Positions 1-64,000 of a stretch of 64,000 nucleotides of DNA are shown here, piece by piece. Location of the stretch: contig JAGOAS010000014.1 in NCBI GenBank assembly GCA_017983795.1, positions 44,524-108,523 on the forward strand. Reading direction: 5' to 3'. The first letter of the stretch is position 1. Every line of letters starts with the position of its first letter. A program made the translations under genes and the position numbers. The DNA comes from Piscinibacter sp. GTDB taxonomy: Bacteria; Pseudomonadota; Gammaproteobacteria; Burkholderiales; Burkholderiaceae_C. The notes beneath the pieces are model-generated. The model ran no database searches. It saw only the letters and a program-made list of their open reading frames with translations, and was not told the DNA's origin.

Positions 1-476
1 TCGGCTCCGTCCGCGTCGACGATCGTGCCGCCGCGCCACAAGGTCGCCAGGCGCAGCGCCGCCAGCAGCGCCGCAGCCGTGACGCCGGCGGCCGAGACGG
101 CGTAGAACCACACCAGCGGCAGGCGCAGGTCGCTGGTGGCCTGCGTGCCGGCGCCGCCGAGCTTGACCCACACCATCCAGGCCAGCGGCAGCAGGAAGGC
201 CAGCGTCAGCGCCGTGGCGACGAGGTCGATGCGGCGCCGGCCCGCGCTGGCGCAGTGCTCCCACAGCAGGTCCACGCCGATGTGGCTGCCGCGGTAGGTG
301 GCCAGCGCGATGCCCCAGAACATGGCGATCGCCTGCAGCTGCCGGGACAGGTCGAACCAGTCGGGGATCTGCAGGCCCAGCGTCTCGCGCAGCAGCACGT
401 TGCCGCTGGTCAGCAGCGCAATGGCCAGCAGGAAGGCCGCGGCCACGGCCTCGAACAGCGAGAGCTCACGCTTCAT
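1..476 (-). CDS. TRAP transporter small permease (DctQ family), 3' end cut by window edge
   Basis: Small membrane subunit of a tripartite ATP-independent periplasmic transporter. The visible 158 codons start MKRELSLFEA and show hydrophobic segments typical of the DctQ four-helix protein, including a first helix with FLLAIALLTSGNVLLRE and a later WMVWVKLGG segment. The gene runs off the left edge, so its C-terminus and the expected large permease (DctM) are not seen. It lies 15 bases downstream of the DctP-type binding protein on the same strand and is presumably co-transcribed with the upstream 2-oxoacid oxidoreductase genes. The substrate cannot be told from sequence; an aromatic or 2-oxo acid is suggested only by neighbours. 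Confidence 0.85.
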   Translation of the reverse strand, partial: MKRELSLFEAVAAAFLLAIALLTSGNVLLRETLGLQIPDWFDLSRQLQAIAMFWGIALATYRGSHIGVDLLWEHCASAGRRRIDLVATALTLAFLLPLAWMVWVKLGGAGTQATSDLRLPLVWFYAVSAAGVTAAALLAALRLATLWRGGTIVDADGA

Positions 477-491
477 GGCGCGCGGCCGCCG

Positions 492-1523
492 TCAGTAGGC
501 CGCGTTGCGCGACTTCAGCTCGCTGCGCAGGCTCTCCAGCACGGCGCGGCCGTCGGCGCCCGCCTTGTCGGCGCCGGCGATCCACTGCGCCGTCATCGGC
601 GCCACCGCCTGCCGCCAGGCATCGAGCTGCGCCGGGCTGAGCCGGGTGATGGTGTGGCCGCCCATCTTCTCGATCTTGCCCTCGCCGCCGTCTTCCCAGC
701 CGCCCCAGGCCACGCCCACCTTGGACGCCCACTCGTTGTTGCAGTGCGCGTCGATCACCTTCTTCTGGCCGGCGGAGAGCTTGTCGTAGAAGCCCGGGTT
801 CATCACCCACACGAAGCTGGCCGCATACAGCTTGAAGTCGATGTGCTGCTTGGCCACCTTGTCGATGCCGAAGCTGATCAGCGAATCCCAGGGGAAGGTG
901 ATGGCGTCGGCCACGCCCTTCTCCAGCGCATCGCGCGATTCGGGCGCCGACACCTGCACGTTGGTGCCGCCCAGCAGCGTGACCATCTGCGCCACCGTGC
1001 CGTTGGCCGGGCGGATCTTCATGCCCTTGATCTGGCCCGGCTCGGTGATGAGCTTCTTGCTGTGCAGCGTGCCGTTGTGGATGTGCGCCATGCACAAGCG
1101 CACCTCCTTCATCTCGGTGCCGGCGTAGCGGCGGTACCAGGCGTCCAGCGCCGCCGAGCCGCCGCCGGGGTTGGCCATCATGAAGGGCAGTTCGCTGGCG
1201 GCGAACAGCGGGAAGCGCCCGGCCTGGTAGCCCGGCGACACCCAGGTCATGTCGGCGATGCCGTCGCGCGCCATGTCGTAGTGGTCGGGCGCCTTGCCGA
1301 GCTGCTGCGCCGGGTACATGGTGACCTTGATGCTGCCGCCCGAGGCCGCCTCCACCGCCTTGGCCCAGGGCTCGAAGCCGGTCTTGGCCAGCGAATGCTG
1401 CGCCGGCAGCCAGTGCGCGAAGCGCAGTTCCACCGGCTTGTCCTGCGCGCGCGCGGCAGCGCTCGCGGCCAGGGCCAGCATCAGCGCACCCAGGCGCAGG
1501 CAAAGGAATCCGGGGGTCGTCAT
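492..1523 (-). CDS. TRAP transporter substrate-binding protein (DctP family)
   Basis: Periplasmic solute receptor of the TRAP system, 343 residues, the usual length of the family. The start at 1523 (MTTPGFLCLRLG) gives a Sec signal peptide ending in AAARA-QDK; longer readings upstream only enter the preceding gene in another frame. The mature part begins VELRFAHWLPAQHS, typical of DctP proteins, and contains the conserved region with MKIRPANGT, where an Arg binds the substrate carboxylate. It sits between the oxidoreductase beta subunit (26-base gap) and DctQ, suggesting uptake of the acid that the enzyme oxidises. That link is inferred from position only. Confidence 0.88.
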   Translation of the reverse strand: MTTPGFLCLRLGALMLALAASAAARAQDKPVELRFAHWLPAQHSLAKTGFEPWAKAVEAASGGSIKVTMYPAQQLGKAPDHYDMARDGIADMTWVSPGYQAGRFPLFAASELPFMMANPGGGSAALDAWYRRYAGTEMKEVRLCMAHIHNGTLHSKKLITEPGQIKGMKIRPANGTVAQMVTLLGGTNVQVSAPESRDALEKGVADAITFPWDSLISFGIDKVAKQHIDFKLYAASFVWVMNPGFYDKLSAGQKKVIDAHCNNEWASKVGVAWGGWEDGGEGKIEKMGGHTITRLSPAQLDAWRQAVAPMTAQWIAGADKAGADGRAVLESLRSELKSRNAAY

Positions 1524-1549
1524 CGTCTGTCTCCGTTCGTTGTCGTGGT

Positions 1550-2452
1550 TCACTGTTCTGCCGCAGCGCGCCGCACGAGCCGCGCCCAGCCTTCGTCGAT
1601 CTCGCCCTGCAGCGCGGCCACGTCGGCCGCCGGCAGGTTGCGGTAGCGGCGCTGCAGCGCCAGGTAGTCGGCCACCGGCCGCGTCGGCGCGGCGGAGTTG
1701 ACCGTCCAGCGCACGCCGTCTTCCACCTCGAGCAGCGGGAAGGCGCCGCTGGCCACCGCCAGGCGCGCCGCGCCGAGCGCGCCGTCGTCGGCCAGGCCCC
1801 AGCCGTCCAGGCAGGGAATCAGCAGCGTGATCAGGCGCAGCCCGCGCATCGCCTTGGCCTTGGCGACCTTGCGCCGCAGGTCGTCGAGGTGGCCCACGCT
1901 CGCCGTGGCCACGTAGGGCACGCCGTGCGCGGCCATGATCTCGGTGAGGTTCTTCTTGCGCGTGGTCTTGCCCGCGGGCGTGGAGCCGGTGCGCGCGAAG
2001 TGCGGCGTCGACGAGGACTTCTGCGCGCCGGTATTCATGTAGCCCTCGTTGTCGAGGCAGAAGTAGAGGATGTTCTCGTTGCGCTCGGCGGCCGAAGAGA
2101 GGCACTGCAGCCCGATGTCGTAGGTGCCGCCGTCGCCGGCCAGCACCATCACCTGCGTGTCGCGCTTGCCTTGCGCGTCGAGCGCGCGGCGCAGGCCCGA
2201 GGCGGCGGCGGCGCTGGCTTCCAGCGTCGGCTGGTAGACCGGGATGCGCAGCGAGCTGAAGGGCTGCGGCCCGGCGATGATGGCCATGCACGAGGGCGGC
2301 ACGACGGCGACGGTGTCCGGGCCCAGCACGCCGAGGATGTGGCGCAGCGTGATCGGCTCGGCGCAGCCCGGGCAGGCGGCATGGCCCGAGCACAGCAGCT
2401 CGGGGGCACAGGCCGCGGCGTTGCCGGAGGCTTCGATGGCGATGGTCTGCAT
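1550..2452 (-). CDS. 2-oxoacid:acceptor oxidoreductase, beta (TPP-binding) subunit
   Basis: Thiamine diphosphate subunit of a pyruvate:ferredoxin-oxidoreductase-family enzyme, 300 residues. The start at 2452 (MQTIAIEASG) is preferred over an in-frame codon seven residues upstream because a GAGGTG ribosome site sits just before it. Cys27 and Cys30 (CPGC), Cys55 and Cys214 match the four ligands of the [4Fe-4S] cluster found in PorB-type subunits. The TPP motif is GDGG at 106-109 followed by DNEGYMNTG near 134-142. The alpha-subunit gene ends 5 bases before this start. With gamma, flavoprotein and alpha it forms a complete enzyme. Candidate substrates are phenylglyoxylate (as in PadEFGHI), pyruvate or another 2-oxoacid; sequence reading alone does not decide. 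Confidence 0.88.
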   Translation of the reverse strand: MQTIAIEASGNAAACAPELLCSGHAACPGCAEPITLRHILGVLGPDTVAVVPPSCMAIIAGPQPFSSLRIPVYQPTLEASAAAASGLRRALDAQGKRDTQVMVLAGDGGTYDIGLQCLSSAAERNENILYFCLDNEGYMNTGAQKSSSTPHFARTGSTPAGKTTRKKNLTEIMAAHGVPYVATASVGHLDDLRRKVAKAKAMRGLRLITLLIPCLDGWGLADDGALGAARLAVASGAFPLLEVEDGVRWTVNSAAPTRPVADYLALQRRYRNLPAADVAALQGEIDEGWARLVRRAAAEQ

Positions 2453-2457
2453 GTCGT

Positions 2458-3615
2458 TCACCTCACCCAGCACGATTGCGGCTGCGGCGCTTCGGCCAGC
2501 GCCTGGCGCGCGAAGCCGACGATCTGTTCGGGCGCCACGTTGACGCCGCCCACGCCGGCCAGATAGCCGTGCACGCGCGGCGCGCCGTCCATGCCGTACA
2601 GCGCCGCGCGCAGCTCCTGGTGCAGCACGCCGCCGGCGCCGGGCGAATGGTTGCGATCGAGCACCAGCACCTCGGGCACGCCGGCCAGCGCAGCGCGCAA
2701 GGCCTGCACCGGCAGCGGGCGGAACAGGCGCAGCTTGAGCAGGCCCACCGCCAGCCCGGCCTCGCGCAGCGCATCGACGGCGTCGCGCGCGCTGCCGGCC
2801 ATGCTGCCCATGGTCACCAGCACCAGGCGCGCGTCGTCGCAGCGGTAGCGCTCCAGCACGCCGTGGCTGCGGCCGCTCGCCTCGGCCCAGGCACGGTCGG
2901 CCTGCGCCGCCAGTTCGGGCACGCCTTGCATCGCCGCCTCGATGTCCTGGCGGTGGCGGAAGAACATGTCCTGCGTGATCACGTTGCCCCAGGATTCGGG
3001 CTGCGCCGGGTCGAGCCGGTGCGGCGGCGCGTAGTCCGGCAGGTAGGCATCCACCGTGGCCTGCGCCGGCACGGCCACCGGCTCGAGCGAGTGCGAGACG
3101 TAGAACGCATCGAGGTTCACCAGCACCGGCAGCAGCGATGCTTCGGCAACGCGGAAGGCCTGCAGCACGGTGTCGAGCGCCTCCTGCGGGCTCTCCACGT
3201 AGTACTGGATCCAGCCGGTGTCGCGCTGCGCCAGGCTGTCGGTCTGGTCGGGCCAGAAGGCCCAGGGCGAGGCCACCGTGCGGTTGATGTTGGCCATCAC
3301 GATGGGCGCACGCGCGCCGCTGGCGTAGTGCAGCAGCTCGTGCATCAGCAGCAGGCCCTGCGACGCGGTGGCGGTGAAGACGCGCACGCCCGTCAGCGAG
3401 GCCGGGATGCAGGCCGACATCACCGAGTGCTCCGATTCGGGCGTCAGCACCTCGGCGTCGAACTCGCCGGCGGCCTGGAACTCGGTGAGCTTCTCCAGCA
3501 CCGGCGTCTGCGGCGTGATCGGATACACCGGCACCACCTTGGGCCGCGCCAGCCGTGCGGCCCAGGCGACGGCATGGTTGCCAGTGAGGAGCATCGTCTG
3601 TGCTGGGCTGCTCAT
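2458..3615 (-). CDS. 2-oxoacid:acceptor oxidoreductase, alpha subunit
   Basis: Alpha subunit of the PFOR family, 385 residues, starting MSSPAQTMLLTG. The pyrimidine-binding TPP domain is recognisable by VPVYPITPQTPVLE near residues 28-41 and the ASQGLLLMHELL stretch. The C-terminal domain carries the VLDRNHSPGAGG element common to alpha subunits. Its start codon overlaps the stop of the upstream flavoprotein gene (ATGA), showing translational coupling. Unlike KorA elsewhere in this window, the gamma domain is not fused here. Domain content fits PorA/VorB/PadG; the substrate is not resolved. Confidence 0.88.
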   Translation of the reverse strand: MSSPAQTMLLTGNHAVAWAARLARPKVVPVYPITPQTPVLEKLTEFQAAGEFDAEVLTPESEHSVMSACIPASLTGVRVFTATASQGLLLMHELLHYASGARAPIVMANINRTVASPWAFWPDQTDSLAQRDTGWIQYYVESPQEALDTVLQAFRVAEASLLPVLVNLDAFYVSHSLEPVAVPAQATVDAYLPDYAPPHRLDPAQPESWGNVITQDMFFRHRQDIEAAMQGVPELAAQADRAWAEASGRSHGVLERYRCDDARLVLVTMGSMAGSARDAVDALREAGLAVGLLKLRLFRPLPVQALRAALAGVPEVLVLDRNHSPGAGGVLHQELRAALYGMDGAPRVHGYLAGVGGVNVAPEQIVGFARQALAEAPQPQSCWVR

Positions 3616-5279
3616 TTGGTGTCCTCGCTCATGGCCATCGATCCGGTCGGGCATTCGCGCACGCACACGCCGCAGCCCTTGCAGTAGTCGGTATTCACGC
3701 GGTAGCCCTCGCCGATGCGCTGCACCGCCAGATCGGGGCAGTAGATGACGCACTGGTCGCAGTGGATGCAGCTGCCGCAGGAGAAGCAGCGCTGCGCTTC
3801 GGCCAGCGCCTTCGCGACGTCCAGCCCGAGCTGCACCTCGTCCTGGTCGGCCATGCGTTCGGCGGCCGGGCGGCGCGGTGATGCGGCACGCGCCTGCTGC
3901 GGGTGGTAGTGCAGGCTGATCGCCGACAGCGGCACCACCGGCTCGCTGCTGGGCGCAGCGTCCGCCGCGGGGCCGACGCCGGCGCGCTCGCGCAGCCTGC
4001 GGTCGATGGCGCGTGCGGCGCGCTCGCCCATGCCCACCGCTTCGGTGACGAAGCGCGCCATGCTGGCCAGATCGCCGCCGGCCCAGATGCGCGCATCGCT
4101 GGTCTGGCCCTGCGCGTCCATCCACAGCAGCGGCCCGCTGCGGCGCAGCGTTGCGCCCAGATCGTCGAGGCGCGGATCCTGGCCGATGGCCGTGAGCACC
4201 GCATCCACCTCCAGCGTGAACTCGCTACCTTGCAGCGGCCGCAGCTCGAAGCGGCCGCGCTCGGCGCCGGGCAGGAATTCGACGCGCTGGCAGTGCAGGG
4301 TCAGCGCCGCACCTTCGCTCACCGAGCGCAGCATCGCGCCGTCGACCAGCGTGATGCCTTCTTCGAGCGCCTCGTCGACCTCGTCGCGCTGCGCCGGCAT
4401 CTGCTTCTCGCGTTCGAGCGCCAGCAGCGTCACCGCGTGGCCGGCGCGGCGCGCGCTGCGCGCCACGTCGATGGCCGCGCTGCCGCCGCCCACAACCAGC
4501 ACGCGCGCGCCCAGCGGCGGCGGCTCGCCGCGCGCGCTGGCAGCCAGGTAACGCGCGCCGTCCATGAACCAGGGCCGCGTGGCGTCGATCTGCGGCAGTG
4601 CCTTGGGCTGCTGCGCACCAAGCGCCACGAATACCGCATCGTGCGTGGCGGCCAGATTCTCCAGCGCCTCGGCGCCGGCCACCGAGTGGCCGCAGTGAAC
4701 CTCGACACCCGATGCCACGATGCGCGCGATCTCGGCGTCGAGCACGCGGCGCGAGAGGCGGTAGGCCGGGATGCCATAGCGCATCACGCCGCCGAGTTCT
4801 TCGCTGGCTTCGTACAGGCTCACGCGGTGGCCCATGCGGCGCAGCTGGTAGGCAGCCGACAGCCCCGCCGGCCCGCCGCCCACCACGGCCACGTGGCCGG
4901 CGGCCGGATGCGCTGCGGGCGCCGGCACGGCCCAGCCCTGCTCCAGCGCCTGATCGCCCACGTAGCGTTCGAGCCGGCAGATCGACAGCGCCTCGTCGTG
5001 GCCGCCGCGGTTGCAGGCCGCCTCGCACGGGTGGTGGCAGATGCGCCCGGCGATCGACGGGAAGGGGTTGTGCTTCAGCAGCGTGAGCCAGGCGCCGTGC
5101 GTATCGCCGTTGCGTGCCTGGCCGATCCAGGTGGCGATCTCGCCGCCCACCGGGCAGGCCTGGTGGCAGGGTGAGGGCGCCACGATGTGGCGCGGCGTGG
5201 CGGCGCGCCAGGTGCCGGTGTGGATGCCCTCCGTAGTACCGGTGGTCCAGATGGCCGGCACGGGCAGCACTGCGTTCAT
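3612..5279 (-). CDS. GltD-type FAD/NAD(P) oxidoreductase fused to a 2[4Fe-4S] ferredoxin (electron-output subunit)
   Basis: A 555-residue fusion. Residues about 30-110 form the Cys-rich N-terminal domain of glutamate synthase small-subunit relatives (Cys38, Cys42, Cys81, Cys85, Cys89, Cys101). Next are an FAD-binding GGGPAG at about 134-139 and a second nucleotide-binding VVGGGSAAID near 255. The C-terminal 58 residues are a PorD-like ferredoxin with closely spaced cysteines at 498, 501, 504, 507, 510 and 514 and a second motif at 533, 536, 539 and 543. The protein probably passes electrons from the TPP subunits to NAD(P)+. In related five-subunit enzymes such as phenylglyoxylate dehydrogenase the ferredoxin-like and flavin subunits are, to my knowledge, separate. 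It overlaps both neighbours by ATGA. Confidence 0.85.
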   Translation of the reverse strand: MNAVLPVPAIWTTGTTEGIHTGTWRAATPRHIVAPSPCHQACPVGGEIATWIGQARNGDTHGAWLTLLKHNPFPSIAGRICHHPCEAACNRGGHDEALSICRLERYVGDQALEQGWAVPAPAAHPAAGHVAVVGGGPAGLSAAYQLRRMGHRVSLYEASEELGGVMRYGIPAYRLSRRVLDAEIARIVASGVEVHCGHSVAGAEALENLAATHDAVFVALGAQQPKALPQIDATRPWFMDGARYLAASARGEPPPLGARVLVVGGGSAAIDVARSARRAGHAVTLLALEREKQMPAQRDEVDEALEEGITLVDGAMLRSVSEGAALTLHCQRVEFLPGAERGRFELRPLQGSEFTLEVDAVLTAIGQDPRLDDLGATLRRSGPLLWMDAQGQTSDARIWAGGDLASMARFVTEAVGMGERAARAIDRRLRERAGVGPAADAAPSSEPVVPLSAISLHYHPQQARAASPRRPAAERMADQDEVQLGLDVAKALAEAQRCFSCGSCIHCDQCVIYCPDLAVQRIGEGYRVNTDYCKGCGVCVRECPTGSMAMSEDTK

Positions 5280-5833
5280 GAGCGTGCCTCCTGCAGTTGC
5301 GCGGCCATCGCGTGCCAGCCGGCACGCACCGCGGCGATGTTCTCGTCGTGCAGGCGCGGCGCCTGCGCCACCACGGTCTGGATCAGCACTTCGAGCTCGG
5401 GCGCGCCCAGCGCCTGCGCCAGCGCGCCCAGCAGCGCCGAGTTGACGATGCGGCCCAGGCCGTGTTCACGTGCAATGCCCAGGCCGTCGACCGGCAGCAC
5501 GCGCCGCCCCGGCAGCAGCGCGGCGAAGTGCGCCGCACTGTGCGCCGAATTCACCACGATCAGCGTGCGCTCGTGCGCGGCTGCCAGCAGCCGCCCGTCG
5601 AGCAGGCTGGCATCGAAGCACAGGATGGCGTCGGCGCGTTCGATGTCGCAGCGCACGCGGATGGGCTTCTCGTCGACGCGCAGGTAGGAACTCACCGGCG
5701 TACCGCGGCGCGCGCCGCCGTAGCTGGCGAAGCACTGCACCTGCAGCCCCTGCGCGAAGAACGCGGCCGCGAGCAGGTTGCCCGCCGTCTGCGCGCCCTG
5801 CCCTCCACGGCCCTGCACGATGACCTGCCGCAT
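5276..5833 (-). CDS. 2-oxoacid:acceptor oxidoreductase, gamma subunit
   Basis: First gene of the oxidoreductase operon, 185 residues. The N-terminus MRQVIVQGRGGQGAQTAGN carries the GxGGQG signature of PFOR gamma subunits, followed by the FASYGGARRGTPVSSYLRV segment typical of the domain that contacts CoA-dependent chemistry. Its stop overlaps the start of the flavoprotein gene. The 134-base region upstream is shared with a divergent LysR regulator, so the operon promoter should lie there. The role as gamma subunit is secure; whether the enzyme makes an acyl-CoA from phenylglyoxylate, pyruvate or another 2-oxoacid is not. Confidence 0.87.
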   Translation of the reverse strand: MRQVIVQGRGGQGAQTAGNLLAAAFFAQGLQVQCFASYGGARRGTPVSSYLRVDEKPIRVRCDIERADAILCFDASLLDGRLLAAAHERTLIVVNSAHSAAHFAALLPGRRVLPVDGLGIAREHGLGRIVNSALLGALAQALGAPELEVLIQTVVAQAPRLHDENIAAVRAGWHAMAAQLQEARS

Positions 5834-5912
5834 GCCTTGTCTCCTGTGTTGATTGCTGTCTGTCGGGCCTGCGCGAGGGCAATCTAACGAGCGTGTTGGC
5901 GTTCGTCGAATG

Positions 5913-5941
5913 AATTGTGAGAATCGCCGGCATTCACGATT
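5913..5941. promoter_or_regulatory. Candidate LysR operator in divergent promoter region
   Basis: The 134-base gap between the gamma-subunit gene and the LysR gene contains an imperfect dyad: AATTGTGAGAAT on the left and ATTCACGATT on the right, giving GTGA and TCAC half-sites around a GC-rich centre. LysR proteins usually bind such T-N11-A dyads in the gap between their own gene and a divergent target. This is a pattern read by eye; binding is inferred. Confidence 0.35.
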
Positions 5942-5967
5942 GAAATGCCACCCGGCTGCACATCAAG

Positions 5968-6906
5968 ATGAACTTCCGCCAGCTCGATCTCAACCTGCTG
6001 CGCGTGCTCGGCGCTGTCTATCGCAGCGGCTCGGTCACCGAGGCCGGGCACCAACTGGCGCTGTCGCAGCCCGCCGTCAGCAATGCGCTGGCGCGGCTGC
6101 GCCGCTACTTCGAGGATCCGCTGTTCGTGCCCTCGCCGGGCGGGCTGCACCCGACGCGGCTGGCGCGCCGCATCGCTCCCGGTGCGATGTCGCTGCTGCG
6201 CGAACTCGAAGCCGAGTTGCTCAGCGGCGAATCATTCGACCCCGCCACCGAAGCCGCGCACTGGCGGCTCTCGCTATCGGACCTGGGCGAGCAGTTGTTC
6301 CTGCCCCGGCTGGCGCACCGCGTGCGCCGCGAGGCACCGGGTTGCCGCCTGTCCAACGTGTCGGTGCCGGCCGACCGGCTGGCCACCGCGCTGGAAGCGA
6401 TGGACGCCGACCTGGCGATCGGCATTCTCAATCCGCAGCACCGCGGCGTGGCCAGCGAGAGCCTGTTCCGCGAGCACTTCGTGGCGCTCAGCGCGGCGCA
6501 CTGGAAGCCGCGCGGCTGGCGTGCCGGCAGCATGCTCAGCGCGCGCCAGCTGGCAGCGGCGGCGCTGGTGGTGGCCGACCCCGCGGCCACCACGCACAGC
6601 GGCGTGACGCAGATGCTGGCGCGGCTGCAGATCAGCGACAGCGCGATGCTGCAGGTGCGCCACTACGCGGCGATGATCGATCTGGTGTGCGACAGCGACC
6701 TCGTCGCCATCGTGCCGCAGATGTACGCGCAGACGCTGGCCACCGGCCGCGCCGTGCGCGTATGGGAACTGCCGGGCCACGGCCCGCACTACGAGGTGCG
6801 CATGGTCTGGCACCGCAGCGCCAGCGCCGACCCGGCGCACGCCTGGCTGCGCGATTGCGTGCGCCAGCTCTATGCGCGGCCTGCGGCGCGCCGCGGCGGA
6901 GGCTGA
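5968..6906 (+). CDS. LysR-family transcriptional regulator
   Basis: 312-residue regulator with an N-terminal winged helix-turn-helix (residues about 4-63; LDLNLLRVLGAVYRSGSVTEA followed by LSQPAVSNALARLRRYF) and a C-terminal effector-binding domain from about residue 95. The family normally activates a divergent operon in response to a pathway metabolite, which makes the 2-oxoacid oxidoreductase/TRAP operon the obvious target. Its 3' end stops three bases before the end of the convergent ferredoxin gene, so the two transcription units meet with no visible terminator. The N-terminal sequence resembles the NodD/SyrM-like branch; the ligand is unknown. Confidence 0.88.
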   Translation: MNFRQLDLNLLRVLGAVYRSGSVTEAGHQLALSQPAVSNALARLRRYFEDPLFVPSPGGLHPTRLARRIAPGAMSLLRELEAELLSGESFDPATEAAHWRLSLSDLGEQLFLPRLAHRVRREAPGCRLSNVSVPADRLATALEAMDADLAIGILNPQHRGVASESLFREHFVALSAAHWKPRGWRAGSMLSARQLAAAALVVADPAATTHSGVTQMLARLQISDSAMLQVRHYAAMIDLVCDSDLVAIVPQMYAQTLATGRAVRVWELPGHGPHYEVRMVWHRSASADPAHAWLRDCVRQLYARPAARRGGG

Positions 6907-6909
6907 AGC

Positions 6910-7155
6910 TCAGCTGCGCAGCGCCTCGTACTTGGCCTGCAGTTCCTCGGGCGATTCGACGAAGTCGGGGTGCTGCTCGATGCAGTCGGCCGGGCACACC
7001 AGCTTGCACTGCGGCTCGTCCTCGGCGCCTACGCATTCGGTGCAGCGCAGCGGGTCGATCACGTAGATCGGGTCGCCGACGCTGATCGCTTCGTTCGGAC
7101 ACACCGGCTTGCAGGCATCGCAGGCGGTGCAGTTCTCGACGATCTGAAGGGCCAT
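6910..7155 (-). CDS. fdx: 2[4Fe-4S] ferredoxin, electron donor of benzoyl-CoA reductase
   Basis: 81-residue ferredoxin. The first cluster motif is Cys9, Cys12, Cys15 and Cys19-Pro; the second is Cys38, Cys41, then an eight-residue insertion before Cys50 and Cys54-Pro, plus an extra Cys58. The insertion and the C-terminal tail after it are hallmarks of the Allochromatium-type low-potential ferredoxins used by Thauera benzoyl-CoA reductase. It is the last gene of the had-to-fdx operon, 28 bases after bcrD. Its likely reductant is KorAB, encoded divergently, and its likely acceptor is BcrABCD. Confidence 0.92.
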   Translation of the reverse strand: MALQIVENCTACDACKPVCPNEAISVGDPIYVIDPLRCTECVGAEDEPQCKLVCPADCIEQHPDFVESPEELQAKYEALRS

Positions 7156-7183
7156 GGTACTTCTCTCCTCGCGTTGCTATGGT

Positions 7184-8023
7184 TCAGGCGGTTGCGGCTT
7201 CGAGCTGCTCGAGCTTGGCGTGGCGGTAGGCCCCCCACAACGCCGCGCCGATGGCGCCGGCATAGATCGAATCGGGGTGCGAGCGTGCCTGCACGTTGAC
7301 CTTCTCGTTGACCATCTCCTCCTGGATGGCGGCGAGCAGGCCGGTGTCCAGCGCCAGGCCGCCGGTCAGCAGCGCCACGCCACCCTTCACGCCCGTCACC
7401 TTGAGCAGCTTGACGATGCGCGAGGCCATCGAGAGGTGGATGCCCTTGAGGATGTCGGGCGTGGCGATGCCGCGGCTGACCATGTTGATGACGTCGGTCT
7501 CGGCCAGCACGGCGCAGATCGAGCTGACCTTCTCCGGATCCTGCGACGACTTCGACAGCGGCCCGATCTCCTCCACCGCCACGCCCAGGTAGCGCGCGAT
7601 GTTCTCCAGGAACTGGCCCGAGCCCGAGGCGCACTGGCTGGTCATCTTGTAGCTGAGCACCTTGCCGCGTTCGTCGACGCTGATGGCGCGGCCGTTGAGC
7701 GCGCCGATGTCGACCACCGCGCGCGCCTCGGGGTCGAGGTAGACGCCGCCGCGCGCGTGCGTGGTCATCGAGTAGAAGTGGCCGGTGGAGAACTTGACGT
7801 TCTCGCCCTCGCCGGTGGTGGCGGTGTAGGCCACGTCGCCGGGCTTCACGCCGGCATCGGCCAGCACGCCTTCGTAGCCCTCGCGCGCCAGCGTCATGGG
7901 GTCGCGGCGGCGGATGCGCTCGCAGCGCTTGGCCAGCCACTCGGGCCGGCCCTCGCCCTCGCTGCGGAACAGCACGCTCTTGACGGCGCCCGAGCCGATG
8001 TCGATGCCGATGGTGTAGGTCAT
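7184..8023 (-). CDS. bcrD: Benzoyl-CoA reductase, subunit D (ATP-binding activator module)
   Basis: 279 residues, the length of Thauera aromatica BcrD. It belongs to the BadF/BadG/BcrA/BcrD ATPase family: IGIDIGSGAVKSVLF at the N-terminus is the first phosphate-binding loop of the actin-like fold, and VVDIGALNGRAI near 103-113 is the second. Cys131 (TSQCASGSGQF) and Cys170 (SSICAVLAETD) correspond to the ligands that, with two cysteines of BcrA, hold the bridging [4Fe-4S] cluster. With BcrA it hydrolyses two ATP per electron pair to drive reduction of benzoyl-CoA to a cyclic dienoyl-CoA. Close match to remembered Thauera BcrD rather than only to the generic family. Confidence 0.94.
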   Translation of the reverse strand: MTYTIGIDIGSGAVKSVLFRSEGEGRPEWLAKRCERIRRRDPMTLAREGYEGVLADAGVKPGDVAYTATTGEGENVKFSTGHFYSMTTHARGGVYLDPEARAVVDIGALNGRAISVDERGKVLSYKMTSQCASGSGQFLENIARYLGVAVEEIGPLSKSSQDPEKVSSICAVLAETDVINMVSRGIATPDILKGIHLSMASRIVKLLKVTGVKGGVALLTGGLALDTGLLAAIQEEMVNEKVNVQARSHPDSIYAGAIGAALWGAYRHAKLEQLEAATA

Positions 8024-8048
8024 GGTGATGTTCTCCTGCTCGCTGCGT

Positions 8049-9380
8049 TCAGGCGCGGGCTTCCGCGGTCTTGCCCTCTTCCACCACCGCGCGCCACGCG
8101 AAGGTGGCGCCGCCCAACGCGCCGGTGTAGATGGAATCGGGGTCGATGTTGAGCGTGAGCTTGCCGTAGTTCTCTTCGACGAGCTCGTTGAGCGCCTTGA
8201 CCGCGGCCTCGTTCTTGGCCACGCCGCCGGTGAAGGTGAACTCGTTGCGGATGCCGCCCGAGCGCGCCAGGATGGACATGGCGCGCAGGATGATGGCGCG
8301 GTGCAGGCCGGCCATGATGTCCTCGCGCTTGTCGCCCAGCGCCAGCCGGTCGCGCAGCTCGGCGCCGGCGAACACCGTGCAGGTGCTGTTGATGCGGATC
8401 GCCTTGGTGCTCTGCATCGCCAGCGGGCCCAGCTCGTGCAGGCCCATGTTCATCTCGTCGGCGATGTAGCCCAGGTAGCGCCCGCAGCCGGCGGCGCAGC
8501 GGTCGTTCATCTGGAAGCTCTCGACGATGCCCGCCGGATCGACCTGGATGGCCTTGGTGTCCTGCCCGCCGATGTCGAGCACGGTGGCGGTGCCCGGGTA
8601 CATCACGTGCGCGCCCAGGCCGTGGCAGAGGATCTCGCTGCGGATGTGCTCCTTGCTGAAGGGCAGCCGCGCGCGGCCGTAGCCGGTGCCGACGACGTAG
8701 GTCTCCTCCATGTCCGTGTCGAGCACCTGCTTGATCGGCGCCGCCACCGCATCACGCTTCGATTGCGTCTCGGGCAGCGCGGCGAAGGTGCGCTCCAGCG
8801 CCGACATCAGGTGACGGCGCACCGAGTCGGCGTAGACGCGGTTCTCGACCTCGATGATGGAGCGGTCGAACAGGTTGAGCAGGTAGTCGTAGCGCATGCC
8901 CAGCGACTTGGCCACATCTTCGCCGATGGCCAGGTACTGGCTGCCGGCGATGTCACGGAAGAAGTCGCTCTTGCGCCGCGCGCCGGGCGCGAACAGCGCC
9001 GGCGCCTCGACGGTCAGGCGCTTGAAGACCTCGTCGAGCGCCTCGGCCACCGGGCCGCTGAAGTTGGAGTGCGCCAGGTTGCGGCGGCAGGTGGCCTCCA
9101 GGTCGACGAGCTGCTCGAGGTACTGCTCGGCGCGGAAGTCGCGTTCGAGCTGGCCGATGAAGTTCTCCAGCGAACCGTTGAGCGCGCCGCTTTGCTGCAG
9201 CGCGCCGCGGAACAGGTGGAAGCGGCCGTTGATCAGCGCCTCGGTCTTGGCCACCGCCGCGGCGGTGTCGTAGTTCGAGCGCGAGTTGGTGATGCCGCGG
9301 CCGATGATGTTCTGCTGCTCGTCGATCACCACCGCCTTGGTGGTGGTCGAGCCCAGGTCGATGCCGATGAAGCAACGCAT
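8049..9380 (-). CDS. bcrA: Benzoyl-CoA reductase, subunit A (ATP-binding activator module)
   Basis: 443 residues starting [20 protein letters not shown], the phosphate loop of the actin-like ATPase fold; the second loop is [13 protein letters not shown] near 268-280. Cluster ligands are Cys295 ([11 protein letters not shown]) and Cys334 ([11 protein letters not shown]). The region of about 150 residues between the two ATPase halves, containing [14 protein letters not shown], is the insertion seen in BcrA and not in BcrD. Readings that extend upstream of 9380 only continue into bcrB in another frame. The gene lies between bcrB and bcrD in the order CBAD known from Thauera. Confidence 0.95.
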
Positions 9381-9409
9381 GTGGTGGTTCCTTTCGCGGT
9401 GCGGCCGGC

Positions 9410-10777
9410 TTAGTTGGCGTGGATCGGGATCGCGCGGGCCAGGTTGCCCGGATCCGGATGGCCGTAGGTGCGCTTCTGCTTGACCATCTGGAAGTAGCTC
9501 TCCAGGCGGTTCTTCACGTTGGCGGCCGAGAAGTAGCGCGGGTCCACCAGATCGGTCTCGATGAAGGCGGCCGGCTTGCCGGTGCGCTTCTCCACCTCGC
9601 GCAGGATGAGCAGCTGCCCGGCCGAGAAGCTGTTGCAGCTCTTGATCGAGTTGATCAGCAACCCGTCGGCCTGGTACTCGTCGATGTAGCGGCAGATCAT
9701 GTCCACGCGCGAGGGCAGGTTCAGGTTGGTGTAGCAGCCCAGGCAGTATTCGGCCAGCGATTCGAGCGGGTGGTCGGGGTCGTGGCGGAAGCCGAAGTCG
9801 TACAGGCCGCCGACCTTCGCGTAGGTGGACGACACCACCACCGCGCCCTCGTCGTAGAACATCTTCCAGAAGTCGCGGAAGCTGGTCCAGTTGGGCGGGC
9901 CTTCGACGATCAGGCGGTATTTCTCCTCGCCCATGTCGCCGTCCGGCGTGACCGGCCCCTTGCCCAGGCGCACGCGCTCCTCGATCTCGGCGCGCAGCGT
10001 GGCGTAGTACTGCGTGGCCTCGGGCGTGCCGCGGAAGGCGGTGAAGATGGGGCCGATGTAGTACACCGCGCCGAAGTAGCCGTCGATCGGGCTGGGCCGG
10101 TTCTTGGCCGACTGCAGCACCTTGACCAGATCCTCCTCGGCCTTGACCGACTCGCGCATGTACTGGCGCAGGCGGTCGATGTCGAACTTGACGCCGGAGA
10201 TGCGCTCCAGCGTCGGGATCACGGTTTCCTTCAACTGCTTGACCACGTAGTCGCGCATGTTCGGCGCGATGTGGCCCTCGCCCTGGTAGGGCACGTGCAG
10301 CATCACGGTCTCGCAGCCGTACTTGTGGCGGACCAGCTCGAACCACTTCATGAAGGTGAAGCAGCCGGTGTAGCTGAGCAGCAGGATGTCGGGCCGCGGC
10401 ATCGGGTCGCCGGTGGGGCCGATCTCGCCGCCCATCATCATGCCCAGGTCGGCCTTCACGTAGGTGCAGACGTCTTCGCTCTGGCCGTCGCGCTCGGCGT
10501 CCATGATCATCTTGCCGCTCTTCTTGCGCATGCCGTTCTGCAGCGCATTGGTCTCCGGCAGGCTGCGCGCGAAGTCGAAGCACATCAGCAGCTCGTTCAG
10601 GTTGCCGGGCACGAAGGTGGCCGACACCTTGCGGTTGTTGGCCCGCGCCGTGGCGAGCTCCATGTAGTTCTTGTTGATCAGTTCCTTCTGCAGCCACATC
10701 GCGTCTTCCTTCTGGACGTTCTGCGGCTTCTTGGCCGAGCCGGTGGGGCTGGGCATGGCGATGGTCTGGGTGTTCAT
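9410..10777 (-). CDS. bcrB: Benzoyl-CoA reductase, subunit B (substrate-binding module)
   Basis: 455-residue member of the HgdB/BcrB/BcrC family. With BcrC it binds benzoyl-CoA and carries two [4Fe-4S] clusters. Conserved cysteines occur in EDVCTYVK (Cys104), [10 protein letters not shown] (Cys139), the later CLGCYTN and in KSCNSFSAG. Stretches such as [11 protein letters not shown]-like [16 protein letters not shown] and the [18 protein letters not shown] segment match Thauera BcrB closely. The N-terminus is somewhat longer than in Thauera, with a Pro/Ser/Lys-rich first 25 residues; an internal Met27 could be an alternative start. It ends 29 bases before bcrA. Confidence 0.94.
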
Positions 10778-10787
10778 GGGGTGCTCC

Positions 10788-11969
10788 TCAGGCGGCGTTC
10801 CACAACTTGATCGAGTCGGCGAAGGTGCCGGCCTGCTCGCGCACCGGCGCCATCTGGCCGGTGTTCTCGGCGTACTTGAAGGCGGTGTGCGGGATGCCGT
10901 GCTGCGAGAGCACGTCCTGCAGCATCGGCCGCTCCAGCAGCGCCGGGTCGCAGAACGAGGGCGCGGCGAAGATCACGCCCTCGGCGCCGCGCGTCTTGAC
11001 CTGCTTCATCAGGAAGACGCCCTTCTCCTCGCGGGTGGCGTCGTACTTGGCGGCGGTGCTGGCACTGCGGTGCAGGAAGGCCTTGGAGAGCTCCTCCAGC
11101 GGCTTGGCGTTGGCGGGCACCTCGTCGAGCAGCCAGCGCGTGACGAGCAGGAAGTCGTCGTCGACCACGTAGCAGCCGGCCATCTCGATGGACTTGATCA
11201 GCGCCAGCGGCGGCTGCTCGCAGAAGCTGCCGTTGATCACCACGCGGGCGTTGTCGCGCTTGGGCCGGCTCACCTGCTCGGCGGCGGCCAGGTAGTCGCG
11301 CACCAGCTGCGTGTGCTGCTCCACCGGCAGCACCATGCCGGCGCGCAGCAGCAGGTAGACCTCGGAGGTGGGCGCCTGCCAGGGCTTGGCGGCGCGGTAG
11401 GCGTAGAGATCGCGGATGGCCTGGCGGTTCTCGTTGTAGACCGCGATCGAGGCGTTCAGCTCGGCGTCGGTGATCGGGCTGCCGCGCATCTTGCCCAGGT
11501 CGTCGCGGATCTGCTGCATCTCCTGCTGGTAGAACACGCCGCCGACGTTGTCCTGGTAGTTCTGCGGCACGTCGACATAGCGCACGTACTTGTCCTTGAA
11601 CAGCATCTGCCACATGCCCGAGAGGTTGCGGATCACGTCGCAGATGCTCGGGAACAGCATGCCGTCCAGGCAGTCGAGCCGGCCGGTCAGGCCCAGCTCG
11701 ATGGTCGAGCGCGGAATGCGGCAGATGTAGCTCTGGTAGTAGGCGTCGCCCTGGATCACTTCGATCTGGTCGCCGCCGCCGAGGATGCCCACCGGCAGCA
11801 TGCCGGCGGCGTGGATCAGCTCGCGCGGAACGTAGACCGGCATGTAGCCGATGGCCTTGCGGCCCGGCACGGCGGCTTTCCATTCCTTGACGGCTTCGAA
11901 ATTCAGGTCTTCGAACAGCGCTTCGCAGCGCTGCACGATGCGGGTGACTTCGGGCAGGGTGGTGCTCAT
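10788..11969 (-). CDS. bcrC: Benzoyl-CoA reductase, subunit C (substrate-binding module)
   Basis: 393 residues starting MSTTLPEVTRIVQR. The ATG at 11969 is chosen over an in-frame TTG one codon upstream; it shares one base with the dch stop (TGATG). The family motifs AIGYMPVYVPRELIHAAGMLPVG and the segment YYQSYICRIPRSTIELG are those of Thauera-type BcrC, and cysteines in CRIPRS, SICDVIRN and GSFCEQPP are candidates for cluster ligation. BcrB and BcrC together hold the aromatic thioester for two one-electron reductions. The gene is translationally coupled to dch upstream and lies 10 bases before bcrB. Confidence 0.95.
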   Translation of the reverse strand: MSTTLPEVTRIVQRCEALFEDLNFEAVKEWKAAVPGRKAIGYMPVYVPRELIHAAGMLPVGILGGGDQIEVIQGDAYYQSYICRIPRSTIELGLTGRLDCLDGMLFPSICDVIRNLSGMWQMLFKDKYVRYVDVPQNYQDNVGGVFYQQEMQQIRDDLGKMRGSPITDAELNASIAVYNENRQAIRDLYAYRAAKPWQAPTSEVYLLLRAGMVLPVEQHTQLVRDYLAAAEQVSRPKRDNARVVINGSFCEQPPLALIKSIEMAGCYVVDDDFLLVTRWLLDEVPANAKPLEELSKAFLHRSASTAAKYDATREEKGVFLMKQVKTRGAEGVIFAAPSFCDPALLERPMLQDVLSQHGIPHTAFKYAENTGQMAPVREQAGTFADSIKLWNAA

Positions 11970-12739
11970 CAACGGTGCTCCCAGGTGGGTGAGCGCTTGG
12001 CGAGGAAGGCCGCCAGGCCCTCGTTGGCGTCGCGGGTCTTCATCAGGCTTTGCAGGTACAGGCGCTCCACGCGCGCCAGTTCGTCGCGCAGTGCGGCCAG
12101 GCGCGGTGCGCGCGCGGCCTGCATGGCATGCGCCAGCGCCGCGGCGCTGCGCGGTGCGAGGTGCTCGTCGAAATAGGCCAGCGCGGCGGCGACCGGGTCA
12201 TCGGCCAGCATCTGCACCAGGCCGATGGCCAGCGCCTGCGCGGCATCGATGCTGCGGCCGCTGCACAGCAGGTCTTCCGCCGCCACCGCGCTGACGCGCC
12301 AGGGCAGCAGGCAGCTGGCCGCGGGCGCGAAGACGCCCAGCTTGATCTCGGGCTGGCCGAATTGCGCGTTCGGCGCCGCGAAGATCGGCCCGCCGGCCAG
12401 CGCGATCTCGAGGCCGCCGCCCAGGCACTGGCCGCGCACGGCCACCAGCACCGGCACGCGGCAGCCGGCCAGCGCCAGGATCAGCGCATGCAGCGAGGCC
12501 AGCATGCCGGCGCAGCGCTCGGCCAGGTGCTCCTCCACGCTGGCGCCGAAGCTGAAGTGCGGGCCCTCGGCGTCGAGCAGCACGCCACGCAGCGCGGCGT
12601 GGCCGGCGTGCGCGTCCAGCGCCGCCTGCAGCGCCTCGATCATCTGCGCGTCGCAGATGTTGGCCTTGGGGCGGTTGAGCGTCAGGTGCAGCAGGGCACC
12701 GTCGCGCTCGAGCGCCACCTTCAGTGGCGACTCAGCCAT
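11969..12739 (-). CDS. dch: Cyclohexa-1,5-diene-1-carbonyl-CoA hydratase
   Basis: 256-residue crotonase-fold enzyme that adds water to the dienoyl-CoA made by benzoyl-CoA reductase, giving 6-hydroxycyclohex-1-ene-1-carbonyl-CoA. The oxyanion-hole motifs are FSFGASVEEH near residue 62 and VRGQCLGGGLEIALAGG near 102-118. Length and position (directly before bcrC) match Dch of Thauera. The start at 12739 overlaps the end of oah by eight bases. A generic enoyl-CoA hydratase is the alternative, made unlikely by the complete pathway context. Confidence 0.92.
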   Translation of the reverse strand: MAESPLKVALERDGALLHLTLNRPKANICDAQMIEALQAALDAHAGHAALRGVLLDAEGPHFSFGASVEEHLAERCAGMLASLHALILALAGCRVPVLVAVRGQCLGGGLEIALAGGPIFAAPNAQFGQPEIKLGVFAPAASCLLPWRVSAVAAEDLLCSGRSIDAAQALAIGLVQMLADDPVAAALAYFDEHLAPRSAAALAHAMQAARAPRLAALRDELARVERLYLQSLMKTRDANEGLAAFLAKRSPTWEHR

Positions 12740-13838
12740 GCTTCTTCGCCCTGGGCTGGATCTCGTCGTGCAGCGGGCCGACCCAGCTCTGGCCGGCGGC
12801 CAGCTTCTGGCGCAGCAGCACGAAATCGATCTCGCGGTCGTCCTTGGGGCCTTCGTTGAACGCGGTGAAGCCCGAGCGTGCCTCGGTCATCATGTTCAGC
12901 GCCAGCCAGGCGCGCGAGTTTTCCTTGTTGCGGTTCCAGGCGTCGAGCTTGGGCTTGCGCAGCTCCTCGATCGTCTTGGTGGTGCAGTCGGGGAAGGTCA
13001 GCAGCATCTTGGCGCACAGCTCTTCCACCTTGGCGTCGAGCAGCGACAGATCCACCGTGCCCTTCTTCATCAGCGCCTTGCCTTCTTCCAGCGCGGCGCC
13101 GGTCTTGGGCTCGCCGTAGACGTTGCGGCCGAACTCGTCGACCATGCGCTGCGTCTCCACCGTCGGGTTGGCGACGAACTTGCCGTCGATCTTGAGCGCC
13201 GGCACCACGTCGGTCAGCACACCCATCTGGTAAGCCTTGTGCGCGCTGAAGGGCTCGCACAGCACGCAGGCGGCCATGGCGCGCTCTGCGCCCACCACCA
13301 CCGGCAGGAAGTCGGTGGCGCCGCCGATCGGCGCCGAGCCGTGCTTGGGGCCGGCCTGGCCGAAGCGCGCCAGATCCTGCGCGACCGAGAAGTCGCAGGC
13401 CATGCCGATCTCCTGCCCGCCGCCGATGCGCATGCCGTTGACGCGGCAGATCACCGGCTTGTCGCAGGCGAGGATGGCGCTGACCATGTCGTTGAACAGG
13501 CGCATGTACTGGCGGTATTCCTGCGGCTGGCCGGCGTAGTACTCGGCGTACTCCTTGGTGTTGCCGCCGGTGCAGAAGGCCTTGTCGCCGGCGCCGGTGA
13601 AGACCACGCAGTTGACGGCGCGGTCGTTGCTCGCCGCGCGCATGGCCAGGATCACGCCCTTGACCATGTCGGTGGTGTAGCTGTTGAACTGGCTCGGGTT
13701 GTCCAGCGTGATCCAGGCGTTGAACAGGCCCGGCACCACCTCGCCGTTGGGCCGTTTGGCCGGACGCCGCTCGTAGCGCACGCCGGCGCGGCTGATGTCG
13801 TCGACGATGTCGTGGTTCTTGAATTCGGGGGCGCTCAC
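12732..13838 (-). CDS. oah: 6-oxocyclohex-1-ene-1-carbonyl-CoA hydrolase (ring-opening)
   Basis: 368-residue crotonase-superfamily enzyme, longer than ordinary hydratases, as is typical for Oah/BzdY. It hydrates the double bond and hydrolytically cleaves the alicyclic ring to 3-hydroxypimelyl-CoA. Recognisable segments are TTDMVKGVILAMRAASND, the oxyanion motif FCTGGNTKEYAEYY and RVNGMRIGGGQEIGMACDF. The start codon is GTG at 13838, with a GAGGAG ribosome site about ten bases upstream. It lies 40 bases after had and overlaps dch. Confidence 0.94.
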   Translation of the reverse strand: MSAPEFKNHDIVDDISRAGVRYERRPAKRPNGEVVPGLFNAWITLDNPSQFNSYTTDMVKGVILAMRAASNDRAVNCVVFTGAGDKAFCTGGNTKEYAEYYAGQPQEYRQYMRLFNDMVSAILACDKPVICRVNGMRIGGGQEIGMACDFSVAQDLARFGQAGPKHGSAPIGGATDFLPVVVGAERAMAACVLCEPFSAHKAYQMGVLTDVVPALKIDGKFVANPTVETQRMVDEFGRNVYGEPKTGAALEEGKALMKKGTVDLSLLDAKVEELCAKMLLTFPDCTTKTIEELRKPKLDAWNRNKENSRAWLALNMMTEARSGFTAFNEGPKDDREIDFVLLRQKLAAGQSWVGPLHDEIQPRAKKHG

Positions 13839-13878
13839 GGCGTGTGTCTCCTCGGTGGGGGTTCGGGTCGGTCGGCGG

Positions 13879-14946
13879 TCAGGGCACCATCACCGCGCGG
13901 CGCGTGATCTCGCGCGCATGCACGGCGTGGAAGACCTCGTTGATGCGCTCCAGCGGGTGCGTCTCGACGAAGGGCGCGAGACGCACCGCGCCGTCGAGCA
14001 CCAGGTCGAGCGCCGCGGGGTAGTACTCGGGCGGGCAGCCCCAGTTGCCGAGCGCGCGGGCGTCGAAGGCCATCAGGTTGGACAGGCGCAGCTCGACCTT
14101 GTCCATCGTGAAGCCCACCACCGACAGCGTCGCGCCGTGCACCAGCAGGTTGAAGGCGCTGGTCTGGCCGGCGGCGGTGCCCGAGCACTCGAAGATCTTC
14201 CATTCGGTGCTGCGCAGGCCGGCGCTGCGCGCGAAATCGGCCACCGCCTTCTTGAGCGCCTTGGCATCCAGCTCGCGCGCGTTCAGCGCCAGCGCGGCGC
14301 CGCCATCGGCGGTGGCGGCTTCCAGCTTGCGTGCATCGACGTCGATCGCCACCACCTGGGCGCCGGCGGCGCGCGCCACCTGCACGCAGTAGCCGCCCAC
14401 GCCGCCGGCGCCGACCACCACGGCCAGGTCACCGGGCTCGACGCCGGCGCGGCGCACCGCCTGGTAGGGCGTGGTCAGCGCATCGGCCACGATGGACACC
14501 TGGGCCAGCGTCAGCCCGGCCTTGGCCAGGCGCTGCTCGTCGACCGGGCACAGCCCGCGCGCCGGCACCACGATGTGCGAGCCGAAGCCGCCCTGGATGT
14601 CGTTGCCCGGCATCTTCTGGCTGCGGCAGATGGTGGTGAGGCCGCGGCGGCACAGATCGCATTCGCCGCAGGGCAGCACTGCCGGCACGATGACGGCGCG
14701 GCCCAGCCAGGCCTCGGCGCCGGCACCCGCGGTCACCACGCGGCCGCTGATCTCGTGGCCGAGCGCCAGCGGCAGCGGCTGGTTGGTGCGCACGCCGTCG
14801 TAGTAGTAGCCCAGGTCGGTGTGGCAGACGCCGCAGCCGGCCACCGCCACCACCACCTCGCCGGCGCCGGGATGCGCCACGAACTCGGCACGCTGCAGCG
14901 GCGCCCCGGGGGCAGTGAACATCCAGCGGTGGGCGGCAAGGGTCAT
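13879..14946 (-). CDS. had: 6-hydroxycyclohex-1-ene-1-carbonyl-CoA dehydrogenase
   Basis: 355-residue zinc alcohol dehydrogenase, first gene of the operon. Catalytic zinc ligands are Cys41 (GVCHTD) and His64-Glu65 (LGHEISG); structural zinc cysteines are Cys93, Cys96, Cys99 and Cys107. The NAD-binding Rossmann motif [13 protein letters not shown] lies near 175-187. It oxidises the 6-hydroxy group formed by Dch to the 6-oxo thioester used by Oah. The divergent 161-base region upstream is shared with korA. Generic ADH identity would be uncertain alone, but order had-oah-dch-bcr makes the call firm. Confidence 0.93.
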
Positions 14947-14986
14947 CGAAGCTCCTGGTGATGGCTGCGAAGGTTATTTCGGTATT

Positions 14987-14996
14987 GCAGTACTGC
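14987..14996. promoter_or_regulatory. Perfect palindrome in had/korA divergent promoter region, candidate operator
   Basis: GCAGTACTGC is a perfect ten-base palindrome 41 bases upstream of the had start, in the only AT-richer part of this gap (TTATTTCGGTATTG precedes it). It is placed where a repressor could block transcription of the had-to-fdx operon. No BzdR, BoxR or BadR-like regulator gene is visible in the window, so the binding protein, if any, is encoded elsewhere. A ten-base palindrome can occur by chance. Confidence 0.3.
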
Positions 14997-15040
14997 TTTA
15001 CGTGTTTTCCCGAGTTTTGACCCGTCGACACCGGTTGACT

Positions 15041-15054
15041 TTGAGCTGGATCAG
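15041..15054. promoter_or_regulatory. Candidate FNR/AcpR-type box between had and korA
   Basis: TTGAGCTGGATCAG matches the FNR-family consensus TTGAT-N4-ATCAA at eight of ten defined positions. Anaerobic benzoate operons in Aromatoleum/Azoarcus are activated by an FNR orthologue (AcpR) through such a site, so a box between the two divergent benzoate operons is biologically sensible. Placed at -41.5, it would put the had start point near 15006, leaving a 60-base leader. The match is by eye and not statistically tested. Confidence 0.4.
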
Positions 15055-15107
15055 ATGTGCAGCGGCACGGCGCGCGTTCACTGAGCGCCTCGAACAGGAG
15101 GAGACAC

Positions 15108-16886
15108 ATGCCCTCGCCCGCCCCTACCCCGCCGGGATCCGCACGCAGCTTCTCGCTGGCCATCGCCGGCAGCGGCGGCGCCGGCGTGATGACCGCCGGC
15201 ACGCTGCTGCTCGATGCCGCCGCCCGCGCCGGCCTCTACGGCCTGATGGTGCGCACCAGCGGCCCGCAGATCCGCGGCGGCGAGGCAGCGGCGCTGCTGC
15301 GCCTGGCCACGCGGCCGGTGGCCACGCTGGACGACCGCTTCGACGTGCTGCTGGCCATCGACTGGCAGAACCTCAACCGCTTCGGCGACGAGATCCCCAT
15401 CGCCGAAGGCAGCCTGCTGATCGGCGACAGCGATGCCGGCGAAGCGCCCGACGTCTTCCTGCGCCAGGGCGCGCGGCTGCATGCCCTGCCCCTGAAGAAG
15501 ACCGCCAAGGCCGCCGGCGGCGGCTGGGTCAACATGGTGGCGCTGGGCCTGGCCGGCACGCTGGCCGGGCTGCCGGCCGCGGCGCTGGAAGAGGCCTTGC
15601 GCGCGAGCTGGAAGCGTTCGGCCGAGGCGCTGGCCTCCAACCTCGCGGCGCTGCAGCAGGGCATCGCGCTGGCCAACGGCCTGCCCGGCGAGCGGCCCGC
15701 GCCGCTCGAAGGCACGGCGCTGCCGGGCGGGCGCGCGCGCTGGCTGCTCTCGGGCAACGAGGCGGCGGGCTGCGGCGCGCTGCGCGGCGGCGTGCGCTTC
15801 GTGGCCGCCTACCCGATCACCCCGGCCACCGAGCTGCTCGAGTGGATGGCGCCGGCGCTGACGCGCCTGGGCGGCAGCCTGCTGCAGGCCGAGGACGAGC
15901 TGGCCTCGGTGAACATGATCATCGGCGCCTCCTACGGCGGCGTGCCTTCGCTGACGGCCACCGCCGGCCCGGGCCTGGCGCTGATGACCGAAGGAATCGG
16001 CCTGGCTGTGGCGGCCGAGGTGCCCATCGTCGTCGTCGACGTGATGCGCGGCGGGCCCTCCACCGGCATCCCGGCCAAGAGCGAGCAGAGCGACCTGTCC
16101 TTCGCGGTCGACGGCCTGCACGGCGATGCGCCGCGCCTGGTGCTGGCGCCCAACGGCATCGGCGACTGCCTGGCCACCAGCGAGTGGGCGGTGCAGCTGG
16201 CCGAGGCGCTGCAATCGCCGGCGCTGCTGCTGTCCGACCAGTTCATGGGCCAGTCGCGCGCGGTGATCGACCAGCCCACGCAGGCGCCCGTGCCAGCGCA
16301 GCGCCTGGTGGCCGCGGCCCATACCGAGGGCTACCAGCGTTATGCCGACACGCCCTCGGGCGTGTCACCGATGGCGATTCCGGGCACGCCGGGCATCACC
16401 TACACCGCCGACGGCCTGGAGCACACCGAGCGCGGCATTCCCAGCAGCCAGGCGCGCGACCACGTCAAGCAGCTCGACAAGCGGCTGCGCAAGCTGATGC
16501 AGCACGACTACGGCGCGCGCTGGGCCGACATCGAAGGCGACGCCGACCTGGCCATCGTCACCTTCGGCTCGACCACCGCCGCGGTGCGCGAGGCGGTGGA
16601 GCGCGCGGCGGCCGCCGGCACGCCGCTGCGCATGGTGTCGATCCGCCTGCTGGCGCCGCTCAAGCCCGAGATCGTGGCACAGGCGCTGGCCGGCGTGCGC
16701 CAGGTGCTGGTGGTCGAGCAGAACCACGGCGGCCAGTTGCTGCGCTACCTGCGCAGCCGCTGCGACCTGCCCGGCCGCCCCGCCGGCCTGCACCGCCCGG
16801 GCCCGCTGCCGCTGCGCCCGGGCGATCTGGCCCGCGCCTTCATCGATTGGGCCGCCGCCCACGCCGCAACCGGAGTCCCCGCATGA
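15108..16886 (+). CDS. korA: 2-oxoglutarate:ferredoxin oxidoreductase, fused gamma-alpha subunit
   Basis: 592 residues starting MPSPAPTPPGSARSF behind an excellent AGGAGGAG ribosome site; an in-frame GTG 17 codons upstream is less likely. Residues about 15-190 are the gamma domain (IAGSGGAGVMTAGTL, RTSGPQIRGGEAAAL), joined to the alpha TPP domain starting near 215 (VRFVAAYPITPATELLEWM). The Thauera benzoyl-CoA pathway enzyme KorAB has the same two-subunit layout and regenerates reduced ferredoxin from 2-oxoglutarate for ring reduction. Its position directly opposite the bcr operon supports that role. First gene of the plus-strand benzoate operon; its stop overlaps korB (ATGA). Confidence 0.9.
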   Translation: MPSPAPTPPGSARSFSLAIAGSGGAGVMTAGTLLLDAAARAGLYGLMVRTSGPQIRGGEAAALLRLATRPVATLDDRFDVLLAIDWQNLNRFGDEIPIAEGSLLIGDSDAGEAPDVFLRQGARLHALPLKKTAKAAGGGWVNMVALGLAGTLAGLPAAALEEALRASWKRSAEALASNLAALQQGIALANGLPGERPAPLEGTALPGGRARWLLSGNEAAGCGALRGGVRFVAAYPITPATELLEWMAPALTRLGGSLLQAEDELASVNMIIGASYGGVPSLTATAGPGLALMTEGIGLAVAAEVPIVVVDVMRGGPSTGIPAKSEQSDLSFAVDGLHGDAPRLVLAPNGIGDCLATSEWAVQLAEALQSPALLLSDQFMGQSRAVIDQPTQAPVPAQRLVAAAHTEGYQRYADTPSGVSPMAIPGTPGITYTADGLEHTERGIPSSQARDHVKQLDKRLRKLMQHDYGARWADIEGDADLAIVTFGSTTAAVREAVERAAAAGTPLRMVSIRLLAPLKPEIVAQALAGVRQVLVVEQNHGGQLLRYLRSRCDLPGRPAGLHRPGPLPLRPGDLARAFIDWAAAHAATGVPA

Positions 16887-17716
16887 ACGACATGACCGAG
16901 GCGATCAAGCTGACCGCCGCCGATTTCAAGTCCGACTACAAGCCCATCTGGTGCCCCGGCTGCGGTGACTACACCGTGCTGGGCTCGATCACCAAGGCGC
17001 TGTCCATCATCGGCCGCCCGCCGCACGAGGTGGCGGTGGTCTCGGGCATCGGCTGCAGCTCGCGCATCCCGGCCTACACCACCTGCTACGGCTTCCACGG
17101 CGTGCACGGCCGCGCGCTGGCCGCCGGCACCGGGCTGAAGGCCGCGCGGCCCGACCTGACGGTGGTCGTCACCGGCGGCGACGGCGACGGCTACTCGATC
17201 GGCGGCAACCACTTCATGCACGCCTGCCGGCGCAACCTGGACCTGACCTACATCGTCATGGACAACCACGTCTATGGCATGACCAAGGGCCAGGCCAGCC
17301 CGACCACCGAACCCGACTGGGACAACAAGCTCTCGCCCGGCGGCACCGGCATCCGCTCGTTCCACCCGCTGGTGATCGCGCTGGCGGCCGGCGCCAACTT
17401 CGTCGCGCGCGCCTTCTCCGGCGACCCCAACGGCACCGCCGACATCATCGCGCAGGCGATCCGCCACCCGGGCTTCTCGTTCGTCGAGATCCTCAGCCCC
17501 TGCGTGACCTTCCGCCCCGAGCAGCGTGGCTGGAAAGACCAGGTGCACGCCGCATCGGTGCCCGAGACCGACGACCCCGCGCGCGCCGCGCGGCGCATCA
17601 TGACCGACGACGGCTTCAACATCGGCGTGCTCTACGCCGGCAGCCGCACGCCCTACGCGAAGACACCGGCCGCCAGCGCCACGCTGGCGCAGATCGAAGA
17701 GGAGTTCGCGCTGTGA
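16883..17716 (+). CDS. korB: 2-oxoglutarate:ferredoxin oxidoreductase, beta (TPP) subunit
   Basis: 277-residue TPP-binding subunit. Cys24 and Cys27 (WCPGCGDY), Cys58 (GIGCSSR) and Cys207 (SPCVTF) supply the four ligands of the single [4Fe-4S] cluster. The TPP motif is GGDGDGYSIGGNH at 98-110 with DNHVYGMTKGQ following, a pattern characteristic of two-subunit 2-oxoglutarate and related oxidoreductases. It overlaps korA at its start and the ferritin-like gene at its end, so three genes are translationally coupled. Electrons go to ferredoxin rather than NAD, since no flavin subunit is present here. Confidence 0.91.
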   Translation: MNDMTEAIKLTAADFKSDYKPIWCPGCGDYTVLGSITKALSIIGRPPHEVAVVSGIGCSSRIPAYTTCYGFHGVHGRALAAGTGLKAARPDLTVVVTGGDGDGYSIGGNHFMHACRRNLDLTYIVMDNHVYGMTKGQASPTTEPDWDNKLSPGGTGIRSFHPLVIALAAGANFVARAFSGDPNGTADIIAQAIRHPGFSFVEILSPCVTFRPEQRGWKDQVHAASVPETDDPARAARRIMTDDGFNIGVLYAGSRTPYAKTPAASATLAQIEEEFAL

Positions 17717-18252
17717 ACCGCCCACGCTTCACCGGTGCGCAAAGCGCGCCGCGCTCGCTGAACGAACTGATGGGCCAGGCGCTCACGATGGAGCGCGAGG
17801 CCGTGGCCCGCTACACCGAGCTGGCCGACATGATGGAGACGCACAACAACCTCGACGTGGCGGCGCTGTTCCGCAAGATGGCGGGCTACGAGCAGCTGCA
17901 CGTCAACCAGATCCTGGCCGACATGGGCTGGGCCGAAGACGTGGTGGTGCCGCGCCAGAGCGGCGTGTGGGGCACGCCCGAATCGCCCGAGGTGGTGCCC
18001 ATCGAGGAGATGCACTACCTGATGCACCCCTGGCACGCGCTGCAGCTGGCGCTCTCGGCCGAGCAGCGCGCCGAGGCCTTCTTCGCCGAGCTGGCCGGCA
18101 CCGCCGCCACCGAAGCGGTGCGCAAGGCCGCCGAGGAGATGCGCCAGGAAGAGGCCGAGCACGTGGCGCTGGTGCGCGAGTGGCTGGCCAAGGTGCCGCA
18201 GCCCGACGGCGACTGGTCGGTCGACCCGGATCCGCCGCGCTACATCGACTGA
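17713..18252 (+). CDS. Ferritin-like/rubrerythrin-family di-iron protein
   Basis: 179 residues, starting at a GTG that overlaps the korB stop. Two ferritin-like helix pairs carry Glu27/Glu29, the ExxH motif Glu60-His63, a Glu near 118-121 and a second ExxH Glu147-His150, enough for a di-iron site. There is no C-terminal rubredoxin Cys4 domain, so it is not a classical rubrerythrin. Placed inside the kor-liv-bcl operon it may protect oxygen-sensitive KorAB or benzoyl-CoA reductase by removing oxygen or peroxide, or store iron. That role is inference. Comparable genes are, as I recall, found in some other benzoate clusters without assigned function. Confidence 0.75.
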   Translation: MNRPRFTGAQSAPRSLNELMGQALTMEREAVARYTELADMMETHNNLDVAALFRKMAGYEQLHVNQILADMGWAEDVVVPRQSGVWGTPESPEVVPIEEMHYLMHPWHALQLALSAEQRAEAFFAELAGTAATEAVRKAAEEMRQEEAEHVALVREWLAKVPQPDGDWSVDPDPPRYID

Positions 18253-18270
18253 CGCAGCGAGGCAATGGCC

Positions 18271-18678
18271 ATGACCCTGCAGACCCTGCTGCCCGACGGC
18301 TGGAAGGCCCCGATCGGCTACGCCAACGGCATCGTCGCGCCCGTCGGTGCGCGCATCGTGTTCGTCGCCGGACAGGTGGGCTGGAACGCGCAGCAGATCT
18401 TCGAGAGCGAGGAGCTGGCGCCGCAGTTCGAGCAGGCGCTGCGCAACGTGCTGACGGTGCTGGCGCAGGCCGGCGGCCGGCCCGAGCACATCTGCCGCAT
18501 GACGGCCTACTGCTGCGACAAGCCCGGCTACCTGGCGGTGCGCAAGCAGCTCGGCGCGGTATGGCGGCAGCTGATGGGCAGCCACTACCCTGCGATGAGC
18601 ATGATCTTCGTCTCCGACCTGCTCGACCACCCCGGCAAGATCGAACTCGAAGCCACCGCCGCCGTGCCCGCGGCCTGA
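18271..18678 (+). CDS. RidA/YjgF-family protein with altered active site
   Basis: 135 residues starting MTLQTLLPDGWKAP; this ATG is preferred over one two codons upstream because the GAGG site is correctly spaced from it. The fold is recognisable from IVFVAGQVGWNA, ALRNVLTVLAQAGGRPEHICRM and the C-terminal KIELEATAAV. In catalytic RidA enamine/imine deaminases a conserved Arg follows Pro-Ala; here the equivalent segment reads YPAMSMIFV, so that Arg is replaced by Met. It may therefore bind a pathway intermediate or act on another substrate. It sits between the di-iron protein and livF in the benzoate operon. Confidence 0.8.
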   Translation: MTLQTLLPDGWKAPIGYANGIVAPVGARIVFVAGQVGWNAQQIFESEELAPQFEQALRNVLTVLAQAGGRPEHICRMTAYCCDKPGYLAVRKQLGAVWRQLMGSHYPAMSMIFVSDLLDHPGKIELEATAAVPAA

Positions 18679-18693
18679 GGAGCCGAGAGGCGC

Positions 18694-19419
18694 ATGGCCA
18701 CCCCGCCCCACGCCGACGACGCCCTGCTCAGCGGCCGCGCGCTGCATGCCTGGTACGGCTCCAGCCATGTGCTGCACGGCGTGGACATCGCCATCGGCCG
18801 CGGCGAGACGCTCGGCCTGCTGGGCCGCAACGGCATGGGCAAGAGCACGCTGATCCGCACGCTGCTGGGCCATGTGGCGCGGCGCGACGGCAGCATCCGC
18901 ATCGCCGGCGCCGACCTGTCGCGCGCGCGGCCGCACGAGGTGGCGCGGCGCGGCGTGGCCTACGTGCCCGAGGGGCGCGGCGTCTTCGCCAACCTGAGCG
19001 TGCGCGAAAACCTGGTGATGGCCGCGCGGCCGTCGCAGCACAGCCGCGGCTGGGGGCTGGAGCGCGTGCTGCAGACCTTTCCGCGCCTGGCCGAGCGGCT
19101 GCACCACCTGGGCGGCCAGCTCTCCGGCGGCGAACAGCAGATGGTGGCCATCGGCCGCGCGCTGATGACCAACCCGGCGCTGATCCTGCTCGACGAAGCC
19201 ACCGAAGGCCTGGCGCCCAGGATCGCCGCGCTGATCTGGGACGTGATCACGCAGATCCGCAGCGACGGCATCGCCACGCTGATCGTCGATCGCAACTACC
19301 GCCAGGTGAGCGAACACGCCGACCGCCTGCTGGTACTGCAGAAGGGCCAGGTCGTGCTCGCCGGCAGCGCCGCCGAGTTGCGCCACGGGCCCGAACTGGC
19401 CCGCTACCTGGGCCTCTGA
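18694..19419 (+). CDS. livF: Branched-chain-type ABC transporter ATPase (LivF-like), probable benzoate importer
   Basis: 241-residue ATPase: Walker A GRNGMGKST near 45-53, signature LSGGEQQM, Walker B ALILLDEATEGLAP. It belongs to the hydrophobic amino acid/amide transport family, whose members in anaerobic benzoate clusters are thought to import benzoate. It is separated from the rest of the transporter (livK-livH-livM-livG) by the benzoate-CoA ligase gene, so uptake and activation are co-expressed. The segment LIVDRNYRQVSEHADR replaces the more usual VEQN of LivF, a minor deviation in the switch region. Confidence 0.85.
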   Translation: MATPPHADDALLSGRALHAWYGSSHVLHGVDIAIGRGETLGLLGRNGMGKSTLIRTLLGHVARRDGSIRIAGADLSRARPHEVARRGVAYVPEGRGVFANLSVRENLVMAARPSQHSRGWGLERVLQTFPRLAERLHHLGGQLSGGEQQMVAIGRALMTNPALILLDEATEGLAPRIAALIWDVITQIRSDGIATLIVDRNYRQVSEHADRLLVLQKGQVVLAGSAAELRHGPELARYLGL

Positions 19420-19436
19420 CCCTCTTCGAGCCAGCC

Positions 19437-21047
<1,611 letters not shown>

Positions 21048-21079
21048 AAACAAGCAGATCCATCCAAGGAGACAAGCCC

Positions 21080-22246
21080 ATGAACCGCTCCCCGTTCGCC
21101 CTCACCCTGGCCGCGCTGTCGCTGGCCGCCGCACTGCCTGCCGCGGCGCAAGGCGCGCCCAAGCTGCGCGTCGGCCTGATGCTGCCCTACACCGGCACCT
21201 ACACGGCGCTGGGCAATGCCATCGAGAACGGCTTCAAGCTCTACGTCGGAGAACAGGGCGGCAAGCTCGGCGGGCGCGAGATCGAGTACTTCAAGGTCGA
21301 CGACGAATCCGACCCCGCCAAGGCGGTGGACAACGTCAACAAGCTCATCAAGCGCGACAACGTCGACGTGCTGGTCGGCACCGTGCACTCAGGCGTCGCG
21401 ATGGCCATGGCCAAGGTGGCCAAGGAGACCGGCACCCTGCTGATGGTGCCCAATGCCGGCGCCGACGCGGTGACCGGCGCGATGTGCGCGCCCAACATCT
21501 TCCGCTCCAGCTTCAGCAACTGGCAGACCGGCTACGCGATGGGCCAGGTGATGGCCACCAAGGGCCACAAGAACGCCGTCTCCATCACCTGGAAATACGC
21601 CGCCGGCGACGAGATGGTGCGCGGCTTCAAGGAGGCCTTCGAGAAGGGCGGCGGCAAGGTCGCCAAGGAACTGAGCCTGCCCTTCCCCAACGTCGAGTTC
21701 CAGGCCCTGCTGACCGAGATCGCGGCGGCCAAGCCCGACGCGGTGTTCTCCTTCTTCGCCGGCGGCGGCGCGGTCAAGTTCGTCAAGGACTATGCCGGCG
21801 CGGGCCTGAAGAAGAGCATCCCGCTCTACGGCACCGGCTTCCTCACCGACGGCACGCTCGAAGCGCAAGGCGCCGACGCCGAGGGCGTGATGACATCGCT
21901 GCACTACGCCGATTCGCTCAATACGCCGCGCGACAACAACTTCCGCCTCGCCTACGCCAAGACCTACAAGCTGCAGCCCGACGTCTACGCGGTGCAGGGC
22001 TACGACGCGGCGCAGATGCTCGGCATCGGTCTGACCGCCGTGAAGGGCGACGTGAGCAAGAAGGCGGAGATCGCCGCGGCGATCGAGAAGGCCAAGATCG
22101 ACAGCCCGCGCGGTGCGTTCAGCGTTTCCAAGTCGCACAACCCGGTGCAGGACATCTACCTGCGCCAGGTCAGCGGCAAGGAGAACAAGGTGGTGGGCGT
22201 GGCCTCCAAGGCGCTCGCCGATCCGGCGCGCGGCTGCCGGATGTAG
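21080..22246 (+). CDS. livK: ABC transporter periplasmic binding protein (LivK-like), probable benzoate receptor
   Basis: 388 residues with a signal peptide (MNRSPFALTLAALSLAAALPAAAQG). The mature protein starts LRVGLMLPYTGTYTALG, the hallmark of the type I periplasmic binding fold of leucine/amide and aromatic-acid receptors. A good AGGAGA ribosome site precedes the ATG. It lies 32 bases after the benzoate-CoA ligase and six bases before livH. Ligand specificity for benzoate is inferred from context only. Confidence 0.88.
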   Translation: MNRSPFALTLAALSLAAALPAAAQGAPKLRVGLMLPYTGTYTALGNAIENGFKLYVGEQGGKLGGREIEYFKVDDESDPAKAVDNVNKLIKRDNVDVLVGTVHSGVAMAMAKVAKETGTLLMVPNAGADAVTGAMCAPNIFRSSFSNWQTGYAMGQVMATKGHKNAVSITWKYAAGDEMVRGFKEAFEKGGGKVAKELSLPFPNVEFQALLTEIAAAKPDAVFSFFAGGGAVKFVKDYAGAGLKKSIPLYGTGFLTDGTLEAQGADAEGVMTSLHYADSLNTPRDNNFRLAYAKTYKLQPDVYAVQGYDAAQMLGIGLTAVKGDVSKKAEIAAAIEKAKIDSPRGAFSVSKSHNPVQDIYLRQVSGKENKVVGVASKALADPARGCRM

Positions 22247-22251
22247 GACGC

Positions 22252-23133
22252 GTGGATCTCGCCACCTTCCTCATCCAGTGCCTGAACTCGCTGCAGTACG
22301 GGCTGCTGCTGTTTCTCGTCGCCAGCGGGCTGACGCTGATCTTCGGGATCATGGGCGTCATCAACCTGGCGCACGGCAGCTTCTACATGATCGGCGCCTA
22401 CATGGCCTTCGCGCTGGCGCCCATCGTCGCGGCGACCTTCGGCGGCGGCTTCTTCGCCACGCTGCTGGTGGGCGTGGTGCTGGCGGTGCTGCTGGGCTAT
22501 GTGCTCGAGTGGGTGTTCTTCAGCTACCTCTACCAGCGCGAGCATCTGCAGCAGGTGCTGATGACCTACGGGCTGATCCTGGTGTTCGAGGAACTGCGCA
22601 GCATGCTGGTCGGCGACGACGTGCACGGCGTGCAGCCGCCCGCCATCCTCTCCGGCACGCTGCCGCTGGGCGAGGTGATGACCTACCCGGTCTACCGGCT
22701 CTTCATCTCGGCGGTGTGCCTGGCCCTGGCCGCGTGCATGTGGTTCGTGTTCGCGCGCACACGGCTCGGGATGATGATCCGCGCCGGCAGCACCAACCGC
22801 GAGATGGTGCAGAGCCTGGGCATCGACATCAAGGTGCTCTACCGCGTGGTATTCGCCGCCGGCGTGGCCATCGCGGTGCTGGCGGGCATGGTGGCGGCGC
22901 CGGTGTCGTCGGTCTACCCGGGCATGGGCAACCAGGTGCTGATCGTCTGCTTCGTGGTGGTGGTGATCGGCGGCATCGGCTCGGTGCGCGGTGCGCTGCT
23001 GGCGGCGCTGCTGATCGGCATCGTCGACACCTTCGGCAAGGTGCTGCTGCCGCAGGCGGCCGGCGTGCTGGTCTACGTGCTGATGGCGCTCATTCTTCTC
23101 TGGAAGCCCGACGGGCTGTTCAGGGCCGGATGA
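22252..23133 (+). CDS. livH: Branched-chain-type ABC transporter permease (LivH-like)
   Basis: 293-residue inner-membrane permease, start codon GTG at 22252. About eight hydrophobic helices are visible; the signature LTLIFGIMGVINLAHGSFYM lies in the first third, and GGIGSVRGALLAALLIG near the C-terminus is the coupling loop to the ATPases. It pairs with LivM to form the translocation channel. The gene starts six bases after livK and ends one base before livM. Confidence 0.9.
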   Translation: MDLATFLIQCLNSLQYGLLLFLVASGLTLIFGIMGVINLAHGSFYMIGAYMAFALAPIVAATFGGGFFATLLVGVVLAVLLGYVLEWVFFSYLYQREHLQQVLMTYGLILVFEELRSMLVGDDVHGVQPPAILSGTLPLGEVMTYPVYRLFISAVCLALAACMWFVFARTRLGMMIRAGSTNREMVQSLGIDIKVLYRVVFAAGVAIAVLAGMVAAPVSSVYPGMGNQVLIVCFVVVVIGGIGSVRGALLAALLIGIVDTFGKVLLPQAAGVLVYVLMALILLWKPDGLFRAG

Positions 23134-23134
23134 G

Positions 23135-24124
23135 ATGACGGCATCTCCCAAGATGGCCTTCGTCGCCGCGGCCTTCGCGGCGCTGGCGCTGTATCCGCTG
23201 GTGGGCGGGTCGTTCGGCATCGACATGGTCACCAAGACCATGATCTACGCCATCGCCGCGCTCAGCCTCGAGCTGCTGGTGGGCAGCACCGGGCTGGTGT
23301 GCTTCGGGCAGGCGGCGTTCTTCGGCATCGGCGCCTATGCGGCGGTGCTGCTCTCGGCCCAAGTGGACTCTCCCTCGGCGCTGTGGCTGCTGCCGGCCTG
23401 CGTGGCCGCCGCGGCGCTGTACGCGCTGGCGGTGGGGGCGCTCAGCCTGCGCACGCGCGGCGTCTACTTCATCATGGTGACGCTGGCCTTCGCCCAGATG
23501 GCCTATTACGCGGTGCACGACACGCCGCTGGGCGGCGGCACCGACGGCATCTACCTGAGCCAGCCGCCGCAACTGGCGGGCCTGGACCTGGGCCGGCCGC
23601 AGGTGATCTACGGCCTGACGCTCGTGCTGCTGGCGGCGGTATTCGTGGGCCTGGCGCTGCTGCTGCGCTCGCGCTTCGGCCGCGCGCTGGCGGGCATCCG
23701 CGTCAACGAGCAGCGCATGCGCGCCACCGGCTTCTCCACCTATCCGTACAAGCTCGCGGCCTTCACGCTCTCGGGCGGCATCGCCGGGCTGGGCGGATTC
23801 CTGTTTGCGGTGAAGGACGGCTTCGTCAACCCCGAGTTGCTGAGCTGGCACGTGTCGGGCGCGCTGCTGGTGATGATCATCCTGGGCGGTCTGGGCCGCC
23901 TGCGCGGCGCGCTGATCGGCGCCTTCGCCTTCGCGCTGCTGCAGGAGCTGTTCAAGTCCGAAGCCGTGTGGGGCGCGCTGGCGCGGCATTGGAACCTCGG
24001 CTTGGGCCTGACCATCATCGCCAGCGTGGCGCTGCTGCCGCGCGGCCTGGTGGGCCTGCCGCAGCGTTGGCGCGAAGCGCTGCTCGGGCGCTCGCCGCGC
24101 GGCAGCGCGGAGGCGGCGCGATGA
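23135..24124 (+). CDS. livM: Branched-chain-type ABC transporter permease (LivM-like)
   Basis: 329-residue permease with about nine or ten predicted helices. Characteristic elements are TGLVCFGQAAFFGIGAYAAV, the conserved cytoplasmic stretch GRALAGIRVNEQRMRATGF and the ATPase-contact loop GGLGRLRGALIGAFAF. Its last bases overlap the start of livG by four (ATGA). It forms the channel with LivH for the probable benzoate importer. Confidence 0.9.
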   Translation: MTASPKMAFVAAAFAALALYPLVGGSFGIDMVTKTMIYAIAALSLELLVGSTGLVCFGQAAFFGIGAYAAVLLSAQVDSPSALWLLPACVAAAALYALAVGALSLRTRGVYFIMVTLAFAQMAYYAVHDTPLGGGTDGIYLSQPPQLAGLDLGRPQVIYGLTLVLLAAVFVGLALLLRSRFGRALAGIRVNEQRMRATGFSTYPYKLAAFTLSGGIAGLGGFLFAVKDGFVNPELLSWHVSGALLVMIILGGLGRLRGALIGAFAFALLQELFKSEAVWGALARHWNLGLGLTIIASVALLPRGLVGLPQRWREALLGRSPRGSAEAAR

Positions 24125-24897
24125 ACGGCGCCGAGGTGCTGCTGCGCTGCACCGGCCTGACGCGCCGCTGGGGCGGGCTGGTGGCGGTGTCGGATGTGTC
24201 GCTCGAGCTGCAGCGCGGCACGGTGCATGCGGTGATCGGCACCAACGGCGCGGGCAAGAGCACGCTCATCAACATGCTCTCGGGCGAACTGGCGCCTTCC
24301 GCCGGCCGCATCGAACTGCTGGGGCAGGACGTGACGGTCTGGCCGCAACCGAAGCGCGCACGCGCCGGCCTCGGCCGCAGCTACCAGCGCAACACCATCT
24401 ACCCCGAGTTCAGCGTGCTGGAAAACTGCCGGCTCGCTGCGCAGGCGCGCTGGCAGCGGCCCTGGGCCTGGTGGCAGGCGGCCGAGCGCTGCAGCGACAG
24501 CAACGCCAGCGCGCGTGAGGCTGCGGCCTCGCTCGGCCTGACCGAGCAGCTGGATCTGCTGGCCGGCGCCTTGTCGCACGGCCGCAAGCGCCAGCTCGAG
24601 ATCGCCATGTGCCTGGCCACCGCGCCCGAAGTGCTGCTGCTCGACGAGCCGCTGGCCGGCATGGGCGCCGAGGAGACCGAGCGCATGCTGGACCTGCTCC
24701 ACAACCTCAAGCGCGGCCACGCCATCCTGCTCGTGGAGCACGACATGGATGCGGTATTCCGCGTCGCCGATCGCATCACCGTCATGGTCGACGGCAGCGT
24801 GCTGGCCAGCGGCACGCCCGACGAGGTGCGCCGCAACCAGCAGGTGCAGGACGTCTACCTCGGCGGCCACGACACGGCCGCTACATCCCACCCCTGA
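24121..24897 (+). CDS. livG: Branched-chain-type ABC transporter ATPase (LivG-like)
   Basis: 258-residue ATPase. Walker [13 protein letters not shown], signature [12 protein letters not shown], Walker [14 protein letters not shown], followed by the switch His in [11 protein letters not shown]. The signature has His instead of the second Gly of LSGG, as is common in LivG. The ATG at 24121 overlaps livM and is chosen over longer out-of-context readings. It is the partner of the LivF-like ATPase placed before the ligase gene. Confidence 0.9.
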
Positions 24898-24907
24898 ATC
24901 GAAAGCC

Positions 24908-25507
24908 ATGCCCAGCTACCAGATCGACGGCCTGACCCCGGTGGTCGACCCGAGCGCCTTCGTGCACCCGACGGCGGTGCTGATCGGCGACGTGATCATC
25001 GGCCCCGGCTGCTACGTCGGCCCCTGCGCCAGCCTGCGCGGCGACTTCGGCCGCATCGTGCTCGAAGCCGGCAGCAACGTACAGGACAGCTGCGTGCTGC
25101 ACAGCTTCCCGAACCACGAGATGGTGGTCGAGACCAACGGCCACATCGGCCACGGCGCTGTGCTGCATGGCTGCAGCGTGCGCCGCGACGCGCTGGTGGG
25201 CATGAACGCGGTGGTGATGGACGAGGCCGAAGTCGGCGAGCAGGCGATGGTCGCGGCCTGCGCCTTCGTGCCGGCCGGCACCAAGCTGCCGCCGCGCACG
25301 CTGAGCGTGGGCACGCCGGCGCGCGTGCTGCGCGAGCTGCGCGACGGCGAACTGCAGCGCAAGCGCGAGGCCACCGCCTACTACCAGGAGCTGGCGCGCC
25401 GCTGCCTGGCGACGCTGCACGAGGTGCAGCCGCTGGCCGCGCCCGAAGCCGGCCGGCGCCGCCTGGAGCTGCCGCCGGTGCGCCCCCTGACCGATACACC
25501 CCGCTGA
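24908..25507 (+). CDS. PaaY/gamma-carbonic-anhydrase-like hexapeptide protein, possible acyl-CoA thioesterase
   Basis: 199 residues forming a left-handed beta-helix of hexapeptide repeats ([23 protein letters not shown] and following), then a C-terminal helical tail. Histidines in [10 protein letters not shown] and [11 protein letters not shown] are placed as in gamma-class carbonic anhydrase folds that bind a metal between trimers. The closest named relative is PaaY of the aerobic phenylacetate pathway, a thioesterase that frees CoA from dead-end intermediates. Here it lies in the anaerobic benzoyl-CoA operon, 10 bases after livG, and could rescue CoA from stalled alicyclic thioesters. That function is inference. 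Confidence 0.78.
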
Positions 25508-25540
25508 TCCACCCCCCCTTTTTCCGAACGGAGACCTGCC

Positions 25541-26722
25541 ATGGCCAGCGCCGCCCACTTCACCTGGGACGACCCCCTGCTGCTCGACCAGCAACTCAGC
25601 GACGACGAACGCGCCGTGCGCGACGCCGCATACGCCTACTGCCAGCAGAGACTGCTGCCGCGCGTGCAGCACGCCTTCCGCCACGAGCAGACCGACCCCG
25701 CCATCTTCCGCGAGATGGGCGAGCTCGGCCTGCTCGGCCCCACCATTCCCGAAGCCTATGGCGGCGCCGGCCTCAACTACGTCTGCTACGGCCTGATCGC
25801 ACGCGAGGTCGAGCGCATCGACTCGGGCTATCGCAGCATGATGAGCGTGCAGAGCTCGCTGGTGATGGTGCCGATCAACGAGTTCGGCAATGCCGCAACG
25901 AAGCAGAAATACCTGCCCAAGCTGGCCAGCGGCGAATCGATCGGCTGCTTCGGCCTCACCGAGCCCAACCATGGCTCCGACCCCGGCAGCATGATCACGC
26001 GCGCGCGCAAGGTCGATGGCGGCTACGCGCTGAGCGGCTCGAAGATGTGGATCAGCAACAGCCCGATCGCCGACGTCTTCGTCGTCTGGGCCAAGGACGA
26101 GGGCGGCCAGATCCGCGGCTTCGTGCTCGAGAAGGGCTGGAAGGGCCTGTCGGCGCCGGCCATCCACGGCAAGGTCGGCCTGCGCGCATCGATCACCGGC
26201 GAGATCGTGATGGACAACGTGTTCTGCCCCGAGGAGAACGCCTTCCCCGAGGTGCGCGGCCTGAAGGGCCCGTTCACCTGCCTGAACAGCGCACGCTACG
26301 GCATCGCCTGGGGTGCGCTGGGTGCGGCCGAAGATTGCTACCACCGCGCGCGCCAGTACACGCTCGACCGCCAGCAGTTCGGCCGGCCGCTGGCCGCCAA
26401 CCAGCTGGTGCAGAAGAAGCTGGCCGACATGCTGACCGACATCACGCTCGGCCTGCAGGGCTGCCTGCGCCTGGGCCGCATGAAGGACGAAGGCACGGCC
26501 GCGGTGGAGATCACCAGCATCATGAAGCGCAACAGCTGCGGCAAGGCGCTGGAGATCGCCCGCATGGCGCGCGACATGATGGGCGGCAACGGCATCAGCG
26601 ACGAGTTCGGCGTCGCACGCCACCTGGTCAATCTGGAAGTCGTCAACACCTACGAGGGCACGCACGACATCCACGCGCTGATCCTCGGGCGCGCGATCAC
26701 CGGGATCCAGGCGTTCAGCTGA
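25541..26722 (+). CDS. gcdH: Glutaryl-CoA dehydrogenase (decarboxylating)
   Basis: 393-residue acyl-CoA dehydrogenase-fold enzyme that oxidises and decarboxylates glutaryl-CoA to crotonyl-CoA, passing electrons to ETF. Residues corresponding to those of human GCDH are visible: Arg98 and Ser102 in [10 protein letters not shown] and the Tyr371-Glu372 catalytic pair in [12 protein letters not shown]. The FAD-binding [15 protein letters not shown] is also typical. It fits the lower benzoyl-CoA pathway, where 3-hydroxypimelyl-CoA is shortened to glutaryl-CoA. Last metabolic gene of the plus-strand operon, with an ACGGAGA ribosome site. Confidence 0.93.
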
Positions 26723-26788
26723 GCGCGCATGTCGACACCCGGCGTCCGATATCCCGCGCTGCGCCCACCCACACTGGAGTCTCAACCC

Positions 26789-27463
26789 ATGACCGATTCG
26801 ACCCTGCTGGACCGTTCCCTCGGCGACCTCGCGCGCAGCATCCCCGGCGCGACCGCCCTCTTCCACCGCCATCGGCTCGACTTCTGCTGCGGCGGCAGGA
26901 CGAGCCTGCGCGAAGCGGCGGCCCCGCTGGGCCTGGACGCCGAAGCCGTGGCCCGCGAACTCGCTGCGCTGCATGACCCGGCCGACGCCGGCCAGCGCGA
27001 CTGGCGCAAGGCCACGGTGCGCGAATTGACCGACCATCTGCTGGCGCGCTACCACGAGCGCCACCGCCAGCAGCTGCCCGAACTCGTGCGCCTGGCGCGC
27101 CGGGTGGAGACGGTCCACGCCGACCGGCCCGACTGCCCCCATGGCCTGGCCGATCACCTGCAAGCCATGCAGCGTGAACTCGAGAGCCACATGCAGAAGG
27201 AGGAACAGATCCTGTTCCCGATGCTGAACCGTGGCGTGCCCCCGGTCGGGCTGCCGCCGGCCGAGATGATGCGGCTCGAACACGATCAGCACGGGCTGGC
27301 CCTGGCGCGCATGGCCGAGCTCGCCCACGGCCTGGTGGAGCCGCCGGACGCCTGCAACACCTGGCGCGCGCTGTTCACCGGCCTGCGCACGCTGCGCGAG
27401 GATCTGATGCAGCACATCCACCTCGAGAACAACATCCTCTTCGAGGGGCTCAACGCGCGCTGA
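26789..27463 (+). CDS. RIC-family iron-sulfur cluster repair di-iron protein (YtfE/ScdA/DnrN)
   Basis: 224 residues starting MTDSTLLDRSLGDLARSIPG behind a GGAGT site; an in-frame start 20 codons upstream lacks one. The N-terminal DUF542 domain holds the paired Cys33-Cys34 (FCCGGRTSL). The hemerythrin-like domain that follows carries His in HLLARYHERH, HLQAMQRELESHMQKEE, LEHDQHG and MQHIHLENN, giving a di-iron site. RIC proteins repair iron-sulfur clusters damaged by nitric oxide or oxidants. Position just after the benzoyl-CoA operon, which is full of Fe-S enzymes, fits a denitrifying or micro-oxic lifestyle. Sixty-six bases separate it from gcdH, so it may have its own promoter. Confidence 0.86.
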   Translation: MTDSTLLDRSLGDLARSIPGATALFHRHRLDFCCGGRTSLREAAAPLGLDAEAVARELAALHDPADAGQRDWRKATVRELTDHLLARYHERHRQQLPELVRLARRVETVHADRPDCPHGLADHLQAMQRELESHMQKEEQILFPMLNRGVPPVGLPPAEMMRLEHDQHGLALARMAELAHGLVEPPDACNTWRALFTGLRTLREDLMQHIHLENNILFEGLNAR

Positions 27464-27491
27464 GCCGCCTGTGCGGCGACGCCGCGGCGTC
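27464..27491. terminator. Tandem hairpins between convergent genes, possible bidirectional terminator
   Basis: The 33-base gap between the convergent RIC and chemoreceptor genes is filled by two adjacent inverted repeats: GCCGC-loop-GCGGC (27464-27477) and the perfect 14-base palindrome GACGCCGCGGCGTC (27478-27491). Neither is followed by a T-run, so intrinsic termination is uncertain; they may only stall polymerase or protect 3' ends. Confidence 0.35.
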
Positions 27492-27496
27492 TCGCG

Positions 27497-29044
27497 TCAA
27501 GCCATTCGGGCCGCCGTGCCCGTGTGGAACACCGCCACCGCCTGCACCAGCAGTTGCGACTGCTGCTTCAGGCTCTGCGCCGCCGCGGCACTTTCCTCGA
27601 CCAGCGCGGCATTCTGCTGGGTGGACTCGTCGATCTGCGCCACCGCCTGCCCGGCCTGACCGACCCCCAGGCTCTGCTCCGCGCTGGCGTCGCTGATATT
27701 CGCGACGATCTGCGCCACCTTCCCGTTGGCATCGACGATGCGGCTCATGGTCTGGCCGGCCCGGTCGACCAGGCCGGCGCCGTGCCGGATCTGCTCCACG
27801 CTGGCGCCGACCAGGGACTTGATCTCGCGCGCCGCCTGCGCGCTGCGCTGCGCCAGGCCGCGCACCTCCCCGGCGACCACGGCGAAGCCGCGTCCATGTT
27901 CGGCCGCGCGCGCCGCCTCCACCGCCGCGTTCAGGGCCAGCATGTTGGTCTGGAACGCGATGCCCTCGATCGTGCCCACGATCTGCGCGATGCGGTCGGA
28001 GCCCTGGTCGATGGCCCGCATGGTCTCCACGGCCTGTGCCATGACCGTGTGGCCTTCTCCGGCCACGTCGGCGGCCTGTTGCGTGAGCTGCCGCGCCTGG
28101 GCCGCATGCTCGGCATTGCTGCGCACCGTCGATCCGAGCTGATCCATGGTGGCCGCCGTCTGTTGCACCGCGCTGGCCTGCCGCTCGGTGCGGTCCGACA
28201 GGTCGAGGTTGCCCTGGGCGATCTGGGCGCTGGCGCTGGCCACCTCGTCCGCGTTGGCCTTGACGCCTTCGACGATCTCGAGCAGCTTGCCTCGCAAGCG
28301 CCCCATCGCCTCCAGCAGGCGCAGGTTCTCGGCATTGCCGATCGGATTCACCTCGACCGTCAGGTCGCCCTGCGCGAGCCGGTCCGCCACGCTCACCGCC
28401 TGGGCCAGTGGTCGCGCCAGGTGTCCCGACAGCCAGAAGGCCGACGCGAGGCTCAGGGCCACGGTCAGCAGCAGGATGGCGCCGATCGTCAACTGCGAGC
28501 GTTCGATGCTCGCGGCCGCATGCGACTCGACCGCCTGACCGCTGCGCTCGATCGAGTCGCTCAGCGCCGCGATGCGCTTCTCGAGGTCGCTGAAGGCGAT
28601 CTGCACGGCGGCGATCTCGCGCCGCGCCGCCTCGGCGTCCGTGCCGATCGCGCGCATCGCGCGCTGCGCCGCTTCGATATATCGCGCTACCGCGGGCTCC
28701 GCCTCGCGCAGCGCCGAGACGCTTTCGGCGCTCAGTGAAAGCTTCCCCAGCGTGGCCATCGCCCGCGAGAAGTTCTCGGCGTGCTCCTTGAGCTCGCGCT
28801 GCGCTTCCTCCACCTGGGCCGGCTTGCCCTCGAGCGTGCCGAACATGGCCCGCAGGACATCGCCACGGATGGCGTCATGCGCCATGTCGGCATCGCTGCT
28901 GGCGCGCGACGCCTGCCCGGCGCCGACGGACGCGGCGATCGAGTCCCCCAGCACGCGGCTCGCGTGGAATCCCACCCCTCCGACCAGCAGCGCCATCAGG
29001 GCGCCGAACAGGCCGTACATCAGGATCTGGCTGCGCAGCTTCAT
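27497..29044 (-). CDS. Methyl-accepting chemotaxis protein
   Basis: 515 residues, start at 29044 ([12 protein letters not shown]) behind an AAGGA site; a longer reading upstream lacks features. Transmembrane helix 1 spans about 8-28, a four-helix-bundle-like periplasmic domain 30-185, helix 2 about 186-206, HAMP about 208-260, and the signalling domain thereafter with its hairpin core [29 protein letters not shown]. There is no C-terminal NWETF-like pentapeptide for CheR/CheB binding. Proximity to the benzoate genes hints at taxis towards aromatic acids, but nothing in the ligand domain proves it. Confidence 0.92.
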
Positions 29045-29260
29045 GATCGTTGTCCTTTGATCGGCGTCATGGACAGGTTTCGACTCATTGAGGCTGAACT
29101 CAAGCTCGGCGCGGCGGCTTGAGCTAGGGACAAACCCCCGGGGGTTCCAGGCCCGCGCGAAATCGTTCACGACCTGGCCGCGCCGAGCCCAGGCGCCGGA
29201 TCCTTGTAGGATGCCTGCCACCATTCATGGCTCGCCGCTGAACAGCGGCCTGGGAAGACC

Positions 29261-30028
29261 TTGAAGCTCGCCACCTGGAACGTCAACTCGCTGTCCGTTC
29301 GCCTGCCGCAGCTGCTTGCCTGGCTGGCCGAGCATCCGGTCGATGCCATCGTGCTGCAGGAGACCAAGCTCACCGACGACAAGTTTCCGCACGCCGAGAT
29401 CGAGGCCGCCGGCTACCGTGCGCAGTGGTTCGGCCAGCGCACCTACAACGGCGTGGCGCTGCTCAGCCGCGGCGAGAGCGTGGAGGTGGTGCGCAACATC
29501 CCCGGCTTCGACGACGAGCAGGCACGCGTGATCGCCGCCAGCACCGGCGGCCTGCGCGTGATCGGCGCCTATTTCCCCAACGGCCAGGCGCCCGACAGCG
29601 ACAAGTTCTCCTACAAGATGCGCTGGCTCGACGCGCTGCGCGCCTGGGTGGCGCAGGAGCTGGCCGCGCATCCGCAGCTGGTGCTGATGGGCGACTTCAA
29701 CATCGCGCCGGAAGACCGCGACGTCTACGACCCCGTCGCCTGGGCCGGGCAGATCCATTGCACGCCCGAGGAACGCGAGCATTTCCGCCGCCTCGTCGCG
29801 CTCGGCCTGCACGACGCCTTCCGCCTCTTCGAGCAGCCGCCCAAGAGCTGGAGCTGGTGGGACTACCGCAACCTCGCCTTCCGCAAGAACCAGGGCCTGC
29901 GCATCGACCACATCCTCGTCAGCGAGGCGCTGAAAGGCCGCGTCAGTGCCTGCAGCATCGACAAGGCGCCGCGCAAGAACGAGCGGCCCAGCGACCACGC
30001 GCCGGTGGTCGTCGAGCTGGCTGACTGA
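29261..30028 (+). CDS. xthA: Exodeoxyribonuclease III
   Basis: 255-residue Mg-dependent AP endonuclease/3'-5' exonuclease of base excision repair. The start is TTG at 29261, giving MKLATWNVNSLSVRL, which matches the family N-terminus exactly; no in-frame ATG lies nearby. Catalytic residues are Asn7, Glu34 (LQETKL), Asp and Asn in MGDFNIAPED, and the C-terminal Asp245-His246 (PSDHAPV). It is divergent from the chemoreceptor across a 216-base gap that contains an extended -10-like TGTAGGAT about 45 bases upstream. Confidence 0.94.
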   Translation: MKLATWNVNSLSVRLPQLLAWLAEHPVDAIVLQETKLTDDKFPHAEIEAAGYRAQWFGQRTYNGVALLSRGESVEVVRNIPGFDDEQARVIAASTGGLRVIGAYFPNGQAPDSDKFSYKMRWLDALRAWVAQELAAHPQLVLMGDFNIAPEDRDVYDPVAWAGQIHCTPEEREHFRRLVALGLHDAFRLFEQPPKSWSWWDYRNLAFRKNQGLRIDHILVSEALKGRVSACSIDKAPRKNERPSDHAPVVVELAD

Positions 30029-31534
<1,506 letters not shown>

Positions 31535-31538
31535 GGAA

Positions 31539-32642
31539 TCAAGGCAGCGGAATCAGGATCTTGAACAGCGTCCTGCCCGGTTCGCTCTCGCATTCGATCG
31601 TGCCCTGGTGTTGCTGCACGAAGGTCTGCGCGAGCGTGAGCCCGAGCCCCGAACCACCGTCGCGCCCCGAGACCAGCGGGTAGAAGATGTGCTCGCGGAT
31701 GGACTCGGGCACGCCCGGGCCGTTGTCCTGGATATGCAATTCCAGTGCCAGACGATAGCGCTGCTTGCCCAGCGTCACCTGACGCGCGATGCGCGTGCGC
31801 AGCGTGATCAGCGCGTCGCCGGCGGCGATGCTCGGCTGCAGCGCCTGCGCGGCGTTGTGCGCGATGTTCAGCACCGCCTGGATGAGCTGCTCGCGGTCGC
31901 CGCGGAAGTCGGGAATCGAGACGTCGTAGTCGCGCGCGACCTTCAGGCCCTTGGGGAACTCGGCCATGATCAGCGAGCGCACCCGCTCGCAGACCTCGTG
32001 GATATTGACGTCGCTGACGACGTGCGGCTTGCGGTGCGGCGCGAGCAGGCGATCGACCAGCGCCTGCAGGCGGTCGGCCTCGTTGATGATGACCTGCGTG
32101 TACTCGGTCAGTGCGCGGCTCTCGACTTCCATCTCGAGCAGCTGCGCCGCGCCGCGGATGCCGCCCAGCGGGTTCTTGATCTCGTGGGCGAGGTTGCGGA
32201 TCAGCTCCTTGTTCGCCTTGGCCTGCTCGAGCGCGCGCTCCTCGCGGTCCTGGCGCGTCTGCTGCTCGATCTCCACCAGCTCGAGCAGCACGTGCGGCGT
32301 GCCGTCCATCTGCGTGACGATGGCGTGCACCGGCAGCGCGTCGCCGCCGCCCGGCCCGGGGCGGCGCAGCAGCGTCTCCATGCGGCTGGTCGAGAACTCG
32401 TTGCGCGCCACCGCCGCGACGGTTTCCTTGAGCGTGCCGGCGTCGACAAACCAGTCGAACAGCGCGCCGCGCTGCACGCTGCGCCGCGACAGGCCGAGCA
32501 CGTCCTCGAACGAGGCGTTGGCGAATATGCAGCGCCCCTCGGGCGAGACCACCGCCACCAGGGTGGCGAGGTGGTCGAAGGCGGCGTAGGCGGCGTCGGC
32601 CGCGGCCGCATCGGGCGCCGGCGGCGACGCGCTCTTCCTCAC
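31539..32642 (-). CDS. ntrB: Nitrogen regulation sensor kinase NtrB
   Basis: 367-residue cytoplasmic histidine kinase. An N-terminal PAS domain (about 20-130) is followed by the H-box NLAHEIKNPLGGIRGAAQLL with phospho-His153, and the ATPase domain with N-box NIAHNAAQAL, DNGPGVP and GGSGLGLTLAQ. The start is a GTG at 32642 overlapping the stop of the DUF4124 gene (GTGA), so the two are translationally coupled. It phosphorylates or dephosphorylates NtrC depending on PII status. Confidence 0.94.
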   Translation of the reverse strand: MRKSASPPAPDAAAADAAYAAFDHLATLVAVVSPEGRCIFANASFEDVLGLSRRSVQRGALFDWFVDAGTLKETVAAVARNEFSTSRMETLLRRPGPGGGDALPVHAIVTQMDGTPHVLLELVEIEQQTRQDREERALEQAKANKELIRNLAHEIKNPLGGIRGAAQLLEMEVESRALTEYTQVIINEADRLQALVDRLLAPHRKPHVVSDVNIHEVCERVRSLIMAEFPKGLKVARDYDVSIPDFRGDREQLIQAVLNIAHNAAQALQPSIAAGDALITLRTRIARQVTLGKQRYRLALELHIQDNGPGVPESIREHIFYPLVSGRDGGSGLGLTLAQTFVQQHQGTIECESEPGRTLFKILIPLP

Positions 32643-33151
32643 GAGGGCGGCAGCTTGCCGATCTCGCGCTTGATCGCAGCGATGTCGCTCTCCTTGCGCG
32701 CGATCGCGGCCTTCATTTCGGCCACGCGGTCCTGGTACTTCTGGTAGTTGCGCTCGTCGCCGCGGCGCTCGGGCTCGCCGTTGTTGTAGTCCTTCTGCAG
32801 CTGCGCGAGCTTGTCCTCTTCCTTCTTCAGCTCGGACTCGAGGATGCGGCGTGCGTCGCCGTCGCGGGCGCGCTGCTGCGAAGGATCGACCTTGGAGTCG
32901 GCCGGGCGCGGCGCCTCGGGCACGGCCGTGCCGCTGCGCGGCCGCGGTTGCTGCCCCTGGATCACCGTGATGGGTGCGCCTTCGATGGTCTTGCAGCCCT
33001 TGGCTTCCGCCTCCTTGGCGGAGATGTCGGCGCTGCTGGTGTAGACGTTGCCCGGGCAGCGGTAGACGGTGGCGCCCTGGGCGAGCGCGGCCGCGGGCCA
33101 GGCCAGCGTCGCGCCGAGCAGCAGTGCCAGGGTGGGATGGAAGCGGTGCAT
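32639..33151 (-). CDS. Exported DUF4124-type protein with coiled coil
   Basis: 170 residues: signal peptide ending AAALA-QG, then a short domain with two cysteines (TVYRCPGNVYTSS and AKGCKTIEG) typical of DUF4124, then a long charged region (about 85-165) rich in Lys/Glu with heptad character. Function unknown. It lies between glnA and ntrB and overlaps ntrB by four bases, so nitrogen control genes are translated from a message that begins with this periplasmic protein. The same arrangement is, as I recall, widespread in Burkholderiales. Confidence 0.75.
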   Translation of the reverse strand: MHRFHPTLALLLGATLAWPAAALAQGATVYRCPGNVYTSSADISAKEAEAKGCKTIEGAPITVIQGQQPRPRSGTAVPEAPRPADSKVDPSQQRARDGDARRILESELKKEEDKLAQLQKDYNNGEPERRGDERNYQKYQDRVAEMKAAIARKESDIAAIKREIGKLPPS

Positions 33152-33259
33152 GCGGAAGGTCTCCTTGCCTGCCCAACGCGTGGTCGGCTCCGGCCGACGA
33201 CAGGCTATGCGCCCATTGTCGCCCAGCGTCGGTGCATGGCGGCACGCCCGAAGTTCCAG

Positions 33260-33287
33260 AAAAAAGGGACGGCCGCGGCCGTCCCTT
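33260..33287 (-). terminator. Rho-independent terminator of glnA
   Basis: A near-perfect hairpin built on the palindrome GGGACGGCCGCGGCCGTCCC (33266-33285), extended by one more A-T pair on each side. On the minus strand it is followed by six T residues (33265-33260). It begins 24 bases after the glnA stop and is the clearest intrinsic terminator in the window, separating glnA from the DUF4124-ntrB-ntrC unit. Confidence 0.88.
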
Positions 33288-33310
33288 CGTCCCTGCGTGA
33301 AAAGCTCACA

Positions 33311-34726
33311 TCACAGCGAGTAGTACATGTCGAACTCGACCGGGTGGGTCGTCATGCGGAAGCGCTGCACTTCCTGCATCTTCAGCTCGATGTAGGCGTC
33401 GAGGTAGGTGTCGGTGAATACGCCGCCCTTGGTCAGGAAGGCGCGGTCCTTGTCCAGGTACTCGAGCGCCTGGTCCAGGCTGTGGCAGACGGTCGGGATC
33501 TTCGCGTCCTCTTCCGGCGGCAGGTGGTACAGGTCCTTCGTGGCGGCTTCGCCCGGGTGGATCTTGTTCTCCACGCCGTCCAGGCCGGCCATCAGCAGCG
33601 CGCTGAAGGCCAGGTAGGGGTTGGCGGTGGGATCCGGGAAGCGCGCCTCGATGCGGCGGCCCTTCGGGTTGGCCACGTAGGGGATGCGGATCGAGGCCGA
33701 GCGGTTCTTCGCCGAGTAGGCCAGCTTGACCGGCGCCTCGAAGCCGGGCACCAGGCGCTTGTAGCTGTTGGTGCCGGGGTTGGTGATCGCGTTGAGCGCA
33801 CGGGCGTGCTTGATGATGCCGCCGATATAGAACAGCGCGAATTCGGAGAGCCCGGCGTAGCCGTCGCCGGCGAACAGGTTCTTGCCGTCCTTCCACACCG
33901 ACTGGTGCACGTGCATGCCGCTGCCGTTGTCGCCGACGATGGGCTTGGGCATGAAGGTGGCCGTCTTGCCGTAGGCGGCCGCGACGTTCTGGATCACGTA
34001 CTTCTGCAACTGCAGCCAGTCGGCGCGCTGCACCAGCGTGCTGAACTTGGTGCCAATCTCCATCTGGCCGGCGTTGGCCACCTCGTGGTGGTGCACTTCC
34101 ACCGGGATGCCCAGCGATTCGAGAATCAGGCACATCTCCGAGCGCAGATCCTGGCCGCTGTCGACCGGCGGCACCGGGAAGTAGCCGCCCTTGACGGTCG
34201 GACGGTAGCCGCTGTTGCCGTGCTCGTAGTCGCGGCCGGTATTCCAGGCGCCTTCCTCGGACTCGATCTTCACGAAGCAGCCGGACATGTCGACGTTCCA
34301 GCGCACGTTGTCGAAGATGAAGAACTCGGGCTCGGGGCCGAAGAATGCGGCGTCGCCCAGGCCGGAGGACTTCATGTAGGCCTCGGCGCGCTTGGCCAGC
34401 GAGCGCGGGTCACGCTCGTAGGGCTTGCCGTCGCTGGGCTCGAGCACGTCGCAGCTCAGGATCAGCGTCGGCTCTTCGAAGAAGGGGTCGATATTGGCGG
34501 TGTTCGGATCCGGCATCAGCAGCATGTCGGAAGCCTCGATGCCCTTCCAGCCGGCGATCGAGGAACCGTCGAAGGCGTGACCGGAGGCGAACTTGTCTTC
34601 GTCGAAATGGGAGACAGGCACGGAAACGTGGTGCTCCTTGCCGCGGGTGTCGGTGAAGCGGAAGTCGACGAACTTGACTTCGTTCTCCTTCACCATCTTC
34701 ATCACGTCGGCAACGGTCTTGGCCAT
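33311..34726 (-). CDS. glnA: Glutamine synthetase type I
   Basis: 471 residues, the standard GSI-beta length, starting [19 protein letters not shown] behind CCAGGAGA. Active-site motifs include [12 protein letters not shown], the ATP-site region [16 protein letters not shown] and NRSASIRIP. Tyr400 in [10 protein letters not shown] is the expected adenylylation site. It makes glutamine from glutamate, ammonia and ATP. Upstream are a sigma-54 promoter and two NtrC-type sites; downstream a strong terminator, so it is mainly monocistronic and nitrogen-regulated. Confidence 0.96.
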
Positions 34727-34792
34727 CAAAAATCTCCTGGCAGGCTTGGGGTAATCAGAGGTGGGTGGGGTCGAAAAATCGCACAGGAATGT

Positions 34793-34808
34793 AGCAGAAG
34801 GCATGCCA
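34793..34808 (-). promoter_or_regulatory. Sigma-54 promoter of glnA
   Basis: Read on the minus strand, TGGCATGCCTTCTGCT matches the -24/-12 consensus TGGCACG-N4-TTGCW with the invariant GG and GC at exact spacing. The expected start point is near 34783, about 57 bases before the glnA start codon. Its position downstream of two NtrC-like sites makes this a textbook NtrC-activated promoter. Confidence 0.75.
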
Positions 34809-34870
34809 GCGTCCGGGCCTTGACCGCGGCCAAGCGGATCAGCGCTGCGAAGGCGATCGACCGCCCCCGA

Positions 34871-34908
34871 GCACCATCCTGGGGCATTCTCGATACCCAG
34901 AATGGTGC
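34871..34908 (-). promoter_or_regulatory. Two NtrC-type enhancer sites upstream of glnA
   Basis: GCACCATCCTGGGGC (34871-34885) and TACCCAGAATGGTGC (34894-34908) each resemble the NtrC consensus GCACC-N5-GGTGC. Their centres are 23 bases apart, about two helical turns, as expected for cooperative NtrC binding. They lie roughly 95 and 118 bases upstream of the predicted sigma-54 start point. The pair also forms one larger inverted repeat (arms GCACCATCCTGGG and CCCAGAATGGTGC) just after the stop of the upstream gene, so it might additionally act as a hairpin for that message. Confidence 0.65.
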
Positions 34909-34922
34909 GTCGTTTCAGGCCG

Positions 34923-35744
34923 CTAGCGCACCAACTCGGGGCCCAGTTCGGCGCCGTGGCGCCGCAGGCCGGCGAGCAGCTCGGCGTAGGCCGCATCGAG
35001 CGCGGCCGCCTCGCCCTTCACGCCGAGCTCGATGTGCCGGCCCCACTCGGGGTGGTCGACGCTGGGCAGGCTGAATACCTTGATGCCGGCAAAGCGCGCC
35101 TCGATGTCTTCCATCAGCGGCGTCAGCGTGGCCTCCATGGAGCCGTACACAATGACCGACTTCTCGCGCACGGCGACGGCCCGATGCGCCGCGGCGCAGT
35201 GGCCATCGAGCACCCATTCGATCATCGGCCAGGCCATCACCGGGAAGCCGGGCACGAAGAAGACGCCGCCCGCGCCGTCGCCCGGGTGCAGGCTGAAGCC
35301 CGCGATCTTGTTGTAGGGGTTGGGGATGAGGCGTGCGCCCTCGGGGAACACGCCCATGTTGAGGCGGTGCACGTTGTCGGCCCGGTCGGGCTCGTAGGGC
35401 GTGCCCTGCTCGCGCGCCACGTCGCGCATGCGCTCGCGGATCAGCTCGGCCGCCTGCGGGTGCAGCGCCAGCGGCACGCCGAGCGCGCGCGCCGCGCACT
35501 GCCGGGTGTGATCGTCGGGCGTGGCGCCGATGCCGCCGCAGGAAAACACCACGTCGCCGCGGCGCGCGGCTTCGAAGGCATCGCGCAGATCGGCGGTGAT
35601 GCGCTCGGGGTCGTCGCCCACGTAGCGCGCCCAGGCGAGCGAGAGCCCGCGCGCGGCCAGCAGTTCGATGGCCTTGGGCAGGTGCTTGTCGGCGCGCTTC
35701 CCGGAGAGGATCTCGTCGCCGATGATGATCAGGCCGAAGTTCAT
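34923..35744 (-). CDS. Molybdopterin-binding domain protein (CinA/MoaB-like, YdfO type)
   Basis: 273 residues starting [21 protein letters not shown], the N-terminal motif of CinA/MoaB-fold proteins. [16 protein letters not shown] is the ligand-binding loop and [27 protein letters not shown] follow. The C-terminal CinA deamidase domain is missing, so this is the short stand-alone form common in betaproteobacteria. It may bind a pterin or nucleotide; substrate unknown. The start overlaps the stop of the upstream EI24 gene (ATGA). Confidence 0.8.
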
Positions 35745-36604
35745 GGCGCAGGCAGCACCTCGATGGGCGGGAACGGCGGCGGCTCCAGCGGCGGCGGCGC
35801 GGGCGGCTCGCGCTCCAGGCGCAGCGCCGCCAGCGCGGCCAGCGCGAAGTGCGAGAACCACAGCGCGGCGAAGGCGAATACCAGCGTATAGATCCAGATC
35901 GCCGCCGGTACCAGCACCGGCGCCAGCGCCGCGAACATGCCGCCCGAGACCCACACCAGCCCCGGCGCCGCGCCCAGCAGGCCGGCGAGCACGCCCATGG
36001 CCAGCAGCGGCATGCGGTGGCGGCGGATCAGCTCGCGCCGCTCCTCGCGGCTGGCATGCTCGGCGAGCACGTCGTAGCTGAGCACGCGGTAGGTGAGCCA
36101 GCCCCAGATCAGCGGCGGCAGCACCAGCACCAGCGGCGGCACCAGCCACAGCGGGATCGAGGCCAGCATCGCCAGCAGGGCCACCAGCGTGGCTAGCAGC
36201 GAGCCGAATGCTCCGCGCCACCACGAGCCGCCATGGCGGCGCTCGAGATCGGGAAAGCGCCGCTGCGCGACCAGGTGCAGGATCGACGGCGTCATCAGCA
36301 CCGACACTGCCAGCAGCGCCACCACCACGATCACCGGCGTGGCGAGGAAGACGATGATCAAGGGCGCCAGCGCCGACTTGAGGCCACCCAGGCCGAAGCG
36401 CTCCAGCCAGGTGAAGAAGGTGGTGACGAGCGACCAGCCCTGCAGCGTGGCGTTGACCGCGTCGACGGCACGGTCCCAGAACAGGTAGCCCAGGCCCAGC
36501 GAGAGCGCCACCATCAGCACCAGCGGCAGCACCGACAGCGCGATGACGCGCGGGTGCAGGCAATACGCCGCGGCGCGCCAGAAGGCGTCCAACATCAACT
36601 TCAT
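35741..36604 (-). CDS. EI24-domain integral membrane protein
   Basis: 287 residues with about six hydrophobic segments, including VIALSVLPLVLMVALSLGLGYLFW near the N-terminus and PLWLVPPLVLVLPPLIWGWLTYRVLSYDVLAEHAS, a stretch characteristic of the EI24/CysZ-like family. The C-terminus is a Pro-rich cytoplasmic tail (PPAPPPLEPPPFPP). CysZ members transport sulfate, but this subgroup has no established role. It is translationally coupled to the CinA-like gene. Confidence 0.8.
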   Translation of the reverse strand: MKLMLDAFWRAAAYCLHPRVIALSVLPLVLMVALSLGLGYLFWDRAVDAVNATLQGWSLVTTFFTWLERFGLGGLKSALAPLIIVFLATPVIVVVALLAVSVLMTPSILHLVAQRRFPDLERRHGGSWWRGAFGSLLATLVALLAMLASIPLWLVPPLVLVLPPLIWGWLTYRVLSYDVLAEHASREERRELIRRHRMPLLAMGVLAGLLGAAPGLVWVSGGMFAALAPVLVPAAIWIYTLVFAFAALWFSHFALAALAALRLEREPPAPPPLEPPPFPPIEVLPAP

Positions 36605-36622
36605 GCGCCGCGCCCGCCTTCC

Positions 36623-37861
36623 TCAGCGCAGGTTGCCGGTGTGCCCCAGCGAGTAGCGCCCCGGCTGCGGCCACACCGTCAGGCCGTGCGGCTCGGCGCC
36701 GACCTTGACCTGCTTGACTTCGCCGCTGGCGGTGTCGAAGCGGTAGACCACGTCGTCGAAGCGCGCTGCCAGCCAGAGGTACTTGCCGTCGGCGCTGACG
36801 TTGCCCATGTCGGGGCTGCCGCCGCCGGGCACGGCCCAGCGCGCCACCACCTTCTCGGTGGCGAAGTCGATCACCGTCACGCCGCCGTCGCCCAGGCGCT
36901 GGCCGTGGATCTTGTGCGAGCCACGGTTGGCCACATAGAGCTGTTTGCCGTCGCGGCTCGGGTACAGGCCGTGCGCGCCCAGGCCGGTCTGGATGAAGCC
37001 GACCTCCTTGAAGGCTTCGCCGTCGATGACGTGCACGCCGTCGGCATGCATGTCGGCGACGTAGAAGCGCTTGCCGTCCGGCGAGATGCGGATGTCCTGC
37101 GGCATGCCCTTCTTCACGGTGCACACCTCGCTCTCGCCCGGCTCCCACACCTGGCCGGCCTGCACGCGCGGCGCGCCGGGCTTCTCCTTGATGCGCGTGG
37201 CGGGCATCTGCAGTTGCAGGTAGCCCAGCACCTTGCGCTGCTCGAGGTCGATCTTCACCACCGAGCCGGTGAACTCGCAGGTGAAGATGGCGAAGCGGCC
37301 GTCGATGGAGAAGTCGGCGTGGTTGACGCCCGGGCAGCCCGGCACGTCGATGGAGTACTGCATCGCCATCGTCTTCGGGTCGCGGAAGTCGAGCCGCTTG
37401 CGCGCCTCGGCGACGACGATGGCCGACTTGCCATCCGGCGTGGCGTACATGTTGTACGGGTCGTCGACCAGCACCGGCTTGCCCGGCTTGCCGGTCTTGG
37501 GGTCGATCGGTGTCAGGCTGCCGTCGGTGCGGCCCTCGGCATTGTTGGTGACCCACAGCGTGCGCAGATCCCACGAGGGCACGATGTGCTGCGGCCCGAT
37601 GCCGACCTTGAAGCGGTCGACCACCTTCATCGCCTGCGGGTCGACCACCCAGACGTCGCCGCTGCGCAGGTTGGGCACGTAGACGCGCTCGAGGTCGCCC
37701 TGCACGGCCGGGCTGAACTTGCCGGCGGCGGTCTCGGCGTAGACGTTCTTCGCCGCGGCTGCGGCTGCGGAGGCAGCCGGCGCGGCGCTCTGTGCCTGCG
37801 CGCCGGCCACCAGACCGAGTGCGGCCAGGGTGAGGAGCACGGTATTTCGCTTCTTGTTCAT
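36623..37861 (-). CDS. Exported YVTN-type beta-propeller protein
   Basis: 412 residues with a signal peptide ([24 protein letters not shown] is the leader region, cleaved after AQA) and an Ala-rich stretch. The rest is a seven-bladed propeller of YncE type, shown by repeats such as RVYVPNLRSGDVWVVDPQ, RTLWVTNNAEG, KRFYVADMHADGVHVIDG and KQLYVANRGSHKI. Such proteins bind or scaffold partners in the periplasm; some accompany PQQ or haem enzymes. It is 36 bases downstream of an exported creatininase-family protein, suggesting a shared process. Function is not known. Confidence 0.8.
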   Translation of the reverse strand: MNKKRNTVLLTLAALGLVAGAQAQSAAPAASAAAAAAKNVYAETAAGKFSPAVQGDLERVYVPNLRSGDVWVVDPQAMKVVDRFKVGIGPQHIVPSWDLRTLWVTNNAEGRTDGSLTPIDPKTGKPGKPVLVDDPYNMYATPDGKSAIVVAEARKRLDFRDPKTMAMQYSIDVPGCPGVNHADFSIDGRFAIFTCEFTGSVVKIDLEQRKVLGYLQLQMPATRIKEKPGAPRVQAGQVWEPGESEVCTVKKGMPQDIRISPDGKRFYVADMHADGVHVIDGEAFKEVGFIQTGLGAHGLYPSRDGKQLYVANRGSHKIHGQRLGDGGVTVIDFATEKVVARWAVPGGGSPDMGNVSADGKYLWLAARFDDVVYRFDTASGEVKQVKVGAEPHGLTVWPQPGRYSLGHTGNLR

Positions 37862-37897
37862 GTCGCTTCGTTCGCAGGAAAGATCCGGACGGGATTG

Positions 37898-38695
37898 TCA
37901 ACGAGCGCCGGTGCGCTCGCGGATGGCCGCCACCGTCGCCTCGACGATGTGGGCCACGCCGAGGCGGCCCAATTCGGCGCTGGCGCGCCGCGGGTCGCCG
38001 GTCACGCCCGGGCGCTCGGCCGGCGTGCTGCGGCGGCCCAGCCATTCCGGGCGCACCAGCGCGGGGTCGATGGCCAGGGCCAGTGAGGTGTCGGCCAGGC
38101 CGGCATGCTGGCCGCGCTCGGCCGACTCGTAGCCGCGCTCGCCGAGCAGCTTCGCGTAGCCGTCCTGCGACGCGCGGTAGTACTCGGGCGGCGCATGCAC
38201 GCGGCAGCCGTCGCGGCGCACGCGCGCGGCCACGCGCTGCAGGCTCTTCTGGTAGCCGCCGTGGTCGCCCAGCAGCACCACATCGCGCAGGCCGTGGTGG
38301 CACAGGCTCAGCGCCGCGCCCTCCAGCATCGCCTCGAAGGCCGGCTCGGGGATCGAGAGCGTGCCGGGAAAGCGCATGTGCGACTGCGGCGGTTCGATGC
38401 TTCCCTCGGGCACGTAGGCGATCACCGGCGCCACCAGCGCGTTGCCGAGGCGCTCGGCGATCTGCTCGGCGAGCGCGCGCACGCGCACGTTGTGCTTGCC
38501 CAGCACCATGTGCGGGCCGTTCTGCTCGGTGCCGCCGATCGGCACCAGCGCGATCGTCGTGCCGGCGGCGACGCGCGCGCGCAGCTCGGTGGAGGTCAGC
38601 GCCTCCAGTTGCACCGGCGCCGCGTGCGCCGCGGTCGCGGCGAGCGATGCCAGCGCGCACAGCGCCGCGAGCCAGCGGCGCGGGCTTTCACTCAT
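37898..38695 (-). CDS. Exported creatininase-family protein with altered metal site
   Basis: 265 residues with a signal peptide ending TAAHA-APV. The fold is recognisable from PIGGTEQNGPHMVLGKHN, LGDHGGYQKSL and HAGLADTSLAL. In canonical creatininase/MftE proteins the first motif reads TEQHGPHLPLxTD; here the His after Gln is Asn and the final Asp is His. The Glu of HAGExETS is also absent. The metal centre is therefore changed or lost. Export is unusual for the family. It overlaps the AIM24 gene by eight bases and precedes the beta-propeller gene. Confidence 0.78.
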   Translation of the reverse strand: MSESPRRWLAALCALASLAATAAHAAPVQLEALTSTELRARVAAGTTIALVPIGGTEQNGPHMVLGKHNVRVRALAEQIAERLGNALVAPVIAYVPEGSIEPPQSHMRFPGTLSIPEPAFEAMLEGAALSLCHHGLRDVVLLGDHGGYQKSLQRVAARVRRDGCRVHAPPEYYRASQDGYAKLLGERGYESAERGQHAGLADTSLALAIDPALVRPEWLGRRSTPAERPGVTGDPRRASAELGRLGVAHIVEATVAAIRERTGAR

Positions 38696-39503
38696 CGTCG
38701 CCGCCCAGCACGCCGCCGAGCAGGCCGCCGGCGCCGAAGCCGCCCAGCACCGAGCCTTCCTCGCGCCCGCCGCGGCCGGTCTGCGGCGCGGCCGCGAACA
38801 CGCGCGAGGCCAGGCGCGAGAACGGCAGGCTCTGCAGCCACACCGTGCCGGGCCCGGTGAGCTTGGCGAAGAACAGCCCCTCGCCGCCGAACAGCGCCGT
38901 CTTGATCTTGCCGACGTACTGGATCTCGAAATTCACGTTCGGCGTCATCGCCACCAGGCAGCCGGTGTCGACCAGCAGGGTCTGGCCGGCCTGCAGTTCG
39001 CGACGCAGCACCGTGCCGCCGGCGTGCACGAAGGCGAGGCCATCGCCGTCGAGCTTCTGCATGATGAAGCCTTCGCCGCCGAAGAAGCCCACCGAGAGCT
39101 TCTGCTGGAAATAGATGCCCAGCGACACGCCGCGCGCCGCGCACAGGAAGGCGTCCTTCTGGCAGATCAGCGTGCCGCCGAGCTGGCGCAGATCCATCGG
39201 CAGGATCTTGCCGGGGTACGGGGCGGCGAATGCGATGCGCTGCTTGGCCGAACCCTGGTTGGTGTAGACGGTGGTGAACAGCGATTCGCCGGTGATCAAC
39301 CGCTTGCCCGCGCCGAGCAGCTTGCCGAACAGGCCGCCCTGCTGCGCGCTGCCGTCGCCGAACACCGTGTCCATCTGGATGCCGGCGTCCATGAACATCA
39401 TGCTGCCGGCCTCGCCGACGGCCGCCTCGCCGGGGTCGAGCTCGACCTCGACGAACTGCATCTCCGAACCCTTGATCTCGAAATCCACCACGTCCATGGC
39501 CAT
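38688..39503 (-). CDS. TIGR00266/AIM24-family protein
   Basis: 271 residues, start at 39503 behind AAGGAGA. The sequence MQFVEVELDPGEAAVGEAGSMMFMDAGI and the later SLGIYFQQKLSVGFFGGEGFIMQKLDGDG are diagnostic of this beta-barrel family, named after a mitochondrial inner-membrane biogenesis protein. The C-terminus is Gly-rich (GGFGAGGLLGGVLGGDDE). Bacterial function is unknown. It begins the three-gene minus-strand unit with the creatininase-like and propeller genes. Confidence 0.85.
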   Translation of the reverse strand: MAMDVVDFEIKGSEMQFVEVELDPGEAAVGEAGSMMFMDAGIQMDTVFGDGSAQQGGLFGKLLGAGKRLITGESLFTTVYTNQGSAKQRIAFAAPYPGKILPMDLRQLGGTLICQKDAFLCAARGVSLGIYFQQKLSVGFFGGEGFIMQKLDGDGLAFVHAGGTVLRRELQAGQTLLVDTGCLVAMTPNVNFEIQYVGKIKTALFGGEGLFFAKLTGPGTVWLQSLPFSRLASRVFAAAPQTGRGGREEGSVLGGFGAGGLLGGVLGGDDE

Positions 39504-39622
39504 GTGCTGTTTCTCCTTGCGGCACGCATTCTTGCAGACCCCCGCGCCCCTAACCCGATCCCCCCAAAGAGGTAACGCAGGCGTCGCGCCGCACGGCCAG
39601 AATGCAGTCCGAGGCCGGCACC

Positions 39623-40837
39623 ATGAACTTTCACCTGCCCACGTTGCTCATCGTCTGCACCGTCGCCGTGGCGGCATCGGCCGCGGTGATGACGCTCTAC
39701 GCCGCCACGCAGCGCACCTACCGCGGCATGGGCTGGTGGGTGAGCGCGCAATGGCTGCTGACCCTGGGCTGCCTGTTGCAGATGTTTCGCGACGCAGCAC
39801 CCGAACTGCTGCCGCTGGCCAACCTGCTGCTGCTGCAATGGCCGGTGGTGGTGCTGGGCGGCATGCGCCGCTTCACGCCGCGCCACCCGAGCCGCGTGCC
39901 GCAGGCCGTCGATGCGCTGCTGCTCGCCGCGGCCTGGCTCGCCTGGCTCGCCGTGTGGGCCGCCGAGGGCGCGCTGGCGGCGCGCGTGGCGGCCTTCGCC
40001 GCCGGCGCCTGCCTGCTGCACCTGTACGGCGCCACGCTGGTCTGGCACATGCCCGAGCGGCGCGCCAGCGTGGCCACGCGCATGCTGGTGGGCATCGAGC
40101 TCGCCGCGGCCGTGCTGCAGGCGCTGCGCGTCTCGGCGGCGCTGGCCCTGCCGCCCGCCAGCCCGTTCGCCGAGGGCCTGCTGCTGGCCAGCGGCCTGGT
40201 GATCGTGATCTCGTCGCTGGTGATGGTCTACCTCGCGCTGATGCTCACCAACGAACGCAGCGAGGCGCAGCTGCATGAGATGCACCGCCAGCTGCGCTTC
40301 CTCGCCGACATCGACGTGCTCACCCGCGTGCCCAACCGTCGGCACTTCCACGAGCTGGCGGCGCGCACGCTCGCCGAAGGCGTGGCGACGCCGTGCGCGC
40401 TGATGATGCTCGACGTCGACCACTTCAAGCGCATCAACGACGAGCAGGGCCACGCCGCCGGCGACGCCGCGCTGCGCGAGGTGGGTGGCTGCGTGCGCGA
40501 GGCGCTGCGCGCACCCGACATCGCCGGCCGCCTCGGCGGCGACGAGTTCGCGGTGCTGCTGCCCGGCACCGCGGTGGACGACGCGATCGGCGTCGCCGAC
40601 CGCATCGTCGCGCGGCTCGGGCAGCGCCACGGCGCGCAGGGCGGCCCGGTGCTGGCGCTGAGCTTCGGCGTCGTGCAGCTGCAGGCCGACGAATCGCTCG
40701 ACGAGGCGCTGCGCCGCGCCGACCAGGCGCTCTACGAAGCCAAGCGCCAGGGCCGCGGCCGCGCCGTGCCGGCCTTCGGCGCCGAAGACCGCCCCGTCTT
40801 CGGCGAGAGCCGCCCACTCGGCCTGCCCAGCCTCTGA
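39623..40837 (+). CDS. Membrane-anchored diguanylate cyclase (GGDEF)
   Basis: 404 residues from ATG 39623 (MNFHLPTLLIVCTVAV); an in-frame ATG seven codons upstream is also possible. The first ~215 residues contain six or seven hydrophobic helices. A short linker with NERSEAQLHEMHRQLRFLADIDVLTRVPNRRHF leads into the GGDEF domain, with metal/substrate region MLDVDHFKRINDEQGH and the intact active-site loop RLGGDEFAVLLPG. An active c-di-GMP synthase is likely. No RxxD inhibitory site is seen directly before the loop. Confidence 0.88.
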   Translation: MNFHLPTLLIVCTVAVAASAAVMTLYAATQRTYRGMGWWVSAQWLLTLGCLLQMFRDAAPELLPLANLLLLQWPVVVLGGMRRFTPRHPSRVPQAVDALLLAAAWLAWLAVWAAEGALAARVAAFAAGACLLHLYGATLVWHMPERRASVATRMLVGIELAAAVLQALRVSAALALPPASPFAEGLLLASGLVIVISSLVMVYLALMLTNERSEAQLHEMHRQLRFLADIDVLTRVPNRRHFHELAARTLAEGVATPCALMMLDVDHFKRINDEQGHAAGDAALREVGGCVREALRAPDIAGRLGGDEFAVLLPGTAVDDAIGVADRIVARLGQRHGAQGGPVLALSFGVVQLQADESLDEALRRADQALYEAKRQGRGRAVPAFGAEDRPVFGESRPLGLPSL

Positions 40838-40847
40838 ATACCCAACA

Positions 40848-40918
40848 CCGTTCGCCCTCAGCACGTCGAAGGGCGGCGCGTGGCACGCGGTGGGCTTCGA
40901 CAAGCTCAGCCCGAACGG
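40848..40918. repeat. REP-like extragenic palindrome
   Basis: Two inverted copies of a short element, CCGTTCGCCCTCAGCACGTC (start of the left copy) and TTCGACAAGCTCAGCCCGAACGG (part of which forms the right copy), lie back to back around a GC-rich spacer. The sequence type, with CTTCGACAAGCTCAG at its core, is a dispersed extragenic repeat known from many Burkholderiales genomes. It fills most of the 110-base gap between the GGDEF and IclR genes and may act as a transcript end or stabiliser. Confidence 0.72.
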
Positions 40919-40947
40919 GGTTGCATCGCGGGGCGATAGACTGGGGC

Positions 40948-41754
40948 ATGCCCGAGTCCGAGACCACGCCCGCCGCCGACACGGCCCCGCGCCCCGGCGA
41001 CAGCTACGTCCAGTCCTTCGCGCGCGGCCTCGCGGTGATCCGCTCCTTCGACGCCCGCGCGCCGCAGCAGACGCTGACCGAAGTCGCCCAGCGCACCGGC
41101 CTGACACGCGCCGGCGCGCGCCGCATCCTGCTCACGCTCGAAGGCCTGGGCTACGTGCGCAGCCAGGGCCGGCAGTTCTGCCTGACGCCGCGCATCCTCG
41201 ACCTCGGCTTCGCCTACCTCTCCTCGCTGCCCTTGTGGAACCTGGCCGAACCGGTGATGGAAAAGCTGGTCGAAGCGCTGAAGGAATCCTGCTCGGCCGC
41301 GGTGCTCGACGGCGCCGACATCGTCTACGTGCTGCGCGTGCCGACGCACAAGATCATGAGCATCAATCTCGGCATCGGCAGCCGCTTGCCGGCCGCCTGC
41401 ACGTCCATGGGCCGCATGCTGCTGGCCGAACTCGAAACAAGCGCCGTCGACGAGTTGCTGCGCCAGCATCCGCTCGTGGCCCACACCGCGCGCACGATCA
41501 CCGATGCCGCCGCGCTGCACGCCGAGCTGGCGCGCGTGCGCGCCCAAGGCTGGTGCCTGGTCGACCAGGAGCTGGAGGAAGGGCTGGTGTCGCTGGCGGT
41601 ACCGATCCGCGACCGCGCCGGCCGTGCCATCGCCGCGATGAACGTCAGCGGCCAGGCGGCGCGCACGCCGGCCGCGGCGATGGTCGCGCAATTCCTGCCG
41701 CGGCTGCAGGCCGCCGCGGCGCAGATCTCGCAGATGCTGCAGGCCAAGGCCTGA
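40948..41754 (+). CDS. IclR-family transcriptional regulator (PcaR/PobR-like)
   Basis: 268 residues. N-terminal winged helix-turn-helix (about 25-85; SFARGLAVIRSFDARAPQQTLTEVAQRTGLTRAGARRIL) and C-terminal effector domain with SINLGIGSRLPAACTSMGRMLLAEL and DQELEEGLVSLAVPIRD, the pattern of the PcaR/PobR/CatR aromatic-catabolism branch. ATG 40948 lies close behind a TAGACT -10-like box, so the leader is very short. No aromatic operon adjoins it; its target is probably elsewhere, although the benzoate cluster is 14 kb away. Confidence 0.87.
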   Translation: MPESETTPAADTAPRPGDSYVQSFARGLAVIRSFDARAPQQTLTEVAQRTGLTRAGARRILLTLEGLGYVRSQGRQFCLTPRILDLGFAYLSSLPLWNLAEPVMEKLVEALKESCSAAVLDGADIVYVLRVPTHKIMSINLGIGSRLPAACTSMGRMLLAELETSAVDELLRQHPLVAHTARTITDAAALHAELARVRAQGWCLVDQELEEGLVSLAVPIRDRAGRAIAAMNVSGQAARTPAAAMVAQFLPRLQAAAAQISQMLQAKA

Positions 41755-41773
41755 AGCGCAGCCCGGAGACGAC

Positions 41774-43453
41774 TTGATCCACCTGCTCAACCTGCTCGCC
41801 GCCATCGCCCTGCTGGTGTGGAGCACCCACCTCGTTCGCACCGGCATGCTGCGCGTGGCCGGAGAGAACCTGCGCAACATCCTCGGCAAGAGCTTCAGCA
41901 ACCGCCTCACCGCCGTGGCCGCCGGCTGGGGCGTGACCAGCCTGGTGCAGTCGGCCACCGCCACCTGCCTGATCGTCGCCAGCTTCGTCGGCAAGGGCCT
42001 GGTCGCGGCCGGCCCGGCACTGGCGGTGATGCTGGGCGCCGACGTCGGCAGCGCGATGATGGCGGTGGTCTTCTCCTTCGACCTCTCCTGGCTCTCGCCG
42101 CTCTTGATCTTCGCCGGCGTGGTGATGTTCACGACGCGCCAGGACACCAGCGTCGGCCGCATCGGCCGCGTGCTGATCGGCCTGGGCCTGATCACGCTGG
42201 CGCTGCAGCTGATCGTCGAGGCGACCACGCCGCTGACGCAATCGCCCGCGGTGCGCGCCCTGCTCGCCTCGCTGCCCAACGAGGTGCTGCTCGACATCGT
42301 GGTCGGCGCGACGCTGACCGTTCTGTCCTACTCGAGCCTCGCGATCGTGCTGCTCACCGCCACGCTGGCCGCCTCGGGCATCGTGCCGGTGACCGTCGCG
42401 CTCGGCCTGGTGCTGGGCGCCAACCTGGGCAGCGGCTTCCTGGCGCTGCTGGCCACCGGCGGCGCCTCGCCGCAGGTGCGCCGCCTGCCGCTGGGCAACC
42501 TGATCTTCAAAGGCCTGGGCGCGGCGCTCGCCATCCCGCTGCTGCCGCAGGCGCACGTGTGGCTGCAGCTCAGCGGCGGCGCCGTGCACGAGCAGGTGGT
42601 GTGGTTCCACCTCGGCTTCAACCTGCTGCTGGCGCTGCTGTTCATCAGCTTCACCGGTGTGGTGGGCCGCATCGTCGAGCGCGTGCTGCCCGAGCCGCGC
42701 CTGGGCGCGAACGCCGACCGCCCGCGCCACCTCGACCCCTCGGCGCTGGCCACGCCCTCGCTGGCCATCAGCTGCGCGGCGCGCGAGGCGCTGCACCAGG
42801 CCGACGTGGTGGAGACGATGATGCGCGGCATCCTGCCGGTGATCCGCCACAACGACCTCGAACTCGCCGAGCAGCTGCGCAACATGGACGACACGGTCGA
42901 CGAGCTCTACTCGGCGATCAAGTTCTACCTGACGCAGATCTCGCGCGAGGCGCTCTCCGAACGCGAGAGCCGGCGCTGGACCGACATCCTCTCCTTCACC
43001 ATCAACATGGAGCAGATCGGCGACGTGATCGAGCGCGTGCTGCAGGACGTGGAGGACAAGAAGATCCGCAAGAACCGCAGCTTCTCCGAGGCTGGCCTCG
43101 CCGAGATCAGCCACCTGCACGAGCGGCTGCTGGCCAACCTGCGCCTGGGCATGAGCGTATTCCTCGACGGCCACGTGCGCGACGCCAAGAAGCTGCTCGA
43201 GGAGAAGGCGCGCTTCCGCGACCTCGAGCGCGAGTACGCCGCCAGCCACATCGCGCGGCTGCAGGACAACACCGCGCAGAGCATCGAGACGAGTTCGCTG
43301 CACCTCGACCTGATCAGCGACCTCAAGCGCATCAACTCGCACATCTGCTCGATCGCCTACCCCATCCTCGATTCGGCCGGCGTGCTCTCGCAGACGCGCA
43401 TCCGCAATTCCAAGCTGGCCGAACTGCCGGAGGATTCCCGGCAGCGGCGCTGA
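41774..43453 (+). CDS. Na/Pi cotransporter family protein with PhoU-like domain
   Basis: 559 residues, start codon TTG at 41774. The N-terminal half has two inverted PNaS repeats with the QS-containing motifs SLVQSATATCLIVASF and VLSYSSLAIVLLTATLA. The C-terminal ~200 residues form helical PhoU-like domain (LHQADVVETMMRGI, LRNMDDTVDELYSAIKFYL). It probably imports phosphate with sodium and may be regulated through its cytoplasmic domain. It begins 19 bases after the IclR gene and ends three bases before the DMT permease. Confidence 0.88.
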   Translation: MIHLLNLLAAIALLVWSTHLVRTGMLRVAGENLRNILGKSFSNRLTAVAAGWGVTSLVQSATATCLIVASFVGKGLVAAGPALAVMLGADVGSAMMAVVFSFDLSWLSPLLIFAGVVMFTTRQDTSVGRIGRVLIGLGLITLALQLIVEATTPLTQSPAVRALLASLPNEVLLDIVVGATLTVLSYSSLAIVLLTATLAASGIVPVTVALGLVLGANLGSGFLALLATGGASPQVRRLPLGNLIFKGLGAALAIPLLPQAHVWLQLSGGAVHEQVVWFHLGFNLLLALLFISFTGVVGRIVERVLPEPRLGANADRPRHLDPSALATPSLAISCAAREALHQADVVETMMRGILPVIRHNDLELAEQLRNMDDTVDELYSAIKFYLTQISREALSERESRRWTDILSFTINMEQIGDVIERVLQDVEDKKIRKNRSFSEAGLAEISHLHERLLANLRLGMSVFLDGHVRDAKKLLEEKARFRDLEREYAASHIARLQDNTAQSIETSSLHLDLISDLKRINSHICSIAYPILDSAGVLSQTRIRNSKLAELPEDSRQRR

Positions 43454-43456
43454 GCG

Positions 43457-44314
43457 ATGGCGCTCGACGGCGCGGTGCTCGCCGCGGTGCTGTTCGGCGC
43501 GCTGCTGCACGCCTCGTGGAATGCGCTCATCAAGGGCGGCAGCGACAAGGCGCTGGATACCGCGCTGATGCGCGGCCTGGGGGTGGTGATCGCGCTGCCG
43601 GTGGTGGCCGCCGTCGGCCTGCCGGCGCGCGCGGCCTGGCCCTTCCTCGTGGCCTCCAACGTCGTGCACCTGGGCTATTACGTGGCGCTGGTCGGTGCCT
43701 ACAAGCATGGCGAACTCGGGCTCACCTACCCGGTGATGCGCGGCCTCGCGCCGCTGCTGGTGGCCACCGCCAGTGCGGCCCTGATCGGCGAAGCGCTGGG
43801 CGGCACGGCCTGGGCCGGCGTGCTGGCGGTGAGCGCGGGCGTGGTCGCGATCGGGCTCTCGCGCGGCGCGGTAGCTGGACATCCGGCCAAGGCGCTGCGC
43901 TATGCGCTCGCCAACGCAGCCATCATCGCGCTCTATACCGTCATCGATGGGCTGGGCGTGCGCGCCGCCGGCAATGCGCTGGCCTACGTCGCCACGCTGT
44001 TTCTCTTCGAGGGCCTGCCCTATCTCCTCCTGGTGCTGTGGCGACGCCGCGCACAGATGCAGTCCACGCTCGCCCATGCGCGCGCTCGCTGGCCGGTCGC
44101 GCTGCTGGGCACGGCGGCCTCGTTCGGCTCCTATGCGATCGCGCTGTGGGCGATGACGCGCGCGCCCGTCGCGCTGGTGGCGGCGCTGCGCGAAACCTCG
44201 GTGCTGTTCGCCGCGCTGCTGGGCGCGCTGTGGCTGAAGGAAGGCTTCGGCGCGCTGCGCATCGCCGGCACGCTGGCGGTGCTGGCCGGGGTGATGGCGC
44301 TGCGGCTGGCCTGA
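43457..44314 (+). CDS. DMT-superfamily (EamA) permease
   Basis: 285 residues with about ten hydrophobic helices arranged as two EamA repeats; LLHASWNALIKGGSDK near the N-terminus and GYYVALVGAYKHGELGLTYPVMRG are typical of the YddG/PhnA-like exporter branch. Substrate unknown; amino-acid or metabolite efflux is common in the family. Last gene of the plus-strand run, ending just before a hairpin shared with the convergent TRAP binding protein gene. Confidence 0.85.
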   Translation: MALDGAVLAAVLFGALLHASWNALIKGGSDKALDTALMRGLGVVIALPVVAAVGLPARAAWPFLVASNVVHLGYYVALVGAYKHGELGLTYPVMRGLAPLLVATASAALIGEALGGTAWAGVLAVSAGVVAIGLSRGAVAGHPAKALRYALANAAIIALYTVIDGLGVRAAGNALAYVATLFLFEGLPYLLLVLWRRRAQMQSTLAHARARWPVALLGTAASFGSYAIALWAMTRAPVALVAALRETSVLFAALLGALWLKEGFGALRIAGTLAVLAGVMALRLA

Positions 44315-44320
44315 AAGGAA

Positions 44321-44344
44321 AGAGGCCCCGCAAGCGGAGCCTCT
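44321..44344. terminator. Hairpin between convergent genes, probable terminator
   Basis: AGAGGCCCCGCAAGCGGAGCCTCT forms a stem with arms AGAGGC and GCCTCT plus an inner GC/GC pairing. On the minus strand it is followed by a T/C-rich tract (CTTTCC), suiting the TRAP binding-protein gene that ends at 44367. It can also serve the convergent DMT gene. Confidence 0.6.
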
Positions 44345-44366
44345 CGTCAGGTCCGGGCCGGCCGGA

Positions 44367-45449
44367 TCAGAGCTTCTGCGACTGCATGAAGTCGTCGAAG
44401 CCCGCCTCGGTGAAGCGGAACCAGAGGTTGGAGTCGCGGCGGAACGCGGCGTAGTCCTCGTAGATCTTCTTCCAGGCCGGGTTGCTCGCGTTCAGCTCCG
44501 CATAGACCTCCATGGCGGCCTTGAACGCGCCTTCCATCATGTCCTTCGGGAAGCGGAACAGCTTGGTGCCCTGGCCGACCAGCGTCTTCAGCGCCGCCGG
44601 GTTGCGCGCGTCGTAGCGCGCCTGCATGTCGATGTGGGCGTAGGCCGCGGCGCTCTCGACGATGGCCTTGTACTCGGCCGACAGGCCCTCGTAGGCCTTG
44701 TTGTTGACGAACAGCGTCAGCTGCGGGCCGCCTTCCCACCAGCCGGGGTAGTAGTAGTTCGGCGCGACCTTGTTGAAGCCGAGCTTGAGGTCGTCGTAGG
44801 GGCCGACCCACTCGGCGGCGTCGATGGTGCCCTTCTCGAGCGCCGAGTAGATCTCGCCGCCGGGGATGTTCTGCGGCACCGCGCCGATGCGCTCGAGCAC
44901 CTTGCCGCCGAAGCCGCCGATGCGCATCTTCAGGCCCTTGATGTCGGCCAGCGACTTGATCTCCTTGCGGAACCAGCCGCCCATCTGGGCACCGGTGTTG
45001 CCCATCGGGAAGTTGACGATGTTGTAGTTCTTGTAGAAGTCGCGCATCAGCTTCAGGCCGTTGCCTTCCCACATCCAGGCGGTCATCTGGCGGCTGTTCA
45101 GGCCGAAGGGAATGGCGCAGTCCAGCGCGAAGGTCGGGTCCTTGCCGAAGAAATAGTAGGGCGCGGTGTGCGCCATCTCGACCGAGGCGCCCTGCACGCC
45201 GTCGACCACGCCGAAGGCCGGCATCAGTTCGCCCGCGGCATGCACCGACACCTGGAACTTGCCGCCGCTCATGTCGCTCACCTTCTTCGCGAACACCTCG
45301 GCCGCGCCGAAGATGGTGTCGAGCGACTTCGGGAAGCTGGAGGCGAGGCGCCAGCGGATCGTGGCCTGGGCGTGGACGATGGCCGGTGCGGTGCCTGCGG
45401 CCAGCACGCCGGCGATGCCGGCACCTTGGATGAATGAGCGACGTTCCAT
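44367..45449 (-). CDS. Orphan TRAP transporter substrate-binding protein (2-oxoacid/lactate type), Tat-exported
   Basis: 360 residues with a twin-arginine signal (MERRSFIQGAGIAGVLAAG) ending near VHAQA. The mature sequence IRWRLASSFPKSLDTIFGAAEVFAKKVSDMSGG and the AYYFFGKDP-like segment PYYFFGKDPTFALDCAIPFG resemble the calcium-lactate and alpha-keto acid binding proteins (TakP type). No permease genes adjoin it, so it either serves a distant DctQM pair or acts alone. A TAGAAT -10-like element lies about 50 bases upstream (45498-45503, minus strand). Confidence 0.86.
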   Translation of the reverse strand: MERRSFIQGAGIAGVLAAGTAPAIVHAQATIRWRLASSFPKSLDTIFGAAEVFAKKVSDMSGGKFQVSVHAAGELMPAFGVVDGVQGASVEMAHTAPYYFFGKDPTFALDCAIPFGLNSRQMTAWMWEGNGLKLMRDFYKNYNIVNFPMGNTGAQMGGWFRKEIKSLADIKGLKMRIGGFGGKVLERIGAVPQNIPGGEIYSALEKGTIDAAEWVGPYDDLKLGFNKVAPNYYYPGWWEGGPQLTLFVNNKAYEGLSAEYKAIVESAAAYAHIDMQARYDARNPAALKTLVGQGTKLFRFPKDMMEGAFKAAMEVYAELNASNPAWKKIYEDYAAFRRDSNLWFRFTEAGFDDFMQSQKL

Positions 45450-45566
45450 GCGGAGTCTCCTGAGGTGGATGCGCGAGAGGGTGAGTCGAGCGCGAGGATT
45501 CTAGGAGGGGGGTGTCAGGGCCCCGCCCGGTGTTTTCCCCTCCGCAAAACTACGCGCCCGAGGGGC

Positions 45567-46949
45567 TCAGCTGCCCGCGAGCTTCATGCGTTCCACGAGG
45601 ATCGAGCCGGTCGTCTTGGCCCCGCTCGCATAGGCATCGGCGCCGACGGCGACGATGCCCTTGAACATGTCGCGCAGATGCCCCGCGATGGTGACCTCGT
45701 GCACCGGATGGGCAATGCGCCCGCCCTCGACCCAGAAGCCGGCCGCGCCGCGCGAGTAGTCGCCCGTGACCGGGTTGACGCCCTGCCCCATCAGCTCGAT
45801 GACGAACAGGCCGCGGTCGAGCTTCTTGAGCATCGCATCGAGATCGTCGCCGCTCCGGGTGAGCCGGCTGGCCAGGCGCAGGTTCTGCGAGCCGCCGGCG
45901 TGCCCGGTGGTGCGCATGCCGAGCTTGCGCGCCGAGTAGCTCGACAGGAAGTAGCCCTGCAGCACGCCGGCGCTGACCACGTCGCGCGAGCGCGTGACCA
46001 CGCCTTCGTCGTCGAAGGGCGCGCTGCCCTTGCCGCGCAGCACGTGCGGGTCTTCGTGCAGGTCGAGGTGCGGGGCCAGCACTTCCTTGCCCAGGCTGTC
46101 GAGCAGGAAGGTCGACTTGCGATACAGCGCGCCGCCGCTGGTGGCCTGCACCAGCGCGCCGATCAGCCCGGCCGCGACGGTGGACTCGAACAGCACCGGC
46201 ACCTCGGCGGTGGCCACCTTGCGCGCGCGCAGGCGCGACAGCGCGCGCTCGGCGGCGTAGCGGCCCACCGCCTCGGGCGCGGCCAGATCGTCGGGCGAGC
46301 GCATCGAGCTGTACCAGGCGTCGCGCTGCATGTCGTCGCCGCGCCGGCCGGGCTCGGAGGCGATCGGCGCCACCGAGAGCGAATGCCGCGAGCTCGCATA
46401 GCCGCCGCGGAAGCCGCGGCTGTTGGCCATGAAGAAGTGCGCCTGCTGCGCCGAGACGCCGGCGCCGTCGGAGTTGGTGATGCGTCTATCGGTCTCCAGC
46501 GCCGCGGCCTCGCAGCGCAGTGCGATCTCGACGGCCTGCTCGGCGACGATGGGCCAGGGGTGGTAGAGATCGAGATCACGCTCGGCAGCGGCGCCGAAGG
46601 CGAGGTCTTCCACCTCGGGCAGGCCGGCGGCCGGATCCTCGGCGGTGAAGCGCGCGATATCGTGCGCGGCGCGCACGGTCTGCTCCAGCGCGCTGCGCGA
46701 GAAGTCGGAAGTGCTGGCGTTGCCGCGCCGCTTGCCGACGTAGACCGTGATGCCGAGCGACTTGTCGCGGTTGCGCTCGACGTTCTCGACCTCACCCTTG
46801 CGCACGCTGACCGACAGCCCCACACCCTCGGAGACCTCCACGCCGGCCTCGCTGGCGCCCAGCGTCCGCGCCAGCGCCAGCGCGTCTTCGGCCAGCTGCT
46901 GGAACTGTTCGCGCGTGTGGGCGAAGCCGCGGGCGTTGGGGTCGGTCAT
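45567..46949 (-). CDS. pmbA: Metalloprotease-related protein PmbA (TldE)
   Basis: 460 residues, start at 46949 (MTDPNARGFAHTREQFQQ). The regions SVSVRKGEVENVERNRDKSLGITVYVG and FLLDSLGKEVLAPHLDLHEDPHVL, and the C-terminal GVNPVTGDYSRGAAGFWVEGG, are characteristic of PmbA/TldE. The HExxxH metal motif of the partner TldD is absent here, as expected. The TldD/TldE complex degrades unfolded peptides and matures modified peptides. It is divergent from darP, as is usual in Burkholderiales. Confidence 0.92.
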   Translation of the reverse strand: MTDPNARGFAHTREQFQQLAEDALALARTLGASEAGVEVSEGVGLSVSVRKGEVENVERNRDKSLGITVYVGKRRGNASTSDFSRSALEQTVRAAHDIARFTAEDPAAGLPEVEDLAFGAAAERDLDLYHPWPIVAEQAVEIALRCEAAALETDRRITNSDGAGVSAQQAHFFMANSRGFRGGYASSRHSLSVAPIASEPGRRGDDMQRDAWYSSMRSPDDLAAPEAVGRYAAERALSRLRARKVATAEVPVLFESTVAAGLIGALVQATSGGALYRKSTFLLDSLGKEVLAPHLDLHEDPHVLRGKGSAPFDDEGVVTRSRDVVSAGVLQGYFLSSYSARKLGMRTTGHAGGSQNLRLASRLTRSGDDLDAMLKKLDRGLFVIELMGQGVNPVTGDYSRGAAGFWVEGGRIAHPVHEVTIAGHLRDMFKGIVAVGADAYASGAKTTGSILVERMKLAGS

Positions 46950-47032
46950 GGAGGCGGCTGCGTGCGCAGGTGGCGGCAAGGGGCGGGCTATCATACCCAG
47001 CCGTTCGCGCCGCCTCGGCGCCCTGTCCGCCG

Positions 47033-47572
47033 ATGTCCCGCCCCGACCTGCCCCCACCGAACGACGACGCCGGCTTCGCCGACGAGCGCCCCAGCAAGAC
47101 GCAGCGCAAGAAGGCCTCGCACGAACTGCAGGACCTCGGCGAAGCGCTGGTGGCGCTGCCCGAGTCGCGCGTGCAGGGTCTGGACATCCCCGAAGGCCTG
47201 CGCGACGCGGTGCACGAATACCGGCGCACGCGCTCGCACGAAGGCAGGCGGCGCCAGATGCAGTACATCGGCAAGCTGATGCGCGGCGTGGACACCGCGC
47301 CGATCCGCCAGGCGGTGCTCGACATGCAGCTCGGCCGCGCCAAGGATTCGCTCTCGCTGCACGAGGCCGAGCGCTGGCGCGCCGAGCTGATCGCCGACGA
47401 CGCGGGCATCGGCGCCTTCGTGCAGCAGTACCCCGCCACCGACACGCAGCAGCTGCGCAGCCTGGTGCGCAGCGCGCGCAAGGACGCCGCGCTCGCCCCC
47501 GAGCAGCGCAGCGGGCGCGCGTTCCGCGAGCTGTTCCAGTTCATCAAGCAAGTCCGCGACGACCATGAGTGA
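47033..47572 (+). CDS. darP: Ribosome biogenesis factor DarP (YjgA)
   Basis: 179 residues from ATG 47033 (MSRPDLPPPNDDAGF). The DUF615 core is visible as SKTQRKKASHELQDLGEALVALP and RRRQMQYIGKLMR, with the C-terminal ARKDAALAPEQRSGRAFRELFQFIK. The family assists 50S subunit assembly. A TATCAT -10-like box lies 44 bases upstream in the 83-base gap shared with pmbA. The end overlaps the mog start by eight bases. Confidence 0.9.
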   Translation: MSRPDLPPPNDDAGFADERPSKTQRKKASHELQDLGEALVALPESRVQGLDIPEGLRDAVHEYRRTRSHEGRRRQMQYIGKLMRGVDTAPIRQAVLDMQLGRAKDSLSLHEAERWRAELIADDAGIGAFVQQYPATDTQQLRSLVRSARKDAALAPEQRSGRAFRELFQFIKQVRDDHE

Positions 47573-48149
47573 AGCCTTAGCCCCCATCCGCATCGGCGTG
47601 GTGTCCATCAGCGACCGCGCGTCCTCCGGCATCTACGAGGACAAGGGCATCCCGGCGCTGCAGGAGTGGCTCGAGCGCGCCGTGCGCAACCCGATCGCCT
47701 GGGAGCCGCGCCTCATCCCCGACGAGCAGGATGGCATCGCCGCGACGCTGCGCGAGCTGGTCGACAGCGCCAGGTGCGACCTGGTGCTGACCACCGGCGG
47801 CACCGGCCCGGCGCCGCGCGACGTGACGCCGGAGGCGACGCTCGCCGTGGCCGACAAGCTGATGCCCGGCTTCGGCGAGCAGATGCGCCAGATCAGCCTG
47901 AACTTCACGCCCACGGCCATCCTCTCGCGTCAGGTGGCGGTGATCCGCGGCAAGGCGCTGATCATCAACCTGCCCGGCCAGCCCAAGTCGATTGCCGAAA
48001 CGCTCGAAGGTTTGAAGGACCGCGGCGTGCACGGCATCTTCTCCGCCGTGCCCTACTGCATCGACCTGATCGGCGGCCCCTACATCGAGACCGACGAAGC
48101 GGTCTGCAAGGCCTTCCGTCCCAAGAACGCGATCCGGGCGCCGCGATGA
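47565..48149 (+). CDS. mog: Molybdopterin adenylyltransferase
   Basis: 194 residues of the MogA/MoaB fold. The characteristic loops are RIGVVSISDRASSGIYEDKGIPAL, LTTGGTGPAPRDVTPEATLAVADK and LIINLPGQPKSIAETLEG. The enzyme adenylylates molybdopterin before metal insertion during molybdenum-cofactor synthesis. The FTPTAILSRQVAVIRGKALI segment is the MogA rather than MoaB type. It overlaps darP at its start and the LysM/FecR gene by four bases at its end. Confidence 0.92.
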   Translation: MSEALAPIRIGVVSISDRASSGIYEDKGIPALQEWLERAVRNPIAWEPRLIPDEQDGIAATLRELVDSARCDLVLTTGGTGPAPRDVTPEATLAVADKLMPGFGEQMRQISLNFTPTAILSRQVAVIRGKALIINLPGQPKSIAETLEGLKDRGVHGIFSAVPYCIDLIGGPYIETDEAVCKAFRPKNAIRAPR

Positions 48150-49789
48150 CGAGCCCGCGAGCGCTGCGCCACGCCCTGGCCCTCGCCTGCTTCGCGGTCG
48201 TTGCCTCGGCCTCGGCGCAGGAGGCCATCATCGACTACCGCATCGGCGAGCGCGACACGATGATCGGCCTGTCGGAAACCGTATTCACCGGCCCGCAGGC
48301 CTGGCGCGAGATCGCCCGGCTGAACCGGCTGGCCGATGCGAACCTGATCCGCCCCGGCCAGATCCTGCGCGTGCCGGCGCGGCTGATGCGCACGAAGCCC
48401 TTGCCGGTGGCGCTGGCCAGCAGCGTCGGCGAGGTGCGCGTGGCCGGCGCGCCCGCGCAGCCGGGCATGGCGCTGGCCGAGGGCCAGCAGATCGAAACCG
48501 GCGCGAACGGCTCGGCCGTGCTCGCGCTGGCCGATGGCTCGCGCGTGCGCGTGCCGCCGTCCAGCCTGGCGGAGATCGTCGCCAGCCGCGGCCCCGGCGC
48601 CACCGAGGCGCAGGCGGCGAAGCTGGCGGCCGAGGGCTGGTTCGCCGGCAGCATGCGCATGCTGCGCGGTTCGGTGGAGGTGCTGGCCGCCAAGCTCAAG
48701 CGCAGCCAGCCGCTCGAAGTGACCACGCCGACGGCGGTGGTCGGCGTGCGCGGCACGCAGTACCGCGTCGCGCTCGACGGCGACAGCGGCGCCACGCGCA
48801 GCGAAGTGCTGGAAGGCAAGGTCAAGCTCGAATCGGCGCAGCGCAGCACCGGCACCGACATCCCGGCCGGCTTCGGCGCGGCCATCGACGCGAGCGCGAA
48901 GAAGCCCGAGCCGGTCAAGCTGCTGCCGGCGCCGGACCTCACCGCGATGCCGGGGCGCTTCGAACGTCCGCTGGTGCGCTTCGCCCTGCCGGCCGAGAAG
49001 GCGACCGTGCGCGTGCAGGTGGCGCAGGACGAAGCCTTCGAGCGCATCATCAGCGACATCCGCGTGCCCGCCGGCACCGACGTGCGCATCGCCGGGCTGG
49101 ACGACGCACGCTGGCATCTGCGCGCGCGCCGCCTCGACGGCCAGGGCATCGAGGGCTACGACGCGGCACGCGCCTTCGTGCTGAAGGCGCGCCCCGAGCC
49201 GCCGGCCTCGAACGCGCCGCGTTCGGGCGGCAAGCAGTCGCTCGGGCCGGTGGAGTTCCAGTGGTCGCCCAACCTCGAAGCGAAGACGGCCCGCGTGCAG
49301 GTGGCGCGCGACGAACGCTTCACCGAGCTCGTCGCCGAACGCGAGGGTGTAGAAGGCAACAAGCTCACGCTCGATCTGGGCGGCCCCGGCACCTACTTCT
49401 GGCGCCTGGCCAGCACACGCGCCGATGGCGACAAGGGTCCGTTCGGCGACGCGCAGCGTTTCGAGCTGCGCCCGCTGCCCGAGCCGCCCAAGGGCGGCCT
49501 GGGCGAGGATGGCAAGTCACTGCTGCTGGCCTGGAGAGGGCGGCCGGAGGACATGCAGCATGTCGAGCTGGCGCGCGACGCGCAGTTCAAGGAGATCGTC
49601 GCGCAGGCCGATCTCAGCGTGCCGGAGTGGACGCTGCCGCGCCCCTCGCAGGGCGGCACCTACTACTTCCGCTACCGCAGCATCGAGCCCGACGGTTTCG
49701 TCGGGCCCTACAGCTCGCCGCTGGTCATCGAGGTGCCGCGCGACTGGCGCTTCCTCTGGCTGCTGGCACCCTTCCTGCTGGCGCTCTGA
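48146..49789 (+). CDS. Exported LysM and FecR-domain protein with C-terminal membrane anchor
   Basis: 547 residues. A signal peptide ends ASASA-QEA. A LysM domain (about 30-78, YRIGERDTMIGLSETVF and NLIRPGQILRVP) is followed by a FecR domain (about 100-225, with TTPTAVVGVRGTQYRV and EVLEGKVKLE). Three or so repeats of fibronectin-like character follow (each with VQVAxDExF). The C-terminus is a hydrophobic helix (FLWLLAPFLLAL) without a cytoplasmic tail. It probably binds peptidoglycan and stays at the membrane; signalling through FecR is not implied, as no sigma-factor gene is nearby. Confidence 0.82.
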   Translation: MTSPRALRHALALACFAVVASASAQEAIIDYRIGERDTMIGLSETVFTGPQAWREIARLNRLADANLIRPGQILRVPARLMRTKPLPVALASSVGEVRVAGAPAQPGMALAEGQQIETGANGSAVLALADGSRVRVPPSSLAEIVASRGPGATEAQAAKLAAEGWFAGSMRMLRGSVEVLAAKLKRSQPLEVTTPTAVVGVRGTQYRVALDGDSGATRSEVLEGKVKLESAQRSTGTDIPAGFGAAIDASAKKPEPVKLLPAPDLTAMPGRFERPLVRFALPAEKATVRVQVAQDEAFERIISDIRVPAGTDVRIAGLDDARWHLRARRLDGQGIEGYDAARAFVLKARPEPPASNAPRSGGKQSLGPVEFQWSPNLEAKTARVQVARDERFTELVAEREGVEGNKLTLDLGGPGTYFWRLASTRADGDKGPFGDAQRFELRPLPEPPKGGLGEDGKSLLLAWRGRPEDMQHVELARDAQFKEIVAQADLSVPEWTLPRPSQGGTYYFRYRSIEPDGFVGPYSSPLVIEVPRDWRFLWLLAPFLLAL

Positions 49790-49801
49790 GCACGCGCGAC
49801 T

Positions 49802-50581
49802 TCACTTCACCAAGCGGTTGAGCTGCTCCGCGTCGAACTGCTCGGTGGTGTGCGCCTCCTCGGGCACGCAATCGGGCGTGGGCAACTCGCGCGAGCGCTG
49901 CGAGAGCTTCTCGATCGCCTGCCACAGCAACGCGATCTGGTGCTCGTGCCCGGAGGCGTTGTCGATCAGGCCCTTCATGGCCTGCGCCACCGGGTCGTCG
50001 CCCTGCGTCACGCCGTAGGCCGAGAAGCCCATGCGCGCCGAGGCTTCCTCGCGCGCCGCATCGGCCTGGGCCTCGATGATGCGCGCCGGGTTGCCCACCG
50101 CCGTGGCGCCGGCCGGCACCGGCTTGGTCACCACCGCGCCCGAGCCGACGCGCGCACCCGCGCCGACCGTGAAGCCGCCGAGGATGCAGGCGTTGGCGCC
50201 GACGATCACGCCGCGCTCCAGCGTCGGATGGCGCTTGGCGCCGCGCACGAGCGAGGTGCCGCCCAGCGTCACGCCCTGGTAGATGGTGCACTCGTCGTGG
50301 ATCTCGGCCATCTCGCCGATGACGATGCCCATGCCGTGGTCGATGAAGACGCGCCGGCCGATGCTGGCGCCAGGGTGGATCTCGATGCCGGTCAGGAAGC
50401 GGCCGGTGTGCGAGAGGAAGCGCCCCAGCCAGTGCCATTGCGCCTTCCAGGCCGCATGCGCCCAGCGATGGATCAGCAGCGCGTGCAGGCCCGGATAACA
50501 GGTGAGCACCTCCCAGCGCGAGCGCGCCGCGGGGTCGCGCTCGAGGATGCATTCGATGTCTTCGCGCAGGCGCTGGAACAT
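49802..50581 (-). CDS. cysE: Serine O-acetyltransferase
   Basis: 259 residues from ATG 50581 ([17 protein letters not shown]). A helical N-terminal domain is followed by a left-handed beta-helix; [32 protein letters not shown] contains the catalytic His-Asp region and the hexapeptide turns. The short N-terminus is that of the EpsC/NifP branch, and the C-terminal extension (residues 190-259) is longer than usual. It makes O-acetylserine for cysteine synthesis. It lies 16 bases after trmJ. Confidence 0.92.
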
Positions 50582-50597
50582 GGCTTCAGTGTAGCCC

Positions 50598-51323
50598 TCA
50601 GTCCCGCGCCTTGCCGACGAAGCGGGCAATGCCGCGCAGGATGTCGACCTCCTCGCGGCTCGGCTGCACGCGGGCCAGCAGCTGGTTCAGGCGCGGCATC
50701 AGCTTCTTGGGCGCGGCCGGGTCGAGGAAGCCGATGGAAACGAGCGTGCGCTGCCAGTGCTCGAGCAGGCCTTGCACCGAGGCGGCGTCGGCCAGCGTCG
50801 CATCGGTGGTGCGCGGCTCGACGGCGAAGCCGCCCAGCGCCTCGCGCCAGTCGTAGGCGATCAGCTGCACCGCCTGGGCGAGGTTGAGCGAGCCGTAGTC
50901 GGCGCGCGTCGGGATGCTCAGGCAGGCATGGCAGCGGTAGACGTCTTCGTTGCTCATGCCGAAGCGCTCCGAGCCGAACAGGAAGGCGACGCGCTGCGGC
51001 GACGGCGCCAGCGTCTCGAACAGGCGGCGCGGCGCGAAGGTCGGCGGGCCGAAGTCGCGCGGCGTCATCGCGGTGGCGCACAGGTAGCTCACGCCTTCCA
51101 GCGCCTCGGCCAGCGTGGCCACCACGCGCGTGGCGGCGAGCACGTCGGTGGCGCCGCTGGCCATCGCGATGGCCTCGTCGCGCCGGGGCGCCTCGGCGTC
51201 GCGCGGCGCCACCAGCCACAGCTCGGAGAAGCCCATCACCTTGATCGCGCGCGCCGCCGCGCCGACGTTGCCGGGGTGGCTGGTGCCGATGAGGATGAAG
51301 CGCGTCGGGTCCGGGGCTTGCAT
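50598..51323 (-). CDS. trmJ: tRNA (cytidine/uridine-2'-O-)-methyltransferase TrmJ
   Basis: 241-residue SPOUT methyltransferase acting at tRNA position 32. SPOUT motifs: [23 protein letters not shown] at the N-terminus, [18 protein letters not shown] in the middle and [22 protein letters not shown] at the knot. The C-terminal extension (about 170-241) is that of TrmJ. Divergent from suhB across a 95-base gap containing GCGATAAAATCGC, which includes -10-like sequences on both strands. Confidence 0.92.
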
Positions 51324-51418
51324 GGGGGCGCGATAAAATCGCCATTATCCGCAGCGGCTTCGACGCCACTGCCCTGCTCTTTCCTCCCCGTCGGTCCCCA
51401 CTTCAGCCAGGTTGCTCC

Positions 51419-52381
51419 ATGTCGCAAGCGCTTCACCCCATGCTCAACATCGCCATCAAGGCGGCACGCAGCGCCGGGGCCATCATCAACCGCGCCTCGC
51501 TCGACCTGGATCTGCTGAAGATCAGCACCAAGGGACCGAACGACTTCGTCAGCGAGGTCGACCAGGCCGCCGAGCAGGCCATCATCGAGACCCTGCTGGC
51601 CGCCTACCCCGGCCACGGCATCCTGGCCGAAGAATCCGGCCGCACGCACGGCGCGCGCGACAGCGAGTTCGTCTGGATCATCGACCCGCTGGACGGCACC
51701 ACCAACTTCCTGCACGGCTTCCCGGTCTATGCGGTGTCGATCGCGCTGGCGCACCGCGGCCAGGTGCAGCAGGCGGTGGTCTACGACCCGGCGCGCAACG
51801 ACCTCTTCTACGCCAGCAAGGGCCGCGGCGCCTACCTGAACGACAAGCGCCTGCGCGCGTCCAAGCGCACGCGCTTGTCGGACGCGCTGATCGGCACCGG
51901 CTTCCCCTTCCGCAAGGGCGACAACTTCAAGCGCTACGTGCAGATGTTCGAGGAGGTGATGCAGCACTGCGCCGGCCTGCGCCGCCCCGGCGCCGCGGCG
52001 CTGGACCTGTGCTACGTCGCCGCCGGCTGGTACGACGGCTTCTTCGAGACCGGCCTGAACCCCTGGGACATCGCCGCCGGCTCGCTGATGATCACCGAGG
52101 CCGGTGGCCTGATCGGCAACTTCACCGGCGAGGCCGACTACCTCTACCAGCGCGAAGTCGTGGCGGGCAACCCGAAGGTCTACGCGCAGCTGGTGCAGAT
52201 CCTCGCGCCCTACAGCAAGGCCATCAAGGCCGACGAGCCGACGGCTCACGCCGCTGCGCCGGAAACGACGCCCGAGCAGGCCCTGGCCGCCACGGTGGCC
52301 GCCGCGCCGGCCGCCAAGAAGAAGGGCCCGGTGCGCATCCGCAAGGCGGACGCCGCGCGCGACGAAGACAGCTCGCACTGA
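51419..52381 (+). CDS. suhB: Inositol-1-monophosphatase family protein (SuhB)
   Basis: 320 residues. Metal-binding motifs of the IMPase family are present in order: the Glu of ILAEESGR near residue 70, [15 protein letters not shown] near 84-98, and [15 protein letters not shown] near 220. SuhB acts on inositol phosphates and in Escherichia coli is also part of rRNA antitermination complexes. The last 50 residues are an Ala/Lys-rich low-complexity tail ([18 protein letters not shown]) not found in Escherichia coli. Translated from ATG 51419. Confidence 0.92.
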
Positions 52382-52400
52382 GCCGCCGGAGCACGCAGCG

Positions 52401-54989
52401 GTGGAGCAGCACGCGACGGCCGCCTTCGACGGCCACACGCCGATGATGCAGCAGTACCTGCGCATCAAGGCCGACTTCCCCGACACGCTCGTCTTCTACC
52501 GGATGGGCGATTTCTACGAGCTCTTCTTCGAGGACGCTCGGCGCGCCAACCGCCTGCTCGACATCACGCTGACCGCGCGCGGCCAGAGTGCCGGCGAGCC
52601 GGTGGTGATGGCCGGCGTGCCGGTGCATTCGGTGGAGAGCTACCTCGCGCGCTTGATCCGCATGGGCGAGGCGGTGGCGATCTGCGAGCAGGTCGGCGAC
52701 GTGGCCACGGCCAAGGGGCCGGTCGAGCGCAAGGTGGTGCGCGTGGTGACGCCCGGCACGGTGACCGACACCGAGCTGCTGGCCGACAAGAGCGATTCGC
52801 TGCTGCTCGCCGTCGCCAGGCAGGGCAACAGCTTCGGCCTCGCCTGGCTCGCACTGACGCAGGGCGAGCTGGGCCTGGCCGAATGCGGCGAGCGCGAGCT
52901 GGCGAGCTGGCTGGCGCGCCTGCAGCCGAGCGAAGTGCTGGTCGAGCGCGAGCATGGCAGCGCGGCGCTCGGCGCTTCGCGCGCGCCGCTCACCGTGCGC
53001 CCCGGCTGGCAGTTCGACGCGGCGCTGGGCGCCCGCAAGCTCTGCGAGCAGCTGCGCGTGGCCAACTTGGCCGGCTTCAACGCGCAAGACCTCACCGCGG
53101 CCCAGGCCGCCGCGGCGGCGCTGCTGGCCTTCGCCGAGCACACCCAGGGCCAGTCGCTCGCGCATGTGCGCACGCTGGCGGTGCGGCGTTCGAGCGAGCT
53201 GCTCGAACTGCCGCCGACGACGCACCGCAACCTCGAGCTGACGCAGACGCTGCGCGGCGAGGAGGCGCCCACCCTGCTTTCGCTGCTGGACAGCTGCCGC
53301 ACCGGCATGGGCAGCCGCGCGCTGCGCCAGTGGCTGACGCAGCCGCTGCGCGAGCGCCGCGTCGCCTCGCAGCGCCACGACGCCATCGAAGCGCTGCTGC
53401 ACACCGACATCGACGCCCTGCGCGCCGCGCTGCGCGGCGTCAGCGACGTCGAGCGCAGCACCGCGCGCATCGCGCTGCGCCAGGTGCGCCCGCGCGAGCT
53501 GGCCGGCTTGCGCAGCACGCTGCAAGCCTTGCCGGCGCTGCTGGCCTGCGTGCCGCACGGCGCCGCCACGCTGCTGGACCTGCTCTGGGACGCGCTGCAC
53601 CCGCCCGGCGAGATCGAGGCGCTGCTGCTGGCGGCCATCGCCGAGGAGCCGGCCGTGCTGCTGCGCGACGGCGGCGTGATCGCGCCCGGCTTCGACGCCA
53701 CGCTCGACGAGCTGCGCGGCATCGGCGCCAACTGCGACGCCTACCTGCTCGACCTGGAAACGCGCGAGCGCGCGCGCACCGGCATCGCCAACCTGCGCGT
53801 GCAGTTCAACAAGGTGCACGGCTTCTACATCGAGGTCACGAGCAGCGGCCTGGATCGCGTGCCGGGCGACTACCTGCGCCGCCAGACGCTGAAGAACGCC
53901 GAGCGCTTCATCACGCCCGAGCTCAAGACCTTCGAGGACAAGGCGCTGTCGGCGCAGGAGCGCGCGCTGGCGCGCGAGAAGCTGCTCTACGAACAGGTGC
54001 TCGACCAGTTGCAGACGCACCTGGAGCCGCTCACCGCGCTGGCACGCGGCCTGGCCAGCCTGGACGCGCTGGCGGCGCTGGCCGAGCGCGCCCGCACGCT
54101 GGGCTGGTGCCGGCCGTCCTTCGTCAAGGAGCCCTGCATCGACATCGAGGGCGGCCGCCACCCGGTGGTCGAGGCACGCCTGGCCGAGACCGGCGCGGGC
54201 AACTTCATGGCCAACGACTGCCGGCTCGATGCGAACCGCCGCATGCTGGTGATCACCGGCCCGAACATGGGCGGCAAGAGCACCTTCATGCGCCAGGTGG
54301 CGCTGATCACGCTGCTCGCGGCCATGGGCTCCTACGTGCCGGCCAAGGCCTGCCGGCTCGGGCCGATCGACGCCATCCACACCCGCATCGGCGCGGCCGA
54401 CGACCTGGCCAACGCGCAGTCGACCTTCATGCTCGAGATGACCGAGGCCGCCGCCATCGTGCACGGCGCGACCGAGCAGTCGCTGGTGCTGATGGACGAG
54501 ATCGGCCGCGGCACCTCGACCTTCGACGGCCTGGCGCTGGCCGGGGCGATCGCCTCGCAGCTGCACGACCGCAACAAGTCCTTCACGCTGTTCGCCACGC
54601 ACTATTTCGAGCTCACCGAGTTTCCGGTCAAGCACGAGCGCGCGCTCAACGTGCACGTGTCGGCGGTGGAGAGCGGCGACGACATCGTCTTCCTGCACGA
54701 CATCCAGGGCGGGCCGGCGAGCCGCAGCTACGGCGTGCAGGTGGCGCGGCTGGCGGGCATGCCCGCCGGGCTGATCCGCCAGGCGCGCGCGACGCTGGAG
54801 TCGCTCGAATCGACCCAGCGCGAGCGCGACTCGCAGTTCGACCTGTTCGCGCCGCCGCCCATGCCGGCCGAGCGCCTGCCCTCCGAGGTGGAGGACGCGG
54901 TGGCCGCGCTCGAGCCCGACACCCTCAGCCCCAAGGAAGCGCTGGACGCGCTGTACCGCCTCAAGGCCCTGCTCAAGGACGCGCCATGA
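52401..54989 (+). CDS. mutS: DNA mismatch repair protein MutS
   Basis: 862 residues, start GTG at 52401 behind GGAG. Mismatch-recognition domain with the Phe-x-Glu motif in [16 protein letters not shown] (residues about 32-47). ATPase domain with Walker [15 protein letters not shown], then [20 protein letters not shown] and the His switch FATHYFEL. The C-terminal region ends with a short tetramerisation-like segment. Its stop overlaps the start of the Anbu gene (ATGA). Confidence 0.96.
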
Positions 54990-55810
54990 CCTACTGCGTG
55001 GGCATCAAGCTCGATGCCGGCCTCGTATTCCTCTCCGACTCGCGCACCAACGCCGGCCTCGACCAGATCAGCACCTTCCGCAAGATGATGGTCTACGAGC
55101 AGCCGGGCGAACGCTTCATGGTGATGCTCTCGGCCGGCAACCTTTCGATCAGCCAGTCGGTGCGCGAGATCCTGCAGGTCGAGAAGATCGACAACCCGGG
55201 CGGCGAGCCGATCACGATCTGGAACGCCACCAGCATGTTCGACGCAGTGCGCGTGCTCGGCAGCGCGGTGCGCCGCGTCTACGAGCAGGACGGCCCCTCG
55301 CTCAAGCAGAGCGGCATCGACTTCAACGCCTCGATGATCTTCGGCGGGCAGATCAAGGGCGAGGCGATGCGCCTCTTCCTCGTCTACTCGGCCGGCAACT
55401 TCATCGAGGCGACGCGCGAGACCTGCTTCTTCCAGGTCGGCGAGAGCAAGTACGGCAAGCCGGTGCTCGACCGCATGCTGACGCCGGCCACGGGCCTGGA
55501 CGAAGCCGCCAAGTGCGCGCTGGTGTCGATGGACTCGACGCTCAAGTCCAACCTCTCGGTCGGCCTGCCGCTGGACCTGCTGGTCTACGAGCGCGAGCAG
55601 TTCGCCAGCGACAAGATCGCCTGCATCGACGAGCACAACCCGTACTTCCACATGATCCGCAGCAGCTGGGGCCAGAAGCTGCGCCAGGTGTTCGAGTCGA
55701 TCGAGGATCCGCACTGGAACGGCGGCGCGACGGCGCACCCGCTGCGTGGCGCCGACAGCCGCTTCGAGACCATGCGCAAGATCACCCACCCGGGCGAGCG
55801 GATCATCTGA
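54986..55810 (+). CDS. Anbu-type bacterial proteasome homologue
   Basis: 274 residues of the Ntn-hydrolase proteasome family. After Met removal the N-terminal nucleophile would be Thr, with Asp and Lys partners in [10 protein letters not shown] (Asp18) and FRKMM (Lys33), the classical Thr-Asp-Lys set. GDxxx-type strand [22 protein letters not shown] and the C-terminal ~60-residue extension fit the ancestral beta-subunit (Anbu/BPH) group. Anbu genes usually sit with a transglutaminase, an alpha-E protein and an ATP-grasp gene. Here none is present; the gene is coupled to mutS and followed by an alpha/beta hydrolase. Peptidase activity is not certain. Confidence 0.85.
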
Positions 55811-55814
55811 CGCG

Positions 55815-60526
<4,712 letters not shown>

Positions 60527-60538
60527 GGCCCACGCTCC

Positions 60539-60817
60539 ATGCGCCTGGTCACGATCGCCCTGCTGGCGCTGCTCGCGCTGGTGCATGCCGAACTGTGGTT
60601 CGGCAAGGGCGGCGTGCCGCGCGTGATGGAGCTCTCGGGCAAGCTCGCCGAGCAGAAGAAGCTCAACGAGGCGGGCAGGCAGCGCAATGCGCAGCTGCTC
60701 GCCGAAGTGAGCGACCTGAAGGAAGGCCTGGAGATGGTCGAGGAGAAGGCCCGCTTCGACCTCGGCATGGTCAAGCCCGACGAGATCTTCGTGCAGATCT
60801 CGCCGGCCAAGCGCTGA
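60539..60817 (+). CDS. ftsB: Cell division protein FtsB
   Basis: 92 residues: one N-terminal transmembrane helix (LVTIALLALLALVHAELWF), then a coiled coil (about 30-70; MELSGKLAEQKKLNEAGRQRN) and the C-terminal EEKARFDLGMVKPDEIFVQI that contacts FtsL/FtsQ. The motif EEKARFDLGM is diagnostic of FtsB. Position after eno is conserved in proteobacteria. Confidence 0.93.
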   Translation: MRLVTIALLALLALVHAELWFGKGGVPRVMELSGKLAEQKKLNEAGRQRNAQLLAEVSDLKEGLEMVEEKARFDLGMVKPDEIFVQISPAKR

Positions 60818-60836
60818 GCGCGCCGCGCCGCTCGCG

Positions 60837-61469
60837 ATGGAGTCGCTGCTGCAGTTGCTGCGGCCGCTGTTCGCGCCCGCCTTCACGCTGTGGGGTTCGC
60901 CGGCCAGCTGGTTGGAGCTGATCGCGCTCGTGCTGTCGCTGGCGATGGTGGCGCTGAACATGCGCGTCAACCCGCTCGGCTGGCCGCTGGCGATCGTCTC
61001 CTCGCTGCTCTATTTCCTGGTGTTCTGGGACAGCCGGCTCTACGGCGAAGCCTCGCTGCAGATCTTCTTCGCCATCGTCGCGCTGTGGGGCTGGTGGCAA
61101 TGGCTGCGCGGCACCATGGACGACGGCGGACGCCTGCGCGTGCGCAGCCTGCCGCGCCACGCCGCGTTCGCCTGCCTCGCCGCGCTGGCGCTGGCCTGGC
61201 CGGCGCTGGCGCTGTTCCTGCGCCACTACACCGATTCCGACGTGCCCTGGTTCGACGCCTTCCCCACCGCCGGCAGCCTGGTCGGCCAGTGGCTGCTGGG
61301 CCGCAAGTACATCGAGAACTGGGCGGCCTGGCTGGGGGTCAACCTGGTCAGCGTCGGCCTGTTCGCGTTCAAGGGCCTGTGGCTGACGGTGCTGCTCTAC
61401 GCGCTGTTCGTGCTGCTCTCGGTGATCGGCTGGCGCGCCTGGCGGCGCCTGGCCGTGCAGCCGTCATGA
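60837..61469 (+). CDS. pnuC: Nicotinamide riboside transporter PnuC
   Basis: 210 residues with seven or so hydrophobic helices. [31 protein letters not shown] and the GWWQWLRG motif are typical of PnuC, as is [19 protein letters not shown]. It imports nicotinamide riboside by facilitated diffusion; the next gene, coupled by a four-base overlap, encodes a NadR-type kinase that would trap the vitamin by phosphorylation. Confidence 0.92.
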
Positions 61470-62095
61470 GCGCCTTCGTGGTCGCCCTGCTGGGAGCGGA
61501 GAGCACCGGCAAGACCACGCTCGCGAACGAGCTCGGCGCGGCGCTGGCGGCGCGCGGCGAGCGCGTCGCGGTGGTGGGCGAATACCTGCGCGAGTTCTGC
61601 GACCGCGAAGGCCGCACGCCGCTCATGGCCGAACAACGCGCCATCGCCGCCGAGCAGACTCGCCGCATCGCGCAGGCTGCCGCGCAGCACGACGTGGTGA
61701 TCGCCGATACCACCGCGCTGATGATCGCGGTCTACAGCGACCACGTCTTCGACGACCTGGCCCTCTACGACGAAGCGCTCGCCGCCCATGCGCGCGCCGA
61801 CCTCACGCTGCTGACCGCGCTCGACCTGCCCTGGCGCGCCGACGGCCTGCAGCGCGACGGGCCGCACGTGCGCGAGCCGGTCGACGCCAAGGTGCGCGCG
61901 GCGCTGGCGCGTGCCGCGCTGGGCTGCGCCGTGGTCTTCGGCCAGGGCGAAACGCGCCTGGCCAACGCGCTGGCCGCCATAGCGCGCGCCCGCGTTCCGG
62001 ACGATCTGCTGGCCGGGCGCACGGGCCGCTGGCACTGGGTGTGCGAGCGTTGCGGCGACGCCGACTGCGAGCGTCATCGCCTGCCTTCGCTCTGA
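61466..62095 (+). CDS. NadR-type ribosylnicotinamide kinase-like ATPase
   Basis: 209 residues of the AAA_28 group. Walker [19 protein letters not shown] at the N-terminus, VGEYLREF and IADTTALM following as in the kinase half of NadR. Both the N-terminal repressor HTH and the NMN adenylyltransferase domain of enterobacterial NadR are absent. An unusual C-terminal tail, [18 protein letters not shown], holds three Cys and a His that could bind zinc. Coupled to pnuC, it probably phosphorylates imported nicotinamide riboside. Confidence 0.82.
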
Positions 62096-62127
62096 TATCG
62101 TTCGCCGCGTCCTCGAACACCCTGCCC

Positions 62128-62886
62128 ATGGCCAACGTCTGCTCCAAGTGCAGTACCGACAACGCCGACGGCGCGCTGGTCTGCCGCCAGTGCGGCGCGG
62201 CGCTGGCGCGGCAGGCCGGCTGGGGCCGTTCGCTGCTTCCCGACGACGACAACTTCGATCCGCTCTCGGCGCCGACGCTGGTGATGCGCCACACGGTGCC
62301 CTCCGAGTTGCCGCCGCTGGACAGCATCCTCATCGCGCCCGAACCGACGCCGCGCCGCGCCGGCTCGCGCAAGCTGCTTGGTCTGGCCGCCGTCGTCGCG
62401 CTGATCGGCCTCGGCGCGTGGTTGCTGCGTCCCGCCGGCGAGACGGCGGCACCCGCGCCTGCGCCGATGCCGATGGCGTCGCAGCCGGTGGCAACGCCGG
62501 CTGCGGAGCCGGTGGTCACGCCTCCACTGCCGGCCCCCGCGGCCAGCGTCGTTGCGGCTGCACCCGCAGCCGCCTCGCAAGCCGCCAGCGCCCCCGATCG
62601 CCGCAAGCGCATTCCCGAGCCGGTGGGTCGCAAGCAGGCGATGGAGGCCGCGCCCGCGGCGAGCCCGCCGGCCGCGCCGGAGGTCGTGGTGGCGCCGCCG
62701 CCGCCCGCACCCGCATCGGCACCCGAGCCCGTCAAGCTGAAGTCGGTCACCGAGCTGTGTGGTGCCGGCGGCCTGATCACGCGCGGCTTCTGCGAGCACC
62801 GCGAATGCGCCAAGGCCGAGCACGCCGGCGACGCGGTGTGCACGCGCCTCAAGGAAGCCGAGGAAGCGCGCCGCTTCCGGCAGTAG
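62128..62886 (+). CDS. Zinc-ribbon membrane protein of unknown function
   Basis: 252 residues from ATG 62128 ([15 protein letters not shown]). The N-terminal zinc ribbon has CSKC (Cys5, Cys8) and CRQC pairs. One transmembrane helix ([19 protein letters not shown]) near residue 85-105 is followed by a long Ala/Pro-rich linker and a C-terminal Cys-containing segment ([32 protein letters not shown]) that is probably periplasmic. Not assignable to a named function. It follows the NadR-like gene by 32 bases. Confidence 0.72.
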
Positions 62887-62898
62887 CGGCAGTGATGC

Positions 62899-63870
62899 TC
62901 AGTTGAGCGTGCTGCTGCCCGGCGGCTGGCTGCCGGCCGGCAGGAACAGGCCGGCGGAGTCGACCGGGTCGAAGTGGTATTTGATGCCGCAGAAGTCGCA
63001 GCCGATCTCGACCCGACCCTGCTCGGCGAGGATGCTCTCGATCTCCTCGCGGCCCAGGCCGCGCAGCATGCCGGCCACGCGCTCGCGCGAGCAGGAGCAA
63101 TGAAAGCGCGGCCCGCTCGCGCCGGCGAGCGGCTCGAAGCGGCGCAGATCTTCTTCCCAGAACAGGCGGCGCAGGATGGTGTCGGCATCCAGCGTCAGCA
63201 GTTCCTCGCGCGTGAGCGTCGCGGCGAGGTGGGCGATGCGGTTGAAGGCTTCGTCGAGGCCGATGCGGTCTTCGTTGCGCGCACCGCCGAGGTTGCCCGC
63301 ACCTTCGACCGGCAGGCGCTGGATCAGCAGCCCGGCGGCAATGCGGTCGTCGGCCGCGAGCACGAGGCGCGTGTCGAGCTGCTCGCTCTGCAGCATGTAG
63401 TGCTCAAGCACCTGCGAGAGCTGCTGCAGCGGCTCGCGCTTGTCGCCATGCAGCGGCACCACGCCCTGGTAGGGCTGCTGGCCGGGTCGCTTGTCTTTCG
63501 GGTCGAGCGTGATCGCGCAGCGGCCCTTGCCGTGCAGGTTGACCATGGCCTCGAGCTGCGCCGACGCATCGACCGCGCCGACCACCTTGGCGGTGGCGCG
63601 GTAGGCCAGATCGGGCTGCACCTCGACCACCGCGAGCCGCACCGGCCCGTCGCCGAATACCTGCAGCACCAGCGCGCCGTTGAACTTGATGTTGGACTGC
63701 ATCAGCACGCCCGCCGCGGCCATCTCGCCGAGCAGGGTGCGCACCGGCGCCGGGAAGGCGTCGTTCGCCTTCTCGCGGCGCGCCAGCAGTTCCTGCCACG
63801 AGTCGGTCAGGCGCACCAGCATGCCGCGCACCGGCAGGCCTTCGAAGAGAAACTTGTGCAGTTCCGACAT
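62899..63870 (-). CDS. hslO: Redox-regulated chaperone Hsp33
   Basis: 323 residues. The C-terminal redox switch is present as CSCS (in RFHCSCSRERV) and CDFC (in EIGCDFCGIKYHF), the four zinc-binding cysteines that form disulfides and activate the holdase under oxidative stress. N-terminal domain elements such as GEMAAAGVLMQSNIKFNGALVLQVFGDGP and the GVVPL motif are typical. Convergent with the zinc-ribbon gene; 12 bases separate them. Confidence 0.95.
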   Translation of the reverse strand: MSELHKFLFEGLPVRGMLVRLTDSWQELLARREKANDAFPAPVRTLLGEMAAAGVLMQSNIKFNGALVLQVFGDGPVRLAVVEVQPDLAYRATAKVVGAVDASAQLEAMVNLHGKGRCAITLDPKDKRPGQQPYQGVVPLHGDKREPLQQLSQVLEHYMLQSEQLDTRLVLAADDRIAAGLLIQRLPVEGAGNLGGARNEDRIGLDEAFNRIAHLAATLTREELLTLDADTILRRLFWEEDLRRFEPLAGASGPRFHCSCSRERVAGMLRGLGREEIESILAEQGRVEIGCDFCGIKYHFDPVDSAGLFLPAGSQPPGSSTLN

Positions 63871-64000
63871 CGCGCTTGTATGTTCAGACCAGGCCAGAAC
63901 GGTAGAGTCTGGTCGCCGATGAGGCGGCCAGACCGGCCCGTGTAGCTTGGAACGTGCTGGGGCGATCGAGCCCGTGACTGAGTAAAGAGCGCACGGCCGC
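63871..64000. other. Non-coding end of window, upstream of hslO
   Basis: The last 130 bases contain no convincing gene. A small inverted repeat, GACCAG (63887-63892) with CTGGTC (63909-63914), lies just upstream of hslO and could be an operator or hairpin. The only reading from a GTG near 63973 meets a stop within three codons. A gene may begin beyond the right edge. Confidence 0.4.

Follow-up and report, generated by a model that had tools for sequence, protein, structure and literature searches.

How does a complete gene set for anaerobic benzoyl-CoA degradation come to lie in a Burkholderiales-like chromosome? The question is raised by a 64,000-nucleotide stretch of contig JAGOAS010000014.1 from Piscinibacter sp., all of which was analysed and is here called the window. 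A first-pass annotation had proposed that a Rhodocyclales (Thauera)-type pathway had been placed in a different lineage, by descent or transfer. The answer we favour, and consider very probable, is that these genes are the core of an anaerobic aromatic-acid island of about 59 kb, gained from within the family to which this bacterium belongs and now established with no recognisable integration mark.

It is clear from profile searches and matches to solved structures that positions 6910-26722 encode a complete Bcr-type pathway gene set. The order had-oah-dch-bcrCBAD-fdx on the minus strand diverges from korAB, ferritin-like, Rid, liv-type transporter, bcl, paaY and gcdH genes on the plus strand:

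6910-7155, minus: fdx, 2[4Fe-4S] ferredoxin (NF033683, YfhL-family, 112 bits, cut-off 86; best solved match 1rgv, 115 bits)
7184-8023, minus: bcrD (TIGR02261, 433 bits, cut-off 313)
8049-9413, minus: bcrA (TIGR02259, 702 bits, cut-off 578); the true start is probably some residues downstream of the ORF start
9410-10777, minus: bcrB (TIGR02260, 779 bits, cut-off 487)
10788-11972, minus: bcrC (PF06050, HGD-D, 227 bits)
11969-12739, minus: dch, dienoyl-CoA hydratase (TIGR03189, 359 bits, cut-off 293)
12732-13838, minus: oah, ring-opening hydrolase (TIGR03200, 629 bits, cut-off 464)
13879-14946, minus: had, 6-hydroxycyclohex-1-ene-1-carbonyl-CoA dehydrogenase (TIGR03201, 580 bits, cut-off 339; solved match 7qul, 566 bits)
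14947-15056, no strand: divergent had/korA intergenic region, 110 bases by direct reading
15057-16886, plus: korA (TIGR03710, 542 bits, subfamily cut-off 483)
16883-17716, plus: korB, frame scanned from 16877 (PRK11866, 275 bits, under cut-off; PorB_KorB, 258, cut-off 262; TPP_enzyme_C)
17713-18252, plus: rubrerythrin/ferritin-like protein (PF02915)
18265-18678, plus: Rid-family protein (PF01042)
18694-19419, plus: livF-type ATPase (UrtE 219 bits, LivF 180 bits, both under cut-off)
19416-21047, plus: bcl, benzoate-CoA ligase (TIGR02262, 801 bits, subfamily model cut-off 375; solved benzoate-CoA ligases, 872 bits)
21047-22246, plus: livK-type binding protein, ORF frame with the start further in (PF13458, 248 bits)
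22240-23133, plus: livH-type permease (PF02653, 115 bits)
23135-24124, plus: livM-type permease (UrtC/LivM models, under cut-off)
24124-24897, plus: livG-type ATPase (UrtD 234 bits, LivG 190 bits, both under cut-off)
24902-25507, plus: paaY-like, start approximate in ORF 24749-25507 (TIGR02287, 297 bits, cut-off 320, ORF residues 57-246)
25541-26722, plus: gcdH, glutaryl-CoA dehydrogenase
26729-27463, plus: ytfE, Fe-S cluster repair protein (NF008221, 307 bits, cut-off 254)

Profile matches confirm the genes named at these places by the first-pass annotation, whose "di-iron" gene is the rubrerythrin/ferritin-like one, and support its claim of a full Bcr-type benzoyl-CoA pathway in such a chromosome. 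Eight products exceed NCBIfam curated cut-offs (those of bcrA, bcrB, bcrD, dch, oah, had, fdx and bcl); among them Dch, Had and Oah, all encoded beside the reductase genes, each pass an equivalog cut-off. KorB and PaaY fall below the equivalog cut-offs shown, as do PaaK and the Por subunits encoded further left, except gamma and the NAD(P) protein. GcdH falls below every NCBIfam cut-off shown, yet it scores 748 bits against solved glutaryl-CoA dehydrogenases, and its conserved GYRS and YEGT stretches presumably have a catalytic role. The ytfE gene, an addition to the genes named there and outside the borders 6910-26722, follows gcdH on the same strand after six bases. Searching the 110 bases between had and korA with simple patterns gave no FNR-type site.

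What kind of reductase is encoded? BcrA, BcrB and BcrD exceed the Bcr equivalog cut-offs, and BcrC is recognised only by PF06050. Cysteines stand at the matching motif places of BcrA (306/310 and 345) and BcrD (131 and 170), and we take these pairs to be ligands of a cluster shared by the A and D subunits. The bzd-type reductase of Azoarcus/Aromatoleum catalyses the same reaction and belongs to the same superfamily as the Bcr type. However, it is a different type from the one encoded here, as the Bzd models score far below cut-off in the window (BzdO 64 bits, cut-off 449; BzdQ 133 bits, cut-off 380). The sequence search returned no solved Bcr structure for comparison, the nearest being MbdO at 179 bits. 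Judged by its subunit models, BcrABCD is a Bcr-type class I benzoyl-CoA reductase with predicted ATP-dependent two-electron activity, and the island holds a Bcr-type pathway of an already known enzyme kind.

How far does the island extend? The borders first proposed, 6910-26722, are too narrow. In four congeners 2-10 kb part xthA from the genes of the left flank (G004, 1.9 kb; G007, 2.2 kb; G005, which is 77% complete, 5.4 kb; G006, 9.4 kb), whereas here about 59 kb intervenes, reaching about 30 kb beyond position 1 of the window. A single contig carries the island together with its two flanks. As DNA absent from the same locus in near relatives, it qualifies as a genomic island against four of the seven congeners, the four that are informative about an empty site. 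Of the other three, G001 and G003 show rearrangement at the locus, and in G002 (84% complete) the contig ends. None of the seven has a PF01869 match, and hcrA exceeds its cut-off in none of them, as against all 13 other genomes searched (the window's own and 12 chosen as bcr carriers). In an NtrC tree the window's genome groups with two of the congeners that have the short locus, G005 and G007 (support 99). Within the window, the extra DNA outside the borders first proposed includes the following:

492-1523, minus: TRAP-type binding protein, DctP (PF03480, 118 bits)
1550-2473, minus: 2-oxoacid oxidoreductase beta (PRK11864-type 320 bits, PadI 215 bits, both under cut-off)
2458-3615, minus: 2-oxoacid oxidoreductase alpha (PF01855 and PF17147; best solved match pyruvate:ferredoxin oxidoreductase alpha chain, 291 bits)
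3612-5279, minus: NAD(P)/FAD protein (PRK12771, 526 bits, cut-off 516) with a C-terminal PorD-type ferredoxin domain (PorD_KorD, 52 bits, residues 503-553)
5276-5833, minus: 2-oxoacid oxidoreductase gamma (PorC_KorC, 131 bits, cut-off 81)
5968-6906, plus: LysR-type regulator (LysR models, under cut-off)
29240-29261, no strand: right edge of the extra DNA, adjoining xthA (29261-30028), where congener synteny resumes

The 2-oxoacid oxidoreductase operon (1550-5833) is part of the extra DNA, which also carries PadBCD/PaaK-like genes, hcrABC and TRAP-type transport genes. The operon falls short of the models for phenylglyoxylate dehydrogenase (PadEFGHI), the gamma subunit reaching 90 bits with PadE (cut-off 300) and the beta subunit 215 with PadI (cut-off 700). 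HcrABC all exceed their equivalog cut-offs (HcrA 1281 against 995, HcrB 487 against 405, HcrC 260 against 258); the best solved match of hcrA is 1rm6, which, like 1rgv, presumably comes from Thauera aromatica. The molybdopterin and Fe-S subunits of the PadBCD-like set are recognised by distant models only (best solved match ArrA, 84 bits) and its third subunit is without a match; the neighbouring PaaK scores 583 bits (cut-off 646).

Does this DNA bear a mark of its arrival? There is no tRNA in the window and none marking the extra DNA, and no integrase was seen among its examined ORFs. The GC content of the 59 kb (0.709) is like that of the flanks (0.707 and 0.700), and a test of codon use, which relies on a rough gene caller, gave no difference (p 0.53). 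On the tRNA and on composition the first-pass annotation was right, and with no difference found, composition was set aside as a mark of transfer. One 15-base direct repeat is shared by the two border regions. However, its copies lie inside a cupredoxin gene and an MCP gene, not at both borders, and it is therefore taken as chance and not as an attachment site. Plasmid carriage was likewise rejected: with BcrB as tblastn query, a set of 72,556 plasmid records yielded nine, all below 60% identity (26% in the best row) and none of the Bcr type. Neither an integrase nor a repeat nor the composition speaks for a single event, and the 59 kb may have arrived in several steps.

Where did it come from? 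In the BcrABCD tree the window falls in one clade with 16 other rows assigned to its family (support 90), membership being given for 6 of the 17 family rows and inferred for the other 11 from RpoB identity (86.5-92.2%). This clade is nested in a Burkholderiales-type group, and long branches lie between that group and three rows presumed to be "classic" or "Rhodocyclaceae" (G1227, G1242 and G1297, from the family sample of a MAG titled Sterolibacterium). The trees, all of them "quick", cover 46 of the 52 genomes with usable RpoB and omit three genomes without bcr (G001, G004 and G006) as well as G024 (bcr locus not supplied), G664 (no BcrC) and G1163 (no BcrD). Are the Bcr and housekeeping trees congruent? 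Bcr and RpoB agree in making the family one clade, but inside it they disagree on the sister of the window's genome, which is RUBRI1 by Bcr (100) and LinL3 (L065) by RpoB (99). In AU tests each data set rejects the other's pair (p 2e-5 and 7e-5), values weakened because the pairs were chosen after seeing the trees. On these sequences, transfer between members of the same family is supported. The roughly 59 kb would most likely have entered the species' lineage from another such member, a direction that we infer, as we do the date.

What if the donor was Thauera-like (Rhodocyclales)? The gene order is that of Thauera aromatica, as given in the gene-order account of PMC6449761, and of the three classic-type loci, and hcrA and fdx find their best solved matches in 1rm6 and 1rgv. 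However, the Bcr subunits share no more than 66-74% identity with the sets of those three loci, as against 94-95% with RUBRI1, and joining the window's BcrABCD to those rows is rejected (p-AU 4.6e-56). Such a donor is scarcely credible. The proposal of a Rhodocyclales-type reductase in another lineage is not supported; of "descent or transfer", the evidence favours transfer, within the family. An artefact of assembly or binning is also very improbable as an explanation of the 59 kb. The DNA is unmarked and sits on one contig of a 45-contig assembly, but both flanks on that contig fit congener synteny, its GC content and codon use are those of its surroundings, and stated contamination is 0.01.

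Vertical descent would have the pathway present in the family ancestor and lost in most lineages, the seven congeners included, without any movement. The single family clade in both trees is consistent with this, as is the finding that, in a sample of 399 family genomes, 20 from several genera, among them the window's, exceed the cut-off for BcrB. The divergent layout is also old, as it is common to all three classic-type loci. Among the relatives by RpoB, LinL3 stands closest to the genus and carries bcr too, which makes loss and replacement of an ancestral copy conceivable. However, the strong Bcr/RpoB conflict inside the family argues against descent alone, and with seven congeners lacking PF01869 matches and four sharing the short locus, repeated similar deletions would be needed. 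We regard this explanation as unlikely.

If the island was gained within the family, what would it do? Its predicted reactions, substrates and electron flow are as follows. The liv-type ABC transporter would bring in benzoate, which Bcl would activate; BcrCBAD would reduce benzoyl-CoA at ATP cost with ferredoxin as electron donor, and KorAB would recharge ferredoxin through 2-oxoglutarate oxidation. Dch, Had and Oah would carry out hydration, oxidation and ring opening, and GcdH would act further down, on glutaryl-CoA. To the left, hcrABC and a ligase would probably lead hydroxybenzoates to benzoyl-CoA, and the PaaK-like, PadBCD-like and 2-oxoacid oxidoreductase genes would probably do so for phenylacetate. 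Because the genome encodes NarG (2213 bits), nitrate is the likely electron acceptor, its respiration serving as electron sink.

Photosynthetic reaction-centre genes are found in five of seven other species of the genus examined and are absent from the window's species, which has NarG. Perhaps the Burkholderiales own a deep Bcr branch whose movable modules (kor/bcr, hcr, pad, por) cross the genera of one family, with an exchange of light for anaerobic aromatics in one step here. This is a tentative idea that we hold at somewhat less than even chances; a base composition common to donor and host would then let the set blend in. By the sequences compared, BcrABCD groups apart from the classic and probably Thauera-like kind, in a clade of its own that many Burkholderiales records share. 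Teaching on anaerobic ring reduction usually draws on Thauera, Azoarcus, Magnetospirillum and Rhodopseudomonas, and this branch is little noticed. In this lineage such a gene set is commoner and more mobile than one would expect from those textbook genera. Of the 80 best loci in one scan, nearly all are titled as Burkholderiales, Betaproteobacteria or genera thereof, so the capacity to remove benzoate where soil, water or sludge is anoxic may be attributed to too narrow a range of groups. An island search based on composition would miss this one. A 2024 survey that went by the context of benzoate-CoA ligase gives, in the portion dealing with Comamonadaceae, aerobic contexts only (PMC10803450).

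How does the island compare with known systems? The eight genes had-oah-dch-bcrCBAD-fdx have the same order as in the Thauera aromatica cluster, as its gene-order account has it (PMC6449761), and both encode a Bcr-type reductase. However, the window's Bcr set stands apart from the classic-type rows, which are probably Thauera-like. In the RUBRI1 MAG (L051, L308-L312), which is the Bcr sister of the window's genome, the kor, had and oah products are 87-93% identical to the window's, and pad, paaK and hcr modules share the contig with bcr. The modules are shuffled, and por, bcl and gcdH have no match in the 100 kb read; with its modules in another order, RUBRI1 does not represent the donor island itself. 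Aquabacterium humicola RJY3 (L052, L313-L315) gathers pad-like, paaK, hcrCAB, ligase, bcr, kor and por modules in about 33 kb, with Bcr 87-92% identical to the window's. Here too the module order differs, por following directly after rid, and the window's bcl and gcdH have no match in the stretch read. Aromatic degradation genes are likewise gathered in the 300-kb aromatics island of Geobacter metallireducens, a likeness by description (PMC1924859).

The divergent bcr/kor island named in the first-pass annotation is present, as judged from NCBIfam, Pfam and solved-structure matches. Its genes are arranged as follows.

Window 14946 down to 6910, minus strand: had, oah, dch, bcrC, bcrB, bcrA, bcrD and fdx, in that order
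Window 15057-27463, plus strand: korA, korB, ferritin-like gene, Rid gene, livF, bcl, livK, livH, livM, livG, paaY-like gene, gcdH and ytfE

Eight island products pass curated NCBIfam cut-offs in a profile search, as does YtfE; the identity of the rest comes from Pfam, solved-structure or under-cut-off matches. The window spans bases 44524-108523 of contig C28, in an assembly comprising 4.24 Mb in 45 contigs. bcrA and bcrD are single-copy, because the only two PF01869 places in this genome both fall within the bcr cluster.

The protein families suggest how the pathway would work. Bcl would form benzoyl-CoA, which BcrCBAD would reduce using ATP and electrons from ferredoxin, itself recharged by KorAB from 2-oxoglutarate. 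Dch, Had and Oah would then open the ring, and glutaryl-CoA would be the substrate of GcdH. This genome has a gene for NarG, the respiratory nitrate reductase (2213 bits), and no photosynthetic reaction-centre protein was found in it. Reaction-centre genes occur in five of seven congeners (G001-G007) and are also absent from G002 and G007.

BcrB scores above the cut-off in 20/399 genomes of the family, 14/399 of the order and 3/398 of the phylum, the window's genome included each time, and in 6/199 genomes of the family to which a MAG titled Sterolibacterium belongs. When the genomes of 84,980 species were scanned, at least 505 relatives emerged, the best 80 of which were retained. Among these best 80, none is titled Thauera or Azoarcus, and Aromatoleum, Sterolibacterium and Gammaproteobacteria appear once each. 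The order bcrCBAD is kept in 72 of these loci and a divergent korA lies upstream in 53, many of the others being short contigs. The ferritin-like and Rid genes that follow korAB (window 17713-18678) sit beside kor and bcr in 45/80 and 38/80, respectively, and the former is also found at all three classic-type loci (G1227, G1242, G1297). Perhaps, as a guess, the ferritin-like protein shields oxygen-sensitive enzymes.

Loci L044-L048, L166-L168 and L257-L261 carry second proteins that resemble BcrB distantly (210-245 bits, below the cut-off), several in genomes that also have true BcrB. They are possibly methylbenzoyl-CoA or other aryl-CoA reductases. In one genome, G024 (L005, L039, L076), the bcr genes are divided between two places: a bcrB lies with part of the cluster at about 3.56 Mb, and genes like bcrA/D are also present at about 1.98 Mb.

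The proposal that a Thauera (Rhodocyclales)-type Bcr had been placed here did not hold. Concatenated BcrABCD sequences of 46 genomes gave a tree in which the 17 rows assigned to the family form one clade (90) inside a Burkholderiales-type group; outside it, on long branches, are the three classic-type rows and two further members of the phylum. Grouping the window's Bcr with the classic-type rows was rejected by a constrained tree test. The sister of the window is RUBRI1 for Bcr (100) and LinL3 for RpoB (99). Exchanged pairs are rejected (p 2e-5 on Bcr, 7e-5 on RpoB), values that call for caution because the pairs were picked once the trees had been seen. Among the compared loci, RUBRI1 has the highest identity to the window for eight of the nine island proteins; the exception is BcrB, for which a different row exceeds it (96.3 vs 94.3), but across a shorter stretch. 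Some BcrB proteins are much nearer across families than RpoB implies (e.g., 93.8% vs 79.1%), for which slow change and transfer are indistinguishable explanations. A MAG titled Gammaproteobacteria (L111) has a Burkholderiales-type bcr/kor cluster with Bcr 77-87% and RpoB 62% identical, reflecting either cross-class transfer or a misplaced contig.

The island lies within about 59 kb of extra DNA. That distance separates xthA (window 29261) from the left-flank genes near 13.7-14.6 kb of the contig (C28), the counterparts of which are 1.9 kb from xthA in G004, 5.4 kb in G005, 9.4 kb in G006 and 2.2 kb in G007. ntrC and xthA are still together in G001 and G003, with no left-flank match in the stretches read beyond; in G002 the contig ends at the xthA locus. 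In the NtrC tree the window's genome groups with G005 and G007 (99), outside G001-G004 and G006, and therefore gain here requires fewer steps than repeated loss. What if bcr was instead present in an ancestor, then lost and replaced? This is possible because LinL3 also carries bcr. If the extra DNA was gained, it may have been acquired stepwise; no molecular scar of integration was found for it. Its genes, left to right in C28 coordinates, are listed here.

About 14817-15623: enoyl-CoA hydratase-like gene (by eye)
Next: acetyltransferase
Then: membrane protein without a Pfam match
Then: hemerythrin (profile)
Then: TRAP-type genes (by eye)
Then: acyl-CoA dehydrogenase, enoyl-CoA hydratase and short-chain dehydrogenase (profile)
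Before the hcr genes: rubrerythrin-ligase fusion and NfnAB-like protein (profile)
31023-34901: hcrB, hcrA, hcrC (profile)
Between hcrC and the next set: LysR gene (by eye)
36592-42217: PadBCD-like set and PaaK-like ligase (profile)
Then: second TRAP-type group (only the binding protein tested by profile)
Before the island: 2-oxoacid oxidoreductase operon (profile)
Right-hand end: the island, ytfE and a chemotaxis receptor gene

Through these genes hydroxybenzoates and phenylacetate would feed into benzoyl-CoA. By the profile models the 2-oxoacid oxidoreductase is not PadEFGHI, yet porC occurs in 11 of the best 80 of at least 505 relatives' loci. The fusion protein (L277:12482-14671; C28 26481-28670, outside the window) has two parts: one, a zinc-ribbon/rubrerythrin part, resembles the C-terminal domain of PRK12775, the 'trifunctional' family, and the other is like a hydroxybenzoate-CoA ligase. 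The preceding gene is the NfnAB-like remainder of PRK12775. The same fusion seems to occur in L089 (97% of length) and L066 (83%); L052, L109 and RUBRI1 align to the ligase part only.

A search of open-licence papers returned no account of Bcr clusters in the window's family as such. The enzymes and their order are of a known type, already described for Thauera aromatica, the order being given in PMC6449761. The module order of the extra DNA differs both from that of RUBRI1 and from that of Aquabacterium humicola, in which the 2-oxoacid oxidoreductase operon comes immediately after rid.
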